In this document: positions 1 to 64,000 of the stretch, one piece after another | How positions within the stretch are numbered: the stretch's first letter is position 1 | Layout of the letters: every line of letters starts with the position of its first letter | Assembly (NCBI GenBank): GCA_030062745.1 | Contig: CP099854.1 | Span: 15,350,876 to 15,414,875 of the forward strand | DNA: 64,000 nucleotides | Source of the DNA: Capitulum mitella | Taxonomy: Eukaryota > Arthropoda > Thecostraca > Pollicipedomorpha > Pollicipedidae | Direction: 5' to 3' | Translations under genes and position numbers: made by a program | The notes under the pieces: model-generated | What the model was told of the DNA's origin: nothing | Seen by the model: only the letters and a program-made list of their open reading frames with translations | The model's database searches: none

Positions 1-656
1 CAACAAGGGCCCCACATGAAGATGCGTGCTTTTGTGGTCGACACCCACGTGCAGCCCACGTGGCGATTCACGGGCACGTGTTTTGATGTGGACTCGGGGG
101 CTTTCGAGTGCCAGAAATAGTGGTCTGCGCGGCCGAAATTTGGTGGGTAAGTAGATCAGCACTCGGGGTATCCAACGACTTCCCATATTATGGGGAGGGT
201 GCAACGGGTCACGTGCAGCGCGCGTGCGCCTCTTTTACACGCCTGTGTTTCTTATGGGCCCATTGCCGGGACGCAAATAGTGCAGTTTGGTGCGTTGGTG
301 GGTTGGAAAGGCGGACGGGCAGCTGGACGATCAATTTCGATAGCTTCAGGCTGAAACGGTTGTGCACTTGGCACGTGAAGCGCATGGTGCGCAGACAATT
401 AACACCCCTCCCTCACTGGCGCAACACTAGCGCTGGGATGCTGAAACTTGGCGGGCAGGAGCACGCAATACGAGGCAGTCAATATATATGGCTGTTTTGC
501 ATGTCAATAGCTTCAGCCTGGTGTGTGCGGGACGCACGTGCTGAGGTGTACCCCTTTGCCATTCAGGCCTTTGGTTTGGGAACCGTCGATCCTGGTGGCG
601 CCAGTGGTGGACTGCCAGGACACAGACGCCATCGAGGACAAATAAGATTTAGGACA
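1..656. other. No gene seen
   Basis: This stretch has a long non-ATG open frame on the plus strand but no recognisable domain, splice structure or repeat. It could belong to the retroelement to its right. Confidence 0.4.
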
Positions 657-1672
657 TCAGCGGATAGATGCCATCCATGTGAGCAGCAACTGGGAGGACT
701 TGGGATCCTCCGTTTTCGGGAAGGTGTGCGATTCATTTCTACCGGCATGACGAGGACGGCAGGTGTCGTTTTGCAGACGTGGTGCTGGTACTAAGCGGGT
801 ACAAGGTCTGCGTGCGATACAGAGCTTCGATTTTGACCACAAACCAACCGTGTAACGCATTGGTTCACCTCTAGTGATATTGCCCCAGACCACCAGTACG
901 TGTTGTCTATCCGTCATTGGACCGTATAAGTCCTGGGACACTTCCTCCCACAGTTTCTTGGGAATCGGCACAGCTTCTCAATCTTCTCCTCAGTCGCAGT
1001 GTCGGTGAATAGGTGGCAGCCTGTGCCACCCGCATACTTTCTCCTCTACTGCTTATTCCAACTGCGGGGACCAAAAGTTGACCTGCATCGTCCTCTTTTG
1101 AAGCGACTGCCCTGGGTGTCCACCTTGGTCGTGTGCTATTTGTAAGGCGTTGCCAATCAGGGCGTTTGGCAGAAGCTCTTCCCCACGCATCAGACATGCC
1201 TCCTCTGAAGGAATAAGTTCTGGGAAAATCCGAGCATATGCTTTCAGATCGACGTCATCTGTAGGTTTTCGGCCTAGCTGAATACGTGCCTTCAGTCTTC
1301 GCAGCGAGGGAATCAGCTTCATCTCGGACAGCTGGCCCGTCGGATACGTCACCAGGCTCGATGATCCATTGAAGTACATATGAGGTTCGCAAACTCTTTT
1401 GTATCTGTTTTTGTCTTCTCGTTCAGGTATTCCAGGGGTGCTGGATGCCGAGAGGGAAAATCCGCTGGGCTAATGTGGCCGCTTCTCCACTTGACCCTGT
1501 ACCTGATGTACTGGTGGTGTAGCTTGATCTTGACCTGTCGAATCGACCCAAGTCTGGTGTCCTGGAAGATGGCCTCAGGAGGCTTGTGGTCGGTAATTAT
1601 CGTCACTTCTGATCCCGTTACCAGGTACTGGCGGAATGTTCGTAGGCCATAGTCCACGGCCATTCCTTCCAA
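657..1672 (-). mobile_element. Decayed Ty3/gypsy-type retrotransposon pol fragment
   Basis: Read on the minus strand, three pieces of a pol polyprotein follow in the right order but in different frames. The segment 1349-1672 resembles the retroelement RNase H, with a TDHKP motif near its start and a SRHP motif near its end. The segment 1053-1379 carries a GHPG-type integrase zinc-binding stretch ending in FWSP. The segment 657-971 has the start of the integrase core (WEEVSQDLYGPM). Stops and frame changes separate them and no LTRs were found, so this is a dead fragment. Reverse transcriptase should lie above 1673 but I could not recognise it there. Confidence 0.72.
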
Positions 1673-3560
1673 ACCCAGTTGCAGATATTTCTATTCCACC
1701 TTGGTGGTGTCTCTGCTTGCCACCGCCATGGCTTTAGACGTTTCTTTACTGTGTCCCTGGCAGAGTATGGCAGTGTCGGCCCCTCTGTTTAGGAGATTTA
1801 GCGTTTTATTTATGGTGAAAACAGTTCCAACAGTACGGTCCTTTCCTTTTGTGATCAGGTGTAGCAGCCTAGCAACAGTGATGTCAGGATGCTGGGTTGT
1901 TCAGCCCCATCCATCCAGTCTAAGCTGAAGTTAATGTCATCGTTCGGCGGCCAAAACCTTGCGGGGAAACACCATGCAGTCATTGCAACCACACCCTAGT
2001 CATCCCTCGCTCGCTCCATTCCTTTCAGAATCAGTCCCATCCCAAAAATCTTGGAATCGATCATGTCCTTCAGCGCAATATTTCACTTCACGAATTACGA
2101 TTATTGTGGGGTACTGGGAGCAGGCAGTACCTAAATTCAAATAGCTGTGGGGTACTGGTGTCCCACATACCCCAAGGTGTCGCCGCCCATGGTTCCTTCC
2201 ATATAACTATTCCGGAAGTAGTGTATAACTATTCCGGAAGTAGTGTTTCCGCTCTTAGACCTTTTCTCCCGGGTATATTTCGACAGCTCCGGAAGCGCTC
2301 GGAACCGCTCAGCGAACAGCATCGCAGGCGCGTGCGACGTTTGAACTGCGAATTTTTCGTGTGTGAAATACCGAAATAGATCGGGAAATACTCCTTTTGT
2401 ACTCCTTTTGTGAAGTGAATCAAGGGAAAGCAATGGTGCAAACAGCAACAAAATAGGCCTCGTTCGTCACACGTTTCACAAGGAGAGTCACTGGCTTTAG
2501 TTCCCCAGTCTATAGCTGAGTACAATCGTTATAAAGTGTAAACAACCACTACCGGTCATACCAGGGTTGGTCAATACGTCTCCGGGAAGTGCTGCATGCT
2601 TCATTCAAACGTGCGCGAGACACATGTTATCCCGGCATCGTATTTAGGAAAGGCATACAAATACGGCACCAGGTTTCCGTGATCAGTGGTAATTTGGTAT
2701 GTGACGTTTTTAGATAACATCTGGAAGCGCTTACCGACTAGTGGTTGCTGTCAACCGGGAAATGATTCCATGTGTCCCATTTGATGAATGCAGCAATAAA
2801 TTACGTTGAATTCCTTGTTTTTATCATCCTCATTTCAAATGAAAGAACTTGGGGTATTCGCCAACTTCCATTGAATGGGGGGGGAGTGATGTCCCCTCTC
2901 TATCTCTAGAACCAATGGCCCGATTAGGCCGATTCAAACGGTAATCGATAACCCCGAACGGTGCGGTCTTGTCACATGCACATGCTTTTTTCTTTCGGAT
3001 GATATGAAAGGTTAGGTCAAACACCCCTAAGTGGGCCTTTCTCCAGAGTTACCCAGACGTAATGAGAACCAGACCGAGATTGAAGTATGCATTGCAACAT
3101 GCCTCTGGCAGCTTAGTCTCATATTCTGAACGCCACCTGACCCAAGCTCATCAAGGGTCAAGGTCACAGGCTGGGTTCAATCTGGGGTCCGGGATAACGG
3201 GTCATGCGATACATCTTCCTGGTGCATTTGACGAAGAGATTCTCAAAAAGACACTTTCATTTTTTCAAAGAGTTTAAGTACAAATCAACCCTTGAAATGA
3301 CTTCATGCCGCGGACATTCAACATTGCAACATTTTATGGCTTCAGATTCAGAGTATCGCAAGCACGCAGTAAACAAATTAAATGGGCAGTTTATTTAAGA
3401 TACTTTCGTATTTCCATCGTACTTCTGCTTGGGACATTGAGTAAAAGTATTCCGTCCCAAACACGGCCTTTGGGCCTCTGGAGAACCTGGATATTTACAG
3501 TGTCTTACTTTGACAGTTGTACTTCGTACTTATGACTGTCCTAGTTAGGACGTTGTTCAA
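1673..3560. other. Intergenic, nothing recognised
   Basis: Only short open frames in all six frames. A direct duplication of about 20 bp (ending in attccggaagtagtgt) occurs near 2205-2245. Part of 1673-2100 may be more of the decayed retroelement. Confidence 0.4.
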
Positions 3561-3564
3561 ACTA

Positions 3565-3790
3565 GGCTCAGGTCGGCAGAGGTGGGGCCGCAGGCGGTAC
3601 CAGAGGCGGCGCCCGAGGTGAGGCCGGTGGGTCGCGTCGGCGGCGGTGGCCCGGCCGCCGGGAAATTGGGTCGCCGCGGCCGCCGCTGGGAGTCACGCCG
3701 CGGCCGCCGGCCGTGGCGTCCGGACCGTGTCGGCGGCGACGGCAGTCGGGCGCGGGTGCGCGGTGCGACATGGCCGGCCACGCCGCGCAG
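3565..3790 (+). promoter_or_regulatory. CpG-rich promoter-like block with a possible first coding exon
   Basis: About 230 bases are very rich in G, C and CpG, unlike the AT-rich flanks. Near the end, an ATG at 3770 opens seven codons (MAGHAAQ) and is followed at 3791 by a good donor, gtgaga. The exon would end in phase 0, which fits the acceptor at 6001-6002, giving a joined start MAGHAAQ-K-MARRRRR on the secreted-peptide gene. Seen: composition, ATG, donor and compatible phase. Inferred: that this is the promoter and first exon of the gene at 6006-6959. It could equally serve a different gene. Confidence 0.38.
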
Positions 3791-3990
3791 GTGAGACCGC
3801 CGGCCGCCTGGCCGCCTGCGTGTCGCACGGACGACAGACGGTCCCGAATAGGCCGATTGTTGGTACCGCAGATTGTCGCCATGGTCGTTATCCTGTTTGC
3901 GCAGTCGAATGGTTTTGAATGAACTGTCCATGAATTGTGCAACAGGGAGGGGGAGGGGCGTTGCGCAAAGGTAATAATTACGAGGCAAAA

Positions 3991-5170
3991 ACTACTTGTG
4001 AAAAAGTTGCGGATGATTCAAAAGAATCAGTAAAATACCCTACGTAGTTTATGGAAGATCACTGCATTAGTAAAGAGGAAACTGGGAGCGCCTGCAGCAA
4101 GACTAGATTAGCGCTGCTGTAACAGGTGTTTTTTACGTTGTCGGCGCGGTTGTCTCAGGCACGACGTGATCTGTCACGGTGTTAAACGGTGTGTTCACCA
4201 CGATATATAAGCATGACATAATCGCATCTTGCTTACTTCTGGTGGCCTAACGTAACTTCCCCAGTTCATTGGTTACTTTTGTTTGTTCGTCGCACGCGCG
4301 GCCTAAAACGCGAACCCTGTGGCTGTGGCAAACCTTGGCACCAGCGTGTTGTTGGCACCACCAGTTGCATACTATGGGACGAATTTTCCATACAAACAAA
4401 TGAGCTGCCGAGTGTATGTTTTGCCGTCAGAGCTCCCACAAGCGGCTTTCAAGTCAAGGCCATTTGAAGAGGTCTTCATTGTTGCATTGTTGCATCACGG
4501 TCGTTTACGATAAAAGGGCTGGTGTGCTGACGGTATTGTCTCGCCGTATAGGTCCTGTTTGGGGAAGGGAATCAACGGTAGGCCTGCAGCTTCCTGAAAC
4601 TGCATTAGTGTGAACGATCAAGCTTTGTGTAATGCATACCATAAGTGTGGGAATTATTGCATTATAGCACAAAGTAAATGTAACATATTACATTTAGAAT
4701 GGAAGGGCCCAGGTGCCACTGAGGCAGTCAGAGTAAAGGATCAGGACTTCCCTGGACTCTACCGTTCCCATGCTTGTCATACGAGAGAACAGGAACTGAA
4801 CCACATCCAAATCACTGGTGTTGCTTGCAACAGTTTAGTACTTCTTTCCATACATTGCGAAGTCCTTGTGTTTAACTATAGGATTATTGGTGATGCATTT
4901 GCAACACCAAAAGCACAGGTGGTTTCACCTCTGTGTAGCACGGTTCGGCTACCGTGCGGAACATTTTGTTCTCGAATCTTCCGACAATAAGTGGGCTGTT
5001 CGATATCCAGACCATCTGCTGCTCATCTGTGGGCGTCAGAGACGCGCTCCCATTCAGCGCTCTGTAAACGATCAGCCTTGCCGACTTCCTGTATGGTGTT
5101 GCTGGCATGAGTTGGCCGTCACTTAAGCCGGAACACTCAATCACTTCCGAGGAGAGAAAAAAAACCGCCC
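3991..5170. other. No gene recognised
   Basis: The longest open frame (about 126 codons, 4610-4990 plus) does not start with ATG, has no recognisable domain and no flanking splice sites I can support. If the first-exon model at 3770 is right, this is intron. Confidence 0.4.
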
Positions 5171-5441
5171 CGAGGTATTGGAAGTGCTCTGTTGTGGCAA
5201 GAGTTCACCTGAACGACCTTGAACTTCCCCCCCCGAGTCCCCTGGTTCCGCCGCAGCCTCGTACTTGCCTGGCGGGCACTACGAGGTCATTCTCAGCAGT
5301 TCTGACGCCTCCGTGTGGCGGTAAGCCATATGCACGTATAACTAACGCGGGAATCCAGCTTTTAACGTCCTGTGCCCTGCAGATACCGCAAGGAGCTTTG
5401 CCAAACCTATGGCTCAGCAGGAGGTGATAAGCAGCACTGCG

Positions 5442-5993
5442 TGACATGTCGCTGGTCTGTTGACTGCAGTCTGTAACATGTCGCTGGTCTGTTGACTGCA
5501 GTCTGTGACGTGTCGCTGGTCTGTTGACTGCAGTCTGTGATATGCCGTTGGTCTGTTGACTGCAGTCTGTGAAGTGCCTTTGGTCTGTTGACTGCAGTCT
5601 GTGATGTGTCGCTGATCTGTTGACTGCAGTCTGTGACGTGTGGCTGGTCTGTTGACTGTAGTCTGTGATGTGTCGCTGGTCCGTGGACTGCAGTCTGTGA
5701 CGTGTCGCTGGTCCGTGGACTGCAGTCCGTGAAGTGTCGCTGGTCTGTTGACTGTGGTCTGTAGCATGTCGCTGGTCTGATGACTGCAGTCTGTGAAGTG
5801 TGATTGGTCTGTTGGCTGCAATCTGTGATGTATCGCCGGTCTGTTGACTGCAGTCTGTGAAGTGCCTTTGGTCTGTTGACTGCAGTCTGTGACGTGCGGC
5901 TGGTCTGTTGACTAAAGTCTGTGATATGTCGTTGGTCCGTTGACTGCAGTCTGTGAAGTGTTGCTGGTCTGTTGACTGCAGTCTGTGACGTGT
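5442..5993. repeat. 32-bp minisatellite abutting a splice acceptor
   Basis: About 17 tandem copies of a 32-bp unit containing tcgctggtctgttgactgca. The array runs to within a few bases of the acceptor ctgctgcag (6001-6002) of the secreted-peptide exon. The unit itself contains a gactgcag element resembling that acceptor. It creates long spurious open frames on the minus strand. Confidence 0.9.
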
Positions 5994-6005
5994 CTGCTGC
6001 AGAAA

Positions 6006-6959
6006 ATGGCTCGGCGACGGCGTCGGTCGCTGGCACTGGCAGCGGTGGCAGTGACGCTGTTGGCTCCTGCGGTGCTCGCCTTCCCACAAGGTCACAAGGT
6101 CGCCAAAGGTCAGCCTCGCGGTGAGCGGATCTGGGTCAGGTGCCGGCTTTTTCCTGATGGCAGACCGCGCTGAAGACGCGAACACAGAGGCTCTCACTCA
6201 CCAGCTGTTGGTTAAAATGGCCTGCGCGCCTCGCTCAGAGCCGGCTCGCGGGCACCTGTGCGTGCCCGAGTGTGGGCACCGTGCATGTTGGTGGGCGGGG
6301 CGTGCTCGCGCGCTTGTGTGCGTTCGCGCTGAGAGGAGGGAGACAGGCAGGGAGTGAGACAAAATGAGAGGTGGAGAATGAGGGACAAAGAATGGAACGC
6401 ATGTACGGAAAGACAGACATTTAAAGACAGAAATAGACAGTGAAAGATAGGCAGAGAGGAGGGGGAGAACAGCCTACGCTCGGCGTGGAACCGAGGTGGA
6501 TGGCGCCCATTTTCCCGTCTTTTAAGACTGCGAACAGTCCCGCTTAGTGATGACCTGTTAACATTACCGTTAACCGCTACCTCTGTTATCATTACCACTG
6601 TCGGTTACCTCCCTGTCTCGTTACCATTACCGATGCCATTTACCACTATCCTCCGTTACCATTGCCATTACCCGTTGCCTCCCTGTTCCGTTACCATTAT
6701 CGTTACCCATTACCTCCTCTCCCGCACAAATCCGGGACAAATCGGGGATCTACACCCGTCTGTCTTCAACCCATTTGGAATTCCAACACTGGGCACATTA
6801 TATACTGTGTCCCCAGATGAGGAGTACGGCTACAGCCGTCAGTACATGTACGGCCGCCGAGATCACGGCGCCATTCACGCCGGCTCGTCACCATGGCAAC
6901 AGCACCACGGCGTCAAACATGGCTTCTACGGCATGTACGACCACTACATGATCGGGTGA
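6006..6959 (+). CDS. Small secreted Tyr/His/Gly-rich precursor, possible amidated peptide
   Basis: Two exons, 6006-6120 and 6817-6959, encode 85 residues. An acceptor (ctgctgcag) ends at 6002, three bases before the ATG. The first exon ends in phase 1 at the donor gtgagc (6121), and the second begins after tgtccccag (6816), giving an in-frame Arg-Asp junction. The protein starts MARRRRR followed by a hydrophobic core (about residues 8-22) and an A-x-A-like end near residue 25, a classic signal peptide. The mature part is DEEYGYSRQYMYGRR followed by a His/Gly/Tyr-rich tail ending DHYMIG. GRR is a standard dibasic cleavage plus amidation signal. No cysteines are present. I do not recognise the family. 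It could be a neuropeptide precursor, a cuticle or structural secreted peptide, or part of a longer gene with an upstream start at 3770. Exon joining is strongly supported by phase; function is inference. Confidence 0.6.
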
Positions 6960-7671
6960 GATCTACACAAGTAATGATAATACATAAACCAAGGAAATGT
7001 TGACATCTAATCGTAGCGCAGTTGGATACCGTTTCACATAGAGCCTCAGGTTTTGCGTGGAACAGCGGTAACATTGAAAGAAAAAACACTGTTTCGCATT
7101 GCTTCCAATCTTATGAACATCACGGGGAGCTTAGTTTTCCGGCAGCATTCCGGTTTCTCGTCTATCATTGTCAGAACATGCTGTCTCGAGACGCCGTTGC
7201 TAACGATTAAAGTTCTGCTTTAGGCTCACAAAGTTTGTTCGGGAACTAAGTTTTATATTAAGCGTGAGGTGAACATTATGGCAACTGCACAATGCATGAT
7301 CAGCCTTTTTCATATTCCCAAAATTCAAAACATTATGAACCAAGCCTTCCTATGTTCCCCGTGGCCTCCTTAGGTACGGTCTTGAACTAAAAAAGCATCG
7401 AAACTAGTATATCCAAAATTCGTAAACGTACAAAGCCTAAAAGCCAGAAGATAAGGCTTTAATGTTTCTTTATGTTAATAATATGAGCAAAAAACTAATC
7501 AAACATCACATGAAAGCGAATCTCTTTGGATTACTGCTGCATTTCCGTTTTCGATTTCCGTCTTCTCTGTGTTGCTTATGCCAGATCGCTGTTTCCAGGC
7601 GCGTTCATCCTTTGGGCGAGGACGAATCGCCCCACACAGCCGAGGTCAAGGGTCACCGGATCGGCGCCGCC
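6960..7671. other. Probable 3' UTR and intergenic DNA
   Basis: AT-richer sequence after the TGA at 6957-6959 with no convincing coding potential. I did not find a clear AATAAA close to the stop. Confidence 0.35.
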
Positions 7672-7915
7672 TCACAGTCGTCACCAGCCAATCACGGCCC
7701 GGTGATCGTGCTGGCGGTGCTTTCATTGCTGAACACCATTTGACGTCACAGTCTTCACCAACCAATCACGGCTCGATGTTCATATCGCTGCTGAACGTCT
7801 GGCGAGTTCACAGTCATCACCAGTTAATCACGACTGGGCGTTCTTGTCGTTGCAGAACATGATCTGACGTCATCATTTTCACCAACCAGTCACGGCTCGG
7901 TGTTCCAACTGTCGG
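7672..7915. repeat. Tandem array of about 70 bp carrying CCAAT and CRE motifs
   Basis: Three to four diverged copies of a unit of about 60-75 bp. Most contain caccarccaatcacggc-like sequence (exact CCAAT at 7688-7692 and 7762-7766). Two junctions contain the full palindromic CRE TGACGTCA (7741-7748 and 7865-7872). No adjacent exon was recognised. Confidence 0.6.
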
Positions 7916-9300
7916 CTCTGTCAATGATATCGGTATGGTAATGGTAATGGTATCAAACGGTGTCGTTTGTTACCAGTGGTGATCCTTGCCAATGCCCATA
8001 ACTGCTCGTGATTTATTTCTGTTCTTATTCAGAGGTTTCCCATACCAAAGTTTTCCATACCACAGCAATCAACGGTATGACGGTACCAGTGGATATTCGA
8101 ACCGTCGTTGGGGACGGATTCGGGTAAAAAAATTACTGGGTGCTCAGTCTCCTTAAAATGTTGTATTTTAGATTATTTACAAACAGTGCGCACTTGAAGA
8201 TCAATGAGGTACGCAGATCTGAAAGTGCTCCCATCCGGGGGGTTAGCAGGATTTCAAGAAGGGAAGCCCAAGTAGGCGCACTTGACCTTGACGCAGGGGA
8301 AAAGTCACGATTTTCTGAAGGGCTGAGACAGGCTAATGACGCAAGAAACGTAAATGGAGATCATACATCTGGATAGAGAATTCTCGCCAAATGTCTATGT
8401 CGATCCCCTGCCTACCGACTATAACGATTTTTGTCTTGATTGTCGATGGAAAGGGTTCCTCCCTTAGCTACGCCTCTGCCACTTCATGTTGACGGAAAAC
8501 ATCGTTATTTCAGGTTCTTTTTTCTTTTTTTTAAGTTTTGCGCCCCATCGCATACGAAGCCTAACAGTGCAAGAGGCCGGGGAAGTATTGTTTCCGTGTC
8601 TGTCCTTTTCCGCGCATGTTCTGGCGATACGCCGTGTGGTACAACGTAAACCACAGGCTTGATCATAGCGCTGCATACAGAGGTATGCACATTCTAGGGA
8701 GACCTCGTGGTCTCCCCCCTTTAATGGTGGCACACGTACGCATTTCCAGCGTACGTGCGAACTATGTTACTTGGTGGGAAAAGAAATGAATTTGGAGCCG
8801 CATGGTCCAAATGGGGTCGACTTAAAAATACGAATGCGTTAATAGCTGCACCGTTCTCCTTGCCAAGAGGTAGTTTGCGGTCACCGCGATTCACCGACCG
8901 GAAGCCGCAGTGCTGAGAACACGTATCGCGAGGAAGTGGGATCGGCGTGTCGGGCACCTTCACTGCTGGAGGCTCTCGAACTCGCTGGGAGCGCCCACTG
9001 GCGCGGCCTGCGGGTTGTGGTCCAGACCGCCGGCACACGCGGTCTGTGCACAAGGGCAGGTCATAGTCGCACGCCTGGGAGACGGTGCACCGCCGCAGCG
9101 GCGCACTCAGGGGTGCACACAGGGGGCCACGCTCCCCTCAAGGACGAGTAGGACGAAACGAACATGCATCGCCACATTCATTCATCGCCACAGCCACAGT
9201 CTCTACTTCAGTGGTTAATAAGGGATGATATATTTGAATGCTACGGACAAAAATAGTGAAAAAAGGTTGTTTTATGTAAAAAGGGGTGTCCGGACAACAC
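7916..9300. other. Intergenic, nothing recognised
   Basis: Open frames are short and lack domains. The ends near 8236 and 8480 (ttagcaggattt and tagctacgcctctg) hint at a small DNA-transposon remnant but do not match well enough to call. Confidence 0.3.
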
Positions 9301-9304
9301 AGCG

Positions 9305-9560
9305 AAACGTAAAAATGTCGAATGCCTTTTTGGCGAATGCCGGATGGCGAATGCTGAAGGGCGACATGTAAAAATGACGACGCGTTAAAATAACGAGTGG
9401 TCAAATAGTTCGCCTTCGCGTTCTGTGCCATTTGGCCGTTCGTCATTTAGCATGTCACCATTTTTACACGTCGCCATTTAGCGTTCGCCATCTAGCATTC
9501 ATTATTTTAGCCAAAAAGGCATTCATTATTTCCACGTTTCGCCATTTTACCCTAGTACCA
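9305..9560. repeat. ATGGCGAA/CGCCATTT dispersed repeat, copy 1 (self-inverted)
   Basis: A low-complexity element made of short phrases such as ggcgaatgc, ggcgacatgtaaaaatg and their reverse complements. The left half reads in the GGCGAA sense and the right half in the CGCCATTT sense, so the copy can fold on itself. Related copies lie at 50595-50960 and 56285-56615. Confidence 0.7.
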
Positions 9561-10680
9561 AAACAAGGTGGGATGTAATCACGGTCAGGACGCAGATACA
9601 GGCGGTTTGCGGCGTGCTTTATGCCTTTTTGGTAACAATACTTATCCAGCCATTTGGTCTGTCGGAGCCGTTCGGTCCCTCCCGCGGTTGCGCTGGATCC
9701 GCCCCTGTCCCGCGGTTGGCCCGGGCGCCCGGACCGTGACGCGTGACGCCGCTCGGTGAAACGTCACGTGACTGGTGCGACCTCCCGGCCGTCGTGGCCA
9801 GCGCACGTGCGCCCGGAGGAGAGCGTGCAGTGAGCGTGCGCGGCGTCCCACCCATCCCAGGGAGGCCACTGTGTCCCGCCCACGGCAGGCAAGCCATTGT
9901 GTTCCACCCAGCACAGGGCGGTCGTGGCGCACCAGGCCCCGTCAGGCGGGGGCGCATCACAGCGGGTTATAGCGTATGCCAATACGGGGAGGCGTAACTT
10001 GCCTTCAGACGGCTGGGAGGAACAGACTGGGGAGTATCTCGGATGTGTAACATGCGGCCGCGTTGCAGAGCTCACAGCCCTGCGCCAGACGCGTTTGTGT
10101 CGTCGTGTGCTGGCTTGTCTTCGCGGTTCAGCGTCTCCACACCCCCATTGCTGCTTGGTAACCACATCGGGCGGGCTCGTCATTCGCCTTCAGTGGCTAC
10201 TCGGAAACAATACGTAAGCAATGTGAGATAAAGCGCCCACGAAAATACCGTCCCAAATCTAAAAAAAAACACATACGCGTACGTACGACAGTTTATGAAA
10301 CAATCCTTTCTCCTGAGCTAGGATGTAGACGCATCATTTCCAACTGCCTGCCACGGCTGCGACTTAAAAATGTGCTCAATAAAAGGCGCCGATACTTGTT
10401 TGTCCAGCAGGCCTCATCGAATTTCTGTAATCGCCCAACACAGACATGAGAACATTCGGCCGCTGCGTAGACTGGGTCATGCAATGCTGCCTGCTGCGAG
10501 TAATTCCCAGGCCGCCCCCGCCATAATAACTCTCGGGACCATTTCCCTGGCCTTCAGTCTCCCCTGCGGTGGCGCAGATTATTGGACAGCCGCGGTCAGT
10601 TCGCACCCAGAGGAGCCACGCACGTGCCACCCACGGTGAGCCGCTGTTAGGTGTCGGGCGCGTCTCAAGTCCCACATTCG
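9561..10680. other. Intergenic, GC-rich stretch without recognised gene
   Basis: 9690-10200 is GC-rich with overlapping open frames on both strands, none starting with a good ATG or showing a domain. This may be a CpG-rich regulatory region; nothing further can be supported. Confidence 0.3.
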
Positions 10681-10935
10681 CCGCTCAGCTGCTGATGCAC
10701 AGCCCTGATGATGTTCAGCTGCTGATGCACGGTCCTGACGGTGTTCGGTTGCTGACGTACAGTTCTGATGGTGTTTAGCTGCTGATGCACAGCCCTGACG
10801 GTGTTCGGCTGCTGATGCACAGTTCTGATGGTGTTCAGATGCTGATGCATATTTCTGATGATGTTCAGCTGCTGATACACAGCGCTGATGTTCAGCTATT
10901 GATGCACAGTCGTGGCGACGTTCAGCTCTTGATGC
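10681..10935. repeat. 30-bp minisatellite
   Basis: About eight tandem copies of a 30-bp unit containing gctgctgatgcacagyyctg. Unit length divisible by three keeps frames open and produces spurious ORFs. Confidence 0.88.
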
Positions 10936-11849
10936 ACGACCAATAACTGGTTCCGGTGATACTCGGGGGACTGAGCATCTCTGGCTGATGCGCAATTCTG
11001 GCGTGTATCGGCATGAACCAATCACCACCACAAACACAAACACCAGCACCGCCCAGATACCGGGCCAAGACTCGAAATAACCGTCACTCGTTATCTGGAC
11101 CCCGGATGTCACTCCAGACGGTATCTGAATACCCCGGATACCATCCGGAAAGTGCACCGCTCGACCTAGCCCACACCCGATGATAGTGTATATGTATTGC
11201 GTTAGCGGTCAAGTCGTACTGCTGCCAGTTGTGTCCATGGTACAACGTGAAGTGGGTATTTATTGTCCGCGTTAAAAGTAGTGGTTCTGTCAACTTGTAT
11301 CCGTGCATGATGTGGCAGGATGTATTTATTTTGATGTGCTATAGATGCATCCTTTTCTCTGCTACTGCAAAACCCGCAGCAGCTAAGGATTTTAAAATAC
11401 ATTTTAACACGCGGGACATTGAATTTTGGTCGTCTACAACCTGCGGATCTATGGATCTATGGATCTATCGACCTACATCCATGGGCCTGTCGGCCTGTGG
11501 ATGGAGTAACCCACGCAAGGAACAGTTTCGGTACAGGCCAGGAGCAGAAGCACCTATCCATTGACTCGATATGTGGACCCCTTGTTACGGCCATCTATAC
11601 CACTGGACCGTGCTGCAGCCCGAACACGCTGACCCTCCCACACGGCCCAGGCGGCGACCGTGGTGCGGCACTCACTTCCACTTCCCCGAAAACCACCCTC
11701 CCAGACACAGGAGAACACTGGCGCGCTGCCGTCCGCAGCGCAGTGTGTATTCGTTCGAGCCAAGATCAGCGCATAAGAGTGGACCGGCGCCAGCCTGGGC
11801 CACGGATAGTAGAGCAGCCGGCGCCGGGGATCCCCTGCCATCCACGTCG
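10936..11849. other. No gene recognised
   Basis: Intergenic sequence between two minisatellites, 3' of the minus-strand USP39 gene. Three direct copies of tctatgga occur at 11448-11470. Confidence 0.3.
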
Positions 11850-12735
11850 CTCACCGCCGTCCGCAGCGGTGTCCACAGCAGCGTCCACGGCAGCGTCCGC
11901 AGCAGCAGCCTCAGCGGTGTCCACAGCGGTGTCAACGGCAGTGTCCACAGCAGCGCCAACAGCAGTGTCCACGACAGTGTCCACAGCAGCGTCCACGGCA
12001 GTGTCCGCAGCAGCGGCTTCAGCAGTGTCCACAGCAGCGTCCACGGCAGTGCCCATCGCAGCGTCCACGACAGTGTCCACAGCAGCGTCCGCAGCAGTGT
12101 CCACAGCAGTGTCCACGACAGTGTCCGCAGCAGCGTCCACGGCAGTGCCCATCGCAGCGTCCACGGCAGTGTCCGTCGCAGCGGCTTCAGCAGTGTCCAC
12201 AGCAGCGTCCACGGCAGTGCCCATGCAGCAGTGTCCACAGCAGCGTCCACGGCAGTGTCCACAGCAGTGTCCGCGGCAGTGTCCGCAGCAGTGTCCACGG
12301 CAGTGTCCGCGGCAGCGTCCACGGCAGTGTCCGCAGCAGTGTCCACGAAGCAGCAGCTCCACGGGTGCCTCCAGCGTCCACGGCAGTGTCGCAGTGTCCG
12401 CAGCAGTGTCCGCAGCAGTGTCCGCAGCAGTGTCCCGGCAGTGTCCACGGCATTCGCAGCAGTGTCCGCGGCAGTGTCCACAGCAGTGTCCGCAGCAGTG
12501 TCCACGGCAGTGTCCACAGCAGTGTCCGCAGCAGTGTCCACAGCAGTGTCCGCAGCAGTGTCCGCAGCAGTGTCCGCAGCAGTGTCCGCAGCAGTGTCCG
12601 CAGCAGTGTCCGCAGCAGTGTCCGCAGCAGTGTCCGCGGCAGTGTCCGCGGCAGTGTCCGCAGCAGTGTCCGCAGCAGTGTCCGCAGCAGTGTCCGCGGC
12701 AGTGTCCGCGGCAGTGTCCGCGGCAGTGTTCCCGT
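11850..12735. repeat. 12-bp minisatellite (GTGTCCGCAGCA-type)
   Basis: Roughly 70 tandem copies of a 12-bp unit, gtgtccgcagca with c/a and a/g variants, ending about 160 bp downstream of the USP39 stop codon. Because 12 is a multiple of three, all six frames stay open. This explains open frames of up to 758 codons with Ser/Val/Ala, Cys/Gly/His or Thr/Leu/Arg repeats, which are not credible proteins. The region can hold the USP39 3' UTR. Confidence 0.93.
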
Positions 12736-12895
12736 CCATCCCGGTCCGTCCAGGTCACCCGCGGCAGTCGCAGCCGGCCGGCCGGTACGGCCGACAGCCG
12801 GAGCCCCACACGGGGCAGCTCCAGTCCAGCTCCGCACTCTCCTCCGGCCGACACACGGACCGTGACGTCACACGCCGCAGCGCGGCCCGGTGACG

Positions 12896-15800
12896 TCACG
12901 TGGCGTCTGAGGCGGTCCGTCGCAGTTCGTAGATCTGCGGAGTCGGGGCGGGATGTCAGACCGCAGCTGGGCCAGCGAGGGCCGCCGAGTCACGGGCCCA
13001 CGGCAAACGGATACCCGCTGACACTGGCGGCAGCCGCTCCACACCCCGGATCAGGCAGCATCGGTCTGCACCTACTCCAGCTCCTATATCAACCCCTATT
13101 CATGGCATTAACAGCTACAAACATCAACGTCCTCATCGCCCAGCCGCATGAATCCATCGCCTCCGACTGTTCCCCGACTGGTCCATCCAACCTGATTCCG
13201 CACAGCGGCCGGCAGCAGCCCGGCAGCCCGGCACAGCCGTCGGCCAGGGCTGGCCATCAGGCCGGACTCACCTGGACGTACGACAACGTCAGGGGGGACT
13301 CACCTGGACGTACGACACCGTCAGGGGGGACTCACCTGGAAGTACGACACCGTCAGGGGGGATTCACCTGGACGTACGACACCGTCAGGGGGACTCACCT
13401 GAACGCACGACTCGTCAGAGGGGACTCACCTGGACGTACGACACCGTCAGAGGGGACTCACCTGAACGTGCGACTCGTCAGAGGGGACTCACCTGGACGT
13501 ACGACATTGTCAGGGGGGACTCACCTGGACGTACGACTCGTCAGAGGGGACTCACCTGGACGTACGGCACCGTCAGGGGGGACTCACCTGGACGTACGAC
13601 TCGTCAGAGGGGACTCACCTGGACGTACGACTCGTCAGAGGGGACTCACCTGGACGTACGGACCGTCAGGGGCTCCCTGGCGTACGACCGGCTGAACGCA
13701 CGACTCATCAGAGGGGACTCATCTGGGAGTACGACTCCGCCAGGCCGGACTCAACAGACTCTGTCAGGCCGGATTCATCTGGATGTACGACCCCGTCAGG
13801 CTGGACTCACCTGGACGTACGACCCCGTCAGAGGGGACTCACCTGGACTTACGACCCCGTCAGGGGGCTCACCTGGACGTACGACACCGTCAGAAGGGAC
13901 TCACCTGGATGTACGACTCCGTCAGGGTGATCATCTGCGGCAGGATGTCCCGCACGTGCAGGTCCTGCAGTTCGTGCCACTTGCCCGTGCCCTGGGCAGA
14001 GGTCAGTGTCAGCATAATGACATTCCGCAGGTCAGCGTCCTTATTAAAAGGAGCTCATGGGGTCCGGCTAATAAGGTCACATACGGTCCATTCCCGGTTA
14101 ACGTCATATGGGTCATTGCTACGGCCAGGAAGAGTCAGAATCAGGCAACAGGTCAACAACAGGTCAGCACCACGCCCATGAGGGGTGAGTGACGGACGGT
14201 GAAGGACCGGACGGGTCAGGGGGCAGACGTCGGTAGGAAAACGCCCAGCGCCACAGTCAGCTGGCCATCGGCAAACGTGGGCCGCTGACGACAATGATAA
14301 ATACCGTGCAACGACGAGACTAGAAGCAGTTACGACGGGGCACCAGGAGACTGGCGACAGCCGAGTTTCTATGGTATATACCGTCCTGATAAACTCCCCA
14401 TCAAAACAGGACATCTCGCCGGGTGAGAGATGTCTAACGATTACTTTCCGCAAGCCATGAACGAGGTGGGAGGTGATCGGAAGGCCGCCGGGTCTAACCA
14501 GCTTACATTATCGGGCTTCATGAGGGGCTCAGAGCAGGACACCGATTAATTACGGCCGAAACACCCATCTGCCGTTAATAGTCAGTCACAGGAAAAAAGG
14601 GTATTTACAAAGTCAGCGCGAAAAAAAAAATTACATATAGCCTCATTGAAAAACGGTGTCCTCCTCCATCCAGACTCCCCTTAACTGCAGTGACACAGCA
14701 GATATCATCCGAAGTACGCCCTCTGGCACAGACGTGTCCCACCCCCTTCACTGATCCTGTGCCGCCTGACACTGCCCCGGGCACACCCTCTGGCACTGCC
14801 CCTGAGCCGCGCGGCCCGGGCACACCCTCTGGCACTGCCCCTGAGCCCGGGTACACGCTCTAGCACCGCCCCTGAGCCCGGGTACACGCTCTGGCGCTGA
14901 CCCTGTGCAGGGTGTGGCAGCGGTAGGTGCCCCGGCCGGCGCCTGGCTCGCCGTCGTGCACGATGTTGGTGAGCAGGTCGTAGACGGTGTCGCCGGCGGC
15001 GGCCGCGCAGTCCGGGGCCAGGTACTCGGCCAGGTCGATCGACTGTCGACAGGTCACGCCGCAGGTCAGGGCCAAGGCCACAACCAAGGCCACGGCTAAG
15101 GTCACGCCCAGTCACGCAGGCCAAACTCAAAATTTCTGTCATGGCTGACGCCAGGTCTGCGGCCAAACCAAAGGTCACGTCACACGTGAGGTCACGGGCG
15201 AGGTCACGTCCGGTTCTAGGCCAACTTGCGCGCGGTTTCAACCAGGTCCCGGCACGGTCTACGCCATCTCGCGGTGAGCCCAGGTCAGGGACGACGGACG
15301 GTCGGCGCCCGTGCCTGAGTTTCGGCAGGCGATGTTTGATGGGAGCACACGGCACAGCGCAGCTACAACACTCTGAGCAGTGAGCACACAGCACACGGCA
15401 CAGCGCAGCTACAACACTCTGAGCAGTGAGCACACAGCACACTGCACAGCGCAGCTACAACACTCTGAGCAGTGAGCACACAGCACACTGGACAGTGAGC
15501 ACACAGCACACTGAATAGTGAGTGCACAGCACACTGGACAGTGAGCACACAGCACACTGGACAGTGAGCACACAGCACACTAGACAGTGAGCACACAGCA
15601 CACTGAGCAGTGAGCACACAGCACACTGGGCAGTGAGCACACAGCACACTAGACAGTGAGCACACGCACACTGGACAGTGAGCACACAGCACACTGGACA
15701 GTGAGCACACAGCACACTGGACAGTGAGCACACAGCACACTGAGCAGTGAGCATACAGCACACTGGATAGTAAGCACACAGCACACCGAGCGGTGAGCAC

Positions 15801-18800
15801 ACAGCGCCGCAGCGCCGGGCGGCCGCCCCGTCACCAGCCGGGCCCGGCAGCCGCCGCTGTCGGCGCGCCCGTTCACACGTCCCGTGAAATCCCCGGACCG
15901 GTGAACTGGCCCAGCCGTCGGCCCGGGCGGGAAAACCACTGCACCGAGCGCCCCACGCAGCAGCGTCAAAACGACACACGGACGCACCTGCCCGCACGCC
16001 AGCCAACAGGGGTTCCGGCCCCACGCTCCGGCGCGGCACGAGAGGATTCCTGCGAGACACGATACCGCTGCGAGTGGACCGCACCGCACGGCTCAAAAAC
16101 AAGGACCGTCAAAAGACGGCGCCGTACTAACCTTGATCGGGAAGTTGACGATGGTGGGGTTCTTCTCGACGAAGAATGTGTTCTTGGTGAAGCGCTTGAT
16201 GCAGAGGATGAGGTAGGGCGGCAGGCGCGTCAGCTCGAACCGCTTGACGATCTCCTCCTTGTAGGTTTTGTACTCGCGCTCATCCCGGCCGTTGAATTTG
16301 TTCAGGATCGTGAACAGTGACACCTGGCGGCAAAAAGGGGAAGCACAAATAACGCAGAGCCGGTGCAGCCACCATTGCTCAAATTTGCAAAACATGGAAA
16401 ACCACGATTACCAAATTTTTCTAACTACACAGCTTACATTGCAACAAGTTGATCTGTACGATATGATTTTCGCGTCACTTGCATCCTTCTGCACCAACTG
16501 AACGTTTCTCATAGTGTCCCGGATTATGGTGATAATATATTATCAATATACTGTCTCTCAACACATGATCAATATATATTATCAATATCAATATACTATG
16601 ATCTGGACGGACTGTGACAGATATCTGATGATACACCAAAATGCCGACCGCTGTCGACCGTCTGACCTGCGGGATGATGTTCTCCTTGAGCTCGTCCTTG
16701 AACAGCGGCGGCGGTGGCAGGTCCGCCGTCAGGTACAGAAACGGCGTCTCCTCCATCACCTCCTGGAACCTGCCGTACAAACAGACCAGCTGACACGGGA
16801 CAGACAGCCGTCACAGAACAGTCGGCTGTCAGAGCAGTGGGCTGCCACAGAGCAGTCGGCTGTCACAAGGCCGTCGGCTGTCACGGAGCAGTCGGCTGTC
16901 ACAGAGCAGCTGTGCGAAGGTCCACCAGCCTGAGCCCACACCAAATGACCGACAGTCCTCTCCGGGGCACGGTCCCGCCCCTGACGGGGACCCAGCCCAC
17001 TGAGCGGCTGCTCCCGGCGGCCGGCCGAGCCTCCGCGGACCACTTACTCGGGGGAGCTGAGCAGCTCGCGCTTCTGTTCCACCGTCAGCTCGGCGGGCGG
17101 CATTTTCCTGCTGTACACCCGCATCCGGCCCTGTCAGCCCGCAGGTGAGGTCAGCCGATCTCACGTCAGCTTCCCACATGGGCCGCGAGTCGGCCCATGT
17201 GGCCCATGTGGCACATCCATGTGGCCCAGTCGGCCCAGAGCACATCCTCCTCCGACGTTCGATTCCGGCCTGATGAAGGCCCGTGTTCTGTCATATCCGC
17301 AGCGCTTTCCGCTGTCCCCACACGACCATATCAAGACGCCGTAACAACACACCCAGGTCAGCTGAAGAGTTCAGTACAAACGAGGATAACCCGCATTCCG
17401 TGGGGATCGAGAAACGCACCTGGTCACGTTTCGTAGTTACACAGCGATGTAGCTACATGAAGCCATGAGTCATCAGTAATGGATCAAATCACACCAGTTC
17501 ACTGTAAATTCGCATCTGGCCGTCACCTGAGTAGTCAGGTGAAGTCAGGCCACATAATTACAGAGCTGGATCGGGTACGCCTCCCGCCAGCTCGCACCAC
17601 ACCAATCTGTTGGTACCATTATAAACGCACGTATCGCGGGGCTGAGCTCGCTCTGGCGGCCGTTCGGCTGTGGAGGACGGACAGAGGGGCCGGGGCCTCA
17701 CCTGGAACGTGCGGTACACGATGGAGGAGTCGCGCTTCTTGGTGCCGCCCAGGGCCATGTGCAGCGCGTTCAGGAACCACGACAGGAAGCTGACCGGGTC
17801 GCCTGTCCGAGGACCGGGTCAGGTCAGGTCAGGTCAGACCGCGCCAGGTCCAGCCAAATCAGATCAGGCCAAACCAGATCAGGTCACGGCAAATCAGAAC
17901 AGATCAGAACGGGGTCAGTAAGGTCACAGCTGATCACGACAGAACAGGTTTCGGGTCCAGTCAGGCCGGGTCGGATCAAACCTGATCAGAACAGATCAGG
18001 TCAAGTCTACAGTGGCGACAGGTCAACACAGAACTTGGGCCAGGTGTGGTCATACCACAAGGCCACTACAGGCGCACGACAAACGCTGAAACACGGCGAG
18101 CTGCCCTCGCCGTGACGTGACATCTCACCGTGACGGAGGGTCTCACAGCACATGTCCTGTCACGGTGCCGAAACGCGACAGCAGTGAGCGGTAGCGACCG
18201 GGAGTACAGACAGACAAACATCGATACACGACCGATCAATCTTTCCCTCCGGAAATACCTACAAATCCCAACAGGTCACAATTCCATTTTGCCAACCCCT
18301 GAACTGTTCTTCTCGCCTTCAAAGTCACCCAGAAATCCAAAATTTCACTTATTTTAAAAGGAACCCTTACTCACTTTGGTGACCTAAAAGCATGCATAAC
18401 CTCGAGTAGTAGACATGGAATGCTTCCCGCCCTTGTTCTGAAACCCGAAACATTGTCATGGTCACGAAGCAACTCAGATCTTGACCAGCGCAGTCTATCC
18501 CTCCCCCACCCCCGCCGGTGATCTGAGCACCGCCCTCACCCTGGTCGGTGAACTGGAAACGCTTCTTGCTGCAGAGCACCACCGCCTGCAGCATCTCGTG
18601 CGGCGACACATGCGCCTTGAAGTTGCGCGGGTTCCACAGTTTACGGACCAGCTCGCCGAACCTGTTGGACGTCATGCTCACCTCAGACGGCTTATTGTTT
18701 GTTAACACACATTGCCAACTAGCCACTAACAGTACTAGTCAAAGTCACAAGCAGTAAGAAATAAGACAAAAGCAGTACGAAATAACGGCAGGTACAGTTC

Positions 18801-21800
18801 CAGTCTCAGGACAGTCTCAGTTTCACTCGGACGTGGACGAATTTATGGACGGAATAATGCAGAATTTTTGTTTTTAGGACTACGATGACCACTTCCATTT
18901 TTACGCCGAAAATCAGAAGAACCAAGGTATGCCCAGGCCACATCATGTCTCACACGCTCGGCGACGTCCGACCGGGGTAGGTCACGTCAAGACAGCTCAG
19001 GTCACGTCAGGTCGACGTCAGCTCCGGCCAATCCGAGTCAGGTCAGTTTGGTCCATGTCAGCACTCAGTCCGCAGAGGTCAGGCTACATCGTGTACATAT
19101 CATCCGGATCACACCACGCCAGGCTGGGCTGCCACTGTGCTCCACCACAGTCCACCTCAGTGGACCAGCAGCTGTCCATGACGCTACCAGCCTTTAGCGC
19201 CATCGTCCCATGCCGAGCGGCTACAGCCTTCACCCCTCTCCGACTGACTGCAGATGTACACACCCCATAACGAAAGTAGCCAGCCAGCGTCACAACACCG
19301 CTCGTCCATCACAGCGCGTACAACACCCGGTCAGCGGTCGAGGGAAGGCCTGCCATCCGCGGGGGCCCGGACGGCCGGGGCAAAGCGGCCGCCGCCTCGC
19401 TGACCTTTGCACCAGCAGGAACATGTTGTCGCCCGGTGGCGGCTTCATCCAGTTGTAGTTGCTCTCCTGCAGGAAGTAGTCCCGGACGGGCACGACGTTC
19501 GACAACGCCTGGGGAGGCGGAGGACGGCTCGATACCATCGCGCCGACCGCAAACACTGACGCCGACACATGCACACACACCCACCCACACCCACACCCAC
19601 ACACACACCCACACACACACATGTGGGCTGGTGACAAGGGCCGCGTTCAGAAACTAATCTGATCACTTAACAAGTTACCTAACAGCGTCAAAACATCATT
19701 AGGAAGCAACATCGATTTTCAATCGGAATAAACGGAAATGTGACCTTGCTAAAAACCGCCGTACGGAAGCAAATGGTAACTCTGTAAATGATGTTCAGAA
19801 GTTTACAAACGCAGCTAAGGTGTCAGAGACGGAAATGAGAGGGCTGGCATGGCTTCACGTCACGTGCGTAACAACAGAAGAACGAGCGTCACCATGCGGC
19901 CGCCGTGCGGCAGTGACGTGACGCGAGAGTCACGGACGACGTCACGTGACGTCGGTGATGCGCCCCGGCGTCAGACACGTGACCTGATGCGACGCGACGC
20001 CACGTAACGTAAAGTAGCGCAACGCAACGTGACGTGACGTGGCGAGAGGTGGCGCGAGGCCTACGGCCCGACGGTGGCGTCACCTGGAAGATGACGTTGC
20101 AGTAGTCATTAGCCTTGATGTTGTTGAGGCCGACGGTGCCCGGCAGGTAGTTGGAGCCGTCGTAGGCGCGCGACAGCTTGTCCTGCGAGTCGAGCCGCGC
20201 GATGGCGTCCGCCTCGAACGTCGGGTTCAGCACGTACTTGATGTCCTCCAGAGACGAGTCTGTGGGCCAGTCAGGGGACTCAGCTCAGCACCGTCTGAGG
20301 CCGGTCAGAGGACACAGCTCAGCACCGTCTGAGGCCGGTCAGAGGGCTCAGCTCAGCACCGTCTGAGACCGGTCAGAGGACTCAGCTCAGCACCGTCTGA
20401 GACCGGTCAGAGGACTCAGCTCAGCACCGTCTGAGACCGGTCAGAGGACTCAGCTCAGCACCGTCTGAGGCCGGTCAGAGGACACAGCTCAGCACCGTCT
20501 GAGGCCGGTCAGAGGACTCAGCTCAGCACCGTCTGAGGCCGGTCAGAGGGCTCAGCTCAGCACCGTCTGAGGCCGGTCAGAGGACTCAGCTCAGCACCGT
20601 CTGAGGCCGGTCAGAGGACTCAGCTCAGCACCGTCTGAGGCCGGTCAGAGGACTCAGCTCAGCACCGTCTGAGGCCGGTCAGAGGACTCAGCTCAGCACC
20701 GTCTGAGACCGGTCAGAGGACTCAGCTCAGCACCGTCTGAGGCCGGTCAGAGGACACAGCTCAGCACCGTCTGAGGCCGGTCAGAGGACTCAGCTCAGCA
20801 CCGTCTGAGACCGGTCAGAGGACTCAGCTCAGCACCGTCTGAGGCCGGTCAGAGGACTCAGCTCAGCACCGTCTGAGACCGGTCAGAGGACACAGCTCAG
20901 CACCGTCTGAGGCCGGTCAGAGGACTCAGCTCAGCACCGTCTGAGACCGGTCAGAGGGCTCAGCTCAGCACCGTCTGAGACCGGTCAGAGGGCTCAGGTC
21001 AGCACCGTCTGAGACCGGTCCGAGAACAAAGCTCAGCGTCGACGCAGCGACAGCGTCGTTCACACTGGCCAGCACGCAGTGAAAACCACCTGAACAACTG
21101 TTGATGAAGGCTGTTTTTATTGCTGAATAATAGCTGCCTAAGGCGATTTTGATGTCACTGTGAAAAGATCTTACTCTGGTGGTTTCTTAAGGTCACCTTT
21201 AATGAAACACCAGTGCTTCAGTGAATAGTCTGTCCAAACACCCAATTTTCGTCTCCAGCCCAAAGACAGCCTTCGAAGCAACACTCCAGAGTGTTACGAT
21301 CCACACATTGCATCGGGAATGTTGCCGCCAGGACCAGGGAAGGACCCTGCAGCGTGACTTCGTCAGCTTCTCACCTATGATCTCGTACTGGTCCGGCAGA
21401 CAGTAGAAGCGCAGCGTGTGCAGGTTAAGGAACACGTGGTGTCCCTCGCTGACGCTGTGGGTGTAGGCGTGCGTGCTCTGCCCCCGACCTGGCGAACGGG
21501 TCAACGGTCACCGCTCTGTCCACGACATGGACAACAGTTCAACGGGTACGGCTCTGTCCAGGACATACACCTGAACAACAGGCACCTGCTCCAGACCAGT
21601 CGTTACTGGGACAGGGCTTCTTTACGTTCTTAAACGGCAGCACACTGCGCATCTCTCCACAGGAAAATAATGACATACTACAGGATGTCACAGTCAACAG
21701 TGTGATTACAGCACACTGCACATCTCTCCAGGGCAAAATAATGACATACTACAGGATGTCACAGTCAGCAGTGTGATTACAGCACACTGCACATCTCTCC

Positions 21801-24800
21801 AGGGCAAAATAATGACATACTACAGAATGCCACAGTCAACAGTGTGATTACAGCACACTGCGCATCTCTCCCGGGGAAAATAATGACATACTACAGGATG
21901 TCACAGTCAACAGTGTGATTATGGCATATGATTGTTTTCTTTTAACAAGGGTGGCACACAACATCTCCAACAACCGACAGAAGATCACTTTTACATGACT
22001 ATTTCCTTCTAAAAAGGATGCCTTACAACACCTCTTACAACCAAGAGAGTACCAAAAGGCAAATGTTGTAAAATAATCAAAACCTATACCATGCATACAT
22101 ACCTTGAAAGTATTTTCCACACACAAGACAAGCATACACATTTATTCTTGATAATGACACAGAGCAGAGCTTTTCAAAGTCAAAGTCCAGCACATGTCTG
22201 TTGATGGTATCCAGATATGGACATTCTTTAGCCTGCTTTGCTTCTGGAACTTTCTCTGAAACAAAGAAATGATAGCTCAAACATTTTTCTTCACTCCATG
22301 GCAAATCTAGGCTGCAGAATTTGATGACAGTCACACTGCAATGGCATCATGTGTGTGTCAGTACAGGTGAGACATGCACTTTTGAAATTGTTTCTGTGGA
22401 AATTCAGCATTTCGGTGTAAGGAGGGTATAGTACGTTTGGGTATATCGACCACAAGCATTCGTATTTCAATAGTGATATTATCTTGGCTAGCATTGCGTG
22501 CAGTGCTGTGATCTTTTTTGCTCTTCAAAATCATTTTCAAGGTACACACAGGGCCTTCACGATTACATACTCCATTGATGGGCTAATGTAAAAGATAGCC
22601 GCGAACATTATTTCCTCGCCGTCGCTCCCAACCCGGCCAGCTGCAGCATGGCATCTCTGCCTAATGTCATCATGTGGCTGATTGCTTGCAATCCTGAAAC
22701 ACTAGTCGCCATTTGTTCCTCTGCGCCCTATGTGGCCTACGGCACTGCCTAAGAGTATCTGGAGAAAACTAACAACTGCAGCTGAGCTTGTCCTTCTCCA
22801 GTCGGAGTGTCGTTACTGAAAGAATCAGTAACTGAAGAGACAGAGCTGGCGACCATGTAAACAAATCCAACCTATGAATATATGTTAGTTGACTGTACTA
22901 CTGCTGGGCGCCGAATGACCCTGCAGTCGGTGCGCCCCTAAGCCCCAATAACCAACCAACCAACCAACTGTACTACTGCGACGTTGAATTGGATGAGAAG
23001 TATGCATTCCACTATGAATGGAGACAAAAGTGAGGATCTGATAATATGCTCGTTAGGGACTCCATGCTTCTGAGTCCAACCGCATCTGCTGTCAACGTGG
23101 AAGACGCCGTTAAGACACGAGACATGAAAGGACAAGGCAAGGTGAGATAAAGCACAAGATAGTGCAAGCACATAAAACTGTAGGCAGTGGTGGACGAATT
23201 CGGTGGCGACATTGTAGTCATCGGAGCTGACGGCGCTGCAGTAAACACGGACAATAACGGCAACGGCCGTCGTTTTATCGAGCTGCTGGCCAGCAGACTG
23301 CTTCCCTGGCTACCAGCTCGATGCTCTCAAACGAGCTGAACTTGACAGGGCTGTTCCGCTGCTTCGATGCTGTAAAGACAGAACCAAAGTCGTTCGGCGG
23401 ATCGATTGGCCGATGACGTACAGACAGCTGGCCGGAGACGTACAGGCCGGACCGACTGTTCAGTCTCAGCCGGTATCTGGCCATGTCGGCGAACTCCAGC
23501 CTGATGAGCTGAGGAAGCTGAGCCATCACCGGAAAATTCACAACTGGCGCGGAGCGTCCACGCTGGTCAAGTCCAATAAAACTGGTCCAAGGAAAGACTG
23601 AACCACACGTGGCTGAAAACGACGGCGCGGGTTTTGCGACTGTACGTATCCGATGCATCACTGGACGACGTTTTGCGAGAACACTTGTCGCAATGATTCT
23701 GAATCACTGCGTGCAGAAACGGTTTCAGATAACATGTCAGAAATGTATTGATGGAACAGGAAACATGCACTTTGGTGCAGAGCTCCTACGAGATGTTCTG
23801 TCCAATGTGCAAGGCATGGTGTAACCAATGGTGCAACACAATTGCTTCTGGGTTTACCTGAAGGTGATTCAACTCGTCGTGGTCGCTGATGACGCAGAAA
23901 TCCTCCAATGCCAGATCTCAACCATCACACACTTTCCACACCAGAAACACAAAATCAAGGAACAAATTAGGGAACATCGGCTGTCAGGACTGAAGTTCCA
24001 AGCAACATGTAGCACAGAACTGATCCACTGGTCCAGGGAGGTCACCACACAACAACCTCTCACTGCCACATTAAGAGATCTTCTCTTGATGCACATCTCC
24101 AGCAGCACACTCCCACTTCTGCTATATCATGTCCCCACATACAGGCAGTAGAACATCAGGTGCAACATGCCACACTGGCAGCAACATTAGTCATAGATGG
24201 GGCTTTGCAAAAATAACTAGGGTGGGCCTAAGTGCCCATTTCCATTAATTCCATGTTTCTGAGATCATTCTTTTCATTCACCACCACAGATCTCATGTCA
24301 AAAATCTCAAATTATGGAGCAGGGGCCAGATCCCCCAAAACCCGAAAGTTCCCCCCACGGCATCAGTTGTGGCCCATTACAGACAGCCCACAGCTATGCC
24401 TGTGCCAAAATGAAGAACTGGAAAGCCATGCCATTGTCCTAGTCTAATAAGGAGCTTACATTTAGTGCAGCACACATGCCTTTCAGGTGCCTGGCTCTGC
24501 TCTGTCCATGTCTATTTCATTCTCATCAAAAGATGAGAATACATGTGGAGTAAAGTCAAAAGATTGCATACACTGGAACCTGCATGAAACTGTGAACTTT
24601 GAATTTTCAAACTTTTAGCTTTGGGCAAAATATAGTATTTTGCCCAAAGCTGTACTAGTGTAACATGGTATTCATATACCATATGGTCCATACAGGCATC
24701 AAATTTGAAGGTTATAACTTCCACAGAATGACCACATGTATTTTCCTATACAATGAAAAATCCCCAGCAACAGTAGCATAGCCATAAGGGGGTGAAAGCT

Positions 24801-25844
24801 AAAGCAAAAATGTCTACTTCATTTAATAATGCATAGCATGCCATTTTGTTCCAAACAATACAAAACTGATGCTGTCAAACATAAAAAATATCAAATGCAA
24901 GGGAGATCTAAAAAATGAAAGTACATGTTTTCAATCCCTGAGGGTGTTGTTATTCAAATAACATAGGCATTGGAGAATGCAAATTTTGGATGCCTCTGAC
25001 CATGATGGGGGCCAACTGAACCCTCTGCTACCTCTGCCTATGCCTCTTTTTAACAAGTGAAAGCCATTTTTCCTTTAAATCTTTCATCTCATCAAAGAAA
25101 TATACAACTTATGCTGAACATTTCTGATATTACAGTATCATACAGTATTCATTCATTACAATGATGCCATGGGCAATCCTTTAGAAGCGCACGCCATAAA
25201 CCAAGCACACTGGATGACACATATACGGCGCGCGTGGCAAAAGGAGACGTCAGCTGTTGCGAGAAACAACAATATTATGCACTGGAGCTCCAGGTCGTAG
25301 ATCACCTACTATTCGCTCTTGTTTTACACAGTAGGTTAGGTTAGGTTAGGTTAGGTAAGGTTAGGTTAGGTTAGGTTAGCGAATAGTAGGTGATCCACGA
25401 CCCTGGAGCTCCAGTGCATAATGTTGTTGTTTCTCGCAACAGCTGACGTCTCCTTTTGCCACGCGCGCCGTATATGTGTCATCCAGTGTGCTTGGTTTAT
25501 GGCGCACGCTTCTAAAGGATTACCGATGCCATGTACACATCCAATGACAATGCAACCAAGGCCAATGACAGAGTGCACCAAATCTACGGCCTGACTTGTG
25601 CTGTAAGGCTTGCAGTAGACAGCGAGGAAAACAAAAATTTTGAGCTGCTTCTACGCCTGTATTTGTGCCAGTACCTTTTACGCTCGAAACGGAATAGCAA
25701 GCTATGGCAAAATTCAGGCAGCCCACTGGGGCCTGATTATTCGCACCCACTTTTCGCCACAGACGACTCGATGTTGTCGGCATCTACAACGTCTTCCAGC
25801 TTCTGTTTCTTGAGTGGTGCCTCTCCATCACTTCTACCATTCAT
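12896..25844 (-). CDS. USP39: USP39/SAD1-type U4/U6.U5 tri-snRNP-associated protein 2, complete
   Basis: Thirteen exons on the minus strand: 25844-25751, 22255-22103, 21488-21375, 20259-20084, 19508-19405, 18661-18540, 17802-17702, 17130-17048, 16769-16667, 16323-16132, 15042-14902, 13991-13905, 12934-12896. All internal junctions are GT..AG and all phases close, giving 502 residues plus TGA. Residues 1-31 are a short charged leader with KKQK (exon 1 is the least certain). Residues 40-121 form a UBP-type zinc finger (ECPYLDTINR, YACLVCGKYFQG, HHVFLNLHT). Residues 124-490 are a USP-like fold. The catalytic Cys position reads NNIKANDYCN, and the His box reads GRGTYRCHTLHRG, so both catalytic residues are absent, as known for USP39. 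The family acts in nuclear pre-mRNA splicing, in tri-snRNP assembly. The C-terminus (QIYELRR plus 6 residues) is short. Introns hold a foldback transposon and at least eight tandem arrays. Confidence 0.93.
13262..13904. repeat. 32-bp minisatellite copying the USP39 exon-12 donor
   Basis: About 20 tandem units (plus-strand core actcacctggacgtacgac) begin directly at the donor of USP39 exon 13991-13905. Read in the gene sense, each unit is a near copy of the last 20-odd exon bases (ending tcgtacatccag) plus gtgagtcc. Reading through into the first unit meets an in-frame TGA, so only the first donor preserves the protein. Confidence 0.93.
14762..14901. repeat. 30-40-bp array starting at the USP39 exon-11 donor
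   Basis: Three and a half units run from the donor of exon 15042-14902. In the gene sense, the first unit begins with the donor (agg|gtcagcgccagag) and later units read ggggcagtgccagag, so the GT is lost in the derived copies. Confidence 0.8.
15362..15805. repeat. 23-bp array with 46-bp higher-order units
   Basis: Tandem units of agtgagcacacagcacactg. The first three units are 46-bp composites that include agctacaacactctgagc. It lies inside USP39 intron 10 and is not adjacent to an exon. Confidence 0.9.
16795..16915. repeat. Short tandem array in USP39 intron 8
   Basis: Five to six units of about 20 bp (cagtcggctgtcacagag) lie 25-145 bases upstream, in the gene sense, of the acceptor of exon 16769-16667. 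Confidence 0.8.
17810..18010. repeat. Degenerate GGTCA pentamer array
   Basis: Imperfect (ggtca)n with cagatcaggccaaacc variants, starting next to the acceptor of USP39 exon 17802-17702. A similar pentamer array lies in SF1 intron 2. Confidence 0.7.
19558..19622. repeat. CACACCC simple repeat
   Basis: A microsatellite-like stretch of cacacaccc units inside USP39 intron 4, about 50 bp upstream (gene sense) of exon 19508-19405. Confidence 0.85.
20264..21020. repeat. 34-bp minisatellite copying a USP39 acceptor
   Basis: About 22 highly regular copies of a 34-bp unit (plus-strand core ctcagctcagcaccgtctga). In the gene sense each unit reads tctgaccggcctcag followed by ac, close to the genuine acceptor tgactggcccacag|ac of exon 20259-20084, which the array adjoins. 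The very low divergence suggests recent expansion. Confidence 0.93.
21638..21925. repeat. 71-bp tandem repeat, four copies
   Basis: Four near-identical 71-bp units containing gcacactgcacatctctcca and ending near cagtgtgatt, inside USP39 intron 2. Confidence 0.92.
22905..22966. mobile_element. Very short retroposon with 13-bp target duplication
   Basis: A 62-bp insert ends in a (ccaa)n tail and is flanked by exact 13-bp direct repeats, actgtactactgc, at 892-904 and 967-979 of the 22-kb block. Target duplication plus a simple 3' tail indicates a severely 5'-truncated LINE or SINE. Confidence 0.75.
22967..25162. other. USP39 intron 1, no other gene confirmed
   Basis: A minus-strand open stretch of about 90 codons at 23275-23550 (containing LRLNSRSGLYVSGQL) looks protein-like but has no recognised domain. 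The rest is AT-rich with short frames only. All lies inside the large first intron of USP39 if the exon-1 call is right. Confidence 0.35.
25172..25524. mobile_element. Mutator-like foldback element with TTAGG loop
   Basis: Two near-perfect inverted arms of about 145 bp (25172-25316 and 25378-25524) enclose about ten TTAGG-type pentamers. The termini are ggcaatcc and ggattacc, inverted copies of each other. Exact 9-bp direct repeats gatgccatg flank the element (25163-25171 and 25525-25533). Long terminal inverted repeats with 9-bp target duplications are typical of Mutator-like elements. No transposase is encoded. It sits in USP39 intron 1, about 220 bp from exon 1. Confidence 0.85.
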
Positions 25845-25849
25845 ATTTA

Positions 25850-28800
25850 CGAAAAACGTCCTCCGGAGCGGACACTTTATAGACGAGCGCGAACGCCGGT
25901 CGAGTTCTTGGTCGAGTCAATGTTTATAGTGGTGGTCAAGGAGTCGTCTTACAATCAAACGGTAGTCGTCTCCATATTTACGTGAGCACTAAATGCCAAC
26001 TTTGCACTCAAAGCATAAAATTGACGTAAGATTGACATAAAATAAGACATAAGCATAAGATTGACGAAAATTCAAGACCAGTGCATGAACGTAGCCAAGG
26101 TTCAGAAATGGGAGGAGGGGGCAGGCTGATTGCAAACCTCCAAAATAGGAAGGGTCAGGGCCGGATCCAGGATTTCGGAAGGGGGCAGGCGAACGGTCAA
26201 CGCGAGGCCCTCTCTCGCGCCACCCCCCATTTTTTGCTCTTGAGATGTGAAAAAGGCGTTAATCTGCTCGAGCCCAGCAAAAACGCTTGATGTAATGTTT
26301 CATTTTCCTATCATATAAAGTATACTTTACATTGAATTTTTCGGTTATAATCGAAAAATTCAAGCGCTTCACCTCATTTGAGAGGATTTTGCGTTTTGTT
26401 CACTTACAAAGGGGCCGGAATATAACAACGGCGGGATTTTAGACAGCGGCGTCCCCCCCCCCTTTTGAAACATCGTGTCTGTTTTTGGTATAAGAACAGC
26501 TCTGCAACCTCATAGTTTCTGAAGACTTTTTTGCGAGCTAAAGGTAAGGTTCCCTCTTGCATTTGCAGGGGATTTCTGGTGGTCTCTGACCGTCCGCCTC
26601 GTCAGGGCCCTCTTGTGGCCTCAGGCTGCTTTTACAGCTCCACGTGTCCCTCGGGACGTCCAAGGCGTTCCTTTAGCAGTTTAAAGGCAATTTCATGGAA
26701 CCTTGTGGCAATTTCAGACACACCTAAACCATCTCGGCTTCCCGCTGTAAAGTACGCCCTAGGCGCCTTCTTATACCACCAGCGGCTCGGTCATCCGTCT
26801 GTCCACTACTAAGGCCTTGGCCGTGCAACCATTGCTCCGCCTGCCAGGCAACTGCAACCCGGCTTATTAGATATGGTTACGCGTTCACTGTAGGGCAATC
26901 CCGGCACACCGCACGGAGGGAAAATCATTTACTGTCACATTTATTGAAATCACCAAATTACGTTTTCATACTATTGGTGCGACCCAGTTAATGGCCCTGG
27001 TATGAATGCACAAATACGTGAAATACAAAGTATCGAAAGCAAACGGTCAAAATGACGGCACATACACACTAACACTCGCATGGACACAGGAAAATCACAC
27101 TTGTAAGCAGCCGCTCCCTCTTTGGACCCACTCAGGTGAAACAGCGGTACGGAGTGTCCCGTTTTTGGGCTGGCGCCATCGACATACGCCCATCTGAGCG
27201 CACGCATGCGCGGGAGCCGGCCGCGTAGCCGCGAGCACCAGTTCCTGGCGGTCTCGGCGGCCGCGCCTTTCGCTTACGCGTTCGCTGCTGGTCCTGCGCC
27301 GTGCCTCTCCGCCACACGACGTCGATCAATATCCCCGCACCGTGGCCATCTTTTCCTACACCTCCTGTCGTCCCGGGAAAACTTTCGCCGTCTAAGGAGC
27401 CCTGCAAGAAAAAGCAAGGGTCCTCTATAAGTTTTCCCCGCAGTGACAGAGGCGCCGCTGGCAATGCTTTACGTCCTTTGGCCGTTTCAGGAGCTGTCTG
27501 GACGTCTCAAGGTTTAGTAGTTTCAGGGGCTCTCTCGCATCATGAACCTTCAGCTTTCCACACAGCTCCGCGAAACCCATTCGGGGCCCATATGCTGTCA
27601 TAGGGACTCAGTCCTCACCTTGGCCGTCTCAGGGTCTCTGTAACCTTTTTGTCGATTTCAGGAGAAATCTGCCGTGTTGGGGCCTTGTTGTGGTCTCAGG
27701 GGCTCTTTGGGAGTTTCAGGAGCCCTTCTCTACGTCTCATGGGTCATCTAACCCTCTCAGAGACCCCCTGACTGCATTAAGACCCCGTCGCAATTTTACA
27801 GAGACGTTGTGGAACTCATACAGAGCCCTTTCTCAGGCCTCGGAGGGAGAGCAATCATTCCCATCGCCCTTTCCCCTGGATCCCTGCCTGGGAAGGGCGG
27901 TGGTAAAAATCCTTTTTTTCGGGCGTTGCATGACAAACGACGGTTGAAATCCCTTCTGTTAAATTTCAAAGTCCAAGGAATAGTACCGTCAATGGGAAAT
28001 GCCTATTTGGTACCGTAAGAATTAGGTGGAGCAAATCGCCACTTTGGGAAAACTGTAGGGGGGGGGGCATGTCCCCCGCAGTCCCGCAAATATTTCACCC
28101 CTGGACCCGTGGGCGTGCTGGTGATGTTCTTATGTTCCGATTAGCACATAACGAGACAAAACCCGAGAAAGGTCGTTCCACATCCTGCGCAAAAGGAACC
28201 AAATCGATCCCCATTCTCAGGCACAACACATCTTCAGGCATGGTGGAAAGATTAAGGACGATGAAAAACCCACGAGGGTAGCACAAACCTCTTGCTATGT
28301 TACGGCATGACACTGCTCAGGGACGAGGGAGGCGGTGGCAAAGCCTCGTCTAACATGATAACTGGGGGAAGGGCGTGGTCAGCCCCCCCCCCCCAGTAAA
28401 GCTGTCAGCCCCCCAGGCAAGGAAAACTGGGAAACGGGGGGGGGGGCAGTTGGGATGCTGGAAATGATAAAATCTAACATATGGTTGTCTGTGGAGACGT
28501 AACATTTTTTTAAGTGAAATCTGACGAAAATTTCCTGAACTTCACGTCTTCAGAAATGATGGCATTGTTCGGTGACAGCGGAATGAAGGTAAAGAAGATG
28601 AAGCCCCAGGACCTCGTGAACATTCACGATTGATTCAGCCAGAAGATAATCAGAGAGCTCCAAACTCAGGGTAAGGGACCTCGCATGAGAGGCTTTCGTA
28701 GCTCGTCGGAGCGAAGCCAAACTGTACACGAAGACAGACTTCTCCCAGGCATCATGGAAAACGTACGACATGCTGAAGGTGATGATAGATATGACGGACG

Positions 28801-29465
28801 TGCCCGAGATACGGACCACATCCAGGAACGTCAACGCGTCTAAGGCCAAACGACTCTGCGATGCGCTGCTGTCGCTCATCTCAGAGCACAAACAGACCTC
28901 CCGGAAAACGTTATTGCAACAGGCCAAACACAGCAGCCGGGATCTCGGTAGATGAAGGAGTGGAATGACTGCAGGATGTGCGAGGTGGCTTCATGTCATG
29001 TGTGATGGAAAAATCCGAATGAAGACGAAAGTTGATTGCGCTTATGACTGCATGTCTGTTCATTTACGTGATGCCCAAACCTTGCATATGCGAGTATATA
29101 CTGCACACGATTTGCGACAGATTTCCATTGCTTAATGAGTTTATAAGTCATGCTAGTTGCCCTTTATGGTCGTCAGCGTCCTCCTTCCCTTGTATTTTGC
29201 GTAATATTGCTTGTATTGCAATTTCCTCCTTCGTCTGTACGATCCAACCTTTCTGTGATCTTAGCAATTAATTCGTGGACCACTGGTGTCGATTTTATTC
29301 TTTTGGAGGGGCCACGCCCCCTCCCATGTGGATCTTTGCCTCTCCAAAGCTAATCTAATCCCCCCAGTATTTTTCTGCCGGTTTTGACAAAGCAATAATG
29401 ACGAAAAGAACTGCTGCAATAGATAAGAAATACGCAGAAAGCGTAGGATATGCCTTAAAATGATC
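25850..29465. other. Transposon-rich intergenic block
   Basis: No gene was confirmed. A TATAAAG on the minus strand (25881-25875) precedes the USP39 ATG by 31 bases, probably too close to be its TATA box. A CpG-rich patch at 27180-27330 contains an NRF1-like palindromic motif (cacgcatgcgcg, about 27201-27212). The stretches 26550-26810 and 27480-27870 look like a strongly diverged tandem repeat rich in tttcagg and gtctcaggggctctt phrases. Long poly-C/G runs occur at 28058-28065, 28382-28394 and 28436-28446. A minus-strand open frame of 126 codons at 28550-28927 has one hydrophobic segment but no recognisable family. Confidence 0.35.
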
Positions 29466-29469
29466 TTAG

Positions 29470-30672
29470 CCCTATTCCCGGAGGGACAGACGGTATGGTC
29501 GATTCCCGGCAGGGGGGGGGCGGATTCGGCCCCCTTTGAAATCTCGAGAACTACACCTCCGATTTCATCGCAACAAACGCCAGTCGATTTGCCATGACGT
29601 GAACTACATTTTTATAAAAATAAATTTTCTAAATTTTGAAATGTGTGGATACAGGGGGGCAAAAATGTCAAAATGGGAGTACTTTTGGACTTCTTATAAC
29701 TCCGTTGTTTATGGACCGATTTCAGTGAAACTGGCATGAATCGAGAGATTATGGATAGGGCTTTTACCATTGGTCCACAAAACTGAAATTTTGAGAAAAT
29801 CCATGGGCGTTCACAGGGTTTCAAAAATAGGAAGATTAGTTTTCTAACAAGTGAATGAACAAAAAAGGCAAAAACACTTTCTTGGCTTCTGCTAGTCATG
29901 CTATGTTAAAGATGTAAGAATCGCATTACAATGTTTGTATTATGTTAGCATAGGCGATGCCAGGGACATGAAAAAAGGGGAACTGTCATGGTCACATGTT
30001 CTTCAGATCAACTTGTGATCTTTGACCTTAAATGAGTTCCAGTGACCTTGGAGTCACTTTGAATGATCTCGTGTGCATTTAATATTACCTGTAAACGTTT
30101 TCAATCATTTGAATTCACTCTATTTCAAAAACTTAATTCTATGGCTATTGCGATATAGGGTACGCGAGCTGACACTTTAGGTCATAGCTCCGTGACCCGA
30201 CCTGATATCAAGCTGAAACTTGGTACACAAGTAGAGGGCACCGTTCTACGTCATATGTATTTTGGGTTTGGCACTTGAAAAAAACGGTGCCGAAATTATT
30301 GCAAAAAAATGACCTTTGACCTTGACCTGACCCTGTAAAGTGACCTCAGATAAACAAAATTACATCTGCGCATTGCCCAACTATTTAGTTATACATCCAC
30401 ATAAAGTTTTAAGTTCTATCTTAAAAGTCTGTTTTTGGCAGACATTTTTCTTTTACCCTCAACATCGCCAATAAATTACCTGAGGTGCCTCCCAAAAACG
30501 TTGCCTGGCTCCGCTCCTGAGCAAAGCAGAATTTTGGAATTTTGTCACGGCACGTAGAAAAAATAGCTAGGAAAAGTCGCCAAGTTTCGTGAAGCTACGT
30601 TAAAAAGCCTGGGATTGGCAAGCAAAAAAAAAAACCAGGGGGTGGATTCAGCGCCCCCCCCCCCCTGCCGGG
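29470..30672. mobile_element. Non-autonomous DNA transposon, CCCTATTCCCGG family, copy 1
   Basis: The left end ccctattcccgg and the right end ccgggaataggg are inverted copies. Just inside lie ggcggattcggccccc and its diverged counterpart. The interior has no open transposase. The same internal sequence, including tcgagaactac, tgacctttgaccttgacctg and ttgcctggctccgc, recurs at 41975-43093 and partly at 43094-43672. Confidence 0.75.
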
Positions 30673-30741
30673 AATAGGGTCAAACATTTAGAAAAGAATT
30701 AACGGCAAATTTTGTGGCCAAACGGGCGCACCACTATTTAG

Positions 30742-32004
30742 GTGCGTCGTTCACGAGCCGGCTACATCTCCAGCACGGTCAGCGGCTCTGTAACCATAAT
30801 GACGGCGGAGCTGGACCGCGACACCTTCCTCGAAAGGCTTCAGGGCCTACAGAGGGAGTGCGAGAGCCTGCTGGGCCGCACCGGCCTGGACGAGCGCGGC
30901 ATCTTCGACGCCCTGTTGCCGGGCTGCGAGCAGGTGGTGTCCGGCTGCGGCCTCGGCCTGAGGAAGCTCCTGAACAGCTCCGAGTGCTGTCGCCGGCTGC
31001 TGCGGCCCGTCTACACCTTACTGGGCCGCTGCTGGTCAACCCACGGCGATGATCTCCGGCAGACGATGGACGGCCTTTGCTCCGGCCTGAGATGACACTC
31101 CGCCCGCTGGCGGCCGACCGCGCCGAGATGGACGACCTCGCCTTCTACACCGCCTGCGTGCCGAACGAGGGAGCGCGCGTGGTGGCCCAACCACTACACG
31201 GCGCCGGCGTTCCAAGCGGCGAACCGCGCCGTGAGCGTCGACAGCGGCATTGACCTGCAGCTGGCCGTGACGAAGGAGGAGCACGGCAGCTCCGCCCAAT
31301 GGACGCCGCTGCTCGGCGGGCCTCCCGACTGCGAGCCGGCGCCGCTGGCCTCGGCCGGCCGCCGACGCGTGCCCGCCGTCAGCAAGGACAACTGCAGCAT
31401 GCTCAAGTTCCGCCGGACGTAACGCGACCGCTGCGGCTGCCGCCACCTGGGCATGGACGTCCTCGACGGCGGCCCGCGCGCGGACGACGGCCGCGTCTGC
31501 TCCCCGCTGGAGACACTCACCTGCCGGTCCGACCTGGTCGCACGCATGTTCAACACCGCCTTCCGCGGCGGGGAGTGGTGCCGCCCGGCGTGCGTGTCCG
31601 ACACGGTCAGCACCACGGCCACCTACGAGCGTCAGCTGAGACGGAGCGGCGCGCTCGCTGGCGGCGGCAGCTCCTTCGCCGTCTTCTACGAGGCGCTGCG
31701 TTTCACGCGCGTCGCCACCTCCGTGCCGTCGCTGATGGACTGGGCCAAGGACGTGGGCGGCATCGCCGGTCTCTTCCTGGGCATGAGCCTGGTGAGCTTC
31801 AGCGAGCTGCTGTGGTTGCTGTTGACGGGCGGCTACCAGGTGCTGCGGCTGGTCGCCGGCGTGCCCTGGAACGCGCCCGGCCAGCCGTCGCCGCCCCAGC
31901 AGCGGGGTTGGACTGAGCGGGCCCGGCCCGTGGTCCAGATCAGGCCCGCGCCCGGCCCGGACGGACCAGGCCCCGCCGTCCAGCCGTCCGGCCGCTGGTT
32001 CTGA
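30742..32004 (+). pseudogene. DEG/ENaC (pickpocket-like) channel fragment, disabled
   Basis: The reading frame shows the extracellular and C-terminal part of an epithelial sodium channel subunit. FDALLPGCEQVV with a Cys-rich stretch ending LLGRCW is followed by SVDSGIDLQLAVTK, a Cys-rich DRCGCRHLGM segment, and the hallmark second membrane segment DVGGIAGLFLGMSLVSFSEL near 31755-31815. Family members are Na+ channels of the plasma membrane. The fragment is broken. The main frame meets TGA at 31093, homology appears to pass through another frame at about 31090-31190, and a TAA interrupts at 31420-31422. The first membrane segment and N-terminus are missing. It is a pseudogene, or a poorly assembled single exon of a real gene. 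Confidence 0.72.
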
Positions 32005-32150
32005 ACTGGTGCAGACCGGTGACCACTGGATCTGACCTGCTGCAGACCTACGGCCGCTGGTTCTGAACTGGTACAGACCGGTGACCACTGGATCTGACCT
32101 GCTGCAGACCTACGGCCGCTGGATCTGACCTGGCGCACACCTCAACGGCC
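31990..32150. repeat. 62-bp tandem repeat beginning at the channel stop codon
   Basis: Two full units and part of a third, each starting ggccgctggttctga, which is the last codons and stop of the DEG/ENaC frame (TGA at 32002-32004). Confidence 0.85.
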
Positions 32151-32285
32151 GATGGATCTGATCCGATGCAGACCTCACTGGCACTGAATCTGGGCTGATG
32201 TGGACATTATTGGCCGTTGGCTCAGAGCGTGGGTCATCTGCACATCGCGCTAAACCCGAGTGGACGTATTCGTCACTGTCGCACA

Positions 32286-32555
32286 CAGGCACGTAGCCAG
32301 GATTTCCGGGGGGGGGGATGTTGAACTTTGTCATATGCCATTGGGCTGGCATATGACGAAATTGAAAGAAAAAATAGGTAATTTTATGTAATGTACGTAA
32401 TATTCAACGTACGGGAAGACATGTCATGTTTGCTTTTGCAACACATATGTGATCACTATTCCGTATTCCTGCGAAATCGCCATATATCTAGTGAGGACAG
32501 CTTGGCTCAGGGGGGGAAGCATGGCCCCTATGGCCCGCCTTGGCTACGCTCCTGA
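32286..32555. mobile_element. hAT-like MITE, 270 bp
   Basis: The ends are inverted (caggcacgtagccagg at the left; ccttggctacgctcctg at the right) and flanked by tcgcaca direct repeats (32279-32285 and 32556-32562). No coding sequence. The CAGG-type end and 7-8-bp duplication suggest hAT. Confidence 0.7.
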
Positions 32556-33072
32556 TCGCACAGATGCTCGTTAATTAGCAAATATCTTCAATAATAACCG
32601 TAGAATGACTCAGGCAATGAATATATCTGAACGGCGTTCTGATAACTTCAGTAAAATGGAATTTCCTTTCCTTATGTATGTTCGCATGTGAAAAAGAAGA
32701 ATTCTCCCGTGATGCTTTTAATTGTTGATCAATAATAGGTTGAAATATTATGTGCATTGTTACGCATAGTTGCTTGCGTCGCGTTCACCAGTCGCGGTCC
32801 CGTGAGCTTCATACTCGCTATCCTGACACAAAGCTTAACACTGCGTTTGCTCTGCACATATCTTCATTTCATTTCCACGAATAGTACGAATAAATACATT
32901 TCATCAATGTTGGTCTGCAAGCCTGTGGTCATTCGGAGAATTAATTCACGTAAATCAACACGTCCTGGGGCTGAGCAGATTCGTCAATATCAAACTGGTG
33001 AAATGATGATGATTGTAAGTGTGGAAATGACGGGGAAAGGACTTTTACGGGTTGCAAAAACCATGATCAAAT

Positions 33073-33226
33073 ATCGCCATTGACGACGACGAGAGGCGCT
33101 ACGACATCCACTTCACGACGGTGGCGGCCAACGTCGTCACAGCCGTGGGTACCAGGACGGTGCTCCAGGCCTGTAACAGCGTCAAATACGTGCGGCGCTC
33201 GAACAGTGCCCTGTTGCAACCCAGTT
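33073..33226 (+). other. GC-rich coding-like fragment of unknown identity
   Basis: About 50 codons (IDDDERRYDIHFTTVAANVV onward) remain open in a GC-rich patch surrounded by AT-rich DNA, ending at TAG. No start, domain or splice sites were recognised. It may be a relic exon, and a hAT insertion lies 37 bp to its right. Confidence 0.25.
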
Positions 33227-33959
33227 AGGGTACCTCCGCCTGCGGAGATGTTACTTTGAGATTAGGGATGCACCGGATATCCGGTCCGGCCGGATATCCG
33301 GCCGGATATTAGAGATTATCCGGTATCCGGTATCCGGCCGGATATTTTTGTGATCCGGCCGGACACTGCCGGATAATTAACCTCCCGGTGTACAATCAAG
33401 ACGGTGCTCTAATGTCTGCGTCCAAAACCGTTTCAGGGGAAACGTGGCTTGTTGTGTTAGATTGTCGATGTAACTGGCAGTTCCACGTCGGTCTGGAGAC
33501 CTTGGAACCAATTCTTTTCTGTATTGGTCCGGCAAGGTTCGGACATATCTTTGCAAAAATGGGACGCAAGTTCAAAACTGTGAAACAATAGCCAGCATGC
33601 GGTCAGTAGCTCATCTTGTGATTTATCATCTTCCTTTTTTCGAAATATTTCTTATCTTTCTCAAATTCTGACACAAATGCATAAAGGAAAAATATAAATT
33701 GTGGGCACTGGAAAATGAGACAGTATTTAAAGTCATACCATAAGCACATTTATTACTGTATGAACATTAAACTTTGCAGAAATGTAGTCATAACCGTTGC
33801 GGTCAGTTTTTGCTTAATGGATCATCTTCATCACCTCTCATCTGTCGGCAACACGCACGCGTCTGGGTACGCGCACCAGCATTTAACGCGGTATCTCTAG
33901 ATCCAGAGCAGCGATCACCTGGCTCATCCAGCGCTTTAGGGCGACTTTGGATGTTACGT

Positions 33960-34620
33960 ACCAGTCTCCCTGATACATCCTCTGCTTAATGACGCCCCAG
34001 ATGTCCTCAGTAGGACACATCTGGTGCACACAGGGGGACTGCTGTCACGCACTACATACGGCACTCTGGCCTCTTCCAGCAACTTGAGCGTTTTCTTCGC
34101 ATAATGAGCGCTGGCCAAGTCTGGCCAGATCAACATGTCCCTCTCGAAACAGTCCTCATCCAAATATGGGATGAGCACATCTTCTACGCACTTCTCACGG
34201 TACACGTTACCATCAACATTACCCATACCCGGCATGATAGCCGGCTTTGTCACACCCCTGAGAGCGATGGCGGGCCACACGAAAAGATTGCGGGGAAACT
34301 TGCTCTCTGGCCTCAGTTGTACTTCTGCTGGACTTCTGCTGGACGTGCTCCAACAGAGTACCCAAGGTTTCCTGACATATACCTCTCGTGGTAGGTGAAG
34401 TAGCTTTCGTCGTCCATGGCAATGCCCCGTTCTTTCCGATTTCATGTGATCCGCGGGACAGTTTCCGGATGCGGGTCATTTGGGCGACCTCTTGTTTTTG
34501 GGTGAACTGGGGTGACCTCTTGCTCTTTCGGTACCGAACCTTGTTTGCCACCAATATTTTGTTGTCACGTACGTTCTGGAGATTCCAAACCTTCCAGCCG
34601 GAACGCGTCATGACACCCGT
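33960..34620 (-). pseudogene. Tc1/mariner-superfamily transposase relic
   Basis: Three pieces of a DDE transposase occur in order on the minus strand but in shifting frames. DDESYF with FTYHERYMSG (near 34400) holds the first Asp, IWPDLASAHYAKKTL (near 34120) the second, and PTEDIWGVIKQRMY (near 33990) the third. Upstream, 34450-34610 resembles part of the helix-turn-helix region. Frameshifts make it inactive. It is nested in the hAT element. Confidence 0.75.
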
Positions 34621-34654
34621 TGTTTTTACTGCTCGAATCAGCTACAGCTGTCTT

Positions 34655-35800
34655 TTAACACGCGCACTGGAATGGGGATCTTTTTGTGCCCCCCACCTGC
34701 TCTTCTTGAATATCTCGAGAACGCATCTGAGCTGGTTGCTGTTACTTTGTGACAGTTATGGCCATTGAATAACTCGTCGAATGGCGTAGAAAAATTGGAA
34801 ATCAGCCGAAAATTTTGAAGTTTCAAGCATTTCAAGTCAAACAACACGAAAACGACGGTTGTCGCTGACAAATGGGAACTTTGTGAAAGAACTGGCGTTC
34901 TACTTAAGACTGCTGTTTGAACACAGTCAGGCGATGTCATTCGGGCATAAGTGATGGACGTACCAAGGCCACAGCCAGGGTCAATAAGGGTTAAGGGCAT
35001 CAAAGGTCAAGGTTTGTGATCTGATCCAGATTTCCTTTGCAACATGTCAGTTTGTATGAAATATGCATTCGAAGGCCCTAATACAAAAACGTGTGCACAC
35101 ACTGATACGCTTACATATTCCAAGGTCATTGAAGGTCAAGGTCGTTAAAGGCCAAGGTCAAATATCTTGTAACCTTGCTCAGATTTGTTCTGCGACATGT
35201 CGATTTGTATGAAATATGCATTCAAAGACCCTAATGAAGACACGTGTGCGCACATGCAGACGCTTATATATATGCCAGAGTCATTTCAGGTCAAAGTCAT
35301 CAAAGGTCAAGGGCAGGTTTCTGTGACCTGGTCCAGATTTGTTTTGCAATACATCGCTTTGTGTGAAATACGCATTCAAAGACCCTTCTAAAACACGTTT
35401 GGCATATTGATACTGACATGTACATACATACATAGCTATACATACATACAGAAATATAAACGCTGGAAATGACCAGATGTACCGATGTTAGCTACCTTCA
35501 CTGAAAATACGCCAAAAGATACATGTCGCGCCCTCATTTACTCTCAAACTGTCCCGTGTTGTTCAAAATCTGATCTGTAAAAGATGAAAAAATGACGTCA
35601 CAGGTCACTGACCTGACATGACCTCGACCCAAAATCCCCAGTCAAGACGCCAAATGAATGGAAGTTATCGTATTCCACGTTTTAACGGCCCAACAAACAA
35701 CCCGTTTCGTTCGAAAAGTTGTACGGAATGGCTTGTACAGGCCGATAAAGTGTCCAAAGTTGACCTTTTCCACCTCATTTGGCCCTGAAGATATCGACTC
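34655..35800. mobile_element. TAACRCGCACTGGAA-type DNA element, truncated copy
   Basis: Starts ttaacacgcgcactggaa and shares about 1.1 kb of colinear sequence with 51036-52322, including tatctcgagaacg, gaataactcgtcga and tandem tgcattcaaagaccctaat segments with aaggtcaaggtca motifs. The right inverted end is missing. Nested in the hAT element. Confidence 0.7.
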
Positions 35801-36189
35801 ACAAGCTGTGGGCATTTTTTCACTAATTTTTTCAGTTTCTCATACTTTTCTTTTCTATTCGGTCTTTTCGGTTTCATTATTTCAATAGAAATAGTAAATA
35901 AAAACATATAAACATAATATCCGGTATCCGGCCGGATATCCGGCCGGATATCCGGCACCCGGATCCGACATATCCGGTATCCGGCCGGATCACAAAAATC
36001 CCGATCCGGTGCATCCCTATTTGAGATAGATTCTACCTTTTAAGATTTCAGGTGTGTGCTACGCTACTGTTGCTGTTGAAAGATATGCCGTTTTGACCTA
36101 AATTGAATTGGTAGATGCTGTCGTACTTGTTTATTTTTCTTTTGTTTTTCTGTGTCAGTGACTATTAATATATACTTCTCTAAAAAACT

Positions 36190-37548
36190 ATTCATTTGCA
36201 GTTGCAATGACAAAAAGCCAGGGCTTTCAACAGGCATACGGTGGCTCAGTTTTACGATGACCTTGACGAGGTCGTGCAGCGCTATAAATTTGCACCCGAG
36301 ACTATCTATAAAGCAGATGAAAGTGGGGTTGCCACAGTGCAATCCCCGCAGCAAGTTGTCGCTGGAAAGGGCAAGAAGGAGCTGGACGCAGTAACCTCTG
36401 GGGAGCGGGGACAGCTTGTGACCTTTGTCTGCGCGGTAAATGCCGTGGGAAACTCCATCCCTCCCATGTTCGTTTTTCCGCGAATAAGGTCTAAGGAGCA
36501 CCTCATCAGAGGGGACCTGACAGGTTCAGTTGGATGCGGAACAAGATCGGGATGGACTGATGAGGCCAAGTTTTCTCTGTTCTTTGAGCACGTCGCAAAG
36601 CACGTCAGATGTTCTCGAGAACGTTCAGTCCTTCTCATCGTAGACGACAGTGAATCGCATGTGTCTCTGAAGGCCGTGGGATTTGCTAGTGACTATTCCA
36701 CCACATACGAGCCACAAGTTGCAGCCGTTAGGCGTCGCAGTGTACGGCCCGCTCAAGGCCTTCTGTAACCGGGACGGTTGGATCAGGCCGAACCCCGGCA
36801 AAACTGTGCCGATATACGACGTACCACACCTCGTAGGTACATCCTCCTCCTTGGCAATGCCAAAACGGAACAATAAGTCTGGGTCCCGTACGACTGGGAT
36901 CTACCTCTCCAACAGGGATTTGCTCCCTGACGAAGAGTTTGCGCCCTCTGCGGTGACCGACAGTTTAGACCCCGTCGTCGGGTCACAGGAGCCTGAGCTT
37001 ATGGACCTTGGTAGCGTCACAACCGCACGAGCTACGGCTGCAGGCTCCTCAGATGCCTCCACTGCAGATGGTCTGGTGGCCAGCCAGTCGGCCGCCGTCG
37101 CGGCTACATTTGCCAACCAATCACCGACGACGACAGATGGTCTAAGTGTGGGCCCATCCGCCGTTGCTACAGATGGGCATATCCCAGTCACAGCCATTTC
37201 ACCTTTCCTTAAGGCTTTGCCGAAAAAAAACGACAAAGAGAAGAAATCGAGGAACAACACGAACCTTTATCGAGACCCCAGAAAAGAGAATGCTTGAAGC
37301 AGAAAAAGAGGCAAAGCATGTCAAAACGGATGTCGAGGAAAGAACGAAATGGAACGAAAGGGGCTCGAGAACTGTTCTCTGATGACGAAGAAGACGAGAG
37401 GTTTTGTTTGATTTCTATAAAACCATTTTCTAGCGGTAAACAGAGAGAAAAGTGGGTGAAGTGTGCTACATGCACAATGTTGGAGCACGATGCAAGTTCC
37501 GGACGAGGCCTGTACGCCTGTGCATGCCACAGTTGTGAGCCGGAATGA
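36190..37548 (+). pseudogene. pogo/Tigger-like DDE transposase, frameshifted
   Basis: Three overlapping frames hold one protein of the DDE_1 (pogo/Tigger, jerky-like) type. 36241-36768 contains YKADESGVATVQ with the first catalytic Asp, a SGERG segment, IPPMFVFPR, and LLIVDDSESHVSL with the second Asp. After a small deletion near 36690, the frame changes to TIPPHTSHKLQPLGVAVYGP, continuing to RTTGIYLSNRDLLPDEEFAPS. A second shift near 37295 leads to a Cys-rich tail, WVKCATCTMLEHD..CACHSC, ending at 37546-37548. No start codon or terminal repeats are clear. An old DNA transposon copy. Confidence 0.82.
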
Positions 37549-38976
37549 TTCCATTCTGCAGAAACTGACCAACCCGAGAGAAAGCCTCTATGTTCAAATT
37601 TCTTTGAACGGGGCATAGGTAGCCTAGCTGTCTTTCAACAAATGCTCAATCTGTTTTGCGTTGCAGACGCTTTGCTACTTGTGATGTTCAACCGTCAACC
37701 GTTCAAGCCGTCTGCGTAAACTACAAATTCAGGAAAACAGCCTGTCTTTGTTCCGACCGTTCAGAGCGAGTGACAGACGAATCGTATGAGCGCCAGGATA
37801 AGACACGATCGACATATGAAAGAAGAAAACCGAGGGAAGAGCCCTGCTGAACAACAGTTTCTTAAAAGCAGGAGTATCATACTGATTTCCACTCCATCGA
37901 TAAAAGCTCAAAATTTCTCAGGACATGGAATTTGAAACTAATAGTTCTTCAGTGCCCAGGAATGAATTGTTGGCTTACTGGCAGGTAGCCTTGCTTAATC
38001 CGCGCTGGATCGTAGCCGGGATTCGGTAATGTGAGGCTCGACTGAAAGGTCCTGGGCTCCTGCTGGGTCCCTCAAACCCACCAAGGAGTGGGAGGTCGGA
38101 AAAAAATATTTACTGCTTTTAATGTAGAGTTCCTTTCCCTTCATTACAATTTTACCCCTTATCCTCAACTTGCCCTGCGGGGTGGCTCAATTTACCCCAC
38201 TCATGGGGTAAGTTGAGCGAGATGTAACCAAATTTTTCGCGCCATTTTTCTAATAAAAGCATGAGTGTTATGAAAACCGTTGCAGTGTCATGAGATGCGC
38301 AAAGGACTAAACTGTTAGCACAAATGTTAAAAACATCATTATCTTGATCATTACTGCCCATTATCTCTGCCATGCAAAAAGTGGTTCGTCTTACCCCATT
38401 CTTCGCTATATGGCGGTCGCACTGCCCGTTTATTTTCTCGTACGTACTTGTAAAATGCATTCTAATTGTGATCCTACTTTATAAACAAGATTACCAGACC
38501 CGCAGTCTCTGGCATTAACTTCATGAATTTTACATTTTATGTTAACAGTCAGCTACTTCAAATGGGTCTGATCAAGGCTTTAGAAACTAAGCTACAGCAT
38601 TCCGGTACTAAAACGGTATAGACGGCTATGGCTTTGTACAAAGCTGTCTTCGGTTGGCTTAGGTCTAACGTTATAAGTATGATGAAAAAAGCCGTTAAAG
38701 GGAGGTGAGGCACGGTGCACACGTCTTCCCCCGTTCCGTCGCCTATGGCTCGGGGCCCCTGATATGTAGAAAGAAATGTCCCGTAGCAATTCTTGCTCAT
38801 TAGTTGTCGGGAACGCTGTGAAGAACAAGATCGAAATCTGGTAAAGGAAAATGAAGACATTGCATCTTATCTGACACCATGTTAAAAAGTTATCTTCATA
38901 TGGAGCTGTTGTAAAAATTCAATAGTGGCGCGCATATTGCATTTAAGACTGATTACCCAAGTTAGCAAGGGTGATT
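37549..38976. other. Intergenic, no gene recognised
   Basis: Short open frames on both strands only. 38150-38220 contains an imperfect inverted repeat around ttaccccactcatggggtaa. Confidence 0.35.
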
Positions 38977-39084
38977 CAGACGACTGACTGACGCCCGACG
39001 GGACGCAGGAATTGACTTAAGACACGGACGCTTGAGCCCAAGAGGCTGTGCGTCCTAACCCACAACAAACAAACAAACAAACAA
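38977..39084. mobile_element. Short retroposon with (CAAA)n tail, first insertion
   Basis: A 108-bp insert containing gacgcttgagcccaagaggc and ending in (caaa)n, bounded by direct repeats gcaagggtgatt at 38965-38976 and 39085-39096. Confidence 0.72.
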
Positions 39085-39096
39085 GCAAGGGTGATT

Positions 39097-39165
39097 GATT
39101 CGACGCGGACGCTTGAGCCCGAGCGGCTGTGCGCCCTAACTCCACAAGAACAAGAACAAGAACAA
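39097..39165. mobile_element. Short retroposon with (CAAGAA)n tail, second insertion at the same target
   Basis: A 69-bp related insert (gacgcttgagcccgagcggc, then an (aagaac)n tail) between gcaagggtgatt at 39085-39096 and a third copy at 39166-39177. It lies about 80 bp upstream of the IVD ATG. Confidence 0.72.
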
Positions 39166-39247
39166 GCAAGGGTGATTGGACTTCAGCCTGCTGTGAAGGT
39201 TTTGTCGAGAGCACAGTTTTCTTCTCTGATTTTTTTTGTCAATCACA

Positions 39248-42200
39248 ATGCTTCGGCTTCGATTGAGAAGTTTCCTGCAGATGTCCTATGGTCGCTCCAA
39301 GGCGCCTTACCCTCCAAAGGTGCCAAATGTTGCAATGAACAGATGTTTTTCCATGTATCCGGTCGACGACGTGATGTTTGGCCTGGATGAAGAACAGCAT
39401 CAAGTAAGTGTATTAGATTCAGTCATGGGAATTTGGATTTTGCGCATTTTTTATCGCGAGTTTCAGATGTTTTCAAATACCTGTGTCAGGCATTTCCAAA
39501 ATTGTAATCCCACTCGATGTGATACGGATAAATATAGAAGAGAAGTATCCTTGGTTATCCTGATCAGTGATGAGGGCATATTTTGTAAATGGATAAGGAT
39601 TAGAAAAAGTGCCTTTTGGGCATAACAGAACATTTGGCATCATTGTGAAGATTAATGGGTGAATTAGTGGTGTGAATGAGCAGTGTTCAAAGTTGGTAAC
39701 ATGACTGCTTATTCATGATGCCAGTATTGTTATGCTGCTGTTTTTTCTTTTGTGAAACCTACAGTTTTGTATAACATAGGGTCATGCATTGGACTCCCTG
39801 CACTGTTACTATAGGTATCCCTGCATGCCTGTATGTCTGAACCATATGTCTCTCCTTTCAGTTACGAGAGTCCGTGAAAGGATTCTTACAGAAGGAGTTG
39901 GCTCCATATGCTGATGAAATTGACAAGAAAGATGATTGGGAAAATAGAAAGGTAACATCTTGCAGCATTTCCTACCATACCATTTAGTTTTCCCTGTTAT
40001 GCAATCACTGTTGAAACAGAGTTACATAATGTTGAAAAATGGTGGAAGTAAGCTTTGATAGACATCATTCATATATGTTTTAAGTGTTGTGAAAATGCAT
40101 TTTATTGTATGATGAACAATATCCCTGAAAGCCACTAAAAGAAATTGTAGGTTACAACTTACAAACCATTTTTCTTGAAATGCAGGCTTCAGTGTAGCTT
40201 AGGTTAATGTTAAGTAACTATACTATTGCATGGATATGGTATGGCCTGGAAGGTATGAAAAGCACTAAAAATCTTGCTGGACATCTGAAATGAATGCTGC
40301 TAAAATGCTGTCAGGCATTGAAGCAAAACCTGGCCAATTTAAAGATGTATTGTATTCCAAACTGTTCCAGGGGTTCTGGAAGAAGCTGGGAGACATGGGA
40401 CTGCTTGGAATCACAGCATCCCCGGACTACGGTGGTGCTGGTATGGGGTACCTGGACCACTGCCTGGTGATGGAGGAGATGTCCCGGGCAGCTGGTGGCA
40501 TTGGCCTGAGCTACGGTGCCCACTCCAACCTCTGTGTCAACCAGATCAACCGCCATGGCACTGCGCAGCAAAAGGAAAAATTCCTGCCAAAGGTACAACT
40601 GTCTGAAGAGCATTATATTTTGTGTGATCACTTTGCCATTTAACAATGCTTGAGTCAAAAACACTCTCAGATCTTGAAGGAAGCTGGAACATTTTCACAC
40701 TTCTTGTGTCATTGGCTCAAACTGTTCATTGGTAAATTGAAAAACATGTTTTTAATGTTACAAAATCATGATTCCATCATTTTTGTCATGGAATATTGTG
40801 TTTGCTGGGTTCCAAAAGAGCATATTGCTGGTGAAGTAAATGCCGCAGCATTGGCAATTGAGCTGAATTTAGATTATTCCAGAAAAGAATGTGTGTATGT
40901 AGGTATAGAAAGAATGTAAGAAATGCTGAATTTCAGCTGGGTTTAGGTGGAAAGGGGTCCTGCTTGACTTATGAGAAAATTTTATTGGCTCATGTGTAGA
41001 GATCATAGCTGGAGATCCTGGAAGGGTTGGGATCCAGACTCCCCAATATTCAGGGATTTTACCATTACACCTATGGCAGTGATTGGAAAGAAATGGTCTG
41101 AAATCCTATGTGGACCTCCCAAGAATTTTCAGAAATCTCCAGCCATGGTAGACATGAACTCTTTTCTTAGGTTTATACTTAATTTTAATGTTCTTGTGGG
41201 AAGGGTCTGGCTGCAGTCATCCAGTTTCCACATGTTCTAATTTTTTAAGGGTCACTGCTCAGTTTGTGCCCAGTTTGTGGAGGCCACAATTTGACATGTG
41301 CCATTCATAGGTAGTATCATATCCATTTATGCCATCTTTCAGCCTTGCCATTGCCTTCTGTTTTGTGCCAAGTGTACCCTCTTGCAGCTGTATCATGTTC
41401 CATATGTCTGGTTTCAGCTGTGCTCTGTTTCAGCTCTGTGCCCTGTTTCAGCTGCATCATGCTTCAGCTGTGCCCAGTTTCAGATGTGCCCTGTTTCATG
41501 TGTCCTATTTCAACCATGCTGTGTTTGAGCTGTGCCCCATTTCAGCTGTGCTGTGTTTTAGCTGTGCTCTGTTTCAGCTTTGCCCCATTTCAGCTGCATA
41601 ATGTTCAAGCTGTGTCTTGTTTTGGCTGTACTGTGCTTAAACTGTATCCTGTTTTAGCTGTGCCCTGTGCTTCAGCTGCATCATGTTTAAGCTGTGCCCT
41701 ATTTGAGCTGTGCCATGTTTCAGCTGTGCTGTGTTTGAGTTGTGCCCTGTTTCAGCTGTGCCCTGTTTCAGCTGCATCATGTTGGAGCTGTGCCCTGTTT
41801 CAGCTGTGCTGTACTTCAGCTGTGCCCTGTTTGAGCTGTGCCTTGTTTCAGCTGTGCTGTGTTTAAGCTGTGCCATGTTTGAGCTGTACCATGTTTCAGA
41901 TGTGCTCTGTTTAGGCTGTTCTGTGTTTAAGCTGTGCCTTGTTTGAGCTGTGCCATGTTTAACTCTGTCCCCAGAGGGCGATATGGTATGGCCTGATTCC
42001 CTGCTGGGGGCGGATTCGGCCCCCTTGAGATCTCGAGAACTACTTTCCCGATTTCATTGCAAAAAATGGCATTTGAAAAGGGTGGATAGAGGGGAGTCAG
42101 AAAATTCAAAATGGGGATATTTTTAGACTTCTTATAACTCTGTTGTTTATGAACCGATTTTGATGAAATTGGCAGGAATCGAGAGATTATGAATAGGGTT

Positions 42201-45200
42201 TTTACCATTCATCCATACATTTGAAATTTTGAGAGGGTTTTGAAAATATGGCAGTTTTTCAAAAACTGATTTAACAAAAAGTTAAAACCACTTTTTTGGC
42301 TTTTGCTAGTCATGCTATGGTGAAGAAGTGCAAATCGTATCATAATGTTTGTATAATGTTAGCATAGGCAGTGCCAGGGACATGAAAAAGGGGGAACTGT
42401 CACAGTCACATGTTCATCAGGTCAGCTGATGATCTTTGACCTTAAATGGCCTCCAGCTACCTGAGAGTCACTTGGAATGATCTCGTGTGCATTTAATATT
42501 ATTTGAAAATGTTTCCAGTCATTTGAATTTACTTTATTTCTGAAGTTCCATTTTATGCCTGTTGTGATATAGGGTAAATGCATTGACATTTTAGGTCATA
42601 GCCCGTGATCCGACCTGATATGGAGCTGAAACCTGATACATAAGTAGAGGGCATCCTTCTACGACATATATATTTCGGGATTGGTACTTGAAAAAACAGC
42701 GCCGAAGTTACTGCAGTAAAACCAAATTTTGACTTTTCACCTTGACCTGACCTTGCAAAGTTACCTCAGATTGACAAAATTATATCTGCACATTGCCCAC
42801 CTATTTAGCTATACATCCATGTAAAGTTTTAAGTTTTATCTAAAAAATGCTGTTTTGGGCAGACATTTTCCTTTTACCCTCAACATGGCCAAAAATGGCC
42901 TGAGGTTCCTCCCAAAAATGTTGCCTGGCTCCGCCCCTGAGCAAAATGGGATTTTGGAATTTTGTCATGGCACATAGAAAGAATAGCTAGGAAAAATCAC
43001 CAAGTTTCGTGAAACTGTGTTTAAAAAGCCTGGAATTGGCAAGTAAAAAACCGAGGGGGGCGGATTCAGCCCCCTCTGCCGGAATAGGGTTAAGAATATT
43101 TGTATGACTTGGGATATAACATTATCCGGTTTCAAATTCAGATTACACAGGGACATTAAATACATACATACAGGACACTTGCTTTAAAAACTGACATAAC
43201 AGAGGGTACCCTTCTACGTGATATGTAGTCTGGGTTTGACATTTGAAAGAATAACATAAAAAATTTCCTATGAGACTAAATTTTGACTTTTGACCTTGAT
43301 CTCACCTTGTGAAGTAACCTCAGACAAACGAAATTGTATTTGTATATTCCCCAATTATTTACCTATACATCCATATAAAATTTTATTTTTTTTCTTAAAA
43401 ACGCTTCTTTTGGCAGTCATTTTCCTTGTACCCTCAACAGGGCCAAAAATGGTCGGCATTGTGCCACATTGCCCCTGAGATGCCTCTTAAAAACGTTGCC
43501 TGGCTTCACCCCTGAGCAAAACAGAAATACGAAATTTTGTCGCAATATGTAGAAAAAATAGCTGGGGAAAAGCCACCAGGTTTCGTGAGGCTGCGTCGAA
43601 AACCCTGGAATCGGCAAGCAAAAAACTCGAGGGGGGCCGATTCAACCCACCCCCTGCTGCTAACAGGGTTACGCTGTGCCCTGTTTGAGCTTTGCTTTGT
43701 TTAAGCCATGTCCTGTTTGAGCTGTGCCGTATTTCACCTGTGTTGTGTTTAAGCTCTGCCATGTTCACCCTGTGCTCTGTTTGAGCTGTGCTGTGAGCTG
43801 TGCCATGTTTGAGCTTTGCCCTGTCTGAGCTTTGTCATGTTTCAGCTGTTCCCTGTTTCAGCTGTGCTCTGTTTCAGCTGTGCCCTGTTTCAGCTGTGCC
43901 ATATTTGAGCTGTGTCCTGTTGGGCTCTGCCCTGTTTCAGCTGTGCTGTGTTTCAGCTGTGCCCTGTTTCAGCTGTGTCATGTTTCAACTGTGCCCTGTT
44001 TCGGCTGTGCCCTGTTTCGGCTGTGCCCTATTTCGGCTGTGCCCTGCTTCAGCTGTGCCCTGTTTGAGCTGTGCCCTGTTTCGGTTGTGCCCTGTTTGAG
44101 CTGTGCCCTGTTTCGCCTGTGCCCTGTTTCAGTTGTGCCCTGTTTGAGCTGTGCCCTGTTTCAGCAGTGCCCTGTTTCAGCTGTGCCCTGTTTCAGCTGT
44201 GCCCTGTTTCAGCTGTGCTCTGTTTCAGCTGTGCCCTGTTTCAGCTGTGCCCTGTTTCGGCTGTGCCCTGTTTCGGCTGTGCCCTGCTTCAGCTGTGCCC
44301 TGTTTGAACTGTGCCCTGTTTCGGTTGTGTCCTGTTTCGCTGTGCCCTGTGCCCTGTTTTTCAGTTGCCCTGTTTCAGCTGTGCCCTGTTTCGGTTGTGT
44401 CCTGTTTCCCCAGTGCCCTCTTTGCCGTGTTTCAGCTGTGTTCGGGGGAGCATTTCGGGGCGCTGGCGATGTCTGAGGCCGGCAGTGGCTCGGACGTGGT
44501 CTCGATGAAGACCAGAGCGGAGCGTCGGGGCGACGGCTACCTGCTGAACGGCACCAAGTTCTGGATCACCAACGGACCGGTGGCCGACGTCCTGGTGGTG
44601 AGCGGCCGGCGCGGGCGGCACGCGGGCGGCCATGTCCATGTCCGAGAATGCGAACATGTCCGGCAATGTGCCGCGCTGCCTCCGCCGGCCGGTTCACGTC
44701 CAGCCGTGATGGGGCGGACAGATTTTGGCTGTGCCCTGGCTCTGTAGGCGAATGTTGTGAAAATGGAAGCTTGGATGGATGGAGGTTGGTGGATTACGCC
44801 GAGTGGAGTCACTCGTTTTGCCAGGATTAGCGTTGCTTCAGAGGGAAACAGCGTGAATTGGTGTCGTTGCCAGATCTCATCAGACATGGCTAGATGCTGA
44901 CTCTGCGATGCACCTGATGGCGGTCGGTTTTCCTGACCTGTGATCGTCGACCACCGGCGGCTGAGTGCAACAGTTTTCTCACGTCAGATGGCGGACGTAA
45001 ACTCCCCTCTCAGAAGGAAGGCCTGCGGCCCCGCTGTAACCAGGGCGAGGTTTGTCTGACCCGGCCCTGCCTGCCAGCCGGGCTATGACAAAGGCAGCTC
45101 AGTCTCAGCTCCCCCCCCCCCACCCGCTCTCGTAGGCGTACGCCAAGACGGACCTCGCCTGTAAGCCACAGCACGGCATCACGGCCTTCCTCATCGAGAA

Positions 45201-48200
45201 GGGCATGGCCGGCTTTTCCACCTCGCCGAAGCTGGACAAACTGGGCATGCGGGGCTCGCCCACCTGCGAGCTCGTCTTCGAGGACTGCTTTGTGCCCGGT
45301 GAGTCAGGGTAGCACTGCTTCGTGCCCGGTGAGTCGGGGTAACACTGCTTCGTGCCCGGTGAGTCTGGGAAACACTGCTTCGTGCCTGGTAAGTCCCGGG
45401 GAACACTGCTTCGTGCCCGGTGAGTCTGGCCTTGAGTTCTGTTTCATGCCTGGTGAATATGGGGAGGGCTGAGACTGCCTCTTGCCTGGTGAGTGTGTAT
45501 GTTGGTGGGGGAGGGGGCAGGGGGAGTAGGCGTTCCATGAGGAACTGTTCAATGGCCAGGTTAGACGAGTGTTTCCTAGACATTGCCCGAACTGCGTTTT
45601 TAGAGACCGCCTCTTCTTCTTCTCTAGACGAACGTCCACGGCGTCCACCACTCACCTGCCGTTTGTGGGGGACAGTTGCTACCCAAGCATGGCCCATAGT
45701 TACTGTGGGGCATGACTGTCCGTACTTTTTTAAAGTGAGGAGGTTGGGAGCCATTCCATTCTATACAACACCATGGAGTGTATGGTTAAAGTGTGTACAG
45801 CTGGTAGGGCGACCTTCCTGCGGGCTGGTATATCCATGGCTGTGTGTCTGACGCGTTTGTGCGAGGATTCTGTGACAGTGGAGCGGCGGTGATGGGCGTT
45901 TGAGCCGTTGAGTTGTTTAAGGATTGTTTAGGATCTGACGAGTGCTTACGATAATGCCTGAAATGGCCTGGAGCTACCGAAAAGACTATTCAGGTTTGAT
46001 GAGTGATGGTAATGGTTTATGTTTTGTTGTTGAAAGCAGAGGATGATTGCGACATTTTGGGGGCACCAAAGGTGTCCTGCAGTAGTAGAAGGCTTTGCAA
46101 AACGATCGTAGAACATGGCTGATGGACAGGACAGTAACCCTGTCCGGCCCTTGGTCAGCCTCCGTGTAACTTGACGTGACCTGACCCTTGGCCTCTGCCT
46201 GGCAGATGCCAACGTGCTGGGCGACGTCGGCAAAGGTGTGTACGTGCTGATGTCGGGACTGGACCTGGAGCGACTGGTGCTGGCCGCAGGACCGGTGGGG
46301 TACGTCTGTCTCTGGTCTGCATATGTTTGTCTCCAGCCTGTGTACATCTGTCTCTGATCTGTATGCATCTGTCTGTCATCTGTACTCATCTGTCTCCGGT
46401 CTGTATATATCTATCTTTGGTCTGTGTTCGTCATTATCTGGTCTCCCGTGTACATCAGTCTCTGGCCTCCTGTGTACGCCACCCTGGCCCCTTGTGTACG
46501 CCAGTCTCTGGTCTCCTGCATATGTCAGTCTCTGGTCTCCTGTGCACGTCTGTTTCGTGTCTCCTGTGTACTTGGGTGGAGACGACGGTGGCGTGGATGC
46601 GGCCTCCGCCACACCAACTTCAGAAGTTCGTGTGCCAAACCACACCAACTTTTAACAGAGATTGTTGCCGAAATTGTGTGTGGCATGGAACCATCCACAC
46701 CCAGATTTTACTTTTTCGCAGAATTATGGGGTTCACAATTAAAAATACATAACACGGCACAAATAGACAGATTATCGAACAATGTCCTCATAGAGCACTG
46801 CAGTCCCGTGCCATTCACTGTGTTCCTGGCCCAAAAGCCCAATGAGTCCCCAAAACAGCTAGACACCCCTCAGGCTAACTAACTAGGAGTAAATACTTAC
46901 GTACGCACCACCTCTCAGCTAAAAACCATTGGTGTGTACAGTGGAGCCAAAAACAAACTACCTGAGTCAGCTCCCAACCAAATGTCATTTACAGTAGTAC
47001 CCACATGTTAATACGATGTTAATACCGTCCAGAAAATAAATAGTATCGATCTTACTTCCTACAAAATGTTTTCAGCATAGGAGCTGGCCTGCGAAATACA
47101 ACATATGTATACCAGCCTCACTGGGCGTTCGTTTAATTGGAGAAAGGTTGCCAAAAATGTAAACGTTTTCAGTAACCGGCGTTAAGAGCAGCGGTCCCTG
47201 CACGCTGCACATGTGAAGGATGTGCAGTGTGCGACGTTGCGTTCACTGCACTCTTCAGTGCTGGTTTACACATTGCTCCAGTGTAAACCTGCAAATGACT
47301 AAAAACAAAAGTTTTTTTCATCAGGTTTATGAGAATCGAAAATTAGGCAGTTGGAATCCGGTGGGAAAATAATTGGGAGTGAGAGGAGAAACTGAGTATG
47401 TGGAATTGACCGGACTGATCACACCACCAGTCATACAACACCGAACCATAAAAAATATCCAACCATGCCTGTGTACCTCTTTTTCCGACCTCCATCTTTG
47501 TAGGTCTGTCTCTGATCATTCTGTGCACCTCTGTCTCCGATCTGTACTCGTCCATCTGTGATCTGCTTCTGGTCTTGTCTCTGGTCTGTGTACGTCTGTC
47601 TTTGATCTATGTACATGGTGGCCTCTGAGCTTCTGTAGCTGCTGATGTGGGGTTCCGTCAGAATGATGACCAGCGCTCCGCTGACGGCTGCTGACGTCGT
47701 GTATCATTGTGTGTGTGTGACGTGGAGCCGCACCCTCCGCAGACTGATGCAGGCCGCCTGTGACGTCACGTTCGACTACTGCCACCAGCGCAAACAGTTT
47801 GGACAGCCCATCGGCCACTTCCAGCTCATGCAGGTCAGCACTGCTGGTCCGCAGCAGTCCGTTGCGGTCAGCACTTCTGGTCCGCCGCTGCGCCGTGTGG
47901 TCAGCTCTGGTGGTCCATGGGTGTACGGTGTAGTCAGCACTGCTGGCCCGTGGCTGTACGGTTTAGTCAGCACTGCTGGTCCCTGGGTGTATGGTGTAGT
48001 CAGCACTGCTGGTCCCTGGGTGTACGGTGTGGTCAGCTCTGCTGGTCCTGGGTGTACGGTGTGGTCAGCACTGCTGGTCCTGGGTGTACGGTGTGGTCAG
48101 CACTGCTGGTCCCTGGGTGTCTCCAAAGTCATTCACAGATGGTGTCTGTGCTTAAATAAGCTCCGAGATCGTTTTGAAACATGCGCTGCCGAGTGCCCTT

Positions 48201-49500
48201 GGCTTGTGGATGGGTATGTTTTCATTGCAAGCAGCGTGACTTGGCTGTCTGGTTCTGGGCGTGTGTTGTGTCCGTATGTTACCAGTCAGCGTACCGGTGA
48301 AATTGGCGTCTGGTCAGTGTATTACAGTGCGTATCTTGGCGTAACAGAATGTGGCGTCTGGATGGTGTGTTACCGGTCGGCGTAGTGGTATAACAGGACG
48401 TAGCGTCTGGCTAGTGTATTACCGGCCGGTATGTTGGTGTAACAGGACGAGGCGTCTGGCCAGTGTATGACCGGTCGGTATGTTGGTGTAACAGGACGAG
48501 GCGTGTGGCTAGTGTATTGCCGGTAGGTGTATTGGTGGAACCACGACGCGGCATCTGGTCATTGTATTACCAGTCGGTATGTTGGTGTAACAGGACGAGG
48601 CGTCTGGTCAATGTATTACCGGTCGGTATGTTGGTGTAACAGGACGTGGCGTCCGGTCAGTGTATTGCCGGTCCGTGTATTGGTGTAACAGGACGTGGCG
48701 TCTGGTCAGTGTATTACCAGTCGGTGTATTTGTATAACAGGACGTGACGTCTGAACGGTGTGCTACCGGTCGGCGAATTGGTATAACAGGACGTGGCGTC
48801 TGGTCGGTGTGTTACCGGTCGGTGTATGGGTGGAGCAGGACGCGGCCCCTGACGGCCCATTTCGCCGTCTCCCCAGGGTAAGATGGCCGACATGTACTGC
48901 GACACGAACGCCTGCCGGTCGTACCTGTACAGCGTGGCGCGCGCCTGCGACCGCGACCACGTCTCCGGCAAGGACTGCGCCGGCGTCATCCTCTACTGCG
49001 CCGAGAAGGCCACGCAGGTGGCGCTGCAGGCGATCCAGGCGCTCGGTAGGTGGCAGCGCTGTATGAGCCTGCTACTGTAAGGGAAGTCGAAAGGCTCTGA
49101 AGCCAAACTGGACCGTTCATTGAAATTTACAAATCGTCCTTGTGTAGAACCATATCCTGGTGTTTCAGACAGGGGTAACCCTTGATCGTATGCGTACTGT
49201 TGCTTTGATCTTTGGTTTGCTGTGAGAAATGTGTGCTTCCACCAGGCTAGGGACCGCCTTACTGTCCAAATCATGGTACTGTGCCAGGCCTGTCTCGCCT
49301 CGCCAGCGACCTGTTCCCCTCGCGGCCGACCGTCCGACTCTTCCGTGACGCCGGCGTCTGCCGCAGGCGGCAACGGCTACATCAACGAGTACCCCACCGG
49401 CCGCCTGCTGCGGGACGCCAAGCTGTATGAGATCGGCGCCGGCACCAGCGAGGTGCGCCGCCTCGTCATTGGCCGCGCGCTCAACGCCGAGTACAAGTAG
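39248..49500 (+). CDS. IVD: Isovaleryl-CoA dehydrogenase, mitochondrial, complete
   Basis: Nine exons: 39248-39403, 39862-39951, 40371-40592, 44436-44597, 45136-45298, 46206-46299, 47743-47833, 48877-49045, 49367-49500. All junctions are GT..AG and phases close to 426 residues plus TAG, the normal family length. The enzyme oxidises isovaleryl-CoA to 3-methylcrotonyl-CoA in leucine breakdown, passing electrons from FAD to ETF in the matrix. Residues 1-20 (MLRLRLRSF..) form an Arg-rich mitochondrial presequence. Acyl-CoA dehydrogenase landmarks are [58 protein letters not shown] and [10 protein letters not shown]. The catalytic Glu of the IVD subfamily is seen in [10 protein letters not shown]. 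The position used by other family members reads YEIGAGTSE, with no Glu, which distinguishes IVD from MCAD/SCAD. Exons 1-3 are AT-rich and 4-9 GC-rich. Introns 3 to 7 carry tandem arrays touching the exons. Confidence 0.97.
41345..41960. repeat. 16-bp minisatellite, diverged left part
   Basis: Degenerate tandem copies of tgtttcagctgtgccc in IVD intron 3. The array resumes at 43675 after transposon insertions. Confidence 0.88.
41975..43093. mobile_element. Non-autonomous DNA transposon, CCCTATTCCCGG family, copy 2
   Basis: Colinear with 29470-30672 from ggcggattcggcccc to gccggaatagggt. It interrupts the 16-bp minisatellite of IVD intron 3. Confidence 0.75.
43094..43672. mobile_element. Non-autonomous DNA transposon, CCCTATTCCCGG family, partial copy 3
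   Basis: Contains only the right half of the family (tgacttttgaccttgatctc, ttgcctggcttcacc, final acagggtta). It lies directly after copy 2 and before the array resumes. Confidence 0.65.
43675..44435. repeat. 16-bp minisatellite ending at the IVD exon-4 acceptor
   Basis: About 47 copies of tgtttcagctgtgccc. The last copy is the functional acceptor itself: cgtgtttcag|ctgtg, with exon 4 beginning at 44436. Every unit therefore repeats TTTCAG plus about five exon bases. Reading through the array gives spurious Cys/Phe/Leu/Val-rich frames. Confidence 0.95.
45283..45500. repeat. 30-bp array copying the IVD exon-5 donor
   Basis: The end of exon 5 plus its donor (tgctttgtgcccg|gtgagt, boundary at 45298) is followed by at least four close and two diverged copies (actgcttcgtgcccggtgag), each with an intact gtgagt or gtaagt. 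Use of the second donor would add an in-frame TAG. Confidence 0.93.
46300..46570. repeat. 21-24-bp array starting at the IVD exon-6 donor
   Basis: The donor gtacgtctgtctctggtctg (from 46300) is the first unit of about 11 diverged copies (gtacatctgtctctgatctg and similar). Confidence 0.85.
47465..47620. repeat. Displaced block of the IVD intron-6 array
   Basis: Further units (taggtctgtctctgatc, gtgtacgtctgtctttgatc) of the array at 46300-46570, separated from it by about 900 bp of unrelated sequence. Confidence 0.8.
47834..48120. repeat. 33-36-bp array starting at the IVD exon-7 donor
   Basis: Exon 7 ends at 47833 (cag). The donor gtcagcactgctggtcc is the first of about nine units, most with ggtcagcactgctggtccct and a gtgtacggtgt spacer. 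Confidence 0.93.
48340..48860. repeat. About 59-bp array upstream of IVD exon 8
   Basis: Roughly nine units containing gtgtaacaggacgtggcgtc and gtgtattaccggtcgg. It ends about 20-35 bp before the acceptor of exon 8 (48877) without including it. Confidence 0.9.
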
Positions 49501-50594
49501 GCGGACCCACCGCCGCTGATTGGCCGGATAGCTCCATGTCGGCCCGAGCAGACGGAGCCATCGTCGCCGATTGGTGGACGCGCGGTGCCGGAAGTCGCAG
49601 CCGCGATCGCCGATTGGCGTCAGGGACAGGTGGAGCACGTGGCTGCCGACAATTGGCCAAGCTGATGAAGGCGTCTCCAGTTGCGGAAATGCTGTGCGCA
49701 GTTGGTATAAGTTGTAACGAACTCGGCACCTGGGTCTGTCGATGTGTACTTCGGCTGTGGTGGAGAGGTGCGGCGATTGATGGGATGCCATTCATCACGT
49801 CAGAGGTGGTTACGGATGTTCAGTGGCGACGGAGCGGCTAGGTTGCGGCCGAAGACAGCTCGTTTTTCAGATATTTTTTGTGCGTTAGCACCAGTGTAGG
49901 GAGGTGCCTCGTGCATCGATTGCGAAGTGCAATATTGAGAACAAACCATTGTACATGTTAATGTACGTGTTTTGTTTTAGGTTATGTGATGGTGGCAGAC
50001 CTTCAAATAGTGCGTGGTGTACTTTCGAGAATTGAATAATTATTTGGTATAGAGATGTCCATGAGATCGGTTTTCACTCCCAAGCGAAAAATAAACCGCT
50101 TCTGCAGCAGGTGAGCGTCTCTGGGCCGTGTCAACTGGTGTGGTGCGGTGTATGTTGGTGGCTGCTTTCACTGGGATCCGCCATCCACACGGTGGGAAGG
50201 TGCACGGTACAGGAACAGGAAGGTAGGAAGTAATCACGGTGAGACTGTCCGGTCTGCTGTGTTGGCGGAAGTCCGCGGGAAGAGGCGGCGTCTCTCCCTA
50301 TGGTATCAGCGTGTCCCATCCGGTCCGCCTCACGTACATGCGCGACGCAGAGAAATTGGTGATCACGCCACTGAAGCGGAGAGCACCCAATATGAAAACC
50401 TAGTGCGACAAATTCGGAAATGCCGTCAGCTCGAAACTGGACGCTTGGAATGGCCGAAACACCACTGAAAACAACTGATTTGTTCGGAAGCTGGCCAAGC
50501 CTGGCAGTTTTCTTCACACTGCGTTGCGGCTTCTGTGTGACTTCAACAGCCTGAAAGGGAAAAATCCCTCGTCAGTTGCCATGTCCAGGTCGGT
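49501..50594. other. IVD 3' UTR and intergenic sequence
   Basis: 49501-49670 carries four spaced attgg motifs in GC-rich sequence. An AATAAA at 50090-50095 is a possible but distant poly(A) signal. No other gene is seen. Confidence 0.4.
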
Positions 50595-50960
50595 GTCCGG
50601 GCAAAATGGCGAAATATCAAAGTGGCCAATGCGTTTTCGGAAAATGCCTGATGGCGAGCGCTAAATGGCGACATATAAAAAAGCGACATATTAAAACGGC
50701 GACTGGCCAAATGGCGAACGGCAAAATGGCAACATACTGAAAAAGGAGAGTAGCCAAGGTGGCAACTGGCCAAATGGCGGACAGCAACAGTGGCGACGTG
50801 TGAAAAAGGCGGCATGCCCTGATGGCGACACGTGAAAAGGGCGATATGTTCAAATAGCGAATGGCTAAATGGCGAACGGCAAAATGACGACATGGAAAAA
50901 GGCAACATGCCAAAATGGCAGACAAACAAACGCGAATGGCAAAATGAGGACATTTTTTGA
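50595..50960. repeat. ATGGCGAA/CGCCATTT dispersed repeat, copy 2
   Basis: Repeated phrases aaatggcgaacggcaaaatg, ggcgacatataaaaaa and ggcaacatgccaaaatgg, all in the GGCGAA sense, with an irregular period near 20-30 bp. Confidence 0.75.
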
Positions 50961-51035
50961 CAAATTATACCCAAATGGCATGCGTAGGTGGGTTCAGACT
51001 CGGATTAATGTCAAGCTGTTCTTGTTGCCTGCACC

Positions 51036-52322
51036 TTAACATGCGCACTGGAAGGGGGTTCTTTTTTGTGTCCCCGCCTATTTTTCTTGAATATCTCGAG
51101 AACGAATGGAAGCTGGTTGCTACAGTTCTGTGACGTTTATGGCAATTGAATAACTCGTCGATTGACACAGAAAGAACGAAAATCGGCTGGAATTTTTTTC
51201 AGGTTTCAAGCATTTGAAGTCAGACAAACATAACGAAAACGACGGTTGTCGCTGACAAATGGGAACTTTGTGAAAGGACCAGCATTCTACCTAAGATTAC
51301 CTTTTGAACACAATCACGTGACGTCATTCGAACATAAGTGATGGAGGTACCAAGACCAAAGCCAGAGTTAATACGGGTCAAGGTCATGAAAGGTCACGGC
51401 CAACCAGGTTGTGACCTAATCCACATATGCTTTGCGACATGTCGGTTTTTATTAAATATGCATTCAAAGACCCTAATAAAAAGACGTGAACGCACACTGA
51501 TACGCTTACATATACCAGTCAGTGAAGGTCAAGGTCATCAAAGATCAAGGTCAAATATCTTGTGACCTGGCCCGGATTTGCTTTGCGACATGTCGGTTTA
51601 TGAGAAATATGCATTCAAAGACCCTAATAAAAGCACGTGTGCGCACATGTATACGCCTATATATACCAGTTATTTCAGGTCAAGGTCATTAAAGGTCAAG
51701 AGCAACTATTTTGTGACCTGGTCCAGCTTTGTTTTGCAATATGTCGATTTGTATGAAATATGCATTGAAAGACTCCACTAAAACCACGTTTGGCACATTG
51801 ATACTCACATATCTATACTTATATACCTATACACACATACATAAATATAAACGCTGGAAGTGACTAAATGTATTTATGTTGGGCACCTTCGCCGAAAATA
51901 CGTCAAAAGATGCGTGTAGGGCCCTTATTTACACTCGAGCTATCCGTGTTGTTTGAAATCTGATCTGCAAAAGATGAAAAAATGACGCGGTAGGTCAATG
52001 ACCAGGCATGACCTCGTCCCGAAATCCTCAATGAAAACGTTAAATGAATGGAAATTGCCGTATTCCACGTTTTAAAGCCCAAACAAACACGCTTTTTCCG
52101 TTTCGTGCGAAAAGTCGCACGGAATGGCTCATACGGGCCGAGAAAGTGTCCAAAGTTGACCTTCTGATCCCATTTGACCTTAAAGATATTGACCTAGGGT
52201 CATGAAAACTGCGCATGATGTAAATCGTTACAGCCCCACCCTGTCCATAAAATTTCACGTCCCTACCTCTTTCCGTTTCCGAGGGGGAGACATTTTCGGA
52301 TCCCCTTTCCAGTGCGCGTTAG
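51036..52322. mobile_element. TAACRCGCACTGGAA-type DNA element, full-length copy
   Basis: Left end ttaacatgcgcactggaagg and right end cctttccagtgcgcgttag are inverted repeats. The interior matches 34655-35800 and contains two to three internal direct repeats of about 170 bp (gcgacatgtcggttt..tgcattcaaagaccctaata) with aaggtcaaggtca. No transposase. Confidence 0.78.
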
Positions 52323-52689
52323 TGCGAAACCCCTTTCCATTGCGCAGATTAAACCCATCGTCTAGTGGTGCAGCTCAATGACGCACGATCTTCGTCGCAG
52401 AAAGTCCGAAAGGGCTGTTAGTAAATACTGGCAATTCGTTAGGATGTCCTGAAGCAGTCTCGACAGCAGTTGTCACTCCATCCGGTGCGGCCCGGACCGG
52501 ATGGACTGACAGCTGACAGCTGTCAGCTGTTGGATAGCGGTCCACTTGGCTGCTCATGCTGCGCCGATTCACTCGAAGTTTGCCATCCGCTGTTCAGTCG
52601 GATAATGATGTATTTTGCAAAAAAAAATATTGCAGCCAACATGGAATCCGTCGGCGGTCAGCTGTCTAGTTCCTGCTTTGCGCGGTAGG

Positions 52690-55060
52690 ACACTAAGTGG
52701 ACGGTATCACTAAGTGATCACTAGATGCGGTATGATGCGGTATCACTGATACCGCAGTCGCTAAGTGACTGGTACCAATAGATGAAACACATGAAAGTCT
52801 AGGTGGGTCATCCGCCGAAACTGACCTCAAGGCTACATGTCAAGGTCAAAACGAGTGTTAAAAATTTATGTACCTTTTTACAAGAAGGTGGCACCATCTA
52901 TCACTAAGTGATGCCCACCAATACATAGACTACATGAAAGCCTAGGTTGTTCGTCCGCTGAAACTGAATTCAAGGTCAAAGGTCAAAGTCAAAATGAGCG
53001 GTGAAAATTTACGCACCCTTCTGCGAGCAGATGGCGCCACTTATCACCAACTGATCGGCATCAATAAACAGAGCACGGAGAAGTCTGTGCGGGCCATCCA
53101 CCGCATTGGACCTCAGTGTCAAAGGTCAAGGTCAAAATGAGAGTTGAAAATTTACGTACGTTTCTGCGAGTAGGATGCGCCACCTATGTCTAAGTGATGC
53201 CCAGCAATAGATAGAGCACATAAAAGTCTAGATGGGTTATCCACCGAAATTGGCCTCAACGTCAAAAGTCAAGGTGAAAACTAGTGTTGAAAATTTACGT
53301 AGTTTTTCACGAGTGGATGGCGTCACTTACCACCAAGTGATCGGCACCATAGATAGAGCATCTAAAAGTCCAGGTGGGCCATGCGCCAAAACTGACCTCA
53401 AGGTCGAATATCAAGGTCAAAATGCACGTTGATGGACAACACATAAAAATCCAGGTGGGTCATCCACCGAAACTGACCTCAAGGTCAAAGGTCACCATGA
53501 AAACGAGAGCTGAAAACCTCGTCTTGACGAGTAGGTGGATTAGTGATAAATGACGCCACATCCTCGTAAGAAAACACGTTATTTTTCAACGCTCCTTTAG
53601 ACCTTGACATTTGACCTTGGGGTCATTTTTGGCGGATGGCCCACCAATATTTCAATGTTTCCTTTTAACAAACCCCAGCTACTCGCAAAAAGGTACGTAA
53701 ATTTCCAACGTCCGTTTTGACCTTGACCATTCATCTTGAGGCTAATTTCGGCGGATGATCCACCTAGACTTTAATGTGCTCTATCAATTGCTGCGCTTCA
53801 GTTACTGATATGTGGCACCACCTATATTCGCAAAAAGGCACGTGCATTTTCAATACCTGTTTTGACCTTGACCTTTAACCTTGAGGCCAATTTCGGCGAA
53901 TAGCCCACCTAGACTTTCATGTGCTTAATCTATTGGTGCGCATCACTTAGTGATAAATGACGCCACCTACTCGTAAAAAGATACCTAGATTTTCAAGGTT
54001 TGATTTGCCCTTGACCCGTGACCTTGAGGTCAATTTCGGCGGATGACCCACCTAGGTCTTTATGTGCTCGACCTATATGTGCGCATCACTTAGTGATAAG
54101 TAGCTCCATCTGCTCGTAAAAGGGTACGGAAATTTTCAGCACTCGTTTTGACCATGACCTTCGACCCCTGAGGTCAGTTTCGGCGGATGACCCACCTAGA
54201 CTTTCATGTGTTCTATCTGTTGGAGCCGATCATTAAGTGATAAGTGGTACCATCTTCTCGCGAAATGGTAGGTAAGTTTTTAACGTTTATTTCGACCTTG
54301 ACCTTTGACCCTGATGTCAATCTCGGTACATAACTCACCTAAACTTTCCGCTTCACTTAGTGCTCTGTCTATTGTTGGGCATCGCTTAGTGATAGGTGGC
54401 GCCACCTGCTCGTAAAAAGGTACATAAATTTTTGACGCTTGTTTTGTCCTTCACCCGTGTCCTTGAGGTCAGTTTTGGCGGATGACCCACCTAGACTTTC
54501 ATGTGCACTATCTTCTGGTACCGATCACTTAGTAATAAGTGGCGCCATCTAACCACAACAAAGATACGTAAATTCTGAACATCACTTGGACCTTGATCTG
54601 TGACCCTGAGGCCAAATTCGGCGGATGGCCCGTATAGAATTTTCTGTGCTCTGTTTATTGGTGCTGATCACTTAGTGATAAGTGGCGCCGTCTAATTGCA
54701 AAAAGGTGCGTAAAGTCTCAACATTTGCTTTGACCTTAACCTTTGACCTTGAGTCTAATTTTGGTGGATGACCAACGTAGACTTTCATGTGCTTTGTCTA
54801 TTGGTGGGCACCATTTAGTGATAGATGGTGCCACCTACTCTTGAAAAGGCACATAAATTTTCAACATTCGTTTTGACCTTGACCCGCGACGTTGAGGCCA
54901 ATTTCGGGGGACGACCCACCTAGACTTTCATGCGCTCTGTTAGTGCCGACCACTTAGTAATAAGTGACGCCATCTTTTCGCAAAAAGGCACGTCAATTAA
55001 ATGAAGTATCCTGGGTACATACCTTTAGGATAATTCATTTCACCTTGACTTTTTGCCTTT
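52690..55060. repeat. Giant inverted satellite array, about 146-bp units
   Basis: About four units read in one direction from 52830 to 53510 (aggtcaaggtcaaaatgag, ttgaaaatttacgtac, ggtgggtcatccgccgaaac). After a switch near 53535, about ten units read in the opposite direction to 55000 (gtaaattttcaac, ttgaccttgacctttgacc, ggcggatgacccacctagac, cacttagtgataagtggcgc). No coding capacity. Confidence 0.88.
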
Positions 55061-55444
55061 TGATCTTAGGTGAAAAACGGACCTCTGATTCGTAATCCCT
55101 GGATGTTATATGACCTTGAAACGTGTTTTCGTCGAAGGATGCCATCGTTGCTGATTTCCTTTTCGTTTTCGTTGCTAACTCCATCGTCCGGAGCCGGTTC
55201 TGAGAATTTTGGCAACGTAGACATGGGCAGAGAGACGGATGGACAGGTGACCCTACAGGAGAAAAGAACCGGGTTATTCAGTTCTTCCCGTCTGTCTGTC
55301 TGACTGTCGCATAGATGACGGATGGATGAAGTGAGGCACGATGGATTAGCGGGTCGATTGGAATGGAGCGGATTGCAAATATACGATTCACAAAGACGTC
55401 TACTTATCAGGAACAAAACCACCCGGGACCGGTGATTCTGGCTA

Positions 55445-55445
<1 letters not shown>

Positions 55446-55520
<75 letters not shown>
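55446..55520. repeat. (TA)n(TG)n microsatellite
   Basis: About 18 TA units pass directly into about 19 TG units. Confidence 0.97.
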
Positions 55521-55522
<2 letters not shown>

Positions 55523-55559
55523 ATGTGTGTGTGTCAAATTCGTGTGTTATGCATGTATT

Positions 55560-55960
55560 AGTTGGGATGGGCAAAGAGGACGACTTCATCGCACACCACC
55601 CAACATCAAAACCAAGGAGCAACTACGGGCTCTGCTGGGAACAGTGCGTCTACACTCCCAGGACACTGCAGAACACCTGGTAGAAGAGTGCCCCGCTTTC
55701 TCGCAGCGTACACGAGATACTGGTGTTCATTGGCCACCTTAGATAAGGTCTGGGAAGGATCTAAGGAACACGTGGGGGAGTTTTTTCGCCGAGTGGGCGG
55801 GAGACCGACCCGTCAGGGCATGCCCTTCGATCACACTGGGGCCCGGCAAACTAGCCGGCCACCTAGTCCAGCCCCAGCTCCGTGGCCCCCGGGCATGACG
55901 TGCAAGAACGAGAGGGGGAGGGGACGGACGGACGAACGAGGTTGAAGATTTTTCCATATT
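55560..55960 (+). mobile_element. Probable non-LTR retrotransposon 3' end
   Basis: A short frame up to 55742 reads LRALLGTVRLHSQDTAEHLVEECPAF, resembling the ET-HLL-CP tail that follows the reverse transcriptase of many LINEs. A frame change follows. The rest of the element is absent. Confidence 0.45.
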
Positions 55961-56284
55961 TCGCTGCGTATCTGTCACGTGACACAGGTGCTTTTGGGGG
56001 CTGCCATGATGCTTTTTGGGGGATAGTGATGAAGATAATGACAAGGGATATCGATTGCCATTCGATTTGGTTTCTGGCCGCATTCCTAGACCCTGAGATA
56101 ACAGGTGGGGGATGTCGGAAGCAACTTGAAGCTAACTACCTCAAGGCCTGGGGATAACATCAAACACCCGTACGTGGCCCCGTGCCACCGGGTTCAGGTT
56201 GCGGAGGAGGTTAACTGTTGTATAGTGGCTAGGTGGCAACTCACTCGACAACTCACTGTCCTGGCACGAAGCGGCGGTGTCAAT
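55961..56284. other. Intergenic, nothing recognised
   Basis: No open frame of note. Confidence 0.35.
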
Positions 56285-56615
56285 TTATCCATTTGTCGGC
56301 CGTTTCTCCATTTATCCGTTCGGCATTTTTACATGTTGGCTTTTTAGACATTGCCATTTAGCCGTTCACCATTTTGGCATGAGGCCTTTTTTACACGTCG
56401 CCATTTGACCGTTCGCCACTTAGCCGTTCGCCACCTTGGCATGTCGCCGTTTTTTACATTCCGCGATTTGGCCCTTCGCCATTTTGACGTACCGCATTTT
56501 CTGCACGCCGCTGTTTCGCCGCTGCTCATTTTAGCACGTCGCTGTTTTTACATGTTGCTCTTTAGCATTCGTCATAACGGCATTAGCCATACTTTGCATT
56601 TCTCCATTTTACTCG
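56285..56615. repeat. ATGGCGAA/CGCCATTT dispersed repeat, copy 3
   Basis: Phrases gccatttagccgttcaccat, ttttacacgtcgccatttg and ggcatgtcgccgttttttac, in the CGCCATTT sense, opposite to copy 2. Confidence 0.75.
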
Positions 56616-57750
56616 TACATCAGTACCGTCCTGGTCAGCCGTGACCGTCTGCTCTGGTCCTCCGTGACACGGCGAGCTGGGCAGGGCACCCAGCGTCCGC
56701 TCTCACCGCAGTGTGCCGATCTTTACCGTGCCCGTTGTTAACCGTAGCCATCGTGAGGAAGTCAGTTGCCCTCCGTTTTTGCTCACTGGAAACACTGCAG
56801 CTGTCCGGCTCACCAGACACCGACCCATGGGCCGACTATTGCCCAGGCCAGGTTACCTGTCTGGTGTCACCCGCATGACGCGTCCCCGTCGCGATGCTGG
56901 ACACGCGCGACTGCTGCGGCTTACTGGCATGACTAAGTTATGAACGCATGGTGAAGGCATGGCGGCGTACGGCGCGCAATCCTGAGCCCGCCGTCTCACA
57001 CATCCACATCGTAACGGTCAGTGTATTGACCTCTATGACAGCGCAAGCTGGATCGGAGCGTACAATACAGAACACCCCCTCCCCCGGCGCACAGCAGGAG
57101 CCGGCGCTTCGGCCCCCGCCCCGCCAGGTCTCGTCAGTGGGCAGCTACAATGAAATTATGGCCAACTATATCGCGGTGCTGCAGACAAGACCAAGACACA
57201 CGCAGACGGTGAAGACATCGCGCCTGTGGCTCGTCACCAGGCGTAAGATACAGCGCTGATACGCGCCCCACCACTTACATGCACGTGACGGTCGCCACGG
57301 CGTGGGGTTACACTAGGCGTCGGTACCTACTTCGCGGATACACCGCCAGCCGCAGCACAGGCCGCGGCCGGATAAGTCACGTGGCGGGCGGCCGGCCAGC
57401 CCACCGCCGTCCGTCCTGCTCCTGATGGGTCGGCGTGGCGACGGTGGCCGGTCCCCGCCGCCCCACGACGTCCACCCGACACCGCTGGGATGTCGCACTC
57501 CTACAGGTCACCGCTGCACTCGCGCTCACCACCGCCGGCCACTCTCCCCCACACTCGCTCACTAACGGCGTCGGTGTCCTCCCAACGTTCGCTCCTGACG
57601 CCCGTCCTTATCGACACTGCTCGATCCCGATTTCCGTCCGTCCGGCTGTACTGCTCGCAGTCGTCGTCGGCCGCCCTCCAAGCCGCCGTCAGCCGTCTGT
57701 CGGCCGCCGGCGCCGTTCCCGGCCGGGCGGCCTGTCCATCAGCCCAACGC
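56616..57750. other. SF1 3' flank, no separate gene seen
   Basis: GC-rich with overlapping open frames on both strands but no recognisable domain. Much of 57000-57750 is probably SF1 3' UTR on the minus strand. Confidence 0.35.
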
Positions 57751-60700
57751 CTAGCTGGGCGGCGGCGGTGGCGGCGCCGCCAGCAGGTTCGGCAGGCCGG
57801 CCTGCGCCAGCATGTTGAGGTCCGGCTGCGGCCGGCTGGGCTGCGGCGGCGGCGGCGGCGCGCCGAACTGCTGCCACGGGTACAGCGACGGCGGCGGCAC
57901 GGAGGGCGGTCCCACCGGCCGGGGCGGCGGCACCTGCGGCACCGGCACACACCGTCAGCGGCGCGGCACCCGCAGCAGACCATACACGGCACACACCGTC
58001 AGCGGCGCGGCACCCGCAGCAGACCATACACGGCACACACCGTCAGCGGCGCGGCACAGGCAGCAGACCATACACGGCTCGCTTCGTCAGCGGCGCGGCT
58101 TAGGGGCAGCAGACCTACACGGCACAGGGTCATTCGGCGCCCAGACCATACACGGCACACACCGTCAGCGGCGCGGCACAGGCAGCAGACCATACGTCGA
58201 CGGACGGTCCTCTCACGGCGTAACGTCATCGGCTAGCCCAGAGACGGCACTTCATGACAACTGTTTGGCAATCAGCCACAAGATGGGTAGCTACAGCCGT
58301 GAGACATCACTGCGTGATTAGAAAATGTAATTTTACGTGTTGAGGACACCAAAAAACGTTCTCGTCTGAAGCATCGTTTTGTACTCAAGCTCGCTCTAGT
58401 TCCTAAATAAAATATCTACATTATGAACACTTTTGACGCATCCCGTAACAAATAACGTCTCCCTCCCTACACAGGAACACGCAGTTGTACCATCTTTCAC
58501 TAACCTACACCAAGAATGTTGAGTAAGACCTGTATCTTCCGTTTCAAGTGCTTCGTAAAATTTCGTGTGATAAAAGAAAATTGGTATACTTAATAACATT
58601 TCGTGTCACAAAAGAAAATTGATCTGTTTCAAAACATTTCGTGTTATAAAAGAAAATTCGCAGCGCTGGAGGTCGGTGTCAACACCACTGTACGTGTGAC
58701 TCCACGGAACAATGTCCACCATAGAGATGAAGAGAGACAGACACACAGGAGACAGACATACAGACAAAGAGTTCGCGGGGGAAGAGAGGTCACTGACCGG
58801 GCCCGGCGGCGGAGGGGCCGACATGGGCGGTGGCTGCTGCTGCCAGGGGGCTCGCCAGCCGGAGCCGGCCGGACCGGCCGGCGGCGGCGGCCCGCCGCCC
58901 TGAGAGCTGGGCGGCGGCGGCGGCGGCGGCGGAGCCTGTCGGCACACAGCAGCAGCGCGTCACACGCCATCAACACAGCAGGCCATCAACACACCAGGCC
59001 GTCAAGCACGGGTCGGGTCCGGGGAACCAGCCGGGAAACTGACTGTGGGCCAGACACGGTGCATGAGAACCGCACAGTCATGTCGGACAAGATGAAGACA
59101 TCTGACCAGGGCGGCCAGACTTAACCGAGCGATGCCAGTGACGTAGGAAGAACTCATACAATTAAGCACGCATTTCCTTCCAGGTTTTTGTTTGTTTTTT
59201 TTTTCTAATCATCTACCACAACCCTGTTCAATTGGTACACAGTTTCCGATTCACCACAGCTCGGTACACGGCCTCGGCGTGCACCCCCCCCCCCCAACTC
59301 AGCAACCGGCCGCTGTGACAGCGCACCCGTCCGTCAGTCCGGCCCGTCCAGAATCACCGCTCGGCGCCTTCTCACCTGGAACATGGACTGGGTGGGCGGC
59401 GCGGTGTTGAACGGCCCGGCCGGCGGCGGGCCGGGCCGGGCCGGCGGCGGCGGCGCCTGCGTGTTGGCCGGGCCTCCCCAGCCGGGCGGTGGCTGCCGGA
59501 CGACAGGGCACGGTCAGGGTCAGTACGGCCGACACAGGCGGCAGTCACGCGGACACGGGCGGCTCGGCTCGGCTCGGCTCGGCTCGGCTCGGCTCGGCTC
59601 GGCTCGGCTCGGCTCGGCTCGGCTCGGCTAGGCTCGGCTCGGCTCGGCTCGGCTCGGCTCGGCTCGGCTCGGCTCGGCTCGGCTCGGCTCGGCTCGGCTC
59701 GGCTCGGCTCGGCTCGGCCCGGCCCGGCCTGGCCTCCTCCGTACAGCCGCAACAGCTGTGTTTTAAAAGCGATCTCGCACTGGGCCGCAATGATTCTGTT
59801 AATGGTTAGTTCAGTGGGCATTATCTTCTGTATGGCATTCGAAATTATATGCTCTGTTTGCAAACCATTTGCCCAAACACAACGAACACGGCGAATTTTC
59901 CACCCTGTTGGCGACCAAGTTGGCACTTTGTGCCGCTGCCGTGTACGAGTACGGCACAATCCACTGGTGAGTGTCAGCATGTGGCCTATCGTCCTCACAC
60001 TTTGTGACGGCAGGTGACTGTGCTTCCTGGGCCAGTGTGATGTGTGACCTGTCTGGCGATGTAACTAATGGTGTGACCAAGTGTGACGACGTATGACGGC
60101 GTGTGTCAGTGTGTGACAGCATATGATGGCGTCACATGCGTGACTGTATGTGACAGTGTGCAACGGTGGTGCGTATCGGTATTTGACAATGTGTGACGGT
60201 ACATGGCAGTGTTACCCGTCTGACGATGTGACTGTGCCGCTGCGTGACGGCGTTACCTGTCTGCTGACGGTGACGCCGGTCGCCGGCTGGCCGGTGAGCG
60301 GCGGCGGCTGGGACAGCAGCGAGCGCGGCGCTGCCGCCGCCGGGCTCGAGTTCACCGCAGAGGAGCCCCAGCGGTTGGCGCGCGAGCCGTCGCCGGTGCC
60401 CAACGCGCTCGTGTTGCTGCCCCTGTACACAGACGGACATCGGGCTGAGGCCGCATACACGGACGGCGGCCCCGGAACGGACCGACACACGCGGCGGCGG
60501 GGCGGCTCAGGGCCGGCCGAGTCGCCACGCAGAACAGCGCCGAACAGCGGAACAGCTGAACAGGCGGAACAGCGCGCTCAGCGCGCCGCGCCTGCAGAAC
60601 GGTCCAACCGCGCCGAGACCAGGCACCGGCTGCACTCTGCTCAGGTGGGACGGTCTCCATTGTCGGCCCGGACAGTGCAGCCGGCCAGACCAGCCCAAGG

Positions 60701-63700
60701 CCGGGCCGGCACCACACGGGACGGGGACGACCCCGGGCCGGACGGAGCCGAGGCCGGGGACGGGGAGGGGGTGAGTCGGCTCCGTACTCACGTCAGAGGG
60801 CCCATCAGCGGGCGGGGCGGCTCGCGGCGCTCGAACGCTGTCCGGCCGCTGTAGCGGCTCAGGTCTGCGGAGGCAAACAGACGGCTCAGGTCAGGCCACA
60901 GCCGCAGGCGACACGGCTCAAACACTGCTGCACACGGCTGCCCGGACAGACCCAGGTACCGGCACGCTTCCGTGGCTCAGGACACTGAAACTCAGTTTTT
61001 GATGCTCCATAATTACCTAAAAAACCACCAATTTTTCTACACTCAATATCCTTTTAGTTACTACTAGTTCAGATAGTTTTTTGCATCAAACGAAACAATT
61101 CTGAAACGTCGGCCGACGTCCAATTTCCCTTAAATTGTCACGCAACAACGATCATTTGACCGGAATTTCAACAGCGCCTCAGAATGGGTTTCGGCTCGCC
61201 GGGCCGAGTGCCGGCCGTGACCGGAAACACGTACTTCCGCCGCCGTATCCGGAGCCGGAGCCGCTGCGACTGTCGTCCTTGCGCGGCGGCGGGCCCTCGC
61301 CGAGCTCAGCCATCAGCGACATGTACTGCAACAACACGGAGACGTGTGTTCCCCAACTTACGAGCAGCTATTCACGATCGCACGAGCCGCGTGGTAAAAA
61401 CAGTATTTACAAAAACTTCTTTACCGAGCCGTGGTCGGGATAAACGCTTCGAACGTACTGTACTGTAACCACAAGCAGGGAGCTCTACACCGCACTGTAC
61501 CGCAGCCAGAATCAGGGCCCACTACACCACAATGCAGCGGACACCAGTCCCGTCTGCGAGCAGTGGCCGAGATTCGGCTGACCAGGCAGAAGGCCGGCAG
61601 AACGGCGGGCAGGGACGCCGCTCCTCGACCGTCGGCGAGTGGACCGCGTCAGTCTGGTCCACGACAGGCCCGGACAGACCGGGGCAGGGGGCGCACCTCC
61701 TCGTCGATCTTGGTGCGGTCTCCGCCGCCCGAGTCGCCGGCCGGGCCGTCGCGGCCGCGGTCGCCGCCGCGCCGCTGCCGGCAGTCGCGGGCGATGTGGC
61801 CCGCGCCGCCGCAGCTGTTGCAGATCACGTTGTTGGTCACGTTCGGCTTGTCCGGACACTGAGGGCGGCCGAGCACAGCGTCAGACACACACACACACAC
61901 ACCGAAACAGGACACAATGACGCACTCATTACAGACCGCCTGCCCTGCTGACAGCCGTACGCGCCGAGGCCAGGAGACCCTCAGTAACTGGCTATTCATC
62001 GACGCTTTCGACCACCAGCGTCTTCTGGCATCACCCACCTTTACGGCGGCGGCCGGTGCCAGCGGAATGGACCAATCCCACCACCTGTCTCCAATCGGGC
62101 ACCCTTCTGCCCGGCAGTGAACACGGCACCAATCACCCCCCAATACCCACCTAATGAACCGAGGCCAGCTGCCCGCGGGCCCGACCCACACAGCCCGGCA
62201 CCTCCCTCTCATCAGAGGATCTGCCGGCCGCCTCACCTGCCACGACTTGTGCGAGGTGGCGCCGCAGTTGTTGCAGCGTGGCCCATCCTGCTCGCGCAGC
62301 GTGCCGTTCAGCAGCGCCAGCTCTCGCAGCTGGTTGCGGCGCAGGTCGTTCTGGCCCTCGGGCACCTCCACGCCCTGGCGGATGATCTCCTTGATCCGGT
62401 CCACGGCCCGTTTCACGCACTCCGGGTTGATGGACGAGATGAGCGCGTGCAGCGGCTCGTCCTCTCCGGGCATCGGCAGGCCGTCCTTGCGGCCCACTTT
62501 ACCCTCCTTCACCGAGCCCTTGCCGCGGATGATGATCTTGGCGCCCGACTCCTTCTCCAGCGCTACCGGCGCGTCAACGGCAGGTCAGGCCTGGTTACAA
62601 TCAGCCCGGGTCAGGTCAGGTCAGGTTAGGCCAGATCACGTCACGCCACGTCCGGTCAGATCTGGTCAGAAGTCGGAACAGGTCGGGTCGAAGTCAGGCC
62701 AGGTCAGGTCAAACCAGGACAGGTCAGGTCAAACCAGGTCAAGCCAAGTCAGGACACGTCAGGTCAGGTCTGGCCTAGTCAGGGCTAAGAGCCCATAAGA
62801 GCAAGGTAAGCAAAACCCTTGGCAAACACAGCCGTCTGCTTAGCGACAATGCGGAGGTTGTTACGAACAGAAACAAATAAACCAAAATCCTGCAACAATC
62901 ATGATTATTACTGCCTGCCAAGAGGCATGCCGAGTCTTTGTGTGAAGCGCAGGTAGCTTTCGCCCGCTGCGCAAGCCGACTCACACTTCAGCGTGTTGCC
63001 ACGCGGCCCGATGAGCAGACCGACAAAGTTGATCTCCGGGTGCTCCTCCTGCGGGATGACGATCTTGTCCGTCACCTTGGTGGTCGGAGGCCTGCCGACA
63101 CAGGAGGCGGACGATCACTGGCCGGCCGCTCCAACCGCGACACCGACACACGGCCAGCCCAGAGCCCCCGACACAACACACTCAACACCGACACACGGCC
63201 AGCCCAGAGGCTCCGACACAACACACTCAACACCGACACACGGCCAGCCCAGAGGCTCCGACACAACACACCAAACACCGACATACGGCCAGTCCAGAGG
63301 CCCCGACACAAGACCGTACTGAACACCGACAAACGGCCAGTCCAGAGGCTCCGACACAAGACCATACTAAACACCAACACACAGCCAGCCCAGAGGCTCC
63401 GCCAAAGACCATACTAAACACCAACACACGGCCAGCCCTCAGGCTCCGACACAACACACTAAACACCGATACATGCAGCCCAGAGGCCCCGAAACAACAC
63501 ACCAAACACCGACATACGGCCAGTCAGAGGCCCCGACACAAGACCGTACTGGAAACCGACAAACGGCCAGTCCAGAGACTCCGACAAACACCATACTGAA
63601 CACCGATACATGCAGTCCAGAGGCCCCGACACAAGACCAAACTTAACACACCGGCCAGAGGTATACAGAGATAAAAACAGTACCGACCGACAGGCACGGA

Positions 63701-64000
63701 AAACAGCGAACAACAGGTATACGACTGACCATGAGGTGCTCCAGATTAACGCATGACGCACGCAGAAGACCCTCACAATACCCCAGTCAGACAGAAAGAC
63801 GGACAGCGCAGAGCGAATGGCGCTGTCCCGGGCCATACTTGTAGTCGAGCGGCGGCTTGTAGTCGGGGTTGAGCTCGAACATCTTCTGGATGAGCTTGTG
63901 CCGATCGTCCTCGAGCCGGCGCCGTGTGCGGTAGTCGCGCGTGTTCAGCCGCTTGCCGTCGCTGCTGTAGATCGGCTCCGGCGACGGTGACCTGGCACCA
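57751..64000 (-). CDS. SF1: Splicing factor 1 / branch-point binding protein, 5'-incomplete
   Basis: Ten exons on the minus strand: 64000(edge)-63839, 63091-62985, 62562-62237, 61858-61697, 61325-61235, 60864-60792, 60422-60257, 59492-59376, 58935-58798, 57933-57751 (TAG at 57753-57751). All phases close, giving about 508 codons. SF1 binds the intron branch-point sequence with U2AF in early spliceosome assembly. Order: [19 protein letters not shown] with the conserved helical segment; a KH domain with [12 protein letters not shown] and [19 protein letters not shown]; a QUA2-like helix to [10 protein letters not shown]; two CCHC zinc knuckles, [14 protein letters not shown] (split by an intron) and [27 protein letters not shown]; then a Pro/Gly-rich tail with PWQQ motifs, ending in a Pro run and Ser. 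The first exon may really start after tgccag at about 63991 or continue beyond the window. Confidence 0.95.
57945..58200. repeat. 44-bp minisatellite next to the SF1 last-exon acceptor
   Basis: Four to five units of cgtcagcggcgcggcacccg with agcagaccatacacggcaca. In the gene sense, the unit portion ctgcgggtgccgcgccgc parallels the junction gccgcag|gtgccgccgcc of exon 57933-57751. Confidence 0.88.
59561..59715. repeat. (GGCTC)31 pentamer array
   Basis: An almost perfect run of ggctc with one ggcta variant, about 70 bp upstream (gene sense) of SF1 exon 59492-59376. Its transcript in the SF1 sense is (GAGCC)n. Confidence 0.97.
60000..60256. repeat. Degenerate TGTGACGG array beginning at an SF1 donor
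   Basis: Irregular units such as tgtgacggcg, tgtgtgacagc and cgttacctgtctgac. In the gene sense, the donor agacag|gtaacgccgtcac of exon 60422-60257 has a nearby echo, agacgggtaacactgcc. Confidence 0.6.
62583..62790. repeat. Degenerate AGGTC pentamer array
   Basis: Imperfect (aggtc)n with aaaccaggtcaagccaagtc variants, immediately upstream (gene sense) of the acceptor of SF1 exon 62562-62237. Confidence 0.8.
63130..63640. repeat. 45-bp minisatellite in SF1 intron 1
   Basis: About eleven units of cacacggccagcccagaggc with ctccgacacaacacac spacers. In the gene sense, each unit contains tgtgtcggagcctctgg, resembling the acceptor tgtgtcggcag|gcctccgacc of exon 63091-62985, about 40 bp away. Confidence 0.9.

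Follow-up and report, generated by a model that had tools for sequence, protein, structure and literature searches.

The window, i.e., the whole stretch of 64,000 nucleotides that was analyzed, harbors three conserved genes, USP39 and SF1 on the minus strand and IVD on the plus strand, for which 25 introns were modelled (11, 8, and 6, respectively), with GT-AG junctions and consistent phases in the gene models; the SF1 donor D5 is of low confidence. The spliced proteins bear out the gene identities originally predicted: USP39 matches the PDB USP39 with an E-value of 5e-218, IVD matches 1ivh (1.4e-167), and residues 1-228 of SF1 match SF1 (1.4e-95). Two zinc knuckles are present in SF1, whose exons beyond the first 228 residues were assigned by reading frame and phase only. 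Scanning prokaryote contigs for USP39 did not retrieve any relative, and the Rfam scan gave no matches. The genome (477 Mb in 16 contigs) contains at least 150 matches to Chitin_bind_4 (150 of 627 candidates scored), a cuticle domain associated with arthropods, and its GC content ranges from 0.38 to 0.60 across 20 genome stretches, with a mean of about 0.49, that of amphioxus being about 0.41. The cuticle domains point to an arthropod and, together with the GC content and the zinc knuckles of SF1, led to the rejection of amphioxus as the host.

At the USP39 donor D11, whose exon ends at 13905, the array (13257..13927, minus strand) consists of about 21 copies of a 32-bp unit and includes 23 exon nucleotides; 14 decoy donors within it score at least as high as the real one. 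Donor D10 (exon end at 14902) is accompanied by three copies of a 31-bp unit (14814..14905, minus strand), with 4-7 exon nucleotides inside. An array had been predicted at acceptor 20259 as well, and one lies 5 bp from the end of this intron (A2, 20260), but its unit (34 bp, 22.7 copies, 95% matches; 20265..21037, minus strand) has only two nucleotides in common with the exon. Two further acceptor arrays, both on the minus strand, were absent from the original prediction: a degenerate one with an 18-bp unit and no exon copy at A7 (16768..16909; intron end at 16770), and 2.4 copies of a 38-bp unit at A1 (21475..21566; intron end at 21489), with 14 exon nucleotides inside.

All the IVD arrays lie on the plus strand. 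Acceptor A2 (intron end at 44435) is preceded by 48 copies of a 16-bp unit (CTGTGCCCTGTTTCAG; 43673..44423), which at the junction reads CTGTTTCAG followed by the exonic CTGTG; five exon nucleotides are common to the unit and the exon, and the array is near the predicted acceptor, 44436, but 12 bp off by TRF. The same unit forms a second array of about 34 copies (41411..41960) in the A2 intron, 1.7 kb upstream of the first. The array of donor D4 (45284..45426; 4.7 copies of a 30-bp unit; exon end at 45298) embeds 15 exon nucleotides, that of D6 (47833..48120; 8.8 copies of a 33-bp unit; exon end at 47833) a single exon base, and that of D5 (46301..46571; units of 21-24 bp; exon end at 46299) none, since it starts at the second base of the intron. 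The five donors predicted in USP39 and IVD (13905, 14902, 45298, 46299, and 47833) thus coincide with exact exon ends in the gene models, with arrays adjoining them.

In SF1, six copies of a 44-bp unit (57943..58195, minus strand) lie 9 bp from the end of the A8 intron (57934), close to the expected acceptor 57933, but their similarity to the junction is weak and GC-rich. The array with a 45-bp unit near acceptor A1 (63140..63634, minus strand; acceptor at 63092) is 48 bp off, was scored as not being at the site, and resembles the exon no better than the control does, contrary to what had been claimed for 63091. Donor D6 (60256..60257, minus strand) is a splice site in the gene model, but TRF detected no array there and only two degenerate copies are visible by eye. 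On the whole, an array occurs within 25 bp of eight of the 11 coordinates that had been put forward (the weakly similar 57933 included), but not of 60257 and 63091. Lastly, 17 copies of a 32-bp unit (5441..5999, plus strand) stand before an ATG at 6006, with a candidate acceptor at about 6003; no Pfam match was obtained there.

Since the length and sequence of the unit vary from array to array, independent births, as originally proposed, are likely. A single transposed satellite was ruled out on the same grounds; moreover, an 18-mer of the D11 unit gave three exact matches genome-wide, all of them in the D11 array (the search skips very common words, and the D11 unit was the only one searched). 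Introners, i.e., dispersed elements that make introns, would be expected to have related copies in many unrelated genes.

The placement of strong arrays (TRF score of at least 100) was compared with placement permutations, a test that depends only on array-bearing introns. In the 25 introns of the window, 10 out of 18 strong arrays have an edge no more than 25 bp away from a splice site versus 3.24 expected (P = 0.00025), six versus 1.33 within 10 bp (P = 0.0011), and 11 versus 5.15 within 40 bp (P = 0.0026), while six cross into an exon versus 2.54 (P = 0.027). As the window had been flagged for this very pattern, these are not the P values of a planned test, and an independent set represents the cleaner one.

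The independent set comprises 50 introns from Argonaute, THOC3, seven chaperonin-family genes, and one ValRS-like tRNA synthetase. The chaperonin genes represent seven out of 11 places in the PF00118 list, taken roughly in E-value order and with the open-frame column already seen; C5 was confirmed as CCT-beta, whereas the other six owe the name CCT to their family match. The gene of the synthetase (stretch L034) was picked for its fit in size, and the THOC3 repeat was visible in the translation before the THOC3 junctions were fixed. During modelling, seven joins with profile gaps above 14 were skipped, three, of which one belongs to CCT_C8 and two to CCT_C2b, could not be solved, and the same held for one further join in later modelling; the introns of CCT_C8 (200,196), CCT_C7 (262,260), and L034 at 1193 and 3619 are of low confidence. 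The automatic acceptor of the synthetase at 4316 (margin 0) was exchanged by hand for 4262, because both the reading frame and the array indicate the latter. Six arrays scoring at least 100 outside the modelled introns of the chaperonin loci (L028:2519 and 3334; L030:4007 and 5625; L031:92 and 6442) were left out; the last of these (L031:6442-6612) crosses a donor.

In this set, which is small (10 arrays), the number of arrays no farther than 25 bp from a splice site is five versus 1.88 expected (P = 0.023) after the hand correction and four versus 1.83 (P = 0.089) before it; within 40 bp the corrected count is seven versus 2.96 (P = 0.008); over these two limits, P ranges from 0.008 to 0.023 with the correction and from 0.007 to 0.089 without it. 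Exon-crossing arrays are four versus 1.46 (P = 0.045) if corrected and three versus 1.43 (P = 0.16) if uncorrected. Within 10 bp, the count is two versus 0.77 (P = 0.18).

Taking the two sets together (75 introns), 15 out of 28 arrays lie within 25 bp versus 5.1 expected (P = 5e-5), and 10 cross into an exon versus 4.0 (P = 0.003). Within 40 bp the count is 18 versus 8.1, so there is no surplus between 25 and 40 bp. Arrays at splice sites are therefore about three times commoner than uniform placement predicts, and the surplus is limited to about 25 bp. Varying the score and distance cut-offs left the direction unchanged, with weaker P values at some settings (up to 0.43 in the independent set at a score of at least 50 and 5 bp). 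The notion that arrays are seeded exactly on splice sites holds for part of them only, because 13 of the 28 are more than 25 bp from any site. A junction array within 25 bp occurs in 15 of the 75 modelled introns, a frequency that is perhaps somewhat high, because ST6Gal and BTB/psq, which with AP-2 and other genes of the genome stretches stand outside the modelled set, showed no strong array.

The extent to which the units copy the junction differs from site to site. At three of 12 window sites, copying of the 14-mer on the exon side exceeds that of all 400 controls from exon interiors, and three of the six independent sites tested (CCT-beta, CCT_C13, and THOC3) have an exon 18-mer whose recurrence in the respective array surpasses all 270 controls; at the other nine window sites and three independent ones, exon-side copying did not exceed all controls. 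Full junction copies build the arrays in THOC3, CCT-beta, and the synthetase, whose acceptor shows, by eye, 62-bp copies including 23 exon nucleotides; 43-bp copies are likewise visible by eye at the CCT_C7 donor. Unit lengths range from 16 to 62 bp (78 bp with the THOC3 double unit), and several units copy 14-34 exon nucleotides. Contrary to the original idea that the unit is a copy of the splice site, several units have almost no exon sequence in common with their junction.

Isolated minisatellites at splice sites had been acknowledged originally, but no genome-wide habit of this kind; however, repeats over exon-intron boundaries are known as the "mirages" of amphioxus, with cited work from 2001-2002; Canestro 2002 reportedly dealt with them and is cited by later mirage papers. 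According to passages of PMC3087553 and PMC3902484, mirages are tandem repeats over exon-intron boundaries, with an anatomy like that of the present arrays, and the former describes regular splicing as undisturbed. They were reported from Adh3, the globins BflGb6 and BflGb9, PGBD5, and troponin C. Like them, the arrays analyzed here span exon-intron boundaries (10 out of 28 cross into the exon), occur at both 5' and 3' boundaries, vary in unit length (10-160 bp in mirages), and carry AG/GT in many, not all, copies. As to splicing, our gene models show only that the protein is preserved if the exon-proximal site is used; as to length instability between haplotypes or cells, a feature of the mirage class, the present data represent one assembly. 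The differences concern the host, an arthropod instead of cephalochordates, and the frequency obtained here, 15 out of 75 modelled introns.

In man, the minisatellite of IFI6 (6-16) is said to give multiple splice donors (Turri 1995). It lies at an exon-intron junction as the present arrays do, but it is a single locus whose units are used as donors; two downstream repeat units serve this purpose according to PMC4526556, and decoys therefore need not be silent. Human internal tandem repeats, with units of about 30 bp, are also minisatellite expansions at exon-intron boundaries, but the relevant passages of PMC2812944 place them in recent segmental duplications and link them to new introns, whereas here the genes are conserved and the intron is retained. 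Similarly, the duplication in the potato RdRp crosses an intron-exon boundary and, as outlined in PMC4974935, gave a new intron, while the arrays described here lie inside introns. Among the open-access papers listed by the literature searches, none dealt with splice-junction minisatellites in an arthropod; the one crustacean paper (PMC7878876) has the relevant words in its reference list only.

We consider it probable (about 0.7) that the present arrays are mirage-type minisatellites that arose through local tandem duplication of the ordinary kind, the copy next to the exon being retained as the real splice site. Within introns and in their vicinity, short segments would duplicate in tandem, and the duplicates would then expand and homogenise by slippage or unequal exchange; a first duplication over an exon edge would place the new copies on the intron side. 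The exon-proximal copy would remain the working splice site, as the gene models suggest, because it is the one that preserves the conserved protein, and the intronic copies would mostly retain GT or AG while drifting away from it. A local process at exon edges, as initially proposed, is plausible, because enrichment is also seen in further genes of this genome.

A possible, though unlikely, alternative is that anchoring on a conserved copy of the exon makes arrays last longer, or that repeated sites aid splicing and are selected. Splice columns are indeed slightly better kept than the others (0.966 versus 0.927; 20 columns, eight arrays), but the difference is not significant (P of at least 0.074), and four of the 15 junction arrays have no competitive decoy. 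The other 11 contain one or more decoys that differ from the real site by no more than 2 bits (a count made without a chance control); this tolerance of decoys, like the splice columns not being purged from the arrays, speaks for the mirage-type explanation given above.

It appears rather doubtful that a transcription- or splicing-linked process, such as R-loops or exon-edge breaks, preferentially duplicates exon-intron junctions: the sharp surplus confined to about 25 bp and the involvement of both donors and acceptors (10 and seven among 27 arrays within 40 bp, a tally predating the synthetase data) would agree with it, but a bias in survival fits the same data. Mere coincidence in a minisatellite-rich genome, with arrays anywhere in introns and some of them touching splice sites, is improbable. 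It is favored by strong arrays occupying 6,185 of the 20,834 intronic bases of the window, by junction-centred 20-mers being locally repeated less often (16%) than those of intron interiors (33%; exon interiors, 3%), and by the lack of a general splice-motif surplus in 23 arrays from 23 genome stretches (P < 0.05 for donors in one, the THOC3 array, and for acceptors in two). Ten-kb stretches were placed at round coordinates; L021-L023 extend a GC-rich, array-rich region and contributed no counted introns. The placement permutations, both combined and outside the window, and the copying of exon nucleotides in several units argue against it. Finally, that the introns themselves were made from arrays (the AGGT or proto-splice model) is very improbable: tandem duplication over intron-exon boundaries is a route to new introns documented in PMC4974935 and PMC3087553, but none of the 28 arrays reaches both ends of its intron.

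If, as we tentatively consider with little confidence, a process that recognizes exon edges, such as break repair linked to transcription or splicing, made junctions preferred birth sites of minisatellites, and if this habit evolved or persisted in two or more distant animal lineages (cephalochordates and an arthropod), decoy splice sites would be supplied continually, along with raw material for changes in introns. Most reports of arrays of decoy splice sites have so far treated them as a curiosity of amphioxus; their presence in conserved arthropod genes, with an enrichment measured in one chromosome-scale genome, makes the phenomenon more general and testable. Loci of this kind, where the real splice site naturally has a dozen or more near-identical neighbors, represent material for studies of site choice, and may also serve those on the evolution of exon edges, introns, and alternative sites.

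The three conserved multi-exon genes of the window were modelled by reading their exons from the sequence and using phase and GT-AG signals to place the junctions: USP39 (22103 to 12935, minus strand, 11 introns), IVD (40593 to 49366, plus strand, 6 introns) and SF1 (63838 to 57934, minus strand, 8 introns), for a total of 25 introns and 50 splice sites, the donor of SF1 intron 5 being of low confidence. The modelled USP39 and IVD proteins align to human USP39 and IVD along their length, and that of SF1 to human SF1 over the first 228 residues. SF1 also harbors two zinc-knuckle-like motifs (61655-62584, minus strand), the first of which is absent from the aligned PDB chain. The region 30742-32001 (plus strand) is likely a DEG/ENaC-type sodium channel gene, with a Pfam ASC match at 31423-32001; its upstream open frame (30742-31092) gave no Pfam match.

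In these 25 introns, TRF retrieved 18 tandem arrays scoring at least 100 (strong arrays). In ten of them, an edge lies no more than 25 bp from a splice site, against 3.24 expected from random placement within introns (P 0.00025); with a slightly different overlap rule, the expectation for the same 10 arrays is 3.47 (P 0.00035). The sites concerned, given as acceptor (A) or donor (D) of the numbered intron, are USP39 A1, A2, A7, D10 and D11, IVD A2, D4, D5 and D6, and SF1 A8. A local copy at 75% identity was found for 16% of junction-centred 20-mers, 33% of those in intron interiors and 3% in exon interiors; thus, these genes have places more repetitive than their splice sites, and the unusual feature is the frequency with which arrays begin exactly there. 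One IVD intron carries two arrays of one 16-bp unit, 1.7 kb apart (41411-41960 and 43673-44423), which look like a single array split or like seeding that occurred twice; a CCT-beta intron outside the window holds a similar pair (L029:2057-2251 and 2305-2712).

The genome comprises 16 contigs (477.04 Mb), the window being C16:15350876-15414875. Genes outside it came from 10-kb stretches at round coordinates, which contained an Argonaute gene and a THOC3 gene (L009 and L002, both confirmed), from exon maps obtained by searching the genome for PF00118, the chaperonin family, by which seven genes, one being CCT beta, were fetched, and from one added tRNA synthetase gene, read as ValRS from its translation. 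Introns were joined automatically or by hand reading (32 chaperonin, 10 Argonaute, 3 THOC3 and 5 synthetase; total 50). With one acceptor hand-corrected, 5 of 10 strong arrays come within 25 bp of a site (1.88 expected, P 0.023), 7 within 40 bp (2.96 expected, P 0.008), and 4 cross into the exon (1.46 expected, P 0.045); before that correction, the counts were 4 (P 0.089), 7 (P 0.007) and 3 (P 0.16), respectively. No strong array was found in the 10 Argonaute introns.

For the combined set (28 arrays, 75 introns), 8 arrays lie within 10 bp of a site against 2.1 expected, 15 within 25 bp against 5.1 (P 5e-5) and 18 within 40 bp against 8.1, while 10 cross into the exon against 4.0 (P 0.003). 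The zone between 25 and 40 bp holds 3 arrays, equal to the expectation of about 3.0, so the excess sits inside 25 bp. Both site types are affected (10 donors and 7 acceptors among 27 arrays), and intron length is greater where an array lies no more than 40 bp from a site (median 970 bp, against 404.5 bp).

According to the original prediction, the unit of each array is a copy of the adjoining splice site. The best case is USP39 D11: beyond the true exon end, CTGACGGAGTCGTACATCCAG/GTGAGTCCC, come about 20 variants of CTGACGGTGTCGTACGTCCAG/GTGAGTCCC. TESYIQ is the peptide encoded by the exon's own copy, at a position where the human protein reads SEAYIQ, and the array consensus would encode TVSYVQ; the intronic copies thus seem to have drifted jointly from the coding one. 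Unit-junction alignment placed 23 exon nucleotides inside the array at USP39 D11, 15 at IVD D4, 14 at USP39 A1, 7 at USP39 D10, 5 at IVD A2, 2 at USP39 A2, 1 at IVD D6 and none at IVD D5 and USP39 A7; matches at SF1 A1 and A8 are weak. Moreover, the 14 exon nucleotides beside each of 12 window sites were sought in the intronic array and compared with 400 controls: USP39 A1, USP39 D11 and IVD D4 exceed all controls, IVD D6 is equalled by 31 and SF1 A8 by 44, and the remaining seven sites are equalled by 80 to 391. These data indicate that the claim is only partly true: it applies fully to some arrays and partly to others, and fails for SF1 60257, SF1 63091 and USP39 A7.

Outside the window, the THOC3 array consists of copies of GTGCCACCACACAGTGTCCAG/GTGAGTACGCCTGG, CCT beta has, counting the real one, about seven variants of CCCTCCCACAG/GCAGCTGATCTACAACTACCCGGAGCAGCTGTTC, the chaperonin gene CCT_C13 about 15 of CACGTCCAAG/GTAGGGG and the synthetase about six of CTGTGGCCGACAG/GAGACGGACGGCCGGTACTGGGT. 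The CCT beta residues at the array junction, QLIYNYPEQLF, are identical in the best PDB match. Exon 18-mers of CCT beta, CCT_C13 and THOC3 exceed all 270 controls; those at the other three of the six sites tested do not. A further chaperonin gene, CCT_C7, carries copies, 43 bp long, of the end of its last modelled exon; this case was left out of the counts.

In 11 of 15 junction arrays, one or more decoys, i.e., intronic array copies of the splice site, score no more than 2 bits below the real site. Up to 14 decoys at USP39 D11, and 13 at CCT_C13, where the real site is weak, equal or surpass it; these counts were made without a chance control and with a matrix trained on the window's own sites. 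GT/AG columns are conserved as well as the others (0.966 vs. 0.927, P 0.074, eight arrays), implying that decoys are not being removed. In the gene models, the conserved protein is the product of the exon-proximal copy; the other copies are presumably ignored by splicing, by exon definition. For human IFI6, PMC4526556 describes two downstream repeat units serving as donors.

Other repeats were also observed. Units of about 151-161 bp occur in the window (35014-35393 and 51376-51840) and at L005:6013, L011:1223-1678 and L015:7940-8371; the exact 23-mer GGTCTTTGAATGCATATTTCATA, on either strand, is common to four places (window 35208, L005:6013, L011:1568 and L015:7969), which suggests a single family, a satellite or an element, dispersed over several chromosomes. 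The window also contains arrays of about 143 bp (52774-53422 and 53675-54998), short arrays of palindromic CCGGATATCCGG-like units (33273-33309 and 35921-35956), and, at 1355-1690 (minus strand) and 36211-36765 (plus strand), reverse-transcriptase element remnants (RNase H-like domain) and a weak, below-cut-off match to DDE transposase families. At L008:3113-3406, a 33-bp array falls within a long open frame that translates as a serine/histidine-rich protein repeat, and arrays in this genome may therefore sometimes be coding. GC averages about 0.49 over 20 stretches, with a CpG ratio of 0.93-1.17 in 18 of them.

Arrays of this kind are already known. Tandem repeats spanning exon-intron boundaries are called mirages in amphioxus (PMC3087553), and the PGBD5 paper gives PGBD5 and troponin C as further mirage genes (PMC3902484); human cases at such boundaries (PMC2812944) and intron gain via boundary-crossing duplication (PMC4974935) are also on record. 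Our searches of the open-access literature listed no arthropod case; the single crustacean hit (PMC7878876) carries the terms only in its list of references.

The present genome is marked as arthropod by at least 150 cuticle domains of the Chitin_bind_4 family, which is associated with arthropods, and a barnacle would be a fitting, though conjectural, host; large clusters lie at C9:23.42-23.58 Mb, C10:28.58-28.75 Mb and C13:17.7-17.9 Mb, and some clusters include many matches with identical score.

In the reading we favour, ordinary tandem duplication followed by expansion would make the arrays, and those at exon edges would be tolerated because the exon-proximal site stays usable. To account for the sharp excess, arrays must either be born more often or last longer at junctions, and the present data fit both. 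As far as our searches show, what is new is that the host is an arthropod, that 15 of 75 introns have an array no more than 25 bp from a site, and that the enrichment is a measured one.
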